Assembly (NCBI GenBank): GCA_910589415.1
Contig: OU342635.1
Location: forward strand, 1,488,001-1,552,000
Source of the DNA: Malachius bipustulatus
Lineage: Eukaryota; Arthropoda; Insecta; Coleoptera; Melyridae
Reading direction: 5' to 3'
Length of the DNA stretch: 64,000 bases
Below are positions 1 through 64,000 of the stretch, in pieces; within the stretch, counting starts at the first letter, position 1, and each line of letters begins with the position of its first letter. The translations under genes were made by a program, and so were the position numbers. The notes under the pieces are model-generated. The model had not been told where the DNA came from. It did no database searches and worked only from the letters and a program-made list of their open reading frames with translations.

Positions 1-427
1 TCAAAGACAGAACGCTACTGGCAACACCTATAGCTGGCAACTGGCAACATAATTATGTAATATCTTTACCTAGCACATCCGTCACCACACGCGCCAGTAA
101 ACTAATACTACCCCCCCCCCCCTACCTAAAAGATGGTTGTGGCTGAGTCCTTCCACTTTCCATTAACAATATCTTTTACCTTTCCCACCGGTAGTTGGCC
201 TATCCTGGCTGTAGGGTGGATGTATATTAAATAAATAAATTATTAGGTTAATTTAATACTTGCAGTTTACGGCATAGAATAACATTGTGGATTAGGTATT
301 GGATCAACTTGTCTCATGATTTTGATAATGAACATTCCCTAACAAAGTTGATGAATTTTGTGCAAATCCTTTATCACCACACTGTATTTTGATCGCATAA
401 ATTTATGTTAGCTATATAATTACAGAG
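1..427. other. Upstream region of the SMYD4-like gene, no gene seen
   Basis: AT-rich sequence with a run of C at about 109-122. The bases just before the first ATG at 428 read ttacagag, so a non-coding 5' exon could splice in here; its donor was not identified. No recognisable element was found. Confidence 0.4.
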
Positions 428-3400
428 ATGTTCCCATTACATTTACTGCAAGATTCGTGGGATGAAGAAGTCAGTTTCTCGAATCTCCAAGACTGCAGTA
501 AAATGATCTGGAGGGATCTGCAAATGTCTCGCAAGTTGCCTGATACTCTCAGAGAGTTTAGCCAGCTGAAAACCAACCCTCAGCAAATTAACTTCGTCCA
601 GAAACTACTGAAGAAGTATGACCTTGCCAAGTTTTACAAGAGTTCAGAAAAAAGTGAACATGAAAGCAAAAGGTTGAGGGAGGTTGGTAATGTGACCTTC
701 AAAGAAAAGCGTTTCTTCTCAACCAGCAAGACGAGTCTTTATGAACAGGCTGCTGTGGAATATACGAAAAGTATTGCTTACGCACCCAAGGGCAGTCAGT
801 GCTTAGCGATGGCGTACGCAAACAGATCTGCTGCACTATTCCATCTAAAGCTGTACAAGGAATGCGTTCAGGTAAGTTAGTTGAGTTGGTAATGACAGTG
901 TGTGTTTTAAGTCAGATTCGTTTGTTTCTAGGACATCGACAGAGCCTATGAACACTATCCACTTGTTTTGAGAAGTAAAATAATTAACAGAAGGAATGCA
1001 GCACTATCTTTGATGAACAAACGAGTACTACTTCAATACCATACTCCGACACCTGAAATGTTGCAAGAAAATAAAAACGAATCAATCGATTGTGCTTCGA
1101 ATGCGATAAAAATTGAAAAGACTGCCGATGCTTGCAAGATTGTCGCTACACGAGACATCAATGCTGGTGAACTACTAGCTATAGAGAAATCGTTAGTTTG
1201 TTTTCCATTGAATAATAATAATGGAAAGCAGCCGTCATATCTTCTACATTGCCGCATCTGCTTGAATTTGTGTGTCAACCTCATTCCTTGTGATTACTGC
1301 GTTCAAGAACTCTTCTGCAGCGAGAGTTGCAAAAGCCTCTCTAGAGATCTTCCTCATAAGTATTTATGTGGAATGATTAATACTTTGTATTGTTTAAGCG
1401 GTCACTACATTCAACTGGCTCTGACTTTGGCTTTGAAGATTGTTTGTGATCAAAATCCTAATATGGGCTCAGACGCAAATATGAATAAGAATTCGGATCG
1501 GTAAGTGTTGAAAAATTGTTATAGATCCTTCAGGACTTAGTTTTGGTCCTGACATTCCTACCGTCTTGTATCCTTCATCAGTGCGTATTCACTTTGACTG
1601 AACCATTTACTTTTTTTTTTTGTTTAATTTATCCCCTAGTTTTTGGAATCACAGCTACCTAATTATTCCTTTGCAGAAATCTCCAAGAGATCAGGTAGAA
1701 AATTATCGAGCGGTTTGCAATCAGTATATGTACTGCCTAAGATTTTTGAGTGTATGGTCAATGATTACTTAATGTGGGACTGTAGGAACATAGTATGTGA
1801 TCGTCAACATGGTTTCTCAAAGGGAAAGTCTACTGATACAAATTTGATTGTGTGTAGTAATTTTATTGCTGGTGCCATAGAATGAGGACAGATTGATTCT
1901 GTTTATACAGACTTCTAAGACTAAAATATGGGGACTGCATATTACAGTTGATCATCGCCTGCTATATTCCTTGGTAAACTTCTTCAATGTAACTTCTACT
2001 GCCACCTAACACAGTTTTCGGTTATTATTTCTCCACCCTGTTTATTCTCATTATTTACATTTGAATGTTTATTTTTTATTTAAATGTTTTTTCTTCATAT
2101 TGTAATGTTGTTACTCTTTATTATTTCAAATTAAAAGTCTTAAAATAATCTGTTCTCTAGTCAAACTCTCTTCCTATGGCGCTCCAATCTAAACTAACTT
2201 CAGTGTCTTCCTTACTCTGTGGTGCTTAAGCCTTCACCGACTTCCAATCTACAACTGACTTTGAGCTAGTACCACAACCGCTCTTATATTCTAGACATTT
2301 CTGACCGTTTCACTGATGACTCCAGACGCAGGCAGAATGGTCTGGAACGTCACTCGTCACGGCCACACGCTTTTTCGAACATGAATGTGACATTGACAAA
2401 TCTGTCATGTTAGCCAGAACTGTTGATTAACTATTCAAGAAATGTAAACAATCCTTCCTTCATTATAATATTATCATCACTACCAGCATGGGTTTTATGA
2501 ACCATCGGGTTTTTATCTTTGAAGCTTGATTGCATGATCTTTATTTCTTAATATTATATTTTTCTTTTCTTGCTATTGTCAGCTGATTTCTACCCTCTAG
2601 TTGCTGCTCTAGGCGTGTATAACCTTTTCAATTAGGAGATTGTTATTCTGCCTCGATTCCACCACCAATAATCTCATCAACACAACGACATCATCCTCAA
2701 GATGCTCATAAGAATAGACAATTCTTCAGGTTTTTGTTCCAGAGGTACTGAACCACATTTGCACAAATTCTCCCTGTTTTTACTTTACCAATACCCTTCT
2801 TATGCCATTCTTATGCATTTTTTTCCCATTCCGAGTGACATTCTCCTGTGGTTTATCAATAAAAAAAGAAAAACAAGGTTTACACTATAAGACCTAATTG
2901 TAATTACAATTTTAATTTTACAGATTAGATGAAGTCTTGAAACTACCTACAAATGAATATAAAATGTCTTTAAAAGTCCGGTTCAAGCTTGCTCTTGAGG
3001 CAGGTGCAGTCTTTCAGCTGATGCTTACTTATTCTTCTGTATTCCGACAGTCCGCGGTAAACAAAGGAGTATTCAAGGATCAGCTACTGAAGAGTTTTTA
3101 CATTTGCGTGAGATATTTCTTACCGATCAATAAAATTACTCGAATAGTGTCACCTGAGTGTGTGCATGTTGAAAACATTGGAACGGCTTTATATTCGTTT
3201 AGTTCGCTATTCCGAAATTCTTGTGTGCCAAACACCAATTCGATAATGTATGGCACTACCAGAGCCACTTATGCCACTGAGAAAATCAGGAAGAATGACG
3301 AGATTTTCTCTCAACACGCGTAAGTATTTGTTTTTTTGTTCGCCATCTGAGCGGTTCTAGTGTTGCTGAAAACAATCCTTTCAAATCGCTGTGAAAAAAT

Positions 3401-3830
3401 TTATAACATAAATCTCCTTTGTAGGATTAATCTTATTGCGGCAAAATTTCCAGCAGTAAGACGCAAAGTCTATCTTGAAGTATACAGAGGATACGTTTGT
3501 AACTGTGCTGCTTGTGTTGAAGAATGGCCCGTCGAATATAATTTGTTGCCCAGAGATTCCAGGATGACGGCAAAAATGCAACTTGTAACTTCAGAATTAA
3601 ATCACTATATGACTGAATTGCAATGTGAACACACTTTGGGAAATCCCATAGGCAGTTTTGTAATTGGAAATGGCTTTAGTTTTGACAGGTTTAAAACTCT
3701 AACGGAGAAATTGATGTTAATGGCCAATGAGAAGATTAAAAAACCTTCTGAGGCATATTTTGAGCTTTGTAACTGTATTTTTTTCTTGTTTTCATTGAGG
3801 GGTAACACTCATTTCGTGTTACCAAATTAA
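428..3830 (+). CDS. SMYD4-like TPR/MYND/SET-domain protein
   Basis: Four exons join in frame: 428-871, 932-1500, 2924-3319 and 3425-3830 (604 residues; phases 0, 2, 2). Residues ~65-165 form a TPR-like helical region (AYANRSAALFHLKLYKEC). A SET N-terminal segment follows (TRDINAGELLAIE). A MYND zinc finger lies near residues 255-295, with CRIC, CDYC, CSESC and H...C ligands. The SET C-terminal part lies near 424-468 (GTALYSFSSLFRNSCVPN), and a CNCAAC post-SET cysteine cluster near 495. This order matches SMYD4/SmydA proteins, known as lysine methyltransferase-family proteins acting on histones and other substrates. The usual NHSCxPN is NSCVPN with H replaced by N, and the usual catalytic YG after GEEI reads SQHA, so methyltransferase activity is doubtful. 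Intron 2 holds a retroelement fragment. A poly(A) signal lies near 4135. Family call is firm; the activity call is inference. Confidence 0.85.
1640..1980 (+). mobile_element. Jockey-like non-LTR reverse transcriptase fragment in SMYD4-like intron 2
   Basis: The translation resembles the part of a reverse transcriptase around the fingers (PKIFECMVNDYLMWDC, then CDRQHGFSKGKSTDTNL). A frame change leads to a decayed continuation of the type ...DHRLLYSLV. Stops and shifts make it non-functional. It lies wholly inside the second intron of the SMYD4-like gene, same strand. Confidence 0.65.
2160..2420 (+). repeat. Interspersed repeat, LTR-like, related to 16120-16440
   Basis: Both this segment and 16120-16440 carry a diverged series of matching words in the same order: gtcttccttactctgtg, ttc..c.tcca, ctctta...tctagacatttctgac/tctagaaatgtctgat, then cacgc..t.tcgaacatg. 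At the second site a short gag-like ORF lies just upstream, so these could be LTR-derived. It also contains a decayed hammerhead-like core at 2313-2350. Confidence 0.4.
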
Positions 3831-5015
3831 TTTGGTTTTCCAATTTTAGTTGAGTGTTTTTTTTTTTAACTCTTCTGTGTGTTATGGGAATGTTTGGTCA
3901 ATTTACTAGCTTACTTTTTTTTTGTTTTTTATGCCAGTAATAGTGGCTCCATCTAAGTCAGTTTATTATATATCTCGCATTTAATATTATGTAATGTTGT
4001 TTAAGACTCCGTTTAACTAAGCAAAACTTTGAATACATACCATTATGTTATATTCAGCATTAGAAGTTTTTTTAATTTTAGTATTATTTATAGTTATATC
4101 TATATCCCAGATCAAAATTGTTACTGACAAAATTAAATAAAGATTACAAAAAATGTATTTTCACACATGTTTCATGATGGACAGGCGATATACTCTTCTG
4201 GGTTGTGATGTTCCATCCCAAGTTGTACATACGAAAAAGTAGGTTTTTTCATTTACCAAATTTGGAAAATTCTGAAGGGAGAAGATTCCTCTACCAAAAT
4301 GGACAAAATCTAAAGGAAAACTAAAAAAAAACAAGTAGGTCTGTTGAAAAATATAACTTGCGAAAATAACCTTTGAACTGATCATTTATTATTTGACATC
4401 TTGAACTACGCTATGGGCTGGCTAACTCTAAATTGAGCAGCAGTAGAAGCAAATTTTGTATATCATTCCTGATTGATTGTAAGTACATTATCCACTCTAA
4501 AAATTGGGACTATACATTCTGCTTGTGCATAAAAAATGTAATTATTCACTTTATCATCCATTAATTTTTTTATTACATAATTTGGTTTTTGTTAATAAAA
4601 AAATCAAAATTAAATTCAAGCCATTAATAATTATAGAAGTGCTTAATACATTATTATATTAACATTACTCATTTGAGAGCTTTAAAATCCCTTACAAGAA
4701 ATTGAAGCCCTTTTTTGCATTCATAATTCCAAAGCTCTTTTATAAAGGAATTCAAGCTACAAGCCTTTGTTTTAAAAAGGGCTTCAAGCCATAGAATTGT
4801 AATTCCTAAAAGGGCTTGAAGTCCTTTTGCAAGCCACAAGCCCGCCCAGCTTTGAGCATACATAGGTTTGGCTTTTTGTTGTGATATAAATTTAATATCC
4901 TGTATTGTGGATGATAGAAATGTTTGGTAAGACAATTCAACTATACTACTCTAATTTGGAAGGGAAAGTACTCCTCTCTATCCTACACCGTGTTGGACTT
5001 TGGGGGATAGAAAAT
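3831..5015. other. Intergenic, 3' side of SMYD4-like gene
   Basis: Contains the likely 3' UTR and poly(A) signal (aataaa near 4135) of the upstream gene. From about 4675 to 4860, imperfect direct and inverted repeats occur around words such as agggcttcaag and ggcttgaag. No gene seen. Confidence 0.4.
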
Positions 5016-5019
5016 TTAG

Positions 5020-5680
5020 GTAGAAGACTCGAGCGAATATGTTCATCTCTAGACAACCAAAAGGCAGCGAGGCCCCACAACATACCAAGAATTATCGTCC
5101 TGAAAATGTATTTTCCAGAACTGGCATCTGTATTTTGTCAGCCGTTTGATATGACCAACCAGTCTGGTGTTTTTCCTCAATCCTGGAAGTCTTCCCATAT
5201 ACAATCCATTCGAAAAAAGAGATAATAGAACTCTGCCGAGCAACTCTTAGCTTATTGCTCTGCTTACTCGGTGATGGAGAAGGTTATTAATTAATAAATT
5301 CTGTCTCATCTGGAGTAATGGTCTCAATGCTCACCAGTACAGCGTAAACAATTGACCACCGACTCGATTACTTAATCCGACACACCTCTGGAATTCATTA
5401 GCCTATTGCTTTGCTTCCTCGGATCGCCACGGTGATTGACAATTCATAAATTCTGTCTCATCTGATGGAGGAAGATGGCACTCTGAATGATCACCAGTAC
5501 AGTGTAAACAATCGACCAGCGATTCGATTACTTAATCTGATACACTTCTAAAATTCATCCGTTGAAAAGTTTTGGGAAGTTCGGGGTGTAGCCTTGGGAC
5601 ATCTTAAAGGCGTTTGATAGAATCTCACATGAGGTTCTGCTTAGTAAACTTCCCTTTTATGTTATTGTTATCTTCTAACT
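5020..5680 (+). mobile_element. Degenerate non-LTR retrotransposon fragment
   Basis: Reads as a decayed reverse transcriptase: DNQKAARPHNIPRIIVLKMY, then a SGVFPQSWKSSHIQSI-like block, and after frameshifts a KAFDRISHEVLLSKL-like block near 5605-5660. The middle part is duplicated: 5250-5395 and 5400-5565 share the same ~150-bp text (attctgtctcatctg...tcaccagtacag.gtaaacaat). Multiple stops show it is dead. It abuts the Tigger remnant at ~5690. Confidence 0.6.
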
Positions 5681-6120
5681 CTTATATGCGACCAAATTTT
5701 GACTTTGGATGTCAGCGAGAATATCTTCTTCATTTGCAGACACGGACACAGCCAGATTATCGTCTATCTCGACGAATTCCTCTATTTCTTCCTTTGATAA
5801 AGATGAAGCAAGTAGTCGTGTTAGTTGAGCGAGGGGGATGTCTTCATCTTCATCATCTTCGTTATCAGGTGTTGAAGATTTGGTTGGTAGAGAAATATCA
5901 CCTTCAGTAACACTTGGCTATTGTTTTTTGTGTGACTTTTTCCCAAGTGTGATTTTTATCATTAAAATGGCTTCAAGGACATTTTTGTGTCCACCTTTGT
6001 CAAGATTTTGAAGCATTTGCAGCACTTGTAGCTTTCTGTAGTGAGTTTTCAGAGCTGAGCGTCCCAGTTTCGTAGCCATTTTTCAAAAATCTAAGAAGTC
6101 ATCCAAGATTTTGTGTTGTT
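5680..6120 (-). pseudogene. Tigger-like (pogo superfamily) transposase, C-terminal remnant
   Basis: On the minus strand the text reads GRSALKTHYRKLQVLQMLQN, then NVLEAILMIKITLGKK, then after one stop DDEDEDIPLAQLTRLLA and EEFVEIDDNLAVSV. These correspond to the C-terminal part and acidic tail of Tigger/jerky-type DDE transposases. Stops interrupt it. It is the downstream half of a gene split by the insertion at 6121-10733; the N-terminal half is at 10734-11676. The central catalytic part between ANMTG and the YYRKL-like block is missing. Confidence 0.65.
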
Positions 6121-6544
6121 TTAACCCTTAGTTGGTAACATACTTTTTTTCACTTTATAAGTAACATCCGTCTCTCAGTCGGTGATCATATTACAGTTCC
6201 AGCATTATAGGTAACATCCGTCGCTCAGTCGGATGAGGTATTATTATAATATGTATAATTACATATTTATTCGAATGTATTCTAGTAAACACAAATATAT
6301 TTTATTAAAACAAGACTTATTTCATTTTTATACATTTTTTTATTCTATTCTATTCTATTCTATTCCTTTATTCGCCATTTTAAAGAACACACAACATATT
6401 TACATGGCTCGTCGTTAGTGAGTACAGTATTTACAATAACAAAAACAGTAAATTGACACTACGAAATTACAAAAAAAAAGTATTGCACGTCTTAACACAT
6501 CTATAGACTATAGACGACATCCGCAGGGCTCCGTGCTCACATCG

Positions 6545-9508
6545 CTAAGCTATAGCTCCAGAAAATTCACCGAATTCTATATAGGCATGGTATTCGTCTA
6601 ATGTATAAAAGATATTCGAGGACAGTATAGTCTTTATAGTAATCTTAAACTGATTTCTGCGTAAGCTCCTAATATTTGCGGGAAGAGCGTTGTAAAGGGA
6701 GCAGCCAGCATAGACCGGAGACTTCTTATAATTTAGATGTTTAATCTTGGGCATATGAATCAAGTTATTTGCTCTAGTCGAATAGCCATGAACTTCATTT
6801 CGTTTTACAAAACTCTGCAAGTTATCATACGTGGACATTAATATTTTATAAACGTACAATGAAACAACTGTCATGATTTTATGCCTACTGAAAACATTTC
6901 TGCATGTTTCCATCTGTGTCAACCCAAACATTACACGAAGAACACGCTTCTGACAGACAAACACTCTTTTCACGTCAGCTGCCTGACCCCAACAAATGAT
7001 GTTATAAGATATGACTGGATAAATTAATCCGTAATATAACTGTATCAGACGGTTACAGTCAAATATTTTCTTTAACTTCAGCATAGCATAAGAGAGAGAA
7101 TTTAGCCTTGCGCATACACCGTTAAGGTGGTCAACCCAATTAAGTTTTGAGTCAATAATTGTCCCCAAAAACTTGATTACACCTACTTGGGCAATTTTTA
7201 TGCCGTCAAGCACAACATCAAAGTTGACCGGTTCCCTATAAATACCTGTAAATTGCACATATTTCGTCTTAGAGTGATTCAGAACCAAGTTATTAACCTC
7301 ACACCACTTACCAAACTGTACCAGTACATCATTTACCTCCAGGGCAGCCAAATCACTATCTCTGTGGGAGATGACAATCGATGTATCATCGGCATACATA
7401 AAAATCCTTCCCTTGTTAATATGATCCGGCAGATCATTCACGTACAGCAGAAAGAGCAACGGGCCCAACACACTACCCTGAGGAGTTCCCATCCTCACAT
7501 CGTATTCATCGGATACAGCCTCACCCATAGCCACGACCATCCTCCGCCCCGACACAAACGAGGTCAAAAACTCATTTATACGGCCCCTAATGCCGATACG
7601 GTTCAGTTTGTCTGCTATAAAGTTAGGATTAAGGGTATCAAAGGCACGAGACAAATCAAAGAACACACCCACGACACACTCACCATCATCTATTTTCTCG
7701 CTGATGTACTGAGTGAGTCCCCTGGTGGCTGTTTCAGTAGACAAAAGTGTTCTAAATCCATGTTGACTTTCTGTCAAGATGCTAAATTTCTGCAAAAAAT
7801 CAATTAGTCGGTTATAAACGGCCTTCTCTATTATTTTTGAGAATGGACTAACCAATGAGATAGGTCTATAATTTTCAGTCAAGTGTCGATCTCCTTTTTT
7901 AAATACTGGTATGGTTTTAGTTAATTTCAGCACGTCAGGAAACTCACCCACCCCAACAGCTATGTTTATAAGTTTTGCCATGTATTCCGATATATCCCGG
8001 GAGCATGCCTTTAAAAGCGTCACAGGCACTTCCTCAATACCCGCCGAAGCATTCTTCAAGTTTGCTATTATAATCGCTACCTCGTCGGCAGTGACTGGAC
8101 GGAAGAACATCGAGGCAGACTGTAGCCGGCCAACTGTGCATGAAGCACCAGGGACCGAAAAACGCGACGCAATCCCGACTGTCGCGAAGAACCTGCCAAA
8201 CTCATTCGCTATACCCACGTGATCCTCAACTTTACCCAACTCAGTTTTGAGAGTGATGGGAATGTTATGTCTGGACTTACCAAGCTTATTATTTACTATC
8301 TTCCAGAATGCTCTAGGTTTATTACCTGAATTGTCTATCACAGACATATAATAATCACTTCTAAATGTGTCAAGTTTTTTATTAAACTGCCCTCTAAAGC
8401 TCTGATACAGATCACCTAACCATTGGTCTCCTAGGATCTTTTTCACCCAGTTTAAGAATTTTAAGTTATGATGACATTTTTTTAGTTCATCTGAATATCG
8501 AATAGTCACTCGATCATGTTTACCAACTTTCACACACCTTCTAGGAAAAGCCACCTCAAAACACCACATAAAATGAGACCAAAATTTACCGAAAACATGG
8601 TCGACATGTGAATATTTACCATCATCAATATCTATCTCTGTCTTATTGAATAAATATCTAAATTCTGATATTGCTCCCTCTGTAATCATCCTTTTGTATA
8701 CAAATTCACTGTCATTATTATCACCTTTGCTACCGTTCCCATCCTGCACCTTCCACCAGATTCTCTGAGCCAGATGATCAGAGATGCCTAGTTCCATTAC
8801 TTTACATGGTAAATCTTCCCGGAAGTTAGTTACGATATAATCTAACTGTGATCCCTTCCCATTAGTATACCTGGTTGGTTCCCTAACATGGTTCCTAAGT
8901 CCATATGACTGGAATACGTCAAACAACTGCTTGGTGTGTCTGTCATCCGCGTCCTCCCCGTGAATGTTCAGATCGCCACAGAGAACTATGAATTGATATT
9001 TATTTATTATGCGAGTAATTAATGTTTCAAGCCTTTTAAAAAACAAGTCATACTCACGACTACCAGATGATCTGTAAATTGTTACTATGCAAGCTACTCC
9101 CCTGTATACAACACCCACACACTCGAAGTGTGTTTCCTTCGACATCTCAGCAATCCATCCCATAGGAGAACAGAACCCTGCAGTGTCATCCCTAACCAGA
9201 AGCGCCACCCCGCCGTGCTCTCGCTCGACTCGGTAGTACTGCTCCATCATTGTGTAACCTTGAATTTGGATATCACTTTTTTCTCGCGTAATCCATGTTT
9301 CACTCAGGCAGAGAAACTGGGGACGATCTCTCTCTAGTTGCACCTCCAATAAATCTGACTTGTTGAATAAACTTTGTATATTAAAGTGAACAAGGGAACA
9401 TGTATTTTCTGTACCACAGTCTATCAGGACCTCTCGCTCATCTTCTCCGGGGTAAAACCCGAGTCTCTCCGCCAGAAATATCTGCGAACCGCCGCCCCAA
9501 CTGGCCAC
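6545..9508 (-). CDS. CR1-like ORF2: endonuclease / reverse transcriptase
   Basis: About 987 residues open. The N-terminal APE-type endonuclease shows FNIQSLFNK, LCLSETWI (catalytic E), LCGDLNIHGED, SQLDYIVT and a terminal SDH. The reverse transcriptase shows QHGFR, FFDLSRAFDTL, GTPQGSVLGPLLF and the YADD active site (FMYADDTSI). A thumb-like C-terminal part follows. It makes the nick and copies the element RNA at the target. The open frame overlaps ORF1 by 85 bases and has no ATG before the endonuclease (first codon GTG at 9508), so translation probably depends on reinitiation or frameshifting from ORF1. All signature residues are visible; no internal stop. Confidence 0.9.
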   Translation of the reverse strand: MASWGGGSQIFLAERLGFYPGEDEREVLIDCGTENTCSLVHFNIQSLFNKSDLLEVQLERDRPQFLCLSETWITREKSDIQIQGYTMMEQYYRVEREHGGVALLVRDDTAGFCSPMGWIAEMSKETHFECVGVVYRGVACIVTIYRSSGSREYDLFFKRLETLITRIINKYQFIVLCGDLNIHGEDADDRHTKQLFDVFQSYGLRNHVREPTRYTNGKGSQLDYIVTNFREDLPCKVMELGISDHLAQRIWWKVQDGNGSKGDNNDSEFVYKRMITEGAISEFRYLFNKTEIDIDDGKYSHVDHVFGKFWSHFMWCFEVAFPRRCVKVGKHDRVTIRYSDELKKCHHNLKFLNWVKKILGDQWLGDLYQSFRGQFNKKLDTFRSDYYMSVIDNSGNKPRAFWKIVNNKLGKSRHNIPITLKTELGKVEDHVGIANEFGRFFATVGIASRFSVPGASCTVGRLQSASMFFRPVTADEVAIIIANLKNASAGIEEVPVTLLKACSRDISEYMAKLINIAVGVGEFPDVLKLTKTIPVFKKGDRHLTENYRPISLVSPFSKIIEKAVYNRLIDFLQKFSILTESQHGFRTLLSTETATRGLTQYISEKIDDGECVVGVFFDLSRAFDTLNPNFIADKLNRIGIRGRINEFLTSFVSGRRMVVAMGEAVSDEYDVRMGTPQGSVLGPLLFLLYVNDLPDHINKGRIFMYADDTSIVISHRDSDLAALEVNDVLVQFGKWCEVNNLVLNHSKTKYVQFTGIYREPVNFDVVLDGIKIAQVGVIKFLGTIIDSKLNWVDHLNGVCARLNSLSYAMLKLKKIFDCNRLIQLYYGLIYPVISYNIICWGQAADVKRVFVCQKRVLRVMFGLTQMETCRNVFSRHKIMTVVSLYVYKILMSTYDNLQSFVKRNEVHGYSTRANNLIHMPKIKHLNYKKSPVYAGCSLYNALPANIRSLRRNQFKITIKTILSSNIFYTLDEYHAYIEFGEFSGAIA

Positions 9509-10479
9509 AGTTCATTGTCGTACACTTTGTTTACATACTGAATCGGGTATGTAAGCCTGAATGACGCAGAATATTCGCTCTTTTTCAGAGTCTCGCATTT
9601 GAACTCGATGTCTGGAGCTGTTTTTCCCAAGAAATTAACAACGTCCGCTTCATCAGTATCAGGATGCATCCTGTATAAATGTAAATAGCCATTCCTTGGC
9701 ACAGTCTTAACCTCACTATTGACAGTATTATTTGATCCAATTATAGTAGGTCTGGATCGCCTTTTATCGCTATCTACTCGTCCCTTATCAGTAGACCGCT
9801 GGTTCACTGCTGTCTTGTTACCGTCATCGTCGAGTAGGCCTAAATCTCTCTTATTGCGGTTCTGAACTACTTTAGCTGTAGCGAGCGCATAATTCAGTCC
9901 TCTGCCACTGCTGTCACCTCCGTCAACATTAGTAGATCTTGCTTCTCTCTCCACACTAGTTTGTGTTCGGTCGCACAGTTTGTTGCTGTTCAAGGCCGTT
10001 GGATTTACCTCTTTATTTGTACTCCTTATCACAATTTCAGGCTTTTTCAGCTTATCTACCTTGATGGTCCGCCTCTCCATATGCTCGTCATTCGCTGATT
10101 TCTTATTTCTTAACAAATCTATTATGCATTGTTGATCTCTCAATCTTGATTCGAGACAATCGTTTAATTTACCTAGCAAATCTACCTCCCTTTTCAAGGA
10201 ATGAACCTTCATAGTTATCTCAATGACTGTACGCTCATCTTTACCAGCTGTACTGCGAGAACAGGAATCGCCGTCTGTCGCTGTTGGGTTGCTGTCTAAT
10301 TTTTCTCCATGATTAAATAACTTGCTGAGAAAATCTTTCACTATTTCACTGTTTAAGTCTTTGGGTACACTCTTGGTTAAAATAATATCTATTAAAGTAT
10401 TTTTATTTAGCTTATTTAGCTCCTTATTAAGGAGCTCTCGTTCGCGTGTACTTAAAGCGGCGGCCATCTTAGTATCCAA
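9424..10479 (-). CDS. CR1-like ORF1 nucleic-acid-binding protein
   Basis: 351 residues beginning MDTKMAAALS. The first ~150 residues are charged, with a likely coiled-coil segment (VHSLKREVDLLGKLND). The middle is Lys/Arg/Ser-rich and low in complexity. The last ~80 residues form an RRM-like domain (YLHLYRMHPDTDEADVVNFL ... WPVGAAVRRYFW), as in ORF1 of insect CR1/L2 elements. Expected role: RNA binding and RNP formation. The 3' end overlaps ORF2 by 85 bases. Confidence 0.8.
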   Translation of the reverse strand: MDTKMAAALSTRERELLNKELNKLNKNTLIDIILTKSVPKDLNSEIVKDFLSKLFNHGEKLDSNPTATDGDSCSRSTAGKDERTVIEITMKVHSLKREVDLLGKLNDCLESRLRDQQCIIDLLRNKKSANDEHMERRTIKVDKLKKPEIVIRSTNKEVNPTALNSNKLCDRTQTSVEREARSTNVDGGDSSGRGLNYALATAKVVQNRNKRDLGLLDDDGNKTAVNQRSTDKGRVDSDKRRSRPTIIGSNNTVNSEVKTVPRNGYLHLYRMHPDTDEADVVNFLGKTAPDIEFKCETLKKSEYSASFRLTYPIQYVNKVYDNELWPVGAAVRRYFWRRDSGFTPEKMSERS

Positions 10480-10733
10480 TATATATTTTATATATTATAC
10501 CTTTAAATTCACCATACTTTCGACCAACAGCCGACTGAGAGATGGACTGAAATATATCGTTCTGAGTAACACCCGTCTCACAGACGTATTTTCGCGAAGG
10601 CGGCTATGGACTTTTTGGCAACCAACTAGAACATACCTAATACGAAATTTTTGTACATTCATTCGTTTGGATTCAGCGCAGCATCAAAACTTGGCATCCG
10701 CCTCAGAGTCGGATGTTACCAACTAAGGGTTAA

Positions 10734-11676
10734 TAAGCCACTGGCAAGGAGAACTTCCCGTCATATTAGCAACAACCAAAATTGTGATTCTAGTTTTGAA
10801 CATTTTCCCCCCAGAACATTGTTCACCTTTAAAGTTCAATGTTTTATCTGGGGTCGTATTAAAAAACAGTCCTGTTTCATCTGCATTGAAGATGTCATCT
10901 GGCTTGTAACCTTCACATAAAACTGGTCACTTCTGAAACAGCCATTCTTCCGCTACGCCATCAGGAACACCAGCTGATTCACCACAAATATTTCCGCCGA
11001 CAATGCTATGGCGAGCTCGAAAACATTGTACCCATGAGGATGAACACTGGAAATTTTCCATACCCAAGCGTCGTGTGAAATCGTTGGCTTTTCTCGAAGA
11101 ATTGGCCCACTTATGGGTACGTTATTTGTTCTCTGGTGCTTGAACCACTTCAGTAAAGCTTCTTCCATATTCTTATGTCTGCATGATCTAGCTCGTTTCA
11201 TACTCAACGAATTTTAGAAATCGTTGAATGCGATACACCACATTCTTTTGCAAGACTTGAATTTGTTTCTCCATTTTCTAATCTCCATATTATGTGAGAT
11301 TTTTCTAAAGGGCTAAAGGGCAAACGGTCTCAGTTCTCTCCTCAACTATCGTATTCGGAGAAATACCTAAATCACCTACACTGAATGATAACGTTTAATA
11401 AAAAACGTAAATAAAAACAGGCCCTCGCCCGACGACCGGAAGCATAAATCAATTCAGAATGTACAGCTAAACATCCGTCGGTCGTTATAACCGACACGAT
11501 TCCATGAAAAATCCAAGATCATTATATCGCTATTACCGATACGCAATAAGCGAAGTTGTACTAAACGGTTTCTATATTTAAGGAGATTTTATGAGACTAA
11601 AATGAAACTTCAACATTTGGTCGTTATATCCAGAACGTCATACTAAATGATGTCGTTACAATCGGTTTTCACTGTA
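10734..11676 (-). pseudogene. Tigger-like transposase, N-terminal half, with 5' terminal inverted repeat
   Basis: Minus-strand text includes SGPILREK with a downstream ISSVHPHGYNVF-type block (DNA-binding region), then EGYKPDDIFNADETGLFFNT. The last contains the first catalytic Asp of the DDE domain (NADETGLF is diagnostic for Tigger/pogo). Next comes TRITILVVANMTG, where the piggyBac-like insertion begins. Frameshifts are present. The element end is the sequence CAGTGAAAACCGA reading inward from 11674 on -, with a TA dinucleotide at 11675-11676, as expected for Tc1/mariner/pogo insertions. The partner end was not found. Confidence 0.65.
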
Positions 11677-12169
11677 ATTGTAATCATTCAAGTAAAGTTT
11701 TCAAAAACCCTGCTTAGTAAAACATTAATGTAATAGTTATACACTTTATTTTGATGGATGATAAATAAAACACTAATTTTTGAAATAATTCTACTGTATA
11801 CTGATGGATGCAAAGATTCTACACATGAAGGGTTGAAAACATAAATTTTAAAGTCTATTTTGTTGCGTTGATGTACACTAAGGTGATGTATCAATGACAC
11901 AACTGGAACCAGAAGCATCTTTGAATCTTCAAGCCAATATTTCCGATAAGTTCGCATTTTGTACAGAATAATATCGCTTATAAGTTTCCATGATGTTTGG
12001 AAACTTATAAATCTCACAAAAACGGACCATGAATGTTTTGCAAAATTTGCAGTTTTTGTAATATTCATTTAGAAATATTCACCACTCTCATCACTACTAC
12101 TTGTAATAAAACGAAAACCCTTTATATATAATAGATTATTGATATTTAACAAATAAACAATAACAATAT
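11677..12169. other. Intergenic between Tigger remnant and GNL3 3' end
   Basis: AT-rich. A minus-strand open frame of 126 codons (11688-12068) has no recognised domain and no clear promoter, so it is not called as a gene. The GNL3 3' UTR probably lies in 12080-12169. Confidence 0.35.
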
Positions 12170-15100
12170 CTATTTATCATAATCGATTTCAAAATCATAA
12201 TCTTCATCATTTGAAGTTACGTTATTACTCAACGTAAAATTGTTTAATCCCTCAGCAAGAGTCGTAGAAACTTTCTCCTTTCTTCGTCTGTCTTTCTTTT
12301 CCTTCTTAAACTGATTTTTTCTTATCTTGTTGAGCTGCTGATTACCTTCCAGTTTCAATTCGGGATTAACTGGTTCTTTTGGTGTTTTAGATTTTTTAGG
12401 TAGTTTTTCAATTTTTCTTATTTTCACACTCTGACTCGACTGGAAATTATTTTCATGCATGAATTAAACTACAAACTAGATTTTATGATGTACTCACTGT
12501 TTCTTCAGAATCCTCTTCCATTTCTTCAACGCAATTTACAGAGCCGAGAGTCTCTAACAATAAGGAATCTGAGTTCGCAGGACACTCTTTTCCAATTTTA
12601 TTTAATAAATCAGTTTCCATGCTTTCAAATTCGTCGATATTGAATTCTTCTCCTACAGCTGATAATATTGATGCAGCAATGTGTGATTTTTCGTTATTAA
12701 TTTCTGGAGGAACCGTATAATATTTTATTTTACCACTGAAAAAAAGAAGATAATTAGATGTAGGTACATAATAACGACTTGCCTTTCAATTTATTTTTTA
12801 TGCTACATTATAAGCTCCTGAACGTGTTCTTCAAGAGGAACTTAATTTAATGCCTAATAGAAATTTGTTTTACATTTATGAGTTAAAATGTAACAAGTGT
12901 ACGAACCTGTTCCAGTCTTCAATCAGTCCTTTGGCGGCAGCATCTATGTCTGGGACTCCTCCTTTTTTGAATCGACCTGTTCTAGTAGCCTTTAAACTGT
13001 AAAATTCCTGCAACAAATAAAAAACTCGATAATATGAAAAAAAAATGAAAATGAAAAACTTACATCGGGAGAACTATAATCGGGAATATCGTAGAGCTGC
13101 ATCAGCTTATCCTTGCCGACCCTCTGAAGTATGGCGTTGGCGGGGGTGACGGGATCGCTCAATTGGGACACCTTCACAGCGTTTCGCAGACAGGTGTGTT
13201 CGTCTGAGCCAGAAGCAAACACAATGCCTGGTGAGTCAAGGAGCTTTATTTTTGAGTCCAGCTGCACCACCTGCATTGTCCTATAAAAAATCATGATATC
13301 AGTCTCTGAACATTTCTGGACTGTTGGTCTGTCCTATTTTATGTCTGCATGAATACATGTTACGTATTTTTAAATAGTAATCAGTTAAATTCGCAAATTG
13401 GCAAAACCTTATAAAGTGTTAAAATATCATAAACTCTATGCACGAGGGAATTTATTATTATTTAGCCTGGCTTCGAACTAAACACTTTAGCTACCAACCT
13501 ACTCCGGTTAGTCAAGGTAGTTTAAGGATAAAGTAAGATTAGATGGTAATTGTATTAGAGAAAGCAGGTCACCATAACCAACTCTCTGGTACTCTGGGAG
13601 GCTAGCTAATGACCAGCAAGTCACGGTTAGTTTACCAAGAACTAAGGGAACCAATGGTGCACCGTTTTAGAAACACATGTCCTCTATGTTGATAAACTGA
13701 GTACATAGCATGGGTTACAATGCGAAAGCCGAGCAAGGGAGGAAACAAAAATGGTACTTGACGGTTTAGATAGGTAGCTGGTAGCTAAATAGACTCCACG
13801 CCACAGCCAAATGTGAGTGGAAAGAGAATTTGTTTATGATAGTTTGAAATTTGAAAAAAAAAACAATAATTCTTGACACATCAGAGCTATAATAGTACAT
13901 TGTACCATGCAAGCGACATTTCAGAAACTAATTTCTGTACCAGTAGTAGTATTAAAGAGTCCTAGTCTTTGGGTTGTACTTACTTAAAAAACACGTCTCG
14001 TACTTTAGAAAATTAAACCAAAAAAAATAAATGTGCAATAACTTAAAACTAAAACAGGGAAGACTTTTTTTTAAATAGGGAGTAATTTACTGGATAATAC
14101 ATTATGAATTATTAAAATAAAGTTTCATATAAGTAGAGCTAATACCTCGTTACTCCGGGAATAGCTCCGACATTGCAAGCCTTAGATCGTTTCAAACTGT
14201 TGACAATGGAGCTCTTCCCAACGTTCGGCATTCCGACGATTCCGACAATGATGGACGTCTGTTTGTCCTTGGAACGGCAATAATTTCCCAAGAGGGAGAG
14301 TAAAAGTTCAGCACCGAAACTGACAGCTCCCTGCATTACATCAGCCGTTTTAGGCAGTTTGCGCTGCGCCAACTTCTTACCTTGCTGCTGAGTCGAAGCT
14401 TTGAAAGGCACAACGGGTCCCGTCTGTCGAAAATATTTCAGCCACTTATCTAATACGTCCCGTGGGACCAGATCTGATTAAAAAAATAGATGTTTCAGCA
14501 CGTTTTATTTAGTAATCAATAATATTACGACATAACTTACCTGATTTGTTGAGAATCAAAACCAGTCTCTTAGAGCCAGCCATTTTCGTGACGGTTTGTT
14601 CGACTTGCTTGCATCTAGTTCCTATTGGGTCTCTCGCATCAACTACTTCTAAGATTACGTCCGATTCCTCAATTACTTTTTTAAATTCCTTATAATAAGC
14701 TTTCACTGAATTATCTGAGTCTGAATTCTTATTTTTTCCTGCTTGCTCTTCTGAGAAAGTGTTATGAAGTTTACCCCTGTTTTCTGCATTCAAAACCTGC
14801 AAGCAAAATGAACAGACTTCAGTTATGTACAAGCATACAAATTTTTGGAGAAAGATCAGTTAATTCCTTGGCTAGTTTTCAGTTCATGTTTGCGGTGAAT
14901 CAAATAAGGTCAAAGGTGTCAGTTAGTGAAGTAAAATCAGCTTGAAATTATGCTGTTTCTTTATGACGGTATAACCAGATTAAATTGAATTCACTCACTA
15001 TTTTGTATAGTATGATTTTGCTAATCCGAAATGGAAGGGTACAACTTTCTTTAGTAGTGACAAATTTTCTGCTCCTAAGAAATTATTAGAAATACAGTAG

Positions 15101-17288
15101 AGTCCCGCTAATCCGACCCCTCGCTAATCCGAATATCCTTGTAGTCCGAACAGCCCTCCAAACTTCTACAGAAATTAGGTACTTATTCTCGTAGTTCGAA
15201 CAGTCGTCCAAAAATATCCTTATAATCCGAACAGCCTACCTCTACATGCATAAACATTGGTAAAAATAATAAAAATTGTGTGCGTGAGATATGTAATGTG
15301 AATGTTGTAGCAGGCAAAACGAAATCTAAGACTTCCAGAAAATAAAAACGAACGAATGCTACTGGCGAAATACGGGCTAGTCTGAATATTCACTACTCCG
15401 AACAACCATGTGCCTGATATGATTCAGATTAGTGGGACTGTTAGTGCTTTTTATTTTTAAAACATCCATCGCGCTAATAAAGCAACGGTTTGAGCTACTG
15501 TAATGAATTTTTCGACATGTACTCAAAAAACAAGAGCGGTTCTAGTGGAATTCAGCAAAGTTCGAAAAGTTAAGGTCTTTTTGAGATAATTATTGGCCCT
15601 AAAGTCACCACAAGTAAATCCGAGCATTAAAAACTTCATCATGCAGGGAGCTATTTCAGAGAAATCAATGTTTTATTTTACCGTGATATTGTATGCTCAG
15701 ATGCTCCGAGTTACTATATTTACGTATACCTAATGCGAAGTCCCGTGTTCGTACTGCAAACTGGCATAGCAATGATACACTCGAATTCTTGTCTCATAGG
15801 TAGGTATCAAGGATAAAACAGCAAAATTGTTAGATACGCCAGCAATGACTGAATTAAATTTGGGCTGATATCAGTGAAGAGTGAGATACGAAAGAAACAC
15901 AGGTTAATAAAACTTTGATACACGTTAGAATTCATCTAGCGCAGGAATATGTTTAGTACAGAACTAGAGGTGATTCTGGAGGAAATAAGAAGTCAACGGG
16001 AATATATTGGAACTCAATTAACTAAACTAGAAGACAACGTGTGTGAGAGGGTCCAGGAAACAGTAACTTTAACAATGATCTCCCAATCTAAATAATCAGC
16101 TGTTTCTCTAATTTACAAATACACCACTCTTTCACTTCACTATCCTTTACTGTCACTTACTCTATGTCTTCCTTACTCTGTGATACTTCAGCTTTCGTTC
16201 ACATCCAAGATACGACTAACCACAAGAGTACTGATAGCTCTTATTAAAAACCTGTTGGCCGTGAAGTCTAGAAATGTCTGATAGTTCACGGAGAGCTCCA
16301 CGCAATCTCGAACATGCAGAATCATTCTGGTATTTAGTAGAACTGTCAGTTACACTCTCACACTGGCCGAGCAATGTGGCATTCCTGCCATGTCACTAGA
16401 ACTGTCAAGACGTATGACCCCAATAATTGCAGAAAGTAAACAAATACGAATCTAGAATTCTTTGCAAATGATGCCTCGTTATAACATTGTCAATCAAAAT
16501 CTAGGGAGTTTTCATTTAACTGTCAAGGTATAATGAATTTTATCACTAATGACACTCTCTAACTACTCAAGTAATGGGTTGAACATAAAGCCAGTCTTCA
16601 AGCCTTTAACAACAGACACTAACTTTTAATAGAAGGGAAATAATACGGCCCATTATGAACAATAAAATAACAGATCTCTGTGAAATGATTCACAGTTCTT
16701 GGGCTTCACCTTGGGCACGACTTTACAAAAGTTACATTTGATGCAAGTTCACAAGCTTATCACAGTATGATTACTTAACAGTGCTTTCAATAATCAGTGA
16801 TTTGATGATATGAATAAGTGCAAACTGCACAGTATTGAACACTTACTAAAGCTTCCAGCCCTCCATCCGCAAGTGCCTTTTTCTTGATTTCCTTCTGAGC
16901 TTGCTTTTGCAGGCGGGCTTCTTCTCGCTGCTTTTCTCGTTCTTCTTCTTTCTGTTTTTTCATAGCTTCCACTTCTTTTAATATATCTTCCTTGAAAGGG
17001 CAAATATTCGGAACTTCGATCAGTTTTTGCTTGTGCGGAATTTTCTTGGAGTGTTTCTTGGCTTCTTTTCTGGCTTTTCTATTGTGCTCTCTTATCTTCT
17101 TTTGCACTTTATATCTTAGTCTTGCTGGTTGTCTTTTGGAATTTTTTTCTGAAAAATTAAAAAGTAGAATTTAATACTATAAACTATAAATAAATTGATT
17201 ATGGTGCGGAAAGAAAGAGGTTACAATTTCCTAATTACAAAATATAATGGTCAAGATAATTTTTCTTACTTAGATTAAACTTCGCCAT
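12170..17288 (-). CDS. GNL3: Nucleostemin / guanine nucleotide-binding protein-like 3 (Ns1)
   Basis: Eight exons join in frame, 5' to 3': 17270-17288, 16847-17148, 14541-14796, 14146-14473, 13064-13280, 12907-13007, 12498-12735, 12170-12439 (1731 nt, 576 residues, close to animal GNL3). It begins MAKFNLKKNSKRQPARLRYK, the basic nucleolar-targeting N-terminus, followed by a Lys/Glu coiled coil. The GTPase is circularly permuted: VDARDPIGTRC, then NKSD (G4, split by an intron), then GMPNVGKSS (G1, ~residue 273), then LLDSPG (G3). A basic segment and an acidic tail (DEDYDFEIDYDK) close it. Known role: nucleolar GTPase in pre-60S ribosome maturation and export. The 2-kb second intron holds a Tigger-type MITE and a gag-like fragment. 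Confidence 0.93.
15093..15443. mobile_element. Tigger/pogo-type MITE in GNL3 intron 2
   Basis: Starts TA-CAGTAGAGTCCCGCTAATCC (from 15093) and ends with the imperfect inverse AGATTAGTGGGACTG (to ~15440). Internal repeats of taatccgaa/agtccgaacag occur. The CAGT.GA.TCCC..TAATCCG end is typical of Tigger-derived short elements. No coding capacity. Confidence 0.6.
15949..16095 (+). pseudogene. Short gag-like retroelement ORF fragment
   Basis: A 48-codon frame starting ATG at 15949 reads with an amphipathic pattern (ELEVILEEIRSQREYIGTQL) resembling the N-terminal helix of insect LTR-retrotransposon gag/ORF1 proteins. It stops at 16093-16095. It is followed by the LTR-like repeat shared with 2160-2420, consistent with a deleted retroelement in a GNL3 intron. 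Confidence 0.35.
16120..16440 (+). repeat. Interspersed LTR-like repeat, partner of 2160-2420
   Basis: Diverged copy of the segment at 2160-2420 (same order of words, same orientation). It lies in GNL3 intron 2 directly after the gag-like fragment. Confidence 0.4.
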
Positions 17289-18170
17289 GTCAAATTTTCA
17301 TAAAAAAATACTCAACGGGCCAACACTCGCACAAAAGTCCAACTTATTTATATATTTTTGCTACTAAAGTGAAGAAAACACTTCGGTTCGGCAGAAAACA
17401 ACGTGCTCACTCACAGAAATTTAAATTTCCTACCTCCTTTCTTCTTCTTTTTTTTCGTATTACTGGCCTTTGCACAATCGAATTCTTAGCCAATTAGTAT
17501 TTTCTTAAATCAGGTAAACTCAGGATAAGTAACGCTTATTAGCATGGCCACCTTCACTTACGGTTAAGTGAAGGTGGCCATGCTTATTAGCATTGAGGTA
17601 AAGTCGCCATCAATGACAGTGATGTGACATCTGACTTACGCGTAAAGAATTCATCCTCTACGTTTGACGTCAACAATGTAAACAATAGGTAAAGAACGAA
17701 ACCAATTGAAAAGCAAGCAGGTTATGTTTCTATACACCGTTCACATTTATTTTATAGACGCCGTCAGTGTGACGTCACAGGTCGGGGCTAAGTGGTTCTG
17801 GTTCCATACAAACAAACCGTTCACGTGGTCTTTGTTGTCAGTTGTCGTGTTTTTTCTAGTATTTTTTTTATAGTATTATATTATATTAGTATTTTTTATT
17901 TCTAGTTCAATTAGTAACCTATTTCTATAGATTACTGACGTCTTATTGTTTCTTTTTCTTAAGTAAAATGTTTTTTTCTGTCTTGATTTTTAAGTCTTTC
18001 AAGCTCCAACAACCTGGTTTACAAAATTAAAACGTATATTATCTGAAGCTGCACCAGAAATAGTTGGATCGGAAACCATTTTCTCTGGCACGAACCGCAT
18101 CGTATTCAGTTTGGACACACTCAAAATTTCTCGTACGAGTTTGCGTTGCGTGCGTTCCCCGCATCGGTCC
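17289..18170. other. GNL3 upstream region and intergenic
   Basis: Contains the 5' flank of GNL3 (no obvious TATA box) and a compact hairpin at 17534-17592. From 17750 to 18170 it is unannotated AT-rich DNA. No gene seen. Confidence 0.35.
17534..17592. repeat. Perfect 19-bp hairpin flanked by an 11-bp direct repeat
   Basis: 17542-17560 (gcatggccaccttcactta) is the exact reverse complement of 17565-17583, with a 4-base loop. The word gcttattagca occurs on the outer flank of each arm (17534-17544 and 17582-17592). This looks like a template-switch duplication, or a factor-binding palindrome upstream of GNL3. Confidence 0.8.
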
Positions 18171-18174
18171 GCAT

Positions 18175-18895
18175 CCAGTCAATAAGATAACCAGATAACC
18201 AGCCAGACATCAGCCAATCAGATAACCAGATAACAGCCAATCAGATAACTATCCAAAAGCCCACCAGCCAATCAAATAAATAGCCAAGCTGCCCACCAGG
18301 CAATCAGATAACCAGCCAAACAGCCCACCAGGCAATCAGATGACCAGCTGTTCAGCCAGAGAGCTAATCAGATAACCAGATAACTAGCCAATCAGATAGC
18401 CAGCCAAAAAGCTAACCAGCTACTCATATAACCAGGCAAGCAACCCACCCGACAATCAGATAACCAGCTAACCAGCAAGACAGCCAACCAGATAACCAGT
18501 TCACCAGAGCCAATCAGATAGCAATCTAAAAAGCTACCCAGCCAATGCAGATAACCATCCAAGCTGTCCACAAGCCAATCAAGTAACCAGCTAACAGCCA
18601 ATCAGATAACTAGCCAAAAGCCCACCAGCCAATCAAATAAATAGCCAAGCTGTCCACCAGGCAATCAGATGATCAGCTCTCCAGTCATAGAGAGCTAATC
18701 AGATAAACAGTTAAGTACCTATAGCCAATCAGATAACCAGCCAAGCAGATAGTCATCTAACCAGCCAGACAGCCAATCAGATGATCACCTAACCAACCAA
18801 TCAGATAACAAACCAAAAAACTAAACAGCCATTCAGATAGTCAGCCAAAAGCAGCCCACCAGCCACTCAGATGACCAGCTAACCAGCCAGACAGC
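18175..18895. repeat. Degenerate minisatellite, ~20-40 bp unit
   Basis: Dozens of variants of agccaatcagataaccag follow one another with spacer changes, and longer-period blocks recur (e.g. aatcaaataaatagccaagctg at ~18265 and ~18622). Open frames across it are products of the repeat. Confidence 0.85.
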
Positions 18896-19320
18896 AGTAG
18901 ATAGAGTTGAAGAGTTCTGGAATACCTTTGTAACCGAGGTCAAGGTCAAATCATATGGCGATTTTACATGAGAGAGTTCTGAAACACCTTAAAAACAAGG
19001 TCAAGGTCAAACTAGTTTATCTAACCGCTGAGCTTGAAATAATTATGTTAAAGATTCTGTTTATAGATGCAAGTACATAATATGACGATTTTATATATGG
19101 GAGATTTTCTGGAACACCTTGAAAATGTTTTCAGGGCCAAACATCTATAATAGCATCTATAATTTAATTCAAGGTCATATCGTGTATATGGGAGAGTTCT
19201 GGATCACCTTGACGAATGTTTCAAGGCCAAACAGTATAAGCGAAGCATCTATAATTTTAAAGATTGTATCTATTAATTCAAGGTCAAACCGCCTCACCCG
19301 CCGTCCCCCTGCCGTCCCCT
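18896..19320. repeat. Tandem repeat, ~130-bp period
   Basis: Blocks around gagagttctggaacaccttgaaaac...caaggtcaaa recur at about 18910, 18972, 19100 and 19195, with diverged spacers. No coding signal. Confidence 0.6.
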
Positions 19321-19440
19321 AATAATTTACTGAAGTAGGTATAATTTACTCATGACAAATTCTCGAGGTGAAATCATGTAATCTAACCTGTGTTGTCAAG
19401 GTTAAAATATTTGTAGAAGGGGTATCTGTAATAATCGGGC

Positions 19441-19870
19441 CGCGAGGTAGCAGATAAAACTATAATGTCGCTTCTAGTGGATATACAGTGTTTCAAAGTG
19501 GAAAAAAATAAATTCCTCGTAAAGCAGTTTGCGGCATACGACGGAGATAGAGTGATACATTATGTTTTCAAGCCGCCATATCCGTTCCAACGGCTAACCG
19601 ACACAACTGCCTCGATATTCCAGACAGATGATGAACTGGAGTAAATCCTGCGATAAATTTTTGATTTAGAGGAAGGAAAAGGTGAAGTTTATTCAGCAGA
19701 GTACGTGACGATTCCAGTGTTGGAGCTCCCGGAAACACCAGCAATTTAACTCAGAGAAGTTAAATGTTTTTATCACAACATGGAAGTGTGCATGTATGTG
19801 TGCTCTTTCTAACGTGTATGACTTGTACTATGAATTTGCTATGGTCGAATAATTATACAAACAAATAAAG
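19441..19870 (+). pseudogene. Decayed protein-coding fragment of unknown, probably mobile, origin
   Basis: From ATG 19468 the text reads MSLLVDIQCFKVEKNKFLVK and continues to VIHYVFKPPYPF before a stop near 19641. After two shifts a continuation resembling CFYHNMEVC...YDLYYEFAMVE is seen, then aataaag near 19865. The composition is protein-like but broken. I do not recognise a named domain; similar short proteins are carried by insect mobile elements (inference). Confidence 0.4.
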
Positions 19871-19930
19871 AGTTTGAAATATTTGTTTTTTACTTACAAT
19901 GGCAACCAGTTTTATTTTAGAAATGAATTA

Positions 19931-21123
19931 TACAGGGTGTCCCAATATTCCATGGACATGGAGCAACCACAGATTACTGAGGTAAAAAAAAGTCGCTCGG
20001 ACCAAACTTATCTCTATACCAAAATGCTTCGTTTGTCCGCTAGAGGGCTTCAAAGTCTTTTGAAAATTTTAGTTTTTTTGAAATAGCTCAAAGTCGGCTG
20101 ATTCCAATTCGATGAAATTTGGTAGGTGAATTTCTTATTAAAAGTACTAATTTCTGATGTAAATGATAATTTGACGGAAACCCGGGAAGGGGTGAAACTA
20201 CCCCTACCCTCCATTAAAATCGATCGTAATTGTTGATAGGGTACCAGGAACGCTGTTCATGTTTTTTTGTTTGAAAGATACATCGTTTTAGCCCATTTTT
20301 GGTCTCCAACAAAAATCTGTATCTTTCCGAGGTGCTATGTGATAAAATAAATTAGTCGATGATAACTAAATTTTTATTTCATTCTTTTAATTTGAAATCA
20401 AATTTTCAATTGTCAGGTGATTATTTTATCTAATCTCATAAAAGATGCTCAATGTTGTCGCCGGTTTGGACCCTAGAAAGTTCCATCCTGCGCAAAAAAA
20501 TGATTTTAACTTTTCTTCGAACCTCGTCGTTTTGCAAACTGTTTACTGCGTTTGAAAAAAACCGTTTGCAAACACCTGAAAAAAAAAACGAACCATACTT
20601 AACATCTTTTATGAGATTAGATCAAATAATCACCTGACAATTGAAAATTTGATTTCAAATTAAAAGAATGAAATAAAATTTTGGTTAGGTGTCATCGACT
20701 AATTTATTTTATCACATGGCACCTCGGAGAGATACAGATTTTTGTAGGAGACCAAAAATGGGCTAAAACGATGTATCTTTCAAACAAAAAAACATGAACA
20801 GCGTCCCTGCTACCCTATTAACAATTACGATCGATTTTAATGGAGGGTAGGGGTAGTTTCACCCCTTCCCGGGTTTCCGTCAAATTATCATGTACATCAG
20901 AAGTTAGTACTTTTAATAAGAAATTTACCTACCAAATTTCATCGAATTGGAATCAGCCGACTTTGAGCCATTTCAAAAAAATTAAAATTTTCAAAAGACT
21001 TTGAAGCCCTCTAACGGACAAACGAAACACTTTGGTATAGAGATAAGTTTGGTCCGAGCGACTTTTTTTTACCTCAGTAATCTGTGGTTGCTCCATGTCC
21101 ATGGAATATTGGGACACCCTGTA
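19931..21123. repeat. Giant fold-back (palindromic) element, ~1.19 kb
   Basis: The outer ~510 bp on each side are near-perfect reverse complements (TACAGGGTGTCCCAATATTC at 19931; its inverse ends at 21123), with a ~160-bp spacer near 20446-20603. Mismatches are few and some introduce indels. No transposase. The TACAGGGTG end resembles that of other inverted repeats in this window. Confidence 0.85.
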
Positions 21124-22265
21124 TTGAATTGAAGAAACATTGAATAAAAGAATCTGAAGAGTGATAATGTCCCTTTTATAAAGTGGAAGAATAATGGCCG
21201 GTTCTCACTTGTACGACACCCGACGACAGCGACAACGCGACAACACGACAAAATTGCGGGGGGATTTCACCCGGTTCCCATTTGTACGACACCCGACGAT
21301 ATGGCACGTCGTCGGGTTTGAGTTAGCCTAGTTTGAGTTTCTAAAACTAGTCACTTTCCTCCTAAAAAATTTTACCCTAAAGCTGTAGTGTGACTATAGC
21401 CGTTCCTGAGATATGGTTGGCGTCCATTCTTAGTTGCCCACTCGGTACATTTTGGACGAAGTTTTCTGTTCGAAAAGTTAGTCTGTTCTTTCACTGCATT
21501 CGTTGAAATTATCTTCTGTGGAACGAGCTTTGGCTTTACTATTTATAGTTCCTCAAAATTCTCAACATCATCACGCGGCAATCAGTGACGTATTTTCCTA
21601 AGTAGGTACTCAGTAATCCAATATCATGTCAAGCTGATGCTGTTCTGCCAACTTATGGAAAAAACGTAAATATTATTATTATTTATTATTATTATTATCG
21701 GATTTATTAATGAAAATCGTTTATAAATTATAGGTAATACATGATAATTTAATAGGTATCAAATATTGAATTTTTGGTGATCAAAAAAATAATCGCTCTG
21801 TATCATAATGATAGTAAGTCTACTTGAAATGTTATTTATGTTATGTCTTAAAAATATTTTTTAAAAGATATGAAAAATAAATAATAGTGTTACAGAAAGT
21901 AACCAACAAAATCAGAAATGGAATATTAGAGGTACCTACCAATACCCTATACCTAATTAAAAATCAAATAATTTTCCAGGATTTGAAAAAAAAAACATAC
22001 AATATGCAAAAAAGATACGAATTACATCATTCCCACATTAAAAACATTAAAAAACCGATAAATGTTAATAACCCTTCTGGTGTGACATATTTATCAACTA
22101 GATGACCCTATATTAACCTTGTGTTAATTATTATTCTGAGTGTAATATCAAAAATGAAATATTTTATCAAAAAACTGAAGGAATGTTTTCCATTTTTAGC
22201 ACTCCTCTCCTTGACAACAATACTTTTTGTTGGGATGATAATCAAAACTGATAAAAACATAATAT
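21124..22265. other. Intergenic, no gene seen
   Basis: 21190-21320 has a locally GC-richer segment in which acttgtacgacacccgacga / atttgtacgacacccgacga occurs twice. The rest is AT-rich, with a short ATT microsatellite near 21675. Small open frames at 21887-22105 and 22121-22399 lack support. Confidence 0.35.
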
Positions 22266-22269
22266 TTTT

Positions 22270-22312
22270 GTATAAATTCCGCTACCTTTACCAAAATCGG
22301 CACATTCAGTTT
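22270..22312 (+). promoter_or_regulatory. Core promoter of the Gln-rich secreted protein gene
   Basis: tataaat at 22271 and an arthropod-type initiator cacattcagtt around 22306 (tcagt), ~35 bp apart; the ATG at 22332 is 26 bp further on. The same TATA plus (T)CAG/TTAG arrangement precedes the paralogues. Confidence 0.6.
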
Positions 22313-22331
22313 GGAATCTCAGGCCAGAAAA

Positions 22332-24269
22332 ATGCATTTCAAATTGTTCTCTCTCGCTTTGGTCTTCGCTTTCGCCAGCGCTGCCTTCCTGGGTGGTAAG
22401 GCCATCTCCGTTCAAGACGATGGTACTCAAGTCAGAATTGTCGACCAGCGCACCGGTAGGGAAGTCGTTATCTACAGAGAAAGTGGTGTAGCATACGAAG
22501 TAACAGTCGTAGGACCTGTTGTTGGTGTGAAGACACTCCAGATCAATGATGTTCAAGGTTAGTTAATTCTTATAGTTCTTTCTATGCCTAGATACTAAAA
22601 AATTTGTATGCTTAAAGGTGGCAGAATTGTAACAACTCTTCTTGCCGAGAACCAAGGAATCATCGGTGACGTAACCTACGAGCAGGTCCTCAACACCATT
22701 GAAAGACAAGTCCAAACTGGAAATGTGCACCCTAAATTCGCTCAAGTCTTACGTCTCTTGAGCAATAACCAGCTTACCTTCGGAGAGCAACAAGAAATTG
22801 CCAGCATCTTCAACAACGAAATCATCGACAGACCTGCCGTCGAGAAAGACGTAGTTGTCGGTGATTTATTAGACAAAGAGTTGACTATTGATGCTTTGAC
22901 CAAGACTAATGCCGCCAGCCAGAGAATCCAAAACACTTTATCTGTAGACAAGAAAACTCAGTTGGAAAAGGAGGCTCTCGTTAAAGACATCTTGAAAAAA
23001 CTGATCAAAGTACATGCCATTACGCAGATCCAACAAGAAATCGAGGTTACCAAGGACTTGCTCAGAAGTCAAGTTCAGCAACAACAACAGCAGATCAACA
23101 CCGGATACTACAACTTCTATCAGACCGGTGTCAGCAGACAAGCTACCTCCCAAAACATCTACAGGAAACTGGCCAAAATCGAAGCACTCACTGAAGCCCA
23201 ACAGAAGATCCAAGTTGTCAAGCAAGTCCTGAAACAAGAGATCGTGCAAAACCATGTTCAACTGACTGGCCAGGCTGGCGAACAAGAACTTCAGATCCTT
23301 CTCGGTCGTTTCGGAATCCAGCAACAATGGGGTCAATTATCTGTCGAAAAACAAATCGAAATTGCCCAAGAGGCTCTCGTCGATACCGTCTTGAGAAAGC
23401 AAGCCAAAATCGAGGCTCTAACACAAGTACAGCGTGAAATCGAAGCAGTCAAGGAAATCCTCAAGAGGGAGACCCTCAGGCAACAAGTTAACTCTCAAGT
23501 AGGTAGCACTGCCGGCCTCCAAGTTCCCTACGGTTTGACCGGCCGTCTTGGAAACATCCTCGAAGCCACAGATGAAAACATCTTAGACGCAGAAACCAAA
23601 ATCCAAGCTTTGATCGAATTGCAACAGAAAATCGAAGCCACCAAGACTGTTTTGAAGAGACAAGTTGCTCAAGAGAAACAACAGCTCAATAATGTCGCTT
23701 TGTCCGGTCTACAAGGACAGAACTGGGGTATCGAGGGACAAAACTGGGGCCTACAAAGACAGATCTACGGTCTTCAACAACAGAACTACGGTCTTCAAGG
23801 ACAACAGTGGAATCAGCCAAGACAGAACTGGGCTGCCTTGAACAACTTGGAACGTGAGCAGGTACCATTCATCTACCAAACTCCTTCTGTGTGGAATCAA
23901 ATCAGATACAGCAGCGTCACTCCCTATTACAGTGCCGGAGGCTTCTCCGGAAATTTGAGGTAAATTACTAACTGAAATTTATTTTCAAATACAGGCAAAA
24001 TAGGTATTGCAGGGAAATAAATATATCGAAGTCAAATTTCACCATTGAAGTGTCAAGAATATTTTTCTTGTAATGCAACAAATATTTTTTATTTTATTGA
24101 AGAGATGAAATAATTCAAGTAATATTAATTTGGTATAGACAATGACAAACAAACTACTCTACTCTAACCTCCTTATTTCTTTTCTAGAGGACTTCAACAA
24201 CAACCTTGGGGTCAGCCAGTTACGATTCAACAGCAATTACTAGGAAACCAGCAAGGATTACTAATCTAA
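22332..24269 (+). CDS. Secreted Gln-rich coiled-coil protein (cluster member A)
   Basis: Exons 22332-22557, 22618-23959 and 24188-24269 give 549 residues. Exon 1: signal peptide (MHFKLFSLALVFAFASA) and the shared module ending VVGPVVGVKTLQIND. Exon 2 opens with the shared block LLAENQGIIGDVTYEQVLNT ... GNVHPKF. It then has four coiled-coil modules at about residues 204, 260, 336 and 402, each like KIEALTEAQQKIQVVKQVLK and rich in Gln, Glu and Lys. A Gln/Trp/Tyr repeat region (GQNWGIEGQNWGLQ type, ~440-475) and a C-terminal TPSVWN motif follow. Intron phases are 1 and 2. The longer frame from 22311 is not used because 22332 opens the signal peptide. Poly(A) signal near 24322. A secreted fibrous or storage protein is inferred; no known family was recognised. 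Confidence 0.88.
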
Positions 24270-24442
24270 GTACCACCACTGTATACTGATAGTTGCTATA
24301 TTATGGTCTAATTCGTTGCAAATAAAGCATTCTCATACATAACTGAGTTTTATTAAGTTTATTACAAAAATAAATTTAATATATAGGTAGCCATACAAAA
24401 TTTATTATGACAGTGTACAAGAATTAAAAATTAGTATACATG

Positions 24443-25194
24443 TTATATGTACGTATAAATGATAATAATAATTATAATAGAGCAGTAAGAATACTGCAAA
24501 ACTACAATTTGTCCGACGCTCAAACTAGGAGCTTTGTCATTTAGTATGAAAGTTCCTGGCTTTACTTTTTTTTCGTAGGTACGGTGTGTCACTCCCAAAG
24601 TTCGCGATTTTCTTCTTTGATATTCTTGAATTATGTGTTTTATTATCCTCAATACTAGAAATACTAGAAAGTAGCTAAAGCATCTCTTTTAATAAAAAAA
24701 ATCTCATTAAACTCTTTCACTTGCGCTTTATCAAAAAAGACGCCCTTTATGTCTTTACTACTGACGTTCAGTTTTCCTATTATGTTGAATCCACAAGAAC
24801 TTTCAATGAAGTAGCTGAAGTTCACTCCCTTTGTACCATAGAATGTTTTCGAATTGAAGTAGATTAATCTCTTCCAAGACAAACAACCCCGGCGATATTT
24901 CTGGAGCATCAATTTTGTATTCACACAACGTCGGGTTGTAGAAGCGTATCTCGCAGAGTCCATCGCGCGTGTCGGGTATGTGAATTTTGCTGTAGTGTAT
25001 TCCCGTATGTAAGACGTATAGGCTGCTATTAGATATGCTACAAAGCACAACAGCATTCCTAGAGCCATTCTTTGGATAGGGGTGACGCAGAACTTTCGCT
25101 TGTTCCATGAAACAGTAGAATAAGAACCAAACCAGTTAGCGGAGCGAAGGTGTTCACTTGTTTTTGTAAAATCTAGAATTTTGGATGTGGCCAC
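24443..25194 (-). pseudogene. Possible frameshifted membrane protein, unidentified
   Basis: Two overlapping minus frames look protein-like in different parts. One starts MATSKILDFTKTSEHLRS (25194) and has a hydrophobic segment MALGMLLCFVAYLIAAY. The other, 24803-25108, reads EIRFYNPTLCEYKIDAPEIS and FVLEEINLLQFENILWYKGS. The first frame resumes as CGFNIIGKLNVSSKDIKGVF and stops at 24664. A single protein would need two frame changes, so this is either a recent pseudogene or a gene with sequence errors. Family not recognised. Confidence 0.3.
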
Positions 25195-25429
25195 TCAGTG
25201 TGTACACCAGAGCATACCAAACATCTCCCAAGTTGCTTAGCAAACCGTTTGCAAAGAATGTTGGTAAAAATAAACAAACCAATCGTAAAAATGATTTAAT
25301 TTCCTCAACAAAATTGGGATTATTTACACGGATAGACGGGACATCGCATCTACGGCTACTGAAAAGGCGAACTTGTTGGCGGAAGTTTTTTCTTCATAAT
25401 ACTCTTCCGTCCACTTTCAGGGAAGAACT

Positions 25430-27034
25430 CCACCAATGATCCCTTCCGTGAAGCCCAAAATTTCAGACATTGTTTTCCGACAGCGTGTCATAAAGCGCAT
25501 TATGTTAGCCATAGACCCAAAAAAAGCTTCTGGGCCTGATGACGTACCTGTTATCGTGCTTAAAATATGCGCCAATGAGCTGTTATCCGTTTTCTGATGT
25601 CAACTTTTCAATCTGTCGTATAAAAAGAGAATATTTCCTTCTTGCCGGAAATGTGCACGGATCCAACCTATTCCCAAGAAAGGCAATAAGACTATTAAGA
25701 CTGCTTTCAGTAATATCCAAGATTATGGAGAAAGCTACTAACCAAGCTAATATAATCAGCGACCGCCAATACAGATTCCGCAAACAGAGATCAACTGGTG
25801 ACCTCATCACTTACGTCACCGAGCTGTGGAACGCCGCAATCGAGCACCATGGGGAGTCTCGAGGGGTTGCGCTTGATATTTCTAGAGCTTTCGACCTTGT
25901 CTGGCATGATGGACTGTTGGTAAAACTGCAGGCTTATGGCATGCCCGAGAAGTTCTGCTTGTGGCATGCGAGTTATCTCGGAGATCGCTCATTACAGGTG
26001 GAAGTCGATGGAGTTCTTTTCCATCAATGCCGGTGTTCTTCAAGGATCCATTTTATCTCCGACTCTCTTTCTAACATTTATCAACTACTTGCTTGAAACA
26101 ACAAAAAATCCAATATACAGTTTTGCCGACGACAGTACACTCATATCTTCTTATGCGACCTTAGATGCGCGAACATCTGCCATCGACGCACAGACTCGCA
26201 GGGAGCAAGAAGTTGCCATACTTAACAATGACTTGCAAGACATTCTAGCTTGGGGCGATAGAAACCAAGTCCAATTCAATGCTGGAAAAACCCAAGCAGT
26301 CATCTTCTCCAAAAAGGCCAACGTTTTGGAGCCAGATATGATAAATGCGGGACACTCCCTTTACTCCATCGGCATCTCTTCGTTTACTTGGAGTGAGCTC
26401 CGGAGCGAACATGTCTTGCCATGATCATGTTGCAGGTCTGGCGAAGAGTACTTCTCAAAAACTTGGAATACTCTTCCGCACGAAGAAATTTTATACACCA
26501 CAACAGCTTCTCCTCTTATACAAGGCTCAAATCCGACCATCCTTGAAGTACTGCTCACATGTTTGGAACTCAGCTCCTAAACATACGCTGAGATTACTCG
26601 ACTCTATTCAGAAAAGAACCATCCACTTGATTGGGGACCAAGATTTGACAAAAAATTTAGACACTCTCGAACATCGAAGAAGAGTAGCTGACCTGAGTCT
26701 GTTTTACAGATATTTTAATGGAAGGTGTTCAAAAGACGTGGCCCGCTTGATCCCACCAAGAACAAGACCGGGCAGAAATACACGTCGAGCCGCAGACGCT
26801 CATCCATATCAGGTTCAGCTCGTTACACCTCGTACCACCCTATTTATTCAGACTTCTTTTATGTATAGAACCGCATCATTTTGGAATAGCATTCCAAAGG
26901 GCGTGTTTCCCGAAGTATAAAACCTACAGCGATTCAAGGCCAACGTGAATCGACATCTCCACTCATGCACCGCTCCCAGAGCGTCATAGGGATTTCCCTG
27001 CAGTGCATGTGCATTTTCAATAGAAAAAAAAAAC
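25430..27034 (+). mobile_element. Jockey/I-type non-LTR retrotransposon, 5'-truncated and frameshifted
   Basis: Reverse transcriptase text in shifting frames: KKASGPDDVPVIVLK (~25520), DRQYRFRKQRSTGDLITYVT, GVALDISRAFDLVWHDGLL, FSINAGVLQGSILSPTLF and the active site SFADDSTL (~26120). A C-terminal part follows (LFRTKKFYTPQQLLLLYKAQ, YCSHVWNSAPKHTLRLLD). Frame changes occur near 25600, 26030 and 26390. It ends with a short poly(A) at ~27022-27034. Endonuclease and ORF1 are absent, so it is a dead 5'-truncated copy. Confidence 0.8.
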
Positions 27035-27359
27035 AGTCATTGTCATTCTCACACTGCAAATTTATTGACTTAAGATGTAGTAGATTATACCTAATAATTA
27101 TAAAAAAAGTAATTTAAATTGTGAAAGAATTCAAGAATTGTATTCGATCAAATTTTAAAAGAATTAAGCAAAATGATTTTCTGGTTTTCGATGATGACTT
27201 TGCTGACCAGTTTAAGCTAATGTACTTTCCTTTTTGATCCTAATTGCACGTAAATTAACAGAACTCAAAGCACTGATTGCTCTGCTGCAGAGGCTTCCCC
27301 CATTTATGGTTTTATCTGAAATTTCCACTGGAATTTTCACATTTAAATCCTAGACTTGA

Positions 27360-27740
27360 ACACAGAAGAACAATGGCGCATGTCTGTCAATTTTTGGAAA
27401 CAAATGAACCAAGTACGTGACTTTTTGACTAATAATTTGGATGCTGAATGTTTAATAAAGCCTACATCACTCAATCTAAAATGTTGGAATATTTAACGTT
27501 GCAAGAGAAAAATTTATTACAGCCTATTATATGCTGGAACATGGCCAAAGTGAAACATCCGCGAATTTGTCAGACCGTGCAATCAAGTGCTACAGTTGCC
27601 AGTTGTATTGTAACAGAACGAGTTTTTCCAAATTGTTCATACATAAGTTCACTCCAAAATCAGAAATCGGTTAATATTTGACCGATCTAAAAAACTGTTA
27701 CCTACATGTGTATTATTCTTAAAAAATGAACTGAGTTAAA
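27360..27740 (+). pseudogene. hAT-type transposase C-terminal (dimerisation) remnant
   Basis: Reads through frameshifts as CWNMAKVKHPRICQTVQ, then SCIVTERVFPNCSYIS and IGLIFDRSKKLLPTC-like text. This matches the pattern W...YP.L..A...L.IPATS..SERVFS..G....RN.L of hAT family C-termini. The Ser of SERVF is Thr. Only this end remains. Confidence 0.5.
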
Positions 27741-27932
27741 TAAATGAACAAAAAACTGCCTTTTTCGTTCCTTACTCAACCGTATTTAACATTATTTCCA
27801 GTCCAGATAATTGCAATAAAATTCTGAAAAAATTTGTATTGTTTTTTGTTTATTTACATTCTTTATATACGTTCTTTATGTTCTTTACATTTTTTACCTG
27901 CAAAGAATCGTGTAAAGAATAGAGCTAAAATA

Positions 27933-28933
27933 TACAGGGTGCACCATGTATCCTGCTCTATATTGCTATCTCTTAACTTTAACAGATACAGGGTCGGTTA
28001 AACAAGTCCAAAGAAGCGCAATTTTGTGGCCATCTCGAATCAGTCGAGACATACAAAATATCTGTGACCGTTCCTGAAATATCCTGAAAAAACTGAAAAA
28101 TCGAGATTTCTTATCTTTGCCATATCTTTTTTATTATTGGAGATTAATAAATAATTTTTTGTAAGCTTAGATAAATCGGCAAGAGCTACCCATCTGACAT
28201 TTCAAAAATTTTCAAAGCCGACTAGATCCCAGAATTTTCATAGTCAACTTTCGTTTTTCTTATAGCCACCATATTGTATGTTTATGTTGTTCGATATAAA
28301 AAAATCATTTAAACTAAAAATGGTTAAACTTCAAAAAATTAATTAAAAAAATTTTTATCTTCTTTTTTCTTTACAAAAAAGACAACTTTTAAGACCGAAT
28401 TTCATAGATAAATTAAAAAACCATAAGGCAAGCACTATTTCGGCGTATTTTACAAATGTTGACGTTTTTCGACGATTTTGTTTTGGGTTTTCTTTGAAAA
28501 AAGAAGAATAAAAATTACAAAATTTTTTTTTTGAAGTTTATTAATTTTTGGTTTCCATTATTTTTTTCACATCGAACGACATAAAAAAATAATATGGCGG
28601 CCATAAGAAAAACGAAAGTTGACTGAAAACTTTTGGTTCTAGTCGGCCTTGAAAGTTTTTGTAATGACAGATGGATAGATCTTAACGGCTTATGTAAGCC
28701 TACAAAAAATTATTTATTAATTTTTAATAATAAGCAAGATATGGCAAAAATAAGAAATCTCGTTTTTTTCAGTTTTTTCAGGATATTTCAGGAGCAGTCA
28801 CAGATACCTTGCATGTCTTGACGGATTCGACATGGCCACAATACTGCGTATCATTTCTCTAATTTAACCAACCCTGTATCTCTTGACGTTCAGGAGATAG
28901 CAATATAGAGAAGGATACATAGTGCACCCTGTA
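27933..28933. repeat. Fold-back element, family 2 copy 1 (~1.0 kb)
   Basis: Starts TACAGGGTGCACCATGTATCC and ends with its inverse at 28933. An internal second boundary tacagggtcggttaaacaag lies ~55 bp in. The two ~450-bp arms are imperfect reverse complements. A second copy is at 47505-48451 and a diverged relative at 62455-63010. No coding capacity. Confidence 0.85.
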
Positions 28934-31335
28934 CATCACTGGAATTAACATGAAAGAGTTATTATTAATAGATGTATCTGTATTGGTTAGGGTACCTGTT
29001 TTACCCACACTGACGCTTATCAGAAATATCAGGGTAGCGCATTCTCGGCAGCACAAAAAGTTGAGAATATCAAATTAACTTCAAAAAACGTCAGTTTTCG
29101 CATGAATAACGTTCAATCGCCTAATAATTCACACAATTTGTTTTTTCTTTTTAAATTTGTTTTAAAAAGCCATATTTTGTAAAAATGGTAACTGCGGTAA
29201 ATGATATTTTAACAACAAAAAAGGGGTTTGCCCAAAGTTAACTTTTCAATGTGTTAAGTGTTAAATTTATTACTTATTATTAAATTCTCACTAGGATATT
29301 CTGAAAAAAAGCACCCAGACGGCAGTTATGATTGCAGAAAATATTCATAAATTTCCGTGTTTATCTGAAAATTTGTCATGTACCTATATTTTAGTAAATA
29401 GCTTTTAAGGTGTGTTTAGTGTTAGTAAGCCTCAATATCGGTACCTAACACAAGTACCCTAAAATTGGCAACGGTACAGCGCCCTCCTCCAACCTGTCAG
29501 AAACTAACTACCATCCTGAATTCAAGATTGACTCTTACTTAAGCTTAAGAGATTATTTTGTCATCAATGATAATTATTATTATGCTCCTCGTTCAAATAA
29601 CTGATTGAATTAACTTTTTAAACGACATTTTAAAACAATAATAATAATAGCTCAGGATATAATTCTAATTCCAGTTGTATCCAAGGTAAAGTTATACTTG
29701 GTTACAATAATAATTATTTTGTGAATAATAACCAGAATAAATTATTATAAATATGTAGATAAACATTTATGTTATCATTGCCTTGAAAAAATGTGAAATT
29801 AAAAATATTTGTTCATAATTATTATTAAGAACAATTTTTAGGCGATATTTCATAAGTGATTTCAAAAATTAATTTTACGCAATCCTGGGAACAAAGTTTC
29901 CATAATCCGTCTCCTTTGCTTATTATAACACGGAATAATACTTTCACTCTTATTGGGTAAAAGATCCATTAACTCGCGCTACTATAAAGTACAAAAAATA
30001 TCAAAAAAAAGTTCCCTAATTATCATAATAATTATCAATGTTTATGTCTGGGAACGGAACTCCAACTCCACGTTATATGCATTTACCAATTTATGTGTAA
30101 TTCTTATTAAATAAAACTCACTTGCAACGATTCTAATATAATTAATCTACAACAATTAATTATTACTGTTTACCCTACTTATTTTAATAAAATATGATGT
30201 GTGTAAATTTTCATAGCTGGCTTCAACCGAGATCATAATTGATTCCGGGCTGTTGTTCATAAAGATTTACCTCGAGGAGTTTCTAAAAAAAAACCGCATC
30301 GCTCGTTTATAGGTCGTAATTTTCAATAATTACGGAAATGGAAATTTTTGTAATACACTAAGCAAAATACTTGAAAGTGCCGCACCCCAAAATTTTGCCT
30401 GATTTTGATTGCGCGGGTTAACTTTCCATATTTCCAAGGGATTTCGATTTTGTTCTCGTGTGTCAGCAGCCCTTTACTTTATTTTTTTGATTTATTGAAT
30501 CTACGATTTTCCAAGAAAATGTTTCTTGGACATTTTGATGAGCAAATTTTGAAGTTTGATGTCTCACCTCGAGACGGTTTTCAAATTTTCGATCAATAAA
30601 TCAACTATTCGCTCTTGAAGTGCGTAATTTTTTCCCTTGCCAGTCCATTTTAGAACTTTTAGCTTCGTATTAAAGCTGAAACTTCAAGCAAGAAAATTAA
30701 GGGACCAAAAATTGACTCCCAGGACATAAATTACTCAATTTTTCTTATCTCTAGTCGTGTTAATATTTTGTTTCTTTTTTCAAACTTTGCTTTTTTCCCT
30801 TGATACCCACGCCTGTGAGTAAACGTGCCAAAAATATAACATCCAGCTGTTCAAACATCACCATGTCAAGTTTACTTGCACTTTGAATGAAAACGATCTC
30901 CGATGGTCGTTCCATTCCCACGAACTCGAGAATAGCATATGAGAACATTCCCCACTTTTTTGTTCGTATTCTTGAACACATGAACACGAACTCAAGCCAT
31001 CAACAAGAACATAATGTCCAATCGCATATCCCTTTGACATGACACCTGATCACACTTTAATTGTTGTGCTTCCACTTTTCGCGTCGGAATACTCACACAC
31101 TTCCCGCGTAAATGAGGGAAGTTAGTTTCCTAGATGGCCGTGTGAAGCGAACAAACGGCGGATTAAAGAACACGGCTGACCGGTTTTCATGTGAACTTTC
31201 ACATGGGAATTGACTCTCACGAACTCGAGAATAGTCGTCTAGGTGGTCCAGGTGGAAACGATAACTATCATTACGAAAATTCTTAACAATCACTATTCGA
31301 CTGAAACTAGCAAGCGATTGTTACAATTTTTATCA
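28934..31335. other. Long AT-rich intergenic stretch
   Basis: No gene could be supported. 30880-31250 is less AT-rich and contains the phrase cgaactcgagaatag twice (30917-30931 and 31218-31232), suggesting an old repeat or degenerate transposon. 29550-30200 is very AT-rich, with repeated aataatta words. Confidence 0.35.
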
Positions 31336-31339
31336 GGAC

Positions 31340-31860
31340 TAACTATTGGCAGGCCACTCCATTACTTCATCAAGATTTTGTTCTAAGACAAAAGATTCTA
31401 GCGGTATGCGAGATCTTGCATTATCTTGCTGCAAAATGAAAATGGGACTCACCCGATTAGCAAAAAGGATAATAATTACTATTAGTTCAAGTTAGTGTTC
31501 CATTTTACTCTAAACACGTGCAAAACTGCGCGACCGTTCAAAGTTATGTCACCTCAGACCACCATAAGGTATCACTTCTCTCACCGTTGGATCATCCATG
31601 CTTGACGTGCACGAGCGTCATTGCTGTGGAGACAAAATCTGAATTTATGAATTCATTGGCAAAGAGCACCCTACTCCGTTCTTCATTGTTCCAGTTGTTA
31701 TGCTGGTGTCTAAAATTTCTCCTAGCTCTTTGATGCTGCACTTGATGACCGTTGCTGTCTTTTACTGTCTGTGTCGATATACGCCCACCAGTATGTAGTA
31801 ACAAAATGGTGATGTCTCAGCTGTGATGCTGCTGGCCTTCTTTGCTGCAGAGATAAATTG
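31340..31860 (-). pseudogene. Tc1-like transposase remnant
   Basis: Minus-strand text RRNFRHQHNNWNNEERSRVL followed by FANEF corresponds to the Tc1 motif ...W..E.W..VLFTDE. Further on, ILQQDNARSRIPLESF...LDEVMEWPANS matches the Tc1 block QQDNAR.H......L......V..WPA.SPDL. The first catalytic Asp (TDE) has become AN, and several shifts are present; inactive. Confidence 0.6.
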
Positions 31861-32116
31861 AGCAAAGACGATCTTCTCGGGGAAGGGGGGTCTGTGAATT
31901 ATCGGTTAACTCTTGGTTTGAAGCAACCGGGATACGTACCTCAGAGAGCGGCTTTCTTGCAATAGTGTGACAGCTCTAGCAACTTGAATCACATCAAGTT
32001 GTCTCCTTGCTATAATAGGTCTTCTCAGTTCATTAATTATTTCACACCTTATTACTTATAATTACTTACTTTAATTTATTTTAATTATACTTTACACTGC
32101 TGAATATTCGTTTGTC

Positions 32117-32458
32117 TCAGGCGATGTTTTTCTGTAGTTTTCTGTGTTCATTAACATGAAAGTTGAGGTTCTGATATGTGGTCCCAACAGGGTATCCTAT
32201 AATAAACCACAGAAAAAAAGTGGACCAAACGAAAACTGCTGTGAAATCCGCCTTATTTGCTTGATAATGTTCCTTCTGTATTCCTAATAATTGAATCATA
32301 ATAGTAGTCCTCTTCATCATCCCATTGACTCCAAATGACAAAAGTATCGTCAATAACGTATCGATACCAATTACTAAAACCCAGATTGTTCTCGAGTGGT
32401 CGTTCTTAAAGCTGTTAAAAGTATAAGTCTTCAAAAACAAGTCAAATTTGCTGCCCAT
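32117..32458 (-). CDS. Small two-pass membrane protein, uncharacterised
   Basis: 113 residues, single exon. Two hydrophobic segments are visible: TIWVLVIGIDTLLTILLSF (~25-45) and FTAVFVWSTFFLWFIIGYPV (~73-95). The N-terminal MGSKFDLFLKTY and the C-terminal NEHRKLQKNIA are polar. The ATG has a reasonable context (gtcaATATGG), and a poly(A) signal (aataaa on -, 32074-32079) lies 38 bp after the stop. Family not recognised. Could be a real small gene or the last exon of a larger one; no upstream acceptor stood out. Confidence 0.5.
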   Translation of the reverse strand: MGSKFDLFLKTYTFNSFKNDHSRTIWVLVIGIDTLLTILLSFGVNGMMKRTTIMIQLLGIQKEHYQANKADFTAVFVWSTFFLWFIIGYPVGTTYQNLNFHVNEHRKLQKNIA

Positions 32459-32459
32459 A

Positions 32460-33925
32460 TTGACTTAATCCAGTTTTTGGTCGAAAACTTTTAGTGCTCA
32501 AAGTCACTCACATCACCACTTTTGAATGAACCACAAGAGCAATGGACTTTCATGTCACCGAAAACTAAAATTGAGAGCTTCTAGATTTAATTTTTTTCTT
32601 CTAAAGAAAAAAACAAAACACGACAGATGCACATGCAAACACTAAATAAGCTAAACTACGTCCTAAAACCAGTCGGTGCATTATCAAGTTGATAAACCTC
32701 GAATTATTGCAGCAACATTGATTTGAACCCCATGCAATAAAATATTGAAATTCGATACATTGTAATAAATATACTGCACATCCTTTTCCTGTATCTGTTT
32801 TTGTTTTGTCTGGGCTGGGAAGGTGTGCCGACTTGATAAACTCTCACTGCTCGCCTAAATTCGCTATCAATCTGGTGTTTTGGGCATTTTGAAACGACTT
32901 GACTGATTTCGCTCAGATACAATACCAGAAATGGGTTTTTGAGAATTTTGAAAAGGAAACCTGTAAAAGCTACGTGACCTTCGGAAATTTTTTAACGCAA
33001 GTTTTTAACGAAGAAATTCAAAATTTCTTGTAAAAAGCTTTTAACAGATAAGCCTATAAGAGCATTTAGAAAGCCGAAAGCTGGAAATTTGTCTGAAGTA
33101 AAGTTTATAAAGAATATTTTCACCATTTTGGGTACTGGCTTTCTGTAATTTTTCATGGTCGTGCTATATTATCGTAATTGTATACATATGGATATTATGG
33201 ATATAAAATTAATATAAGAATTAAGCAATTTCGCCTCGTTTCCCATACACGCCATTGGATAACAAACTTTAAAAATGCATTTTTTACCCTCCTTGAAATT
33301 CGAAAAAAGTTGTTCCCGTACTGTTAGGTACTTGACTTTCAAGATTATTTGTTTCAGCTTGCTGGAACAGGGGATAAAAAAATTCAAATTTTTACGCAAA
33401 TTCATATCGTCGCCACTTTGAAATACCTCCACCTGGCATATAAACAGAATTTTCGTCTTGAAGAGCTGCTACTTTTGAGGTAAAGACCGATTACAGAAAA
33501 ACAAATAGCAAACAATTTGCCATATCTTAAAATTTAGTTATCGGCGAAAAACTGGATTCCACAGCATCCACAACTTCCATACAAGAACTGCAAAGCGTAA
33601 ACAAAAAAGTGTATTCCAAACAATATTGACACCGTGCCAACAGAGATAATTCTGTGCAGTTACCATATGAACATTTATTATCATGTTTACCGCGTAAGTA
33701 ATAATTATATTATTCAACCAATTAATAATAAGATAAAGACAATTAACACAATCAATTATGTTTTGAGTTGACCACACATTTGAAAAGCAAAAACTGGATG
33801 GAAAAAATTGACCCCGCTGATCTTGACTTATCGCAGCTCAACTACCTATGTACGTAATCGAACATAGTAATCGAAGGACATTTCCAAATAGGAATTTGTG
33901 CATTGCAAAATCCAACGAAGATAAG
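32460..33925. other. Intergenic, no gene seen
   Basis: AT-rich. From about 33685 to 33860 it is similar to 40945-41110, showing that the duplication of the Met-rich gene includes at least 300 bp of upstream DNA in more diverged form. Confidence 0.4.
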
Positions 33926-33931
33926 AATATT

Positions 33932-33976
33932 GTATATAATCCCACTGCAACTCTAGTTTCGGCACATTTAGTCTGA
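33932..33976 (+). promoter_or_regulatory. Core promoter of Met-rich gene B
   Basis: tatataat at 33933-33940 and an initiator-like ggcacatttagtctga at ~33961-33976; ATG at 33996. The Inr block matches ggcacattcagt of gene A and ggtacacttagtccga of gene C. Confidence 0.55.
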
Positions 33977-33995
33977 CTTGTTCTCGACAATCAAG

Positions 33996-35484
33996 ATGCA
34001 TTTCAAACTCTTCTTTTCTCTCGTCGTTCTCGGCTGCTGTTCAGCCAGCTTGATCGGTCAGAAACTACTCACCGTCAACCACGATGGTTCCATGATGGGA
34101 ATAATGGCCCAGAATGGCATGAAGATGGAAATTATGGTCAACCAGATGATGGGAATCAACTCTTATGATGTTATGATCACTGGACCTCACATGATGACCA
34201 AAACCCTCCACATCAACGACAGAATGGGTAAGAGATGATTTTATTCTTCTTATTTTTTTTTATAAAATCAACCAATTTCTATAGTGCAATTCACATTTTA
34301 TATAAAAAAAATTGTTTTCATTCTTATTAAATTTTAACGCGCAACTTTCTTACTTACATTTCGCTTCCCTAAATTCTCAGGTGGTCAAGTCTTGGCCGAC
34401 TTATTCATGAAACACGAAGGCGTCGTCGACGAAATGACTTTCGAGAGGATGTTGTACAAAATTGAAATGTACGTCGAGCAAGGTATGATGGACCCCAAGA
34501 TGATGTTCGTCTTCCAAATGCTGAACCACGAAGAGCAGTCCTTCTACAACAGGGATCTCGATATGTACCTCCAAGACATGCTCTCCAAGCGTCAGTTCGG
34601 CGGTATGTACAGAACAATGCACCCAATGGGAATGGCCATGTTGAACAAGGAAGCTCAAATGGAGGCTGTCGTAGAAGCTGAGAGGGAAAACGAATTAACT
34701 CCCCGTATGATGATGGGCAACCAAATGATGTTCCGTCCATATGCTATGAACTACGAAATGAACACTCCCTCAGTCTGGAACAGAATGATGAACTACAGAA
34801 CCATGATGCCATACACCACCCAAAGGTAAGTTCGATCCAACTACTCATAAAGAAATTAAACCTAACGTAGTTAGCTACTTCCACAGGGGAATGGAATCAA
34901 CCATGTTGAACAAAATGATGAACCGCAAAATGATGGAACAACAAATGGAAAACCAAATGGAACACCAAATGATGACCAAGGAAATGATGATGAACCGCAT
35001 GGGAATGAACCAGGAAATGAACAACCAAATGGAAAACATGATGACTCGTAAGATGATGAACCAGATGGAAAATCAATATGAAAACGAAGACAAGGAAATG
35101 CCTCTTGGAAAGAGAATTTTCATTAAGAAAATCGAAGTTGCCCCCATGCACCAAATGAACAAAGAGAACATGGACAGCATGGACAACATGGACACCATGA
35201 CCACCATGGGAATGAACAACCAATTCTGGAACAGTGAGTTTACCTTTTTTTAAATCTTATCCTCCCCTTGTTTTTCAACCCCTGTTAATGCAGGAACTTA
35301 TATCTGATGAACGGTTTCTTTTCTTCCAGACTACATGATGAGGAATCAAATGAACAAGATGAACAACATGTTCTACGGACAGACCCCGGCCAACTACTAC
35401 GGATACCCCACCACCCAAAACAACATGTACATGCGCACGATGCGAATGCCAATGATGATGCGTATGCAAAACATGATGTACTAA
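33996..35484 (+). CDS. Secreted methionine-rich protein (cluster member B)
   Basis: Exons 33996-34227, 34381-34825, 34887-35233 and 35330-35484 give 392 residues (phases 1, 2, 1). Signal peptide MHFKLFFSLVVLGCCSA; exon 1 module ends MITGPHMMTKTLHINDRM; exon 2 opens with the shared block LFMKHEGVVDEMTFERMLYK ... PKMMFVFQML. A TPSVWNRMMNYRTMMPY motif corresponds to TPSVWN of gene A just before the same phase-2 intron. Exon 3 is extreme: 22 of its first 60 residues after the Arg-Gly junction are Met, in units like MEQQMENQMEHQ. Exon 4 is Met/Tyr/Asn-rich (YYGYPTTQNNMYMR). Strongly duplicated in gene C. Exon 3 lines up with the VEQQIEHEVEKEVE segment of the Tyr-rich gene, suggesting Met replaced other hydrophobics. 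Role not known; structural secretion or Met storage are both possible. Confidence 0.88.
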
Positions 35485-36015
35485 AGAACAAAAAAGACAA
35501 AATAAGAAACATAATTTATTAACAAAATAAATTTTATTTATTTGACGTATTGTTTTTTTACCCTAAAAAAAAACGGTTCAGTATTATATTTTAGACAGTA
35601 AGAATAAAACGTCTGGATAAATTCAATAATAGGGAAATGCAGGACTAAGTCAAGTTCACAACCCCGTCGATATTTGTTTTCCAATTTTCACTATTTTCCT
35701 CAAAATTTCAAATGTGGCAGGAGGTAAAAGAAAAGAAATAGTAAATTCGCAGTTTACTGATTCCTCTTTTGTCTTAAAGGGGTGGAAATAGTATCTACCA
35801 AATGAAAAATAGAAGAATTCTCAAATATCTTGAAACAACTGAAAAACTACAATTTTTATTTTCTCTATAGTTTCTTTATTATTTGAAGTTCAATTTGAAA
35901 ACTGACGTATTGACATTGCTTGACATTCTGTTTTATTGGTGTCACTTGATTATTCTATCTGCAACGGCACATCTAATTATATTTTTTTATTCTTCCCTTT
36001 ACAAAATTGTAACTT
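35485..36015. other. 3' flank of gene B
   Basis: Poly(A) signal aataaa at ~35525, followed by unannotated AT-rich DNA. Confidence 0.4.
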
Positions 36016-36960
36016 TCATCTTGATAAGACAAACACTTCAACAGCAGTTGAAGTGTTTACTGTTCTGTCGATTTCCATATTATCGTGCTCATTAAATTCT
36101 GTTTCTTTAATTATTTTTATTTTCTGAATATGTATTGATTTTTTGGGCATAATTTTATTAGCAACCTCAGTTTTATGGCTAATTGAGTCTGCGATATATC
36201 CTTCCACCACCGATGACGACTTCCACCCCCATGTCTTTTCATAACTGTAATATCCACACCCGGGGCATTTACTAATAATTTAGAAGACGTCCCTAGAAAC
36301 GAGTGATCGGTGTATTGACTTTGGTTAGGAATTTTAAGAAATTTAGCAATTTCATACGGAATTTTCGAGATTGTATGTTTCCCAACTACCTGATGGTTTA
36401 CACATCTGCCACGCTCATACCGATAAAAGAAGCGTTCATCTACAGCTTTCTTCGGTCGGAGTTACATATAACGATGAACACAATTTGACTACAAAATGAC
36501 ACAATTTTTAGTTTCCACATTTTTCGCTTTTAGATTATACAGTTCTGCATGCTCCAGCTAGCCCAAAAATAGCTACAACTTTTTTCATTACCTAGATATA
36601 TTTCGTCGGGAGCTTCTGATAAAAAATTAAAAACTTTGAAATTTCATCCTTTGTAAATACTTGAGACTTACGAGGCTGATATTCATCATTTTTTCTTTTT
36701 ATAAATGCCTTTAAGCGGTCAAATTTTGAAATGTCTAGTTTTTTATTAATAGAAATAGTTAGCTCCAATATGGAGTATTCTGACCATAATGTAGCAGCAG
36801 ACGGTGTCTTTGATTTTTCTAAGAAAAACGCCAGTAAAACATCTTCAGTTATTGTAGTAGCATCATTTTTTAGATTTACCGGCTGACGGACCAACGCCAT
36901 TATTAAACCAAAAGGGACATTGTTTTCTATAAGTAACTCCAAAACAGCCTGAATATTTTT
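36016..36960 (-). pseudogene. Crypton-type tyrosine recombinase remnant
   Basis: In order on the minus strand: VLLAFFLEKSKTPSAATLWS with SEYSILELTISINKKLDIS, then QPRKSQVFTKDEISKFL (N-terminal SAM-like core-binding part, 36592-36942). After a gap comes GKHTISKIPYEIAKFLKIPN, then YTDHSFLGTSSKLLVNAPGV and HGG-KSSSVVEGYIADSIS (~36130-36320). The last block matches the (Y/F)TGHCFRRTSAT...KRHGGWKSS.VAEGYI.DS signature of insect Crypton-like recombinases. The catalytic Arg of FRRTSA is replaced (FLGTSS), and the middle of the domain is deleted. Dead copy. Confidence 0.7.
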
Positions 36961-37189
36961 TATATTTTTTTTTGTAGTTTTTCTAATAATTAGTTTAATC
37001 TAACAGCTATTTTTCCGAAAGCTAGACATTTCGGTTCGAAAAGTGCATTTTTATTGTGTAAATTTTGAACAGTTTTTGAGATATGAAACTATTGTTGCAT
37101 TTTTAAGGCGTGGTTAATAATACCCTGTACAATAGAGTTTTCGATTTTTTTTTGAAGAGGTGATTCATTAGTGGGCAGTGTCCTTTCAG

Positions 37190-38290
37190 AAGTCCACTTT
37201 CCGATCTCAGCTGGTGTTTACTAAGCTTTTTCAGTTACATCTTCTCTGCTCCCTCTGCCCTTTACCCACCTAGTCGCTTGAACAGCACCCCAGTTAGGTT
37301 CAGGTAAGGTCTGCATTGAAGTTGCTCCATTTTCTCCCATGAGGAAAATTAGTTGTTGGCCTTTTGTGTCAGGTTTTCTGTCCACTAGGATCCACGTTTC
37401 TGATTTTTAATCCCTGGTTTTGAATTCCCAGTCTTTTTTGGATTTTTTCTGGTTCCTCTTGGGTCCCTGGTATCCACACTGGTGCTCTTATAGGTTTCGG
37501 AACGTCCAGGGTTCCATTTCCTTGACCACCCGCACTAGCCAGTCCTCTGTGGCCTGGTCAGCGCAGGAAGCCATGAGAAAGTCCCCTCTAAGCTGCAGTA
37601 CGGTTGTTTCGTTTCCTTGCTGGTCCCGGGTTTTGTTACACTGGGGTTCACCTTCAACCCTAGCTTTGTAGGTTCTCCAGTTTCCCCCTGGTTTTGTAGT
37701 TTCTACTCTTTTCTCAGTTTCCTGTGAGCGGGTCCTGAGAGTTTTTTGGGTGGGTCTTTCTTTTCAGAATCCCCTTCCCTTTTTGAATTAGGTGTGTTGA
37801 TCCGTTGGTCCATATGGCCCACGAGTAATGGAGCTATTAAAGAAATACCATACGCAGAGCTCCATACGTATGGTAGGCATTTATTTTCGAAGGTGCGCCA
37901 CTTCTTCGAGGTTGAATCCAGAAGGAACTGATCTACTATTCAGCCACGCATCCTTTTAGCCTGGGTTCCCGCCGTAGGATTTAGGTTCTTTTGGTTCAGG
38001 CGGTAAAGCGCCTAGACCCCCGTATTCCTCTGTTCGCGAGATGTGACCTCGACAACAAAGTTTTACGGTCTTTCGGAGAGTCCACTTTCGTACGTTCTCC
38101 GGCATCGTTATAACCCCTGTGCAGACCTTTAGTCACGACACGACAACTAGTTGGGGGAGGTGGTCCGCGGCAGGGCTTTTTGAGCTGCCAGTCTGGAGTT
38201 TTAAATCCGACGAGCTCTATCACCGCTGCTAACCTTACTCACTATAAGGCCGTGCCCTATCCGCCACCTGTGACGCGCCTGATGGGTACC
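37190..38290 (-). mobile_element. Retroelement remnant with DUF4780-like protein fragment
   Basis: This ~1.1 kb is distinctly richer in GC than its surroundings. Minus-strand text includes TVLQLRGDFLMASCADQATE followed by DWLVRVVKEMEPW and, further down, a block like DRKPDTKGQQLIFLM. This pattern (LRGD..LA.CAD..TE.WL......PW ... KGQ.L.F) is typical of the DUF4780 proteins found with insect retroelements. 37996-38223 on - may be another part of the same element. Stops and shifts throughout. Confidence 0.5.
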
Positions 38291-38434
38291 TCAACCACAC
38301 AGGATTTTACTACATAGGTATAATACATAAATGTATGAGGCTGTGACATGTGGGCGAATGGACAAATAATGGACATGACGAATTGACTTCTACATCACTT
38401 CCTTCCAATAAGAGACATGATAAAGCATAAAGAC

Positions 38435-40460
38435 GGATTTTTTTACCTTTTGTCAGAAACTAATTTTAGAGAAAGCGGTAAAATTTTTCTGAAATTCTTA
38501 TTCCTCTATTATTATAGGCTAGGTATATTAGAATTCCCAGAGGAAAGTTTTGCTATAATTTTGATTTTCTCACCCTTGATGTTTCTTGATTTTCGCTGAA
38601 CACGAATTTCAAGTTTGCTGACAATAATTTGGACCGGAACTTTGTGTTTCTTTTGCACTTTTTGCCCAAATTTTTGTAATTTTTTTTCAGTTTTTAGTCT
38701 AAATCTCGGAAAGGGAAGGTTTTTTTGACAACCCCGTCCTATACAAAATTAAAGTAGACAAAATTTTCCACATTTTTCATAAAAAGAAGTTTCCTTTAGA
38801 TGGATAATTTTTTAATAAAAAATTTGCTGGTAGAGCGCGCCAAAAAATCATATTCCCATTACATTGCATTGGGCTTTGGAAAGTTTTGCCATAGTTTTGA
38901 TGTGTTATTGGGTTACTGAACACGAATTTGGAGTTTGTTAGCAAAAATTTGGCACGGAGCTATGTTTTTTTTTGCACTTTTTGTCCAATTTTCTGCCTCT
39001 TTTTAAATTTTTTATCTAAACCTCAAAAAGGTAGGACTTTTCGAAAAGTCTTTTCGAAGCAAAATTGAATGAGACAAAATCTCTCACATTTCTTATAAAA
39101 AACGTTTTCTTGGAAGACTAATCGATCCGCCGGTAGAGCGCGCCAAAAAAATACAAATTTCCATTGCGATTGGTTCTGGAACATTTTGCTATAGTTTTGT
39201 TTTTCTCACCCTCCATTGATATTCTCACCCTCCGTATTTTTTGGGTCGCTGAACACGAATTTGGAGTTTGTTGGCAAAAATTTGGCACGGAACTTTGTTT
39301 TTTTGCACTTTTTGTCCAAATTTCTGCCCTTTTTTCAATTTTTGCTCTAAATCTCAAAAAGGTAGGATTTTTTCGACAAGTCTGTTCTATACAGAGAATT
39401 AAAGGAGACAAAATTTCCTACATTTCTCATTATTTTTTTTTAAGGCTAACCGTTCCGCCCCTAGAGCTTGCAAAAGTACCAAAGATTTCCCATTGCGTGA
39501 GGTTTTGGAAAGTTTTGCCTTAGTTTTAGCTTTCTCGCTCTCTATGTTTCTTGGGTGAACTAGAACACGAATTTGGAGTTTGCTGACAACATTTAGCCCG
39601 GAACTGTTTTTTTTGCACTTTTTTCAAATTTTTCTCTAAATCTCAAACTGGTAGGATTTTTTCAATAAGCATTTTTTCAACCGGCATTTCCGCCGGTAGA
39701 GCGCGCAAAAAAAACAAGTTTCCATTGCGTGGGGTTTTGCAAAGTTTTGCTACAGTTTTGATTTTCTCACCTTCCGTCTTTTTTGTGTCATGAACACTGA
39801 TGTTTGCGGACAATAATAATTAAGTTAGTATCTATATAACTTTGTTTTTTTTGCACTTTTTGCCAAAATTTAGTATTTTTTTTTTAGTTATTGGCCTAGA
39901 TCTTAGAAAGGAAAGGTTTTTTTGACAAGTCCGCTCCATACAAAATTCAGTAGACAAAATTTTCTACATTTTTCATAAAAGACGTTTTTTTGGAAGACTA
40001 ACCGTTCTACCGGTAGAGCGCGCCAAAAACATATCTATTCCCATTTTGTGGAGCTTTGGAAAGTTTTTCCTATAGTCGATTTTCATACCCTCTTAGGTTT
40101 TTGGGTCGCTGAACACGAATTTCAAGTTTACTGGGATAAATTTCTTCAGGAACTTTTTTTTTCAATTTTTGCCACTTTTCACTAAACATGGGAATATGTT
40201 TTCTTGGCGCACTCTACCGGCGGAACGGTTAGTCTTCCAAAAAACCGTTTTTAGTGATAAATGTAGGAAATTTTGTATACTTTAATTTGGTAAAGAGTGG
40301 ACTTGTTGAAAAAAAGCTTCCTTTCTAATATTTAGGCCAAGAAAATTTAAAAAAATTCAAAAATTTGGAGAAAAAATGCAAAAAAAAACAAAGTTCCGAA
40401 GCAAATTTTTGCCGGCAAACTTGAAATTCGTGTTTGACGCAGAAAACATATTAGAGGGTG
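38435..40460. repeat. Satellite-like tandem array, ~300-bp unit, with an inverted terminal copy
   Basis: The landmark ggtagagcgcgcc recurs at ~38831, 39133, (39464, diverged), 39695 and 40013. The order of words between landmarks is the same each time: cccattgcgtgg..ttttgcaaagtttt, ctcaccct, gctgaacacgaatttggagttt, ttggcacggaactttg, aatctcaaaaaggtagg, gacaaaattt.ctacatttctcat. From ~40190 the sequence runs in reverse orientation (gcgcactctaccggcggaacgg, then aaacttgaaattcgtgttt). About 5 direct units plus 1 inverted. Confidence 0.85.
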
Positions 40461-41215
40461 AGAAAACTAAAAGTATGACAAAAAATTACGCTTAAACCAC
40501 ATTTTTTCCATGATAATAAACATTTACCAATTTTTTGACCAGGCAGACAGACAGACAACCAAGTCTTTGTTTTTTACGGAACCTGGAAGATTTAAAGCAA
40601 GATTTGAAATGCAAGGGTATAGATAAGTTTTATATATGAATGCAAATAAATCAGGGACTACATTTACCTATTATTGTTATTCAGCGTTAAAAAGTACTTA
40701 TGTTAAAAGTCTATCAAAATGCGTCAAATAATCATCACAAATCAAAATTTACAAATCTATAGGTACCTATTAAAACGGCGGCAGAGTTTTTTGGTCCCAG
40801 GTTCTTAAAAAACACACTTTTCTCCTTCTCATTTCTATAATTTGGCTTAAAAAAAAAATTTTCTTTGTTATACCTACACATAAATGGTCCCATACTAGCC
40901 TTGCTTAAAGAGATAACTTTATTTGTTTAGTTTCATTATTATCATGTTTACCGCATAAGTAAAAATTATGTTATTAAACTAATTACTAATTAGTAATAAG
41001 ATAAAAACAATTAATACAAAGTACATTATGTTTTCACTTAGCTACAAATTGCAAAAGCAAAAATTAAATGGAAAAAATTGACCTCGCTGATCTTGTCCTA
41101 TCGAGGTTCAACTACCTATGTCCGCAATCGAACCAAATAATAAATTGACATTTCCAAATAGGAATATCCTTTCTGTGGAAAACAGGATTGTTACAAAATT
41201 CGAAAATAAAGATAA
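40461..41215. other. Upstream region of gene C
   Basis: 40945-41160 is homologous to 33685-33905 upstream of gene B (gtttaccgcataagta..., ttgacctcgctgatcttg..., cgaggttcaactacctatgt). No separate gene. Confidence 0.45.
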
Positions 41216-41222
41216 CATTTCA

Positions 41223-41268
41223 GTATATAACATCACGGACTCTCTGGTTACGGTACACTTAGTCCGAC
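41223..41268 (+). promoter_or_regulatory. Core promoter of Met-rich gene C
   Basis: tatataa at 41224-41230 and an initiator-like ggtacacttagtccga at ~41253; ATG at 41286. Much of the flank differs from gene B, but these two motifs are kept. Confidence 0.55.
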
Positions 41269-41285
41269 TTGTCTCAACTACCAAG

Positions 41286-42721
41286 ATGCATTTCAAACTC
41301 TTCTTTTCTCTCGTCGTTCTCGGCTGCTGTTCAGCCAGTCTGATCGGTCAGAAACTACTCACCGTCAACCACGATGGCTCCATGATGGGAATAATGGCCC
41401 AGAATGGCATGAAGATGGAAATTATGGTCAACCAGATGATGGGAATCAACTCTTATGATGTTATGATCACTGGACCTCACATGATGACCAAAACCCTCCA
41501 CATCAACGACAGAATGGGTAAGAGATGATTTTATTCTTCTTATTTTTTTTTTATAAAATCAACCAATTTCTATAGTGCAATTCACATTTTATATAAAAAA
41601 ATTGTTTTCATTCTTATTAAATTTAACAGCAACTTTCTTACTTACATTTCGCTTCCCTAAATTCTCAGGTGGTCAAATCTTGGCCGACTTATTCATGAAA
41701 CACGAAGGCGTCGTCGACGAAATGACTTTCGAGAGGATGTTGTACAAAATTGAAATGTACGTCGAGCAAGGTATGATGGACCCCAAGATGCTGTTCGTCT
41801 TCCAAATGCTGAACCACGAAGAGCAGTCCTTCTACAACAGGGATCTCGATATGTACCTCCAAGACATGCTCTCCAAGCGTCAGTTCGGCGGTATGTACAG
41901 AACAATGCACCCAATGGGAATGGCCATGTTGAACAAGGAAGCTCAAATGGAGGCTGTCGTAGAAGCTGAGAGGGAAAACGAATTAACTCCCCGTATGATG
42001 ATGGGCAACCAAATGATGTTCCGTCCATATGCTATGAACTACGAAATGAACACTCCCTCAGTCTGGAACAGAATGATGAACTACAGAACCATGATGCCCT
42101 ACACCACCCAAAGGTAAGTTCGATCCAATTTTCCATAAAGAAATGAGACATAACGTAGTTATTTTCGCAGGGGAATGGACTCAACCATGTTGAACAAAAT
42201 GATGAACCGCAAAATGATGGAACAACAAATGGAAAACCAAATGGAACACCAAATGACCAAGGAAATGATGATGAACCGCATGGGAATGAACCAGGAAATG
42301 AACAGCCAAATGGAAAACATGATGACTCGCAAGATGATGAATCAGATGGAAAATCAATATGAAAACGAAGAGCCTCTTGGAAAGAGAATATTCATGAAGA
42401 AAATAGAAGTTGCTCCCATGCACCAAATGAACATGGACAACATGGACACCATGACCACCATGGGAATGAACAACCAATTCTGGAACAGTGAGTTCAAGTT
42501 TTTTAAAATCTTATCATCCCATTGTTAATGCAAAAAAATATCTAATGAACAATTTCTTCTTTTTAGACTACATGATGATGAATCAAATGAACAAGATGAA
42601 CACCATGCTCTACGGACAGACCCCGGCCAACTACTACGGATACCCCACCACCCAAAACAACATGTACATGCGCATGATGCGAATGCCAATGATGATGCGA
42701 ATGCAAAACATGATGTACTAA
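41286..42721 (+). CDS. Secreted methionine-rich protein (cluster member C), paralogue of B
   Basis: Exons 41286-41517, 41669-42113, 42171-42487 and 42567-42721 give 382 residues. Exons 1 and 2 encode virtually the same protein as gene B (one Met to Leu change is visible, PKMLFVF against PKMMFVF). Intron 1 is also almost identical. Exon 3 lacks 10 codons in total relative to B (30 nt, in frame) and has several substitutions. Introns 2 and 3 differ clearly. Exon 4 again ends MMMRMQNMMY. The longer frame starting 41118 is rejected because it runs through the promoter and destroys the signal peptide start. Poly(A) signal near 42762. Confidence 0.88.
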
Positions 42722-42769
42722 AAACAAAAATTACAAAATAATTTTACTCTATGATAACAAATAAAATAT

Positions 42770-44640
42770 AAATATTTACTATACCTAATGTTTTTTATTC
42801 CTATTCTCCCCAATTTTTGGATACTTAGATATTCACCACTAAAATTTCTGCGACAAGTATTTAAATGACTTATGACTGTGAACTTATTCCTTTTTTGCTT
42901 CCAAGCAATACTCATTTTTACGGAGCCTCACGTTTTTGTCTTCTGTTAATTGAGAAATTGTTGAAAGAAAACCAGGTACATTTTAAAAAAGACCACAATT
43001 AAAAAAAAATGTAAGGGACAGTGAAGCAATTTGGTCCACATCGATTTTCTCATGAAAATTTCGTTTCAAACAAAATGGACAAAAGAGACAAAATGCTTTC
43101 GAAATTTTTTTCTTCCACTTTGGCCCACATCGATTTAGTATTTGTCTAATGGCTTAATATCGGAGAAAAAACGATAAAAAAATTGAATGGATCAATTTTG
43201 GGTTTCCTTACTTTCACAAAGTTGGTGTCTTTCCAGTCTTACTGTATCATTTGAAAGGCTGGACTCTGAATAAGAAAATCTAAAGGAAATTGGAAGATCA
43301 GAAGATGTGAACATATACGATAGATGTTTACCGAGAATCTTACCTGGAATCTTCTATACATATCCGAAAATCTGGATAAGGTCAAACGAGGCAAGTCTTG
43401 AACAGCATGAACAAAAAAGTAATTTTTGTGTACAGTCAAAAAAATAAAGCCTGAATCCCTGCACATCTCCCGAAACTCCAAATATGAATTTCTACAGCTT
43501 TCATGCAGGGAAAAATCACAGACCGTAGAGGTGTCGGCTGAAGTAACATTGCCTGGCTATATAATTTACGGGAATGGTTTGGTCTGTCTTCCGTTGAACA
43601 ACTGTTTCGCACAGCCGTCTCTAAGATTAGAATAGCCATGATGATCAGCAACCTCCAAAGGAGACCCTGAGACCAAGTCTGATGAGAACAAAAAACTGAT
43701 AAGAGAAACGATTTTTTTATCGCGCCACCTCTGAAAGTGTGCGTTTCGATAGGTAACAGCTTGCTGAATGACGAGTATTGCACACAGCGGCTCGCTTCAA
43801 AGTGTACCAATTTTTCCAGCCCGCTATCCACTCTTTTTCAGTCTTAGTGCCGAGGAGACAAAGTTTCATGGTTGTTAGTAGTTGCTGTTAACGGCAGTTG
43901 ACGCAACTCCAGAGATCTAACCACGATACATGCATATGTTTCAAGCAAGTCGAAGCGCGCTAAAACAATAATAACTATATCGTTTTGATTGTGTATGATT
44001 TTCTTAGTCTTAATATAGGTACCTACAACCTTAGTATGTACATTCAAGTTTTCAGTATTATAACGCGATCACGCTAAAAAATATCGTGTATATCTCAGCC
44101 GTACCGAAGCACATTCAAGCTCACATGACATCGTCCCTCGCTCTAAGCGCTCGGACCGATATGACGTTATACTTGCTGAAATGATTTCTATAATTTAAGA
44201 GACTGTATCTTTTATTGTTTACGGGATCCGAAAGGTGTGCAAGTTATAAGTGACGACCGTGTATAAAATCCAAATAGGTAGTCAGTAACTGACAATGCAG
44301 AGTAAAGTACGATAGTACAAAACGTTAGGCAACACAGTTAACGCGTAAAATTTACTGATAGCTGACGTCATCGAGTAGTCATTACTTTAATTTTCTACAT
44401 TTTCTACATTGTCCTTCAAGTGTTTTAATTGAAAATAAAATGCTCATAGCTTCATATTATTATCGTTATTGTAAAAAAAATCTTCTCTCATTTTTCCATA
44501 ATTCTAAACCTAGAGACATTTTTTGCAAAAATGAATTTGCTAAATTTGTTGCAAGTTTACAGTCCGAAAAGGACGCCTTAAATTCTAAGAAGAATTTTTT
44601 TTAAATAAAGACGAATTTTCTCAATTAAAAGGTTGAAATG
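42770..44640. other. Intergenic between genes C and D, no gene seen
   Basis: AT-rich to about 43400, then 43430-44160 is closer to even composition. Minus-strand frames there (43436-43831) read protein-like only in pieces (YSSFSKLLPIETHTFRGGAI) and need frame changes, so this may be an old transposase that I cannot identify. Confidence 0.35.
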
Positions 44641-44748
44641 GATAATAGAAAAACCAAAGGAATTTTTATACTTTTATTTCAAAATATAATTAACCAATAA
44701 TTATATAATTGAAAATATGTAGTTATAGGTATCGGGATCATGATGTTT

Positions 44749-46135
44749 TCACCAAAAATTCCTGCCGCAAGAGCAACCACCAGCACCGGCACCAAGAGCA
44801 TTAGCCTTACAAAGGTTAACACATACGTGTTTATTCAGGCCTTCTTTCCATGCGTTGTGACAATACTCCTCGCAACAATGCTCACATCGTTTTGAAACCT
44901 CTTCTGCTCCTTCGAATATTTGAAATTTCTTATCCCGCCATTCCAATGGATGTTGCTCGTGCTCCCGCCAGTACAAGTGATGGTTTCCGCAATAACAAAG
45001 CGAATCTTCATCGTTCAAACATTTAGACAAGCAATCTACTTCACGTCCCCAAAAAACGTCCCCCTTTTGGCAACGACTAAGACAGCAATTCACACATCGT
45101 GGCCTGTTTTCACAGCGACAATCACTTGAAGCACCCGTAAGACAATTACCTAGACAATCTTGGTGATTTCTAACTCCAAATATCTTCAGAGTTCCACATT
45201 TCTTCTCGCAGCAATCTAGACAGCTACTTTTATGGTGATGATATCTACTTGTCTCAATTTCATGATGCCTGGAGCAATCACACTCGTCGTTGTTTTTATT
45301 AGTTAAGCATTGCTCCAAGCAGTCCTCGAGATTTCCTCTGAGAGTTCCAAAAATATTCTTATGGTGACATCGTTCGTTACAGCAAGAAATGCAACGATCT
45401 TCGTCTTGTTGATTATGGTGGTGTGGGTGTGTATGATGATGATGATGATGGGCTTCTTCTAAGTGGCTTTCAAAGTTTAAAGGATTCAAATTGCCCATTA
45501 AAATTGGTTTGAAACAATCACATTCATTTGTGACGTCACTGATACAATTTTCAATACAACTCTGGTGACTCCTTATCCCCCAACCCCACAATAAAGCGTT
45601 CTGGCATTTCATTTCACAGCATGAGCTGCAATCGTTTCTCTCGATCAAATTATTACTCTTCAAATCGGTATTATGGATGAAGCCTAATTTTCTGAAGAAT
45701 CCCAAAACTCTCTCGTCCAAAACACCTCTTTGGGAGTAATGTTGTAAAGTGTGAATTACATGTTGGAAAGAACCATCATCCAATACTCCTCGGTTTTGTG
45801 CCAGTATATCAAGCAAAATTTGATATTCTGTAAATATGAAAGATCTAAATTAGTTCCAAGATGATAAAAGTAGTTTTGATCACTATGTTAATCTTACCAA
45901 CTTCGGCATTTGACTGAATGGTTGTTGGAAAATCATGAGGTCCGGATAATGTTATTTCCCAGCCGTTTGGCCCGGTTAACTTGCCAAAAGGTGACTTTCT
46001 CAGGTCGATTCTTCTACCATTATGAGAGAGTATATGGGCTGTGTTTTGGTCGGGGTTGAGAGATATTCTGTAAGCTCCCCAATAAGCGGAGCAGCACCCT
46101 AAAACCACAACGAGAGTTATGAGTTTACCTAACAT
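44749..46135 (-). CDS. Secreted cysteine-rich protein with five 8-Cys modules (cluster member D)
   Basis: Exon 1 46135-45898 and exon 2 45827-44749 give 438 residues; the intron is phase 1 at the same position as in the paralogues. Signal peptide MLGKLITLVVVLGCCSA; the exon 1 module ends ITLSGPHDFPTTIQSNAEV; exon 2 opens LLDILAQNRGVLDDGSFQHV, the shared block. From residue ~146 five modules follow the pattern C-x2-C-C-x3-C-x(12-15)-C-x3-C-x(7-11)-C-x-C, 40 cysteines in all. They are separated by short linkers, one very His-rich (HHHHHHTHPHHH). Trp and Gly occur within loops. There is no third exon. Poly(A) signal (minus) near 44673-44678. The regular cysteines suggest disulfide-stabilised or metal-binding units (with His) in a secreted material. 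No named cysteine domain was recognised. Confidence 0.87.
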
Positions 46136-46145
46136 TGCGCTGTTA

Positions 46146-46190
46146 GAACTGAATTAATTCTTCGGGAGTTGTCTCCATACTTATATACCT
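46146..46190 (-). promoter_or_regulatory. Core promoter of Cys-rich gene D
   Basis: On the minus strand tatataag (about 46181-46188 on +), then an initiator attcagtt (~46146-46153), then ATG at 46135. Spacing ~30 bp, as in the paralogues. Confidence 0.55.
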
Positions 46191-46529
46191 ACCTCATAAT
46201 AATAATTATTATTACAAGTAAAAAATATTCCATTGTTATTTATGTTCGGAATAATTTTACACTTGTTGTTGCAATAAGGAAGAATTATTCCAGACGAAAA
46301 CAATCCTCATTGTTTCTCAATCAATAATAATATGTACACTCCAAGTGTAAATATTTTTGAAAACAATAATAAATATGGCCAAAAATATTAAATAATAATA
46401 AACACCTACGATCTTTATAGATTGATTATATTTTTATCGAGTAAAAAATGTTTTACAAAAATAATTTACGGCTTTCTGAATAATTTTTTCACTATAAATA
46501 GTGCTCTAGTAAACGCATAGGAGTAACTG

Positions 46530-47230
46530 ACAAAATCTTTTTTTTTCAAAAGCACGGCTTAAATTTATATGAATGAAATTAACTTCAGTTTTTTTCATTG
46601 GTGGAATACCATTAAACTGATAATTTGAAAAAAGTTCTGTAGTATTTGTAAAAAGAGGCCTCATTTTGTTAATTTGTTCGTTCAGACAGGGTGAGAGTTT
46701 AATGGCACATTCACTCAACGGCACCAAAAATCCAATTCGTGCAGCACAGGAAAAATAGAAAAAAAATTCTTGTAAAAAGTCGAGAACTCAACTTCTTTAC
46801 TTCTTTAATATTGACCGCTTGCAATAATGTTTTTCTTAAAGTAGAGACTGAGGCCTCTTCCTTCAAATATCATAGAAATTGTTTTCCAAAAGCACGGTTT
46901 AAATTTATAGGAATGAAATTACCTTCAATTTTTTTTCATTGATGGAATACCATTAAACCGATATTTTGAAAAAATTTCTGAAGTACCTAGTTAAAAGAAG
47001 AGCCCCCAATCTCTATTTTAAGCAAGCAATAATTCAATTATTTATTTAATAGTTATTTATAATTATTTTTTACCTGACACCAATTGTAACAAATTCTATT
47101 AAAATGTTCGCTCATACATGGTGAGACTTTATTAATGGTCCATTCTCTCAACGGAAACATTATATGAACGAATTCGTGCAGCACAGGATAAAATAGTTAA
47201 AAAAAATTTCTTGTAAAAAGTCGAGTCCTT
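46530..47230. repeat. Tandem duplication of a ~260-350-bp segment
   Basis: 46550-46785 and 46890-47225 share the same text in the same order: agcacgg.ttaaatttata.gaatgaaatta, tggaataccattaaac, cgttca/gctcata, ggtgaga.ttta, cgtgcagcacagga, tcttgtaaaaagtcgag. The second copy has an AT-rich insertion near 47030-47090. Confidence 0.75.
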
Positions 47231-47504
47231 AAAATAATTTTGACAGAGTTTTACTTCTTGAGCCCTTATACCAGTCATATCATTGTCTTGGAAACTAGTA
47301 TTGCTTTCAATGAAAACATGTTTAATGATCCTTACAAAAAAAAAAAACACACATGGGATGAAAACAAATTAATTAAATCCTACGTTGTGGCATGTCATCG
47401 AATTCGGTTTTTAAAGTACGTTCGAATGAGCTGATAAAATATTAAATAGGGCCAACCATTCGACAAAACGAAGAAAACACTGCCTTTTGATTAAAAATTT
47501 TACA

Positions 47505-48451
47505 TACAGGGTCGGTTAAACAAGTCCAAAGGAGCGCAATTTTGTGGCCATCTCGAATCCGTCAAAACATGCAAGATATCTGTGACCGTTCCTGAAATAT
47601 CCTGAAAAAAACTGAAAAATCGAGATTTCTTATTTTTGCCATATCTTTTTTATTATTGGAGATTAATGAATAATTTTTTGTGGGCTTACATAAGTCATCA
47701 AGAGCTACCCATTTGACATTTCAAAAATTTTCAAAGCCGACTAGATCCCAGAATTTTCATAGTCAACTTTCGTTTTTCTTATGGCCACCATATTGTTTTT
47801 TTATGTTGTTCGGTATAAAAAAAATCATAAAAACTAAAAATTGTTAAACTTCAAAAAATAAATTTAAAAAATTTCTATTCTTCTTTTTCTTTACAAAAAA
47901 GACACCTTTTTAGACCGAATTTCATAGATAAGTTAAAAAACCATAAGGCAAGCACTATTTCGGCGTATTTTACAAATGGTGGCGTTTTTCGACGATTTTT
48001 TAGGTTTCTTCTTTGAAAAATGGTGAATAAAAATTAAATTTTTTTTTTGAAGTTTATTAATTTTTGGTTTACATTATTTTTTTCAAATCGAACGACATAA
48101 AAAAATAATATGGCGGCCATAAGAAAAACGAAAGTTGACTGTGAAAACTCTTGGATCTAGTAGGCCTTGAAAATTTATGAAATGTCAGATGGATAGCTCT
48201 TAACGGCTTATGTAAGCCTACAAAAAATTATTCATTAATCTCCGATAATAAAAAAGATATGACGAAAATAAGACATCTCGATTTTTCAGTTTTTTTCAGG
48301 ATATTTCAGGAACGGTCACAGATATCTCGCATGTTTTGACGGATTCGAGATGACCACAAAATAGCGCATCTTTTCTCAAATTTAACCGACCCTGTATCTC
48401 TTAGCGTTCAGGAGATAGCAATATAGAGAAGGATACATGGTGCACCCTGTA
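47505..48451. repeat. Fold-back element, family 2 copy 2
   Basis: Close copy of 27933-28933, starting at tacagggtcggttaaacaag (i.e. without the outermost ~55 bp on the left) and ending gcaccctgta on the right. The two arms are imperfect inverted repeats. Confidence 0.85.
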
Positions 48452-48479
48452 TACATATAGTTCTTCAAAGTTGAGCTAA

Positions 48480-49250
48480 TTTTGCTGAAGCGGTCTAAGA
48501 AATTCGAAACATGAGATCTGAGGATTTAGGATAGGACTTCGTATTAAAAAAAGTAATTTTCATAGCCCTCTAAGTACCTACCTATATAAAACGTCGGCCA
48601 TTTTAAAAATAGTTTATAAAAGAGATCTTAATATTCAAGAGAAAATTTATTCGAAATATTTTTCCGTACATAGTTGCATACTATGAAAATATCAGTCTTT
48701 GAAAATATCCCCTACCTATATTGAAATTGAAACGTCACTAATAAATTAATATTAAAAACGCCAATTTTTTGCACAAGAGCATAGTTTGCCTTACGTTCTT
48801 CTTATTCAATTAATTTGGTTAGAAACTTGTTGTGCCTAAAACAACAGTGCACAAAGAACCAATTATTTTTGCAAAAGTTAAAATGGCTGCCATTTTGAAA
48901 CGACTTGGCCCGTTTTTCTCAAATGCAATCTCAGACCACTCCTTGTGGATTTCACCACAAAAATTTCAGCCGCCTAGATTGAAAACTGCAACCTGAAAAG
49001 ATAATTATGACAAGAACGGTTTTTTTGAATTTTGAAGGCACCCACTGCAGTATTAAATTTTTGTGACGAAAATCCAAAGTCCTCCATTTCAACAAGAGTG
49101 CAAAAATTTCGTTCATTAATCTTGATAAATGGAGCTACAAGCAAGAAAATTTAAAAACCATGATTTTTGAGATTTTTTGTTTCCCATCTTTTTTGAAAAA
49201 AAAAATTGTCATAAGTTTGTGCATGCCAAAAAATTAAATTTGAGCACTTA
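48480..49250. repeat. Dispersed repeat, family X copy 1
   Basis: Shares an ordered series of words with 54190-54915 and 59190-59760: tttttgcacaagagc..a, tacgttcttcttattc.gtt, gccattttgaaacgac, ttctcaaatgcaat, gattgaaaactgc..cct, tttgaattttgaagg.ac.cc. Non-coding, much diverged. Confidence 0.6.
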
Positions 49251-49783
49251 TCAATGGTTTGAGTTTTAGAACCAGAGCAACTGACGTTTATATACATATG
49301 GTATAAACTTCGAAATCACAAAAAACATCATATTTCGAAAACGTAGGTGGCCAAAAAGTGTTACCTTTTGAAATATCAGTTTTTTGCTCTTTTTTCTCAG
49401 TGATAATTAATTTTGAATTTGAAATATTTTGACTGCAATATTAGTTAGGATTGTTCATGGTGATTGGAAAAATCAATAAGATGAGTAATAATAGAAACTA
49501 CCACCAGGGGCGAAATTTTCGAATTTAATAAACTTTCTAATGAAGAAATCATTTAACAACTTCAAGCTGAACGCGATCTATTTCAATTTTTTACATTTTT
49601 TCCACTTTTTATTTCCATTGAGCTACAACAATGTTTATTGTTATTTTAAATATACGGTGAGTATGTTCTCAATAAAGTGTTATTATTGCGTATTATAAGG
49701 GCATTAAATTGGAAGTAAACTTTTTTACGACCTTATCAAATTATAATGTTAATTTATGGTTAATTTCTTATGAAATATAAAAT

Positions 49784-50538
49784 AAATTTTATCTACGAGT
49801 GATTCAGAAAATGCACTTTTTTAGACGTTTCTTAGTTCATAAAATGTATGATTATCTTGAAGAGTGAAATAAAGTAGTTTGGGTGTAATAAAGTGCCGTA
49901 GCGGTTCATTATTTAACGCTAAATCTGACAGTTACTGCACGCTCGCCGAGTGCAAGTTTTAGCTTCAATCAACGGTTCTAGTGAAGTAGTGAGCGGAGCG
50001 GCTCGGTCGTTCGGACTGAACGCTGAATTACATACTAAACGCCAACCACTCCTAATGCTTGTTGACATCATGCACCTAAACTAGAGAAACGTCGCAGTTT
50101 ATTAGCAGAGCGCCAGATCTATGTACAATTAATATTTTGTGTTTTGCGTCATTTTAATTACCTAAAATGGATACCATTGTAGATTATTTAATGAATGAAA
50201 TATCTTCTACCCACAAGAAATTATTTTTCAATCAAATGTATAATTTATATATTTTATGTTTACATTTAACCATGAATGAAATATCTTCTGCACTAGAAGA
50301 AATTATTATTCAATCAAATATGACTGCACAAAATCTGTTAGGTAGGTACCTACCTAAAAAATCTAAAGAAGTGTAAATTAAGCAATATGTCACCTTTATG
50401 AACTGACGTGATGAAAAAAGCTAAGTTAATAGCTTCAAAGAAACACTTACATAAAATATGAATGCATTGGAATTTTTTTTTTTTAATTTTATAATAATAA
50501 CTTTTAGTTCAATTTAAGTCACTCGTAGATAAAATTTT
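49784..50538. mobile_element. Putative MITE with 19-bp perfect terminal inverted repeats
   Basis: aaattttatctacgagtga at 49784-49802 is exactly inverted at 50519-50537. The interior (~715 bp) is partly GC-richer (49960-50110). The small open frame 50167-50376 (MDTIVDYLMNEISSTHKK...) has no known domain and contains an internal repeat (MNEISS). Superfamily not identified. Confidence 0.5.
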
Positions 50539-50539
50539 G

Positions 50540-52130
50540 TATGCAACATTGCCGCATTCGCCTGCGGCTCATGCGGTCAAACTTCCCAGTCGTGAAAAAA
50601 AGTACCACTTTATGCACTTATTGCATAAATAACTATTAATATAAAGATGGTCTCTTGGTTGTCGAATATTATGCATTGCACCAAAAACCAGAAAATGTAA
50701 CAGAAATTTAGAAAAATTTCGCGCCTGGTATTAGTGTTTATTCCTCTTATCCTTACTGTTAATTTTTCTAATACTCATAAACGATCTTAAATTGCAGTCA
50801 AAATATTTCAAATCGGAAATGTCACAGAGAAAAATGAGCAACAAGTTAAAAGTTGCCTACAATTTTTTTTGCAGCCTGTATAAAAAATATAAATTTCTTC
50901 AATCACTGAGATTACATTAGATACGTGGTGAATACCTAACTAATTTTGCCCAAATTTATTCTTCTGAAAAGCACAAAAGCACTTATGACAAAAAAAGTCA
51001 AAAAAGGTGCAAAACATCCTATTAGATATAAATTAAAAATAAATTTAATCACTCATGATGATGAATCACTATTATAGTTCTTCAATAATAATAATAATAA
51101 TAATAGAAACGGAATATTTTTAACGTAATAATAGTTCACGGAAGTTACTTTATTTCATAATAATTAGAACAATTATAAATATTATCAAAAATTGTCTAAA
51201 AGCTCCAGTTTTGTAAACAAAAACAGCTGACAAAATATTGACAATCATTGCATCATAAACTTACTTTTTCTCACGCAATGGGGTATTTTTGTTGCATTAT
51301 TTTTTTTGTCTCAATTATTTCATCCTTATCTTTCCTAGCAGACCACTTTGATATACATTTCCTATAAAATAAACTACAACGCCTTTTTGTTGTTTAGTCT
51401 CGGAAAGCCGCGAGAACGTTCTTTTTAATCATATACCTAGGTATTAGTAGAACGAGGAAATGTCTTCCTGCGAATACATAATAATAATTGTACCTAGTAA
51501 ATATTAATAATTTATGTTTAAAGGGATGAAATAAAAGTTTTGAAACTTAATTGATAGTGTTAGTGGTCAGTATTATGAAGATCTGTATGAATTGCATCCC
51601 AAATTTGATTACCGTGTCTAATGCAAACATGGAAGACACGATGAACATCAGAAATTTTAATGCGTAAGTAGCCTTATTAAGTATATGCTTTTATTCAGCT
51701 CTAATTAATTGAGTACCATACAGTCAATTTTTTTATCACACCTAACTTAAATATTATTTTTAAAGAAGTGCTTTATAGGCGTATACAAAAATTATCAATT
51801 TTTATTCAAATAATAGTCTAGTTCCAATAAGTCTCTTGTTAGTTCATCTTCTCAAATTAATTTCATAAGTCTCAGAAGTCATGTGAGCTTCCTGAAAAGT
51901 TAAAAAAAAATAGTATCATTACATTGCCGATATGACATGGAAGTAGGTTTACTTATAATAGGTGCACCGTATAGGTACTTACCTACATAATAGGAGATCA
52001 AGAAAACCTCTGTTTTCCGAATAGGGTCTTTTATTTTTTAGACCCATTTATTGGATATTACTTTGTGTCCTGTGTCTCTTATCAGTGGATTTCTATTGAT
52101 GAACACCCAGATCAAATACCTTAAAATATT
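50540..52130. other. Intergenic, no gene seen
   Basis: AT-rich. A short (aat)n tract lies at 51084-51104. The remainder has no supported gene. Confidence 0.35.
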
Positions 52131-52133
52131 AAT

Positions 52134-53121
52134 ACCGGACACTTCCTCTCAAAACCTCCGTTCATTTTTACAGCGCCCTCATGCAGGAACTGGGGACACT
52201 AAAGCTGTTTTTAAATTCAAAGTTAGGTAACTTTTCACGGTTTTTGACAGCTGCAGTCAATCATAATTATTAATAATTTGTCATTAGTAATTGAACGTTT
52301 TAGTTTCAAGTATAATTTCAATTTAAAGTTACTCTCAAAGCATTATATCAGAGGATAATTTTGTTGGGTACCTACGCAGTTAAATAGGCATTTATAATGT
52401 ACCGCTGTTATTAAAGTGAACATAGGTATTATGTCTGGAAAATATGTGCTGTGTGCTGTGTGCGGTTGCTCCGACTATGGATTGTTAAGCATGTCCAGAT
52501 CTTTCCACGATGTTCCAAGCAGGAATAAAGAATTATGTATAAAGTTAACTTTAGAAGCAGCGTAAATAAACTTATTAATATTTTATAACTATGCTGATGG
52601 AAATAGGAACAAGCAATAGGTTATAATAACATCGATGAGTGACGAAATTTTGAAAAAGTGTGGAGTGTCGAAGCCGATTTCTCACCATATTATTTTGTAC
52701 TGATCATTTCAAAGAGGAAAATTTTGTTAATCCAGCAAATAATAGACCTTTAAAACTGCAAGGAAGCACATTATTGGAATTGCGGCAAATAAAAGGCTCA
52801 GACTTAGGTATATAGCGATTCAATCTTTTTGAAATATACCTACCTAAAGATAATAATATTGTGTGTAATAGTAGTGATTATTGTTAATATAATAAACATA
52901 TTGAAAACTTTGTTGTTTATTGTTGTATTATAATTCTTCGTCCCAATTTCCTCCGTCTATTCCGTCTAATTAATTTTAAGAGCTTTTCTATTCAGCGTTG
53001 ATATTTAAAACTCCCGCTATGTTTCACCAAATTTAATTTTTAGTGTCCCCAGTTCATGCTTGGCGGCGCTGCTAAAATGGACGCAACCTGTTGCAATGCT
53101 ATAGGTATAGGAGTGTCCGGT
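52134..53121. mobile_element. THAP-containing DNA element with ~70-bp inverted repeats (P-element-like)
   Basis: Ends ACCGGACACT (52134) and the inverse AGTGTCCGGT (53121). A second inverted block, cagcgccctcatgcaggaactggggacacta on the left (~52172-52202), matches the inverse starting tagtgtccccagttcatgc at ~53042. Between them lies a THAP-domain remnant, the DNA-binding domain found at the N-terminus of P-element transposases. No catalytic domain remains. Size about 990 bp. Confidence 0.55.
52431..52820 (+). pseudogene. THAP zinc-finger remnant
   Basis: Starts MSGKYVLCAVCGC (C2 of the C2CH zinc finger) and continues FHDVPSRNKELCIKL up to a gtaaat donor-like site at ~52563. After ~100 bp, a frame reading FCTDHFKEENFVNPANNRPL supplies the remaining C-x2-H pair and the conserved hydrophobics. 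A one-base shift near 52692 breaks the second part. THAP domains bind DNA in transposases and their domesticated relatives. Confidence 0.55.
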
Positions 53122-53577
53122 ATTATTATTTTAGCGTATTTGCCCAGATGATGGTGCTTAGGCTTATCTGTAAATGTATAAAAAAATACCAAAATTTTCA
53201 AATGTGTAGTAAAACAATAATGCTTTCTGAACGACACATTTACTCTAACGGTATGGTGAAGACAGAGACATCGATGTTTCAATGGTTATTTCCATCTCAT
53301 CATATCACCACCACTAGAGAAGTGTGCCGATCAGAAAGAAAATCAAAAGCTTTAAGCAAAATGATTTGTCGGAAACATAGTGACTTGCATGGCAAATGCC
53401 ATCTGATGACTGAAAAATAGAACTTTCAATGTGTCAATCAGAGACTCTCCCAGAGAAATCTGCAATTTTTCACTACCAACGCTGACAGTTCACTGAAAAA
53501 CCAATTACCTTGCGAATCTCAGTAAACCAATCAGAGATGGAGCTAGTCACAAAGCTGTGTTCCTAGAAAGGAAGTAG
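53122..53577. other. Intergenic
   Basis: No supported gene. The open frame at 53091-53420 crosses the end of the transposon and lacks any recognised domain. Confidence 0.35.
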
Positions 53578-53757
53578 TTTCTATGAAACAAATTGAATAA
53601 TAATATTTCAATATATTAATATAATAAATATATTAATATATATTTATTATATTAATATTAATATAATAATACAGCAATCCGATTGTTTTTCAACAATCGG
53701 ATTGCTGTAATTGATATAATAATTTATTATTTTATTATTCAATTTGTTTCATAGAAA
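53578..53757. mobile_element. 180-bp palindromic MITE
   Basis: Outer arms tttctatgaaacaaattgaa / inverse at 53738-53757. The centre is a separate perfect hairpin (acagcaatccgattgtt ... aacaatcggattgctgt) around 53670-53710. The rest is AT-rich. Such full palindromes can form cruciforms. Confidence 0.7.
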
Positions 53758-54012
53758 TGTGTAGTAATATTTTAATGTCAATATGGTATAAACAAAAAAA
53801 AAAAAAAACTTAAATGACTGGATTTGTAGCATCTCTGTGGATATCTTCTCCTGCTTGAGGGGGGTTAATTCATTAATTAAATAAGAATATGATCTTTTTT
53901 TGAAGATGATCAAAAAAAAAATGTAATTACTGACAAAGATTGTATACTGTTTTCGTCAATCCTCTCACTAAGGTTAAGTAAACGAAATTGTTCTGTATAT
54001 TAATACGATTTA

Positions 54013-54055
54013 TTGTACTGATGAGTCCCAAGTAGGACGAAACACGTGTCTACAG
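54013..54055 (+). ncRNA. Type I hammerhead ribozyme
   Basis: All conserved parts are present in order. Stem I 5' strand: TGTA (54014-54017). Core CTGATGA: 54018-54024. Stem II: GTCC/GGAC (54025-54028 with 54035-54038) closed by CAAGTA. Core GAAA: 54039-54042. Minimal stem III: ACAC/GTGT (54042-54049). Cleavage-site C: 54050 (GTC). Stem I 3' strand: TACA (54051-54054) pairs with TGTA. The loopless short stem III is characteristic of hammerheads in animal retrozymes and Penelope-like elements, which act as dimers or tandem copies. It would self-cleave after 54050. No Penelope reverse transcriptase was seen nearby. Confidence 0.82.
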
Positions 54056-54189
54056 TTTTCACAGTTGACTCACATCAATTAATGGCATATTGTTTTGCAA
54101 TATATCATTGATCTCTTTTTTAATATTTTTAATTAACTGAGACAACTTCTTGCGCATCAATCGCATAAATAGTGTATTTTTATGCGTTG

Positions 54190-54915
54190 ATTCGATTATG
54201 AGTTTTTTTCATCTCTTTTTAAATTGACTTTCTGTAATTTTCCATGATCATACCATATTCTCGTAGTCGTTTGCTGTGAAAATTTCAGTTCAATTCCTTT
54301 GAAAACGCGCCCAAAAATTGATGTGGAAAATTAGCAATTTTTACCAGTTTCCCACCTACGCCACTGATGAACTTAATAAATAAAACGCAAATTTTTTGAC
54401 ACGAGTGTATAACTTGGGATACGTTTTTTTAATTCTGGTAATTTGACGCAAAAATTATGTTTAGTTTTGCAAAAATTCATATATGGCCCCCCATTTGAAC
54501 AGGTTTTGAACAATCTAACTGTTACAAAAATTACAGTTCCCTAAAAAAACTGTCCCTCCACCCTGTTAATTATTTTTTATTTATTTTTTTTTATTTAATG
54601 GAAATTAAAAAAAAATGAGCCATTTTTAGCAGCTTTCTATCTACACCACTGGTTAAATGAATGGCTAATTTTCTGTCACAAGCTTAAAACTTGGGGTACG
54701 TTCACGTTCTTCTTATTCTGTTTCCTTCATATAAAGGTGTTCAAAAAAATAAAGGTGTTCAAAAAATAGCATTTTTATCCAAGAGTTCAAATGGTTGCCA
54801 TTTCGAACGACTCAAAATTACAGTTTCCTAGAATGAAACCTGTGACCTCTAATCGAATAATAAGAACGAATTTTTCGAAATTTCAAGGGACACCCCGTAT
54901 AAACAAGTTCTTTTT
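54190..54915. repeat. Dispersed repeat, family X copy 2 (two blocks)
   Basis: Block 54225-54560 and block 54600-54910 both contain the ordered words of family X (ttttgacac.ag..tataacttgg.tacgtt, aattctg, gccccc/ggttgccatttcgaacgac, aatt.cagtt.cct, ttcgaa.tttcaaggg.caccc). Confidence 0.55.
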
Positions 54916-55118
54916 TAGAAAGCTTGTTCTTCATAGGCTAAGTTTTCACAAGATTTTAAAATGTTGGCCCTAAATTTTAAAAGGTCAAGTTAAGCGGGTG
55001 TTTTAAAATGAAAAATTTGAAATTTTTGAGAAAAATAGGCTCATAAAGGGTTTTATAAATTTCCTGTCCCCACCATCCTGTTAAATCAATTTCAGAGTGT
55101 GTTCAACCTTTCATTTAC

Positions 55119-55856
55119 AGTATGAGGATTTTAAAGTGTTACAATGCGATATCTCGGAAACGATATTTTTTATAATAGATTTTTTCCCTCGCCCACTTTT
55201 TAGGGGGGAGGGAGTAGGGGTAACTTTGAAATTGTAAATAGGAAGGAACCCATATTTTTTATTGAAGATTCAGACTTTACGACTAACAATGCTCAGGAAA
55301 TAGCTTCCCCCTCCCATATTCTTGTAAGTAGAGCGGGGAGGAGGGGGGGTTGGGGGATTTGGTAATTTTCAAGGAATCAGGAACCGTGATTTTTATTGCG
55401 GATTCTAAATTTTATGACTCGTAGATCTTAATTTTTTCGTTCAATTCCAGAAATAAGACAAAGCAAAAAAAATAGTTTTGTCGATTTTTTCTATCATGAA
55501 TCTAAAACAATGTTACCGACAGTTTTACCGACAGTGCTATTTATTTTTTGTCGTAAAATCCGAATTAAAAAATGAGGGTTCCGCAGTAAAATTTAAAATG
55601 TACCCCCGCCCAACCTACAAGGAGTGAAGAGGGAGAGCATTTTCTTACATATTTTCAGAAACTGCAATAACAATTATTATGGGTTCCTATTTGAAATTTC
55701 AAAGTTACTCACACCCCTCAAACGGGGGTAAAGGAAAAAATGTCAAAAATATCATAAAATATGAGTACTTATTACGTCATCAAAATTTCATGAAAATTTT
55801 TGAAACCGTTTTCGAGATATCGCATTGTAACACTTTAAAAACCTCACCCCGTATAA
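55119..55856. repeat. Fold-back element, ~740 bp
   Basis: Left arm 55121-55260 (tatgaggattttaaagtgttacaatgcgatatctcg...) is matched by the inverse at 55670-55856 (...cgagatatcgcattgtaacactttaaaaacctcaccccgtata). The centre contains poly-G/A-rich stretches (55320-55350). A short frame at 55679-55990 is an artefact of the arm. Confidence 0.7.
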
Positions 55857-56089
55857 TAGTGGGATTAAAAAAATATAAGTTTTTACAAAAATTAAAATGG
55901 CCCACTTTGAAAAAACATTTTTTCTTCTACTCCTCTTCTACATTTTCTCTTCTGTATCGTTTCTACCGTTTCTACCATACGAGATTCTAGTGCCCCAAAG
56001 TTTTCTCAATATGGTGGCAGTGGCGGCTCGTGGATTGCAAAGTTAGTGAAGTGTATAGAGATTCTACACAGGACGAGGTAAATTCAGCT

Positions 56090-56600
56090 CAAAAATTCGA
56101 TTTTTGCAAAATTCCGGTCAGCTAGGGTCAACTCTTGGGATATTTTTTTGCCGCAAGTTTGCAGAAAATCGATTTTCGCCAAAGGCAGTCAGTTTGATTT
56201 TTTTTCTTGACAAGATCCAGTCAGTTCGAATTTTTTTTGCAAGGTCAATTTTTTATGCATATTTTTTAAAAGAAGAAGCTCAAAAAAGCTCCAATTTTCT
56301 GACTAACCGCACCTTGAAAATTTGCAAAAAGCGACCTCACCAGAACTTGTGAAAAAATTCGAGCTGACGGAATTTGAAAAAAAAAAATCCAGCTCACTGG
56401 TTCTAGTTAAAAAAAAAAACGACCTGACAGTAACTTGTAAAAAAAAACCGCTGACCGTTATTGTCAAAAAAATACAGTATCTTGTCAAAAAAAAATCGTG
56501 ATTATCGGAACTAGTAGAAAAAATTGAGCTGACCGGATTTTGTAAAAAAAAATTGAGCTGACCGGAATTTTTTAAAAAAAATCGAGCTTACCTTTTTCTA
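56090..56600. repeat. Array of ~28-bp units in opposing orientations
   Basis: 56090-56270 contains units like ttttgcaaaattccggtcagct. 56290-56600 contains the inverse units (agctgaccggaattttttaaaaaaaatcg), repeated about ten times with drift. This makes a large imperfect palindrome. Confidence 0.6.
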
Positions 56601-57300
56601 GCCCAATCTTACCACAACAACAAAAAACAACTAAAACAAAAAAAAAAGGAATAGACTTCTCACTTTATATATTTTAATTATTCTTATTTCCACATAAAAA
56701 TTTCCATTAAAAAAAATTATTAAATATTACTGATGAGAGAAAATTTTAATAAGATTTTTCCAGTAATTAAAAAATTCATTTTTTATTTAGAAAAACTGAA
56801 ATGACACTTGTCCCCCCCCCCTTACTATTTATAATTTAGGTGTGAAAAGTTGAATTTTATGCACGAATGTACAAATTTGAAAATCTCACATTTAGAAACT
56901 GAAATATTGAGTGCGAAAAGTTTGTCTTTTCAGACATAAGTAGGAAAACATCATTTTCTCACTAAGGATTTTTGTAAATTCAACCGAAAAGTTGTTTTTT
57001 TATTTAATGACCTCCAAAACAAAACCAAAGCTGTTACATCTATTCCAGATTATTACAAATAAATATTAATAATATTATGTATTTCAAAGTACAGAGGTCA
57101 GGATTTTTTGTAAGGTTTAATCCGCCCAAAATCTGTCATCAATGCCAAATCAGGCATCATTACCATTGTTACAATAAAATGCAAAAATAGTTTATGATAT
57201 TTTATTGAAAAATTTTGATATGTTTATTGTACAAAAATATTTATTAAAAAATTATTTGATATTCCAAATTGTGCTTCAACTGCAGGCAGTTTTCTTAGCT
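56601..57300. other. 3' flank of gene E, no gene seen
   Basis: AT-rich. Candidate poly(A) signals for gene E (tttatt on +) lie at ~57222 and ~57239. Confidence 0.4.
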
Positions 57301-57336
57301 AGTTCTTCTCGCTTGTTTTTTCAAACCGCTGTTAGC

Positions 57337-58674
57337 TTAATAACGACCAAAATAATCTGGAAAGAAACAACGGGATTACTTGATCAATTTTCTTATTCAA
57401 TATTCACTTATTGTAGGACTAATAATTAAAAAACCCTTACCGCCGAATTGTCCTTGGCGACCATATTGGTTGAAACCTTCATACTGATGTTCATACTGGG
57501 TTGGGGTGATGGATTTCTCGAAATATTTAGCGAATTTCATGGTTGGGGTTCTTTGGCTGTTGTATCCGTAGTGGGTGTTTTCCTGACGGTTTTCAACTTC
57601 TTTTTCGACTTCATGTTCAATTTGTTGTTCAACATTGTATTTATTCAAACCAGTGTTGAATCTATAAGACAGAAAAAATAAAATATTTCAATTTTTGCAT
57701 GTCATTTTTTTTTAATAAAACTTGAAAAATTATAATTACCTTTCGTAATAGTTGTTGTATTTGCCACCATAGGGGTAGTGAGTCTTGTATTGAGCGTTGT
57801 CGTAGCTGAATTCGTTCTGGTTCTGGTAGTAGTTGTTGTATTTTCCACCATATGGGTAGTGGGTCTTGTACTGGAATTCGTTCTGGTAGTAGTTGTTGTA
57901 TTTGCCACCATATGGGTAGTGGGTCTTCTCGAACTGCTGATAATAATTGTTATATTTTCCTCCATAAGGATATTGAGTTTTGTAGAAAGCGTTGTCATAG
58001 TTGACTTGGTTCTCATATCCATGACCCTGATAGGCGGAATAAGGGTAGTTGTTGTAGTAGTTCTTGCCGTAGAAGTTCTTGCCGTAGAAGTTCTTGCCGT
58101 AATAGTTCTGGAAGTAGTTCTTTCCAGACACACCGTATGGGTATCTGAAGCTCTTGCCGTAGATTCCGTAGAAGTGATCGTCACCATGGACCTCACCGTC
58201 GATTAAATGTTGGACAGCCTCCACGTCGAAGAGGGTCTGGAAGAAGAAGAACACTTTGGGGTGGAGATCGCCTTGCTGGACGTAGCTCTCGATCTTGTAG
58301 AGGATCTTGTGGAAAGTGGCGTCGTCGATGGCTCCCTGGTACCTTACGCACAGATCGAAGATGACATCACCGGCTGAAATGAGGAGAATTTAGCTTAGAA
58401 AGTGAAAATTATTGAAGTTGAGTGGAAACTTACCGATCTGGTTGTTAAGGTGGAATGTTTTGTAGAAGTTGGGGCCGGTGAGGACGACCTGGAAGTCCTT
58501 GAGACCGTGAGTGCCGTAGTACTGGTTCTTGATGATTTCGAGATTGAAACCGTTGTCGGAGACTACATGGACGTAGGTGCCGTCATCGCTGACAGTGATG
58601 TACTTCTCGCTCTGGTAAATGGCGGCTGAGCAATAGCCGATGGCGAGGAAAGCGAAGATCAGTTTGGCGTACAT
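57337..58674 (-). CDS. Secreted tyrosine/glycine-rich protein (cluster member E)
   Basis: Exons 58434-58674, 57740-58373, 57441-57661 and a 20-base last exon 57337-57356 give 371 residues (phases 1, 2, 1, as in B and C). Signal peptide MYAKLIFAFLAIGYCSA. Exon 1 module ends VVLTGPNFYKTFHLNNQI. Exon 2 opens AGDVIFDLCVRYQGAIDDAT ... YVQQGDLHPKVFFFFQTL, the shared block. It then has YGKNFYGKNFYGKN repeats and four copies of a THYPYGGKYNNYYQ unit. Exon 3 carries VEQQIEHEVEKEVENR, then YGRQGQFG. The last exon adds DYFGRY and stop, matching the FGRFGRY end of paralogue F. Exons are markedly G/C-rich at third positions compared with surrounding DNA, suggesting strong expression. Tyr/Gly repeats suggest a cross-linkable secreted fibre, glue or cuticle-like material (inference). 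Confidence 0.87.
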
Positions 58675-58702
58675 CTTGGATCGTTAGCAAGTAGGTACTT
58701 CG

Positions 58703-58747
58703 ATCTGAATGATGCCGTTTGATGAGAAGATGGACATTTTTATATGA
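58703..58747 (-). promoter_or_regulatory. Core promoter of Tyr-rich gene E
   Basis: Minus strand: catataaaaatg (58736-58747 on +) then an initiator cattcagatc (~58702-58710), then ATG at 58674. Same TATA to TCAG spacing (~30 bp) as genes A to D. Confidence 0.6.
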
Positions 58748-58749
58748 TT

Positions 58750-59185
58750 TTTTTATCTGGTATCGTCGTTCGTCTACCCTATAGGAATATTTTTACTTGA
58801 TAGGCGCTTGTTTTGTAACACATATTTAATTATTTCAGTTACACTTAATGGAATATTAGAATGAGTTTATTAAAAGAGTAGAGGTTATCTTCAGATTTAT
58901 ACCTTTCAAACGTTCGTAATAATTATCTTGTTGTTCGAAGATTTCTTTAGCTCACGCAGTTACTAGCGGTAATGTCGATAATTTTCCATTCCGTGCATTG
59001 GTGCTAGTGTTGATTAGTTATTGTTTTCGTCTGGAAGATTTTGTTTCTGGATAACTGACTTCAGAAAGATTTCTCAATTTTTAATATGTCTATTTATTAT
59101 GATAATAGAAAACATTATTAGTTTTTTTTTTAGAGTGATTATACTAACTTACAAAAATAAATATCTTAATTCAATTAGGTATGAA
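58750..59185. other. Upstream of gene E, no gene seen
   Basis: AT-rich; no recognisable element. Confidence 0.35.
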
Positions 59186-59189
59186 TATT

Positions 59190-59765
59190 TTCGCTTTTTT
59201 TGACATTGGCTTAATGAAATTTTTATGGCTCTATCATATTTGCAAAATTGAGTTTATAAGAACATAGAAAATTAGTAATTTTGACCGACTTTTCACCTAG
59301 GCCACTGGTAAACTAATGACTAAAACGCAACATTTTTGACACGGTCTATAAATCGAGATACGTTCTTCTTATTCTGTTAATTTGAGCCAAAAAAATTATT
59401 TACTTTTGTATATACAGACGTTAAAAAAATACAATTTTTTATGAAAATTCAATTAATCGCCATTTTGAAACGACTAGACCGATATTTCTCAAATGCAATA
59501 CCAGACAACTCCCTCCAGACATGTAACTATTAGGTACAAAATTTTCACTTCCCTAGATTGCAATTTACGACCTATAATCGAGTGAAAAAACGAGTTTTTT
59601 CGAATTTCGAAGAGATTCCCCTGTAGCAGTAAGGCGACTTTAGGAAACATTTTCAACGAAACCCCAAAACCCTCCATGGGTTCTGCAAGACTGCATAATT
59701 TCATGTGTAGGGACATTTTAAAAATCAGAAATTTTATACAAGGTGTTTCAAAACATTTGCCGAAA
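59190..59765. repeat. Dispersed repeat, family X copy 3
   Basis: Contains acgcaacatttttgacac, gatacgttcttcttattctgttaatttg, gccattttgaaacgac and tttctcaaatgcaata in the same order as copies at 48480 and 54190. Confidence 0.6.
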
Positions 59766-60390
59766 ATGAAGAGTGCAATTTTCTGACTTGTTCTAAGAAA
59801 AAAATTCCTATATTAACATCGGTCCGCAAATGTATCATTTTTGAGACAGGGTCTCAAAAAAAATCTCTTTTTTACTTTTTTATACTATATCTCAGCAACA
59901 GTTTGAGCTACAGAACCCTTCTTTTGTGCATTGCTTACCATTGATATTACCTACTTTTGTAAAAAAGTAATGTTTTTGTCCAACATGTTGCTACTTTTAT
60001 GTTTTTCATCATAAAATGGTTTTTTCTCGAAAACGGTTCACATTAAAACTTTTGACCGAGAACACCTTTTTTACTTAATTAGGGGCAAAGAAATTTCAAG
60101 CAACCTCACAATCTCCGCCACTGCTATTTGAAATAAATATAATTAGAACTCAAAAAGTCGATAATATTAATGATAAGATGTGTACAAAAATTCAGTTTTA
60201 TATCTCAAACGGTTCCTGAGATATCATCAAAAAACTAAATAAAAAAAAAATTACACCCTGTATCTCGAAAACGGTGGGTTCGCTGGCCCATAGTTAATAG
60301 GATTTTTTCTCAGAACGCGCCAAGGAACCAAAATTTTTATTTTCTCAAACATGTTTTGGAGCACTCTGTACTTTGGAGAAATAACCATCG
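59766..60390. other. Intergenic repeat-like DNA
   Basis: Holds phrases common to fold-back elements (gtatctcgaaaacggt, ttacaccctgtatctc near 60250) but no complete inverted pair was traced. Confidence 0.35.
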
Positions 60391-61281
60391 CACAGGGTGT
60401 AACGCATAAGAACCGAGACAGAGCAGGGGCGTGTGTGTAGGGGACCCCAAAATATGGTGATTTAACGCAACTTATCTCTACACTAAGTTGCACCCCTGAT
60501 AATTTATAGACCTTAAAATTGGGGCTTCAAATTTCGAAAAAAGCTCAGAAATTATACTTGAACTTGGAAAAAAAAAACAAATTTTTGTACACGTTGTGTT
60601 ATTTTACGGGGAACTTAATTCTCAAACTTTTATTTCTCTTATTACTTTTCAAAAAAATTTGTAGTTTACAAAATATCCCGAAAAACTAAAAAAAGCAATA
60701 ATTATGTTATTTAAAATTATCGAAAATTCAAAAATTGGGTTTAATTTAAATGTTAAAGTTGACGATCATCAAGAAAAAAGTTCAATCAAAAAGATTTTCG
60801 AAAAATTACAAAAGAAAAAATTTTGAGAATAATTTTTTTTCGATGATTAGATTGAGGTCCATAGTTTGTTTAGTTTTTCAAATTTTTAATGAAAACGACA
60901 AAGTTTTTCGAAAAATAATAAGATAAATAAAAGTTTTATAATTAAATTCCCCATAAAATAAAGTAATAATGTCTCAAATTAGCCAACGGGTTCAAAAATT
61001 ATGTAACATTTTAAGGATGCATCATCCCTTATCAACCCTTCAAATCAACTCCACTTACCGTCAATGAATGCTCTTGGTCTACACTCACAGCGTATACCAA
61101 AATTGTTTTTCTAAGTTCAAGTATAACTATGAGATATTAATTTTTTTCGAAAATTGACATTTCACTTTCAAGACCTATAACTTCTCATTATGCAACTTAG
61201 AATGAAGATAAGTTGAGTTAATAAGTTGGGGTCATCTACACGTCCCTGCTCTTTGTTGGTTCTAATGCGAAACACCCTATA
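60391..61281. repeat. Fold-back element, ~890 bp
   Basis: Left end cacagggtgtaacgcataagaacc...gagcaggg.cgtgt (60391-60480) is mirrored by ctacacgtccctgctctttgttggttctaatgcgaaacaccct at 61236-61278. Inner words such as acgcaacttatctctacactaagttgca are also mirrored (~60467 and ~61190). The middle is AT-rich. Confidence 0.7.
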
Positions 61282-62450
61282 TAAAATTCTTAATTAACCC
61301 CCCAAGTTCTACAAGATTTCAAAACTTTATACAATAATAATTGTCTTGGGCCGTTTTGAAAATCGAAAATTTGAAATTTGTAATCTCTTATATTAACATA
61401 AAACAGTATCGACCAAGAAGCTGATGGCATCCGTAATATAGGTACGGGAGAAATTTTTATTTTTCATTTGACAAAAAAATACTTTGAGGGCAAAAAATCC
61501 CTGCTTGCTTGAAAACTTATCTTACCCTAATCAGGTATAAACAAAGTGTGTTTTATTTACTGAGAAAATAGCGTTTTTCGTAATTGAAAAAAAACTCCTT
61601 TTTTCAAAAATTTTCAAAAACTAACCAAGATTTCTATTTGGTTTTCTTACAGTAGGTACTTATGACAATTTAATCATTTGATGATACTCAAAAACACAAA
61701 AAATGACGAAAAAGTAAAACTTGTTTAGTTTCCGAAAAACCAGTTTTATGTTTTTCACAATTTCGAAAAACACCCCCGGTAAATAAAAATCACTCTGTAT
61801 ATCTATCTGTCGAGGAGGGTAAAATAAATCTTCAAACTAACAGAGAGAATTTTTTGCCCTCAATTTTTTGTACAAATCAAAAAAGCGAGTCTTGAAAGGT
61901 TCAAGTTAATAATAGCCGTTATGGCCAGAAGAAAATGATATTTTCTCTACGATTTTTGAAAAAAATCCTCATACATCTTTAAAAATATTATGTCTTGATA
62001 TGAATGTATGTTTATTTGTTACGGCTAGCTTGTATGCACTATTAATAAAACAGACTGACAGTTAAAAGTTCAAACGAGACCGCAATAATTGAGTGCGATC
62101 GTGCTACTTCGTTTGATTTTCGAAAGTGTTCGTGTCATGATCGTCTAATGTGTTATTTCGTTCGGTATTGGGGTGTTTAAAACGCGTATTATTACCACGT
62201 TCATCAGTATGCCGTTATCTCCTGAACTTGTTGAGCTGGAATGTAATCAGCAGGAATGAACGTTTTACTCAATAACGGAGAAAAAATTTTCCCATATAAC
62301 ACATTAGTAGGTAACTATACACATCGGTTTTTTATTTCCCTCATTATTGAAACCTCAAGAACAAGCAAAAATACAGCGTCGATTAAATTAGATGAAAGTT
62401 GCCTGATTTTATGTTCAGTGATTATTAGGAATCTGAAACAAAATTTATGT
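61282..62450. other. Intergenic, no gene seen
   Basis: AT-rich. 62040-62250 is less AT-rich and could be an old transposon end. The small frame 62256-62519 is unsupported. Confidence 0.3.
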
Positions 62451-62454
62451 AAAC

Positions 62455-63010
62455 TCCGGTTGTTGATGAAATATACTGGAAAACTGAAAAATCGAGATTT
62501 CAATTTTAGTTTTGTGTAGGTTTGCATAAATTGTCATCAGATTATATACCTACATCTGCCATTTCAAAAATTGTCAAAGCATCTGCCTTATTGTTTTCTC
62601 ATGACTTTCGGTATCTAAAGGGGAACACCAAAAATTATTTAATTTTTTTTCACACAAAAAAAACAAAAATGTTTTCACTGAATGTCGTTAATATGAACTA
62701 ATATTAAGTAATAAGCCTTATGTTTTTTATTTTTATTTTCCATAACATTAGCTCAAAAATTGTGATTAAAAAAATTTTTGAAATGAGGAAATTTAGAATT
62801 TTTTTTAATTTTTGGTTTCCTTGATATTTTTATATAGGATGACATTAAAATAATGGCGGTCATGCGGAAAACTAATATTTATAATGAAAATTCCATGACC
62901 TAATCGGTTTTAAAAATTTTTCAAATATCAGGCTCTTGACGATTTATGGAAGCCTAAAAAAATTATTTATCTTTGACACTCAAAAAGATATCCGGCTAAA
63001 AAAAATAGCG
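62455..63010. repeat. Diverged, shorter relative of fold-back family 2
   Basis: Shares aactgaaaaatcgagatttc, gccatttcaaaaattgtcaaag, then the inverse half atggcggtcat.cggaaaactaa, atgacctaatcggttt, aagcctaaaaaaattatttat, in the same order as 27933-28933. Confidence 0.6.
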
Positions 63011-63014
63011 GTTT

Positions 63015-63195
63015 TTCACAGTGCTTTCCTGGTGTACTATTGTTAATAGTATCGTGCTCCGGGAGGTACGTTAAAAAGGGGGTCCCGGCTGCTTCACAGC
63101 AGTCGTTAAGTTACGTCAGAGGCCCTTGGGCTACTTGAAAACTTCTGACACTTGGGCTTTACCACAGCCATAAGATATTTATTTATTTATTGTTA
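63015..63195 (+). mobile_element. RTE-type non-LTR retrotransposon 3' end
   Basis: The segment ctccgggaggtacgttaaaaagggggtcccggctgc...cagcagtcgttaagttacgtcagaggcccttggg...ctgacac.tgggctt, followed by an ATTT/TTATT simple tail (63176-63195), matches the conserved 3' UTR style of insect RTE elements. No coding part remains; strand is inferred from the tail. Confidence 0.5.
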
Positions 63196-63525
63196 ATAGT
63201 TTGAACTGATGAGCTGAAATTACAGCGAAACATTCATCAACACCACCAGACCATCTGATGTTGTGGCATACAGAGAACTTTACTGTTGTTCAATAATATG
63301 CAGGCAGAAGACGTATCATTTTTTATAAACAAATCATTTTTACAAATAAAACAACTGAATATTTTTTTATATAATTTATTGATTGCAAATTGGAAGCGAA
63401 ACTTCTAGATATGTAATCAAGGCACGATGTCAGTCTTGGTTTTCTCCATTTTGAGTGAGCTAGTAAAAACTCAAACAGCTAGCTTCTCTTGATTACCCTA
63501 AACATTTAACAAAGCAAAGATTCAA
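63196..63525. other. 3' flank of gene F
   Basis: Poly(A) signal for gene F (tttatt on +, i.e. AATAAA on -) near 63374. Otherwise no gene. Confidence 0.4.
63203..63231 (+). other. Hammerhead-like motif with defective stem III
   Basis: Contains ctgatga, a perfect stem II (gctg aaatta cagc) and gaaa, but what follows (cattcatc) does not form a proper stem III plus cleavage triplet, and no matching stem I was found. Probably a decayed ribozyme or chance. Confidence 0.3.
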
Positions 63526-63529
63526 CAGC

Positions 63530-64000
63530 TCAATAACGGCCGAAACGTCCAAAAGATCCACCGAAGAATCCCTGGCGGGCGTATGGGTTCAGTCCGTAGA
63601 ATTGCTGGGCCCTGGGGGCGGAGAACCGGCTGCTGAAAGGAGAGTATTGGGCGAAAGGCACTCCCTGGCTGTAGTAGTTGTTGTACAGTTTGCTGTCCAG
63701 TTTCTGTTCAACTTCCTGTTCAACTTCACGTTCTACTTCATGTTCGATCTGGCTTTCCAAACCGTACTTGTATTGAGCTCCGTAAGGGTAGGTTTTGTAG
63801 AGGGCGCTCTCGTAGTTGAATTTACCTCCATAGGGGTATTGGGTCCTGTATAGGGCGTTTTCGTAATTGAAGAGTTTTCCGTATTGTTGGCCCTGATAGG
63901 CGGAATAAGGGTAGCTGTTGTAGTAGTTCTTGCCGTAGAAGTTCTTTCCGTAGAAGTTCTGGGAGTAATCCTGTCCGTAGACACCGTACGGGAATCTGTA
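63530..64000 (-). CDS. Secreted tyrosine-rich protein (cluster member F), cut by the window edge
   Basis: The C-terminal 156 residues are visible, continuous from 64000 to the stop at 63530-63532. The text begins YRFPYGVYGQDYSQNFYGKN and includes YNSYPYSAYQG, then repeats TQYPYGGKFNYESALYKT. A charged segment LESQIEHEVEREVEQEVEQK follows, and the end is FFGGSFGRFGRY. It aligns along its length with gene E but has no intron where E has two. Exon bases are again G/C-rich at third positions. The N-terminal module and signal peptide must lie beyond the right edge. Confidence 0.85.
   Translation of the reverse strand, partial: YRFPYGVYGQDYSQNFYGKNFYGKNYYNSYPYSAYQGQQYGKLFNYENALYRTQYPYGGKFNYESALYKTYPYGAQYKYGLESQIEHEVEREVEQEVEQKLDSKLYNNYYSQGVPFAQYSPFSSRFSAPRAQQFYGLNPYARQGFFGGSFGRFGRY

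Follow-up and report, generated by a model that had tools for sequence, protein, structure and literature searches.

The window analysed here, a 64,000-nucleotide stretch of the Malachius bipustulatus genome (contig OU342635.1, positions 1,488,001 to 1,552,000), carries six genes, A to F, whose predicted products begin alike and end in tails of very different amino-acid composition. The locus raises the question of whether these genes form one family, whether their tails were inherited or exchanged, and what the proteins might do. The sequence-only reading had proposed six secreted paralogues with common N-terminal modules. Models of the six genes were built by hand from the sequence, and a script check found GT-AG at every junction (Table 1). 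All six genes could be modelled as proposed, and each predicted model contains a hydrophobic N-terminus, a phase-1 intron 1 and both modules. Gene F, previously assigned by its E-like tail, begins 649 bp past the window edge, its in-window part being the exon 2 segment 63530-64000; the extended model bears out the assignment, having the signal peptide, the phase-1 intron 1 and both modules. The computed percentages also agree with the tail compositions as first described: Gln in A, Met in B and C, Cys (with His) in D and Tyr in E and F. Gene A has 15.3% Gln, coiled-coil-like KIEALTQ.QREIE repeats and no Cys. Gene D has 9.6% Cys and 7.8% His, and its tail is built of five 8-Cys repeats (C-x2-CC-x3-C-x(n)-C-x3-C-x(n)-C-x-C) that contain 40 of its 42 Cys residues.

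Table 1. Predicted genes and promoter elements at the locus, in window numbering
Feature	Position	Strand	Exons or elements	Intron phases	Length (aa)	Composition
Gene A	22332-24269	+	22332-22557, 22618-23959, 24188-24269	1,2	549	
Gene B	33996-35484	+	4 exons	1,2,1	392	Met 22.2%
Gene C	41286-42721	+	4 exons	1,2,1	382	Met 22.5%
Gene D	46135-44749	-	46135-45898, 45827-44749	1	438	
Gene E	58674-57337	-	4 exons	1,2,1	371	Tyr 16.2%; YPYGGKYNNYYQ repeats
Gene F	64649-63530	-	exon 1 64415-64649, exon 2 63530-64224		309	Tyr 12.9%
Promoter A	22250-22278	+	GATAA 22250, TATAAA 22271, spacing 21			
Promoter B	33920-33938	+	GATAA-N8-TATATA			
Promoter C	41211-41229	+	GATAA-N8-TATATA			
Promoter E	58739-58757	-	GATAA-N8-TATAAA			

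The family numbers at least 15 members in this genome, spread over three loci (9 + 5 + 1): nine members (A to I) at the first locus, five further members, including M and N, 9.5 Mb from it, and one on a separate contig. Within the window, three forward genes do face three reverse genes as had been remarked, but this does not hold as a pattern of the cluster, which continues outside with G (-), H (+) and I (-); the convergent layout is therefore a window-edge effect. Several members are close duplicates. G is a near-identical copy of F at 79434-80551 (window numbering), M and N are copies of A in the second cluster (93.6 and 93.3% amino-acid identity), and B and C are 97.4% identical with a dN/dS of 0.18. 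Purifying selection is evident across seven close pairs (dN/dS 0.06-0.38), and for the tails dN falls below dS in six of these pairs, while F/G, the remaining one, shows 0 synonymous changes. Among the members outside the window, K (60.3 kDa) has 24.2% Gln and 6.8% His, L is an 802-residue protein rich in Leu, Asn and Asp, and H, O and L show no strong single-residue specialisation. These data support one gene family of recent and old duplicates with a conserved head, predicted to be secreted by its signal peptide. Exons 3 and 4, the members outside the window and the features common to the tails all lie beyond the earlier description of the locus.

The head consists of the signal peptide, a strand-rich module in exon 1 and module 2 in exon 2, with intron 1 in phase 1. 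HMMs of the two exons recover the six genes at E-values of 7e-40 to 2e-26 (exon 1) and 2e-34 to 7e-26 (exon 2), which is a consistency check only, since both were built from these same genes. Ladybird proteins, which are absent from the profiles, were matched by profile search at E 3.4e-10. The common-system idea had been staked in part on a profile-profile alignment of the N-terminal modules, and the exon-1 profile (nine family members) does align with the ladybird homologues in hhalign (probability 98.3%, E 1.9e-14); exon 2 was compared by HMM search only. A Pfam scan of seven of the 15 members gave no family at its cut-off, none of the candidates scored in a whole-protein search with A alone reached E<=0.001, and a comparison of F with PDB sequences gave no meaningful match (best E 0.12). 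A hit to the CPAP/TCP10 domain in a structure comparison is not believed.

The sequence-only reading had further supposed that the family keeps its head and swaps the material of its tail. Introns 2 and 3 fall within the tail-coding part and can be followed across the family: 11 of the 15 genes have intron 2, ten of them in phase 2 and K in phase 1, and seven have intron 3, always in phase 1. L retains the intron phases, and D and J are without later introns. Tail pieces of A, B, D, E, F, H, I, J, K and L were then compared in 159 pairs, with C, G, M, N and O omitted as near copies. A pair was counted as linked at z >=5.0 with 0 of 300 composition-preserving shuffles as high, and pairs below z 5 were left uncounted. 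Eleven pairs are linked, two of them joining E with F of the same class and nine joining different genes more widely; the cross-class links include A-K (z 10.5), A-I (9.1), A-H (8.1), B-H (6.6, exon 3) and B-I (6.2). The tails of A, B, E, F, H, I and K are thus linked beyond composition-preserving shuffles. At this threshold no link was found for the D and J tails to any tail tested, nor for B exon 4, H exon 4, the K exon-2 tail and exon 4, or either L piece. Tail exchange is rejected for most members on these links, D and J being without one; the conserved later intron phases and the joint shift of head and tail in B and C described below likewise count against the swapping model for most of the family. 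For these members the predicted gene models and tail alignments demonstrate drift of composition on one inherited gene plan. Such wholesale drift on a conserved exon plan makes the paralogues look unrelated in tail-based searches.

The drift in composition extends into the head. Head Met reaches 18.3% in B and 17.4% in C, as against 0-2.6% in the 13 other members. Across 10 class representatives, head and tail deviations in composition correlate (r 0.42, 5 of 20,000 permutations as high); the correlation is 0.27 when B is left out (41 of 20,000) and also 0.27 when both B and D are left out (89 of 20,000). H (-0.24), K (0.06) and the ladybird protein P0001 (0.03) do not follow it, and it could be due in part to common descent. 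The Met enrichment running through the head of B and C, together with the head-tail correlation, speaks for storage rather than a material.

A second common feature lies upstream. In 13 of the 15 promoters a GATAA element stands 10-21 bp ahead of the TATA box, at a background of about 6%, and this arrangement suggests co-regulation. Both this promoter and the Met-rich heads of B and C are new relative to the earlier reading. Within the window, GATAA-N(3-9)-TATAWA occurs six times, against a shuffle mean of 1.56 (>=6 in 1 of 100 shuffles), and three of the six occurrences belong to the B, C and E promoters. The D and L promoters are the two of the 15 examined that are without the GATAA element, the TATA of D lying at about 46187. 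The GATAA element is presumably a fat-body signal. A literature search found no paper joining GATA, fat body, promoter, TATA box and storage protein. The nearest TATA of the single hexamerin gene is without a GATAA module, so that fat-body co-regulation of the family is unconfirmed.

The exceptions D and L bear on an improbable account in which a duplicated secretory head has carried relaxed tails into several unrelated functions, with D and L doing other jobs. Besides their promoters, these two genes have the longest branches in the head tree. The D tail gave no meaningful match to solved structures (best E 0.031, mostly over His-rich stretches), a search with three of its repeats returned no further gene at E<=10, and the D and J tails show no link at z >=5 to another tail tested. 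This account is opposed by the promoter module and intron 2, kept in most members, and by the constraint on tails in the close pairs.

The family probably includes the Tenebrio molitor 56-kDa early-stage encapsulation-inducing/-relating protein (BAA78480), to judge from a sequence comparison in which the link is carried by one peptide. This mealworm peptide, EYQGVVDEAQYEK, given in a published table, has its best window at the same module-2 site in all 15 family proteins. Its best family match is 7 of 13 residues identical (F, G and J; score 43, 0 of 2000 shuffles as good), the match to ladybird P0001 is 9 of 13 (0 of 2000 shuffles as good), and 40 control peptides score lower per residue on the family proteins. 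Two other published mealworm stretches had raw scores of only 17-21 on the 15 family proteins, which is no match, and against ladybird proteins they were equalled by 608, 1545 and 1901 of 2000 shuffles. The family has the signal peptide and the module with an EYQGVVDE-type motif by which the wider 56-kDa family is delimited here. The narrower profile of the 56-kDa protein drawn from published descriptions (high Gln, hardly any Cys or His, about 62 kDa) fits A, M and N, which have 14.9-15.9% Gln, 0 Cys and 0.5-0.7% His. B to J, L and O depart from it by Gln content or size and K by His, so these 12 genes count as wider-family paralogues rather than as the 56-kDa protein itself. The calculated mass and pI of A, M and N (61.0-62.3 kDa, pI 7.7-8.9) lie near the 62,446 Da and pI 8.33 at which the mealworm protein is listed, and that protein is also listed as a component of mealworm larval extracts. 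As the family appears to include a mealworm larval protein, a blood-borne role in storage or defence is likelier than silk or glue.

Taken together, the reading that best explains these data, at a probability of roughly 45%, is that the genes encode hemolymph proteins of beetle larvae, each specialised in particular amino acids, for storage and perhaps also for coating capsules. The genes would be switched on jointly in a larval tissue under GATA control, with the fat body the likeliest, and the proteins would be secreted and accumulate in the larval hemolymph, the head keeping them soluble or serving in their assembly. Many of the paralogues could then serve as amino-acid reservoirs (Gln in A, M, N and K; Met in B and C; Tyr in E, F, G, I and J; Cys and His in D), drawn upon at moult, metamorphosis or wounding. 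Being abundant in hemolymph, they might in addition cover foreign bodies in the early phase of encapsulation. Against storage count the Gly-Tyr-Gln repeats of K, E and I, which resemble structural proteins, the weak specialisation of H, O and L, and the missing GATAA element of D and L.

Encapsulation is also central to an unlikely proposal that the hemolymph paralogues form a cross-linkable coat or clot. In that case the enriched residues would be reaction partners at wounds and capsules (Tyr for phenoloxidase or peroxidase, Gln with Lys for transglutaminase, His and Cys for quinones, Met as scavenger), and the head would target the proteins to foreign surfaces or assemble them there. Each enriched residue class has known cross-link chemistry, the genome holds two genes with what we take to be a prophenoloxidase-type copper site, and the mealworm 56-kDa protein was reportedly recovered from injected beads. 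The name of that relative refers to early encapsulation in the title of its report (Cho et al., 1999). However, the 86-kDa ‘early-staged encapsulation’ namesake is, by title, a diapause protein 1-like protein and in the published table shares its cockroach allergen matches with hexamerin 2, so that the ‘encapsulation’ name may mark abundance. It is not obvious what a Met content of 22% would do in cross-linking, and the enrichment of Met in the head would be unexplained.

Silk, adhesive or egg coat had been offered beside amino-acid storage as the likely use of the family; of the two suggestions storage fits best, and the first has no positive evidence beyond composition. A secreted solid of this kind, or a layer of ootheca or cuticle, whose components would share an assembly head has little probability. 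Compositional specialisation is common in secreted materials, and the Gly/Tyr/Gln-rich repeats of K, E and I would suit one. No Pfam cut-off was reached in the seven members scanned, which leaves no silk, chorion or cuticle domain among them; Chitin_bind_4 (RR-type cuticle) is absent from the same seven, and among the genomic Chitin_bind_4 matches listed none lies at the three family loci. The drift of head with tail in B and C also argues against a solid material, as do the presumed mealworm relative in larval extracts and a longhorn relative that its source reports as a very frequent larval transcript.

If the storage reading is true, the oddly named ‘encapsulation’ protein of the mealworm represents a single branch of a beetle family, and the main difference between the members of that family is the amino acid loaded. 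Selection acting directly on amino-acid content could then be followed in a natural experiment, and Met, Tyr and Gln would have a store other than the hexamerins. The family's products would also be candidates for major proteins in edible beetle larvae. In the published excerpts on the mealworm, the 56-kDa protein appears singly, with no mention of Met-, Tyr- or Cys/His-rich paralogues, clusters or a common promoter; the points of likeness are the module-2 peptide and the mass and pI of A, M and N.

Also among the nearest known systems are uncharacterized ladybird homologues from Cryptolaemus (HHI36_008219, P0001), Coccinella (LOC123313652, LOC123314357) and Harmonia (LOC123681015, LOC123681023, LOC123681019). 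They have the signal peptide and module 1, as here, and module 2 is found in P0001-P0005; P0007 (Harmonia LOC123681019) gives no module-2 hit with the exon-2 HMM, and both modules are missing from a seventh match, P0006 (Cryptolaemus HHI36_008221). In the head tree, J groups with the ladybird proteins (support 89/93). The ladybird tails are unlike those described here, being rich in Ile, Leu, Gln and Asn and helical in a low-confidence model of P0001 (pLDDT 37) that served for secondary structure only. Repetition of module 2 within them was considered and is unsupported by the exon-2 HMM.

Insect hexamerins include aromatic-rich and Met-rich forms. Only one hexamerin gene was found in this genome, along with two genes read as prophenoloxidases, and this count is a further point for storage by the present family; the hemocyanin N and C domains, the two searched, match only on C7 and C16, and no hemocyanin-superfamily domain was found in the seven members scanned (Pfam, E<=1). 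The 56-kDa homologue of a longhorn beetle, Anoplophora glabripennis (EF583868/EF583869; 456 aa, 22% Gln), compared by its published description only, resembles A, M and N in having a signal peptide, a Gln-rich composition and negligible Cys and His. In a cDNA library from one 5th-instar larva, this homologue accounts for 22 of 599 ESTs, the top count among database-matched transcripts, and is followed by a hexamerin described as arylphorin-like in composition (19 ESTs), which the source calls the second most redundant contig. A bolder form of the storage reading, to be held tentatively and with the odds somewhat against it, is that beetles have a second storage system unrelated to hexamerins, split by residue (Met, Tyr, Gln, Cys/His) under a joint GATA-TATA promoter, in which selection on composition reaches an 18%-Met head and beside which the hexamerin set has shrunk to one gene. 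In proposed role, as secreted larval proteins, the two groups are alike, and the family would resemble the hexamerin storage system in its working without belonging to the hexamerins.

When the 544-Mb, 52-contig genome was searched with four heads (signal peptide, module 1 in exon 1 and module 2 at the start of exon 2), those of D, F, J and L, the queries together matched 15 family genes and, beyond these, two weak places only. The family has at least 15 members, because no single search matched all 15 and only the best candidates were scored. Genes A, B and C (forward strand) and D, E and F (reverse strand) lie in the window (C13:1488001-1552000), with G, H and I outside it in the same cluster; J-N form a second cluster on that contig and O lies on another. 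The six window models were built by hand from sequence alone, with GT-AG junctions checked by script. The phase-1 intron claimed at a common place by the sequence-only reading was found in 15 of 15 genes. Eleven of the 15 have intron 2 (phase 2 in ten, phase 1 in K) and seven have intron 3 (phase 1 throughout); the genes with just two exons are D, F, G and J.

Positions of the family genes and other recorded features (C, contig; window, window numbering)
Feature	Location	Strand	Basis
Genes A-I	C13, about 1.510-1.576 Mb		Head searches and gene models
Gene F	window 63530-64649	-	
Gene G	window 79434-80551		
Genes J-N	C13, about 11.064-11.096 Mb		Head searches and gene models
Gene J	C13:11063763-11064926		
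Gene K	C13:11077903-11080671		
Gene O	C1		Head searches and gene model
Weak match	C1:36266128		Head searches, E 0.16
Weak match	C16:18940345		Head searches, E 0.78
MYND/SET-type gene, SMYD-like	window 401-3830	+	By eye
LINE-type element	window 6545-10494	-	
Nucleolar GTPase gene, GNL2/3-like	window 12170-17170	-	By eye
Minisatellite	window 18203-18799		
Broken reverse-transcriptase-like frames	window 25515-26920	+	
Hexamerin gene, sole one found	G000:C7:44845910-44847773		
Neighbouring gene pair with HHWHWHLVYPF	G000:C16:38517500-38525753		

The putative SMYD-like and GTPase genes lie left of the cluster. In the LINE-type element two long frames, of 988 and 356 aa, overlap, and the longer reads by eye as containing a reverse transcriptase; the broken frames between A and B read by eye as another LINE, and the degenerate minisatellite has CAGCCAATCAGATAAC-like units. 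The repeat (TCAGG)n, the telomere repeat of many beetles, is abundant in the genome (a 30-mer matched 15,251 times on the two strands together, overlaps counted; reversed control 0). With the named homologues, all from ladybirds, it points to a beetle as the source.

The exon-1 product is a signal peptide plus one module, predicted from 11 modelled sequences as five antiparallel strands (mean pLDDT 69, strand blocks 57-85), and fold searches with this module gave no convincing relative. Module 2 reads as three helices in a low-confidence model (pLDDT 37) of the ladybird homologue P0001 (Cryptolaemus HHI36_008219). A Pfam scan of seven of the 15 members returned no family at its cut-off. Between the modules, J and P0001 carry an insert that includes basic residues (NKRS and RYRRS, respectively), possibly a proprotein cleavage site; A, B and F, the window genes in that alignment, have no insert.

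Tail swapping had also been suggested. Against composition-preserving shuffles, similarity between tails (the part after module 2) crosses composition classes, with z of at least 5.0 in 11 of 159 pairs; the links A-K (10.5), A-I (9.1), A-H (8.1), B-H (6.6) and B-I (6.2) were each reached by 0 of 300 shuffles. Eight of 15 genes encode a PS-[VF]-W-N-type motif (degenerate in N and O), which in seven of them lies 17-26 residues ahead of intron 2, and K has A's KIEAL repeat plus Gly-Tyr-Gln repeats. Therefore, as judged from sequence, one gene plan is kept in A, B, E, F, H, I, K and close copies, whose tails are inherited while composition drifts, and swapping falls away for these seven. D and J lack later introns and show no tail link in this comparison, and L keeps the intron phases with a best link of z 4.4. 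The D tail consists of five 8-Cys repeats with 40 of 42 Cys; a query of three repeats matched no other gene at E<=10, and a longer D query gave one weak match on C1, containing stops. A rival reading, that the family supplies components of a secreted material, is improbable; K (24% Gln, 18.5% Gly, 11.7% Tyr, YGQQYGQGVYGQQHG repeats) resembles self-associating Gly-Tyr-Gln proteins.

Substitution ratios indicate purifying selection in the close pairs (dN/dS: B/C 0.18, A/M 0.19, A/N 0.27, M/N 0.38, H/O 0.22, E/F 0.31, F/G 0.06), with lower dN in head than tail in seven of seven; the distant pair E/H gave 0.28 and H/I was saturated. F and G are near-identical, with intron and upstream sequence alike by eye. 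Their synonymous differences number eight in the head and none in the tail, as if the tail had been evened out by gene conversion. Met makes up 18.3% and 17.4% of the B and C heads, against 0-2.6% in the 13 others, and occupies positions that hold Val, Ile, Leu, Phe, Tyr, Arg, Gln or other residues in the remaining members. Among ten class representatives, composition deviations of head and tail are correlated at r 0.42 (a value reached by 5 of 20,000 permutations; 0.27 without B, 41 of 20,000; 0.27 without B and D, 89 of 20,000), with H (-0.24), K (0.06) and P0001 (0.03) as exceptions. This favours selection on amino-acid content, as support rather than proof because common descent may contribute.

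TATA[AT]A precedes the ATG in 14 of 15 genes (TATAAC in O) and occurs in 12% of random 105-bp stretches. It lies 52-70 bp upstream in 13 genes and at -129 in K, probably with a 5' UTR intron in between. A same-orientation GATAA precedes the TATA in 13 of 15 genes, starting 10-13 bp ahead in 12 and 21 bp ahead in A; the D and L promoters have none before TATA. In the two regions analysed, most family promoters included, 31 of 543 background TATA sites (5.7%) have GATAA at -30 to -6. With this distance range picked after inspection of the promoters, the binomial p is 6e-15 for 15 non-independent genes and 5e-9 for 8 of 10 class representatives. The hexamerin gene's nearest TATA lacks the module, and GATAA-N6-TATAAA lies further upstream. 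Insect GATA factors act in fat body, hemocytes and midgut.

All seven named homologues found are from ladybird beetles, none with a functional name. One published peptide of the mealworm (Tenebrio molitor) 56-kDa early-stage encapsulation-inducing/-relating protein has its best window inside module 2 in all 15 proteins. The best family match is 7 of 13 residues (F, G, J; score 43) and P0001 matches 9 of 13, each with 0 of 2000 shuffles as good; 40 control peptides taken from elsewhere in that published table scored lower per residue. The other two published stretches of the mealworm protein, GVPQYTVGQYGIPR and GVQTIGQLR (with its longer form), matched neither the 15 family proteins (raw scores 17-21) nor those of ladybirds, where 608, 1545 and 1901 shuffles out of 2000 were as good. 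The mealworm name would suit a family serving as an encapsulation coat, a reading that seems less likely than storage.

The preferred reading, at a probability of about 0.45, is that these would be proteins of the larval hemolymph, with many serving as stores of selected amino acids, and that they may also be deposited on foreign bodies. It is supported by the context of one hexamerin gene and two putative prophenoloxidases, the three hemocyanin-superfamily genes found; the latter pair is so read from HHWHWHLVYPF, presumably the copper site. Other beetles have several hexamerins, and one is low for a beetle. Listings from one open-access library yielded no report of the multi-paralogue family, its amino-acid specialisation or the promoter module, all apparently unpublished on those listings. 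The 56-kDa protein is listed among mealworm larval extract proteins (PMC10350632, PMC6836238), and its Anoplophora homologue, with 22% Gln, is the commonest matched transcript in a library of one 5th-instar larva (22 of 599 ESTs, two mitochondrial contigs with 20 ESTs together set aside), ahead of an arylphorin-like hexamerin with 19 (PMC3011843).
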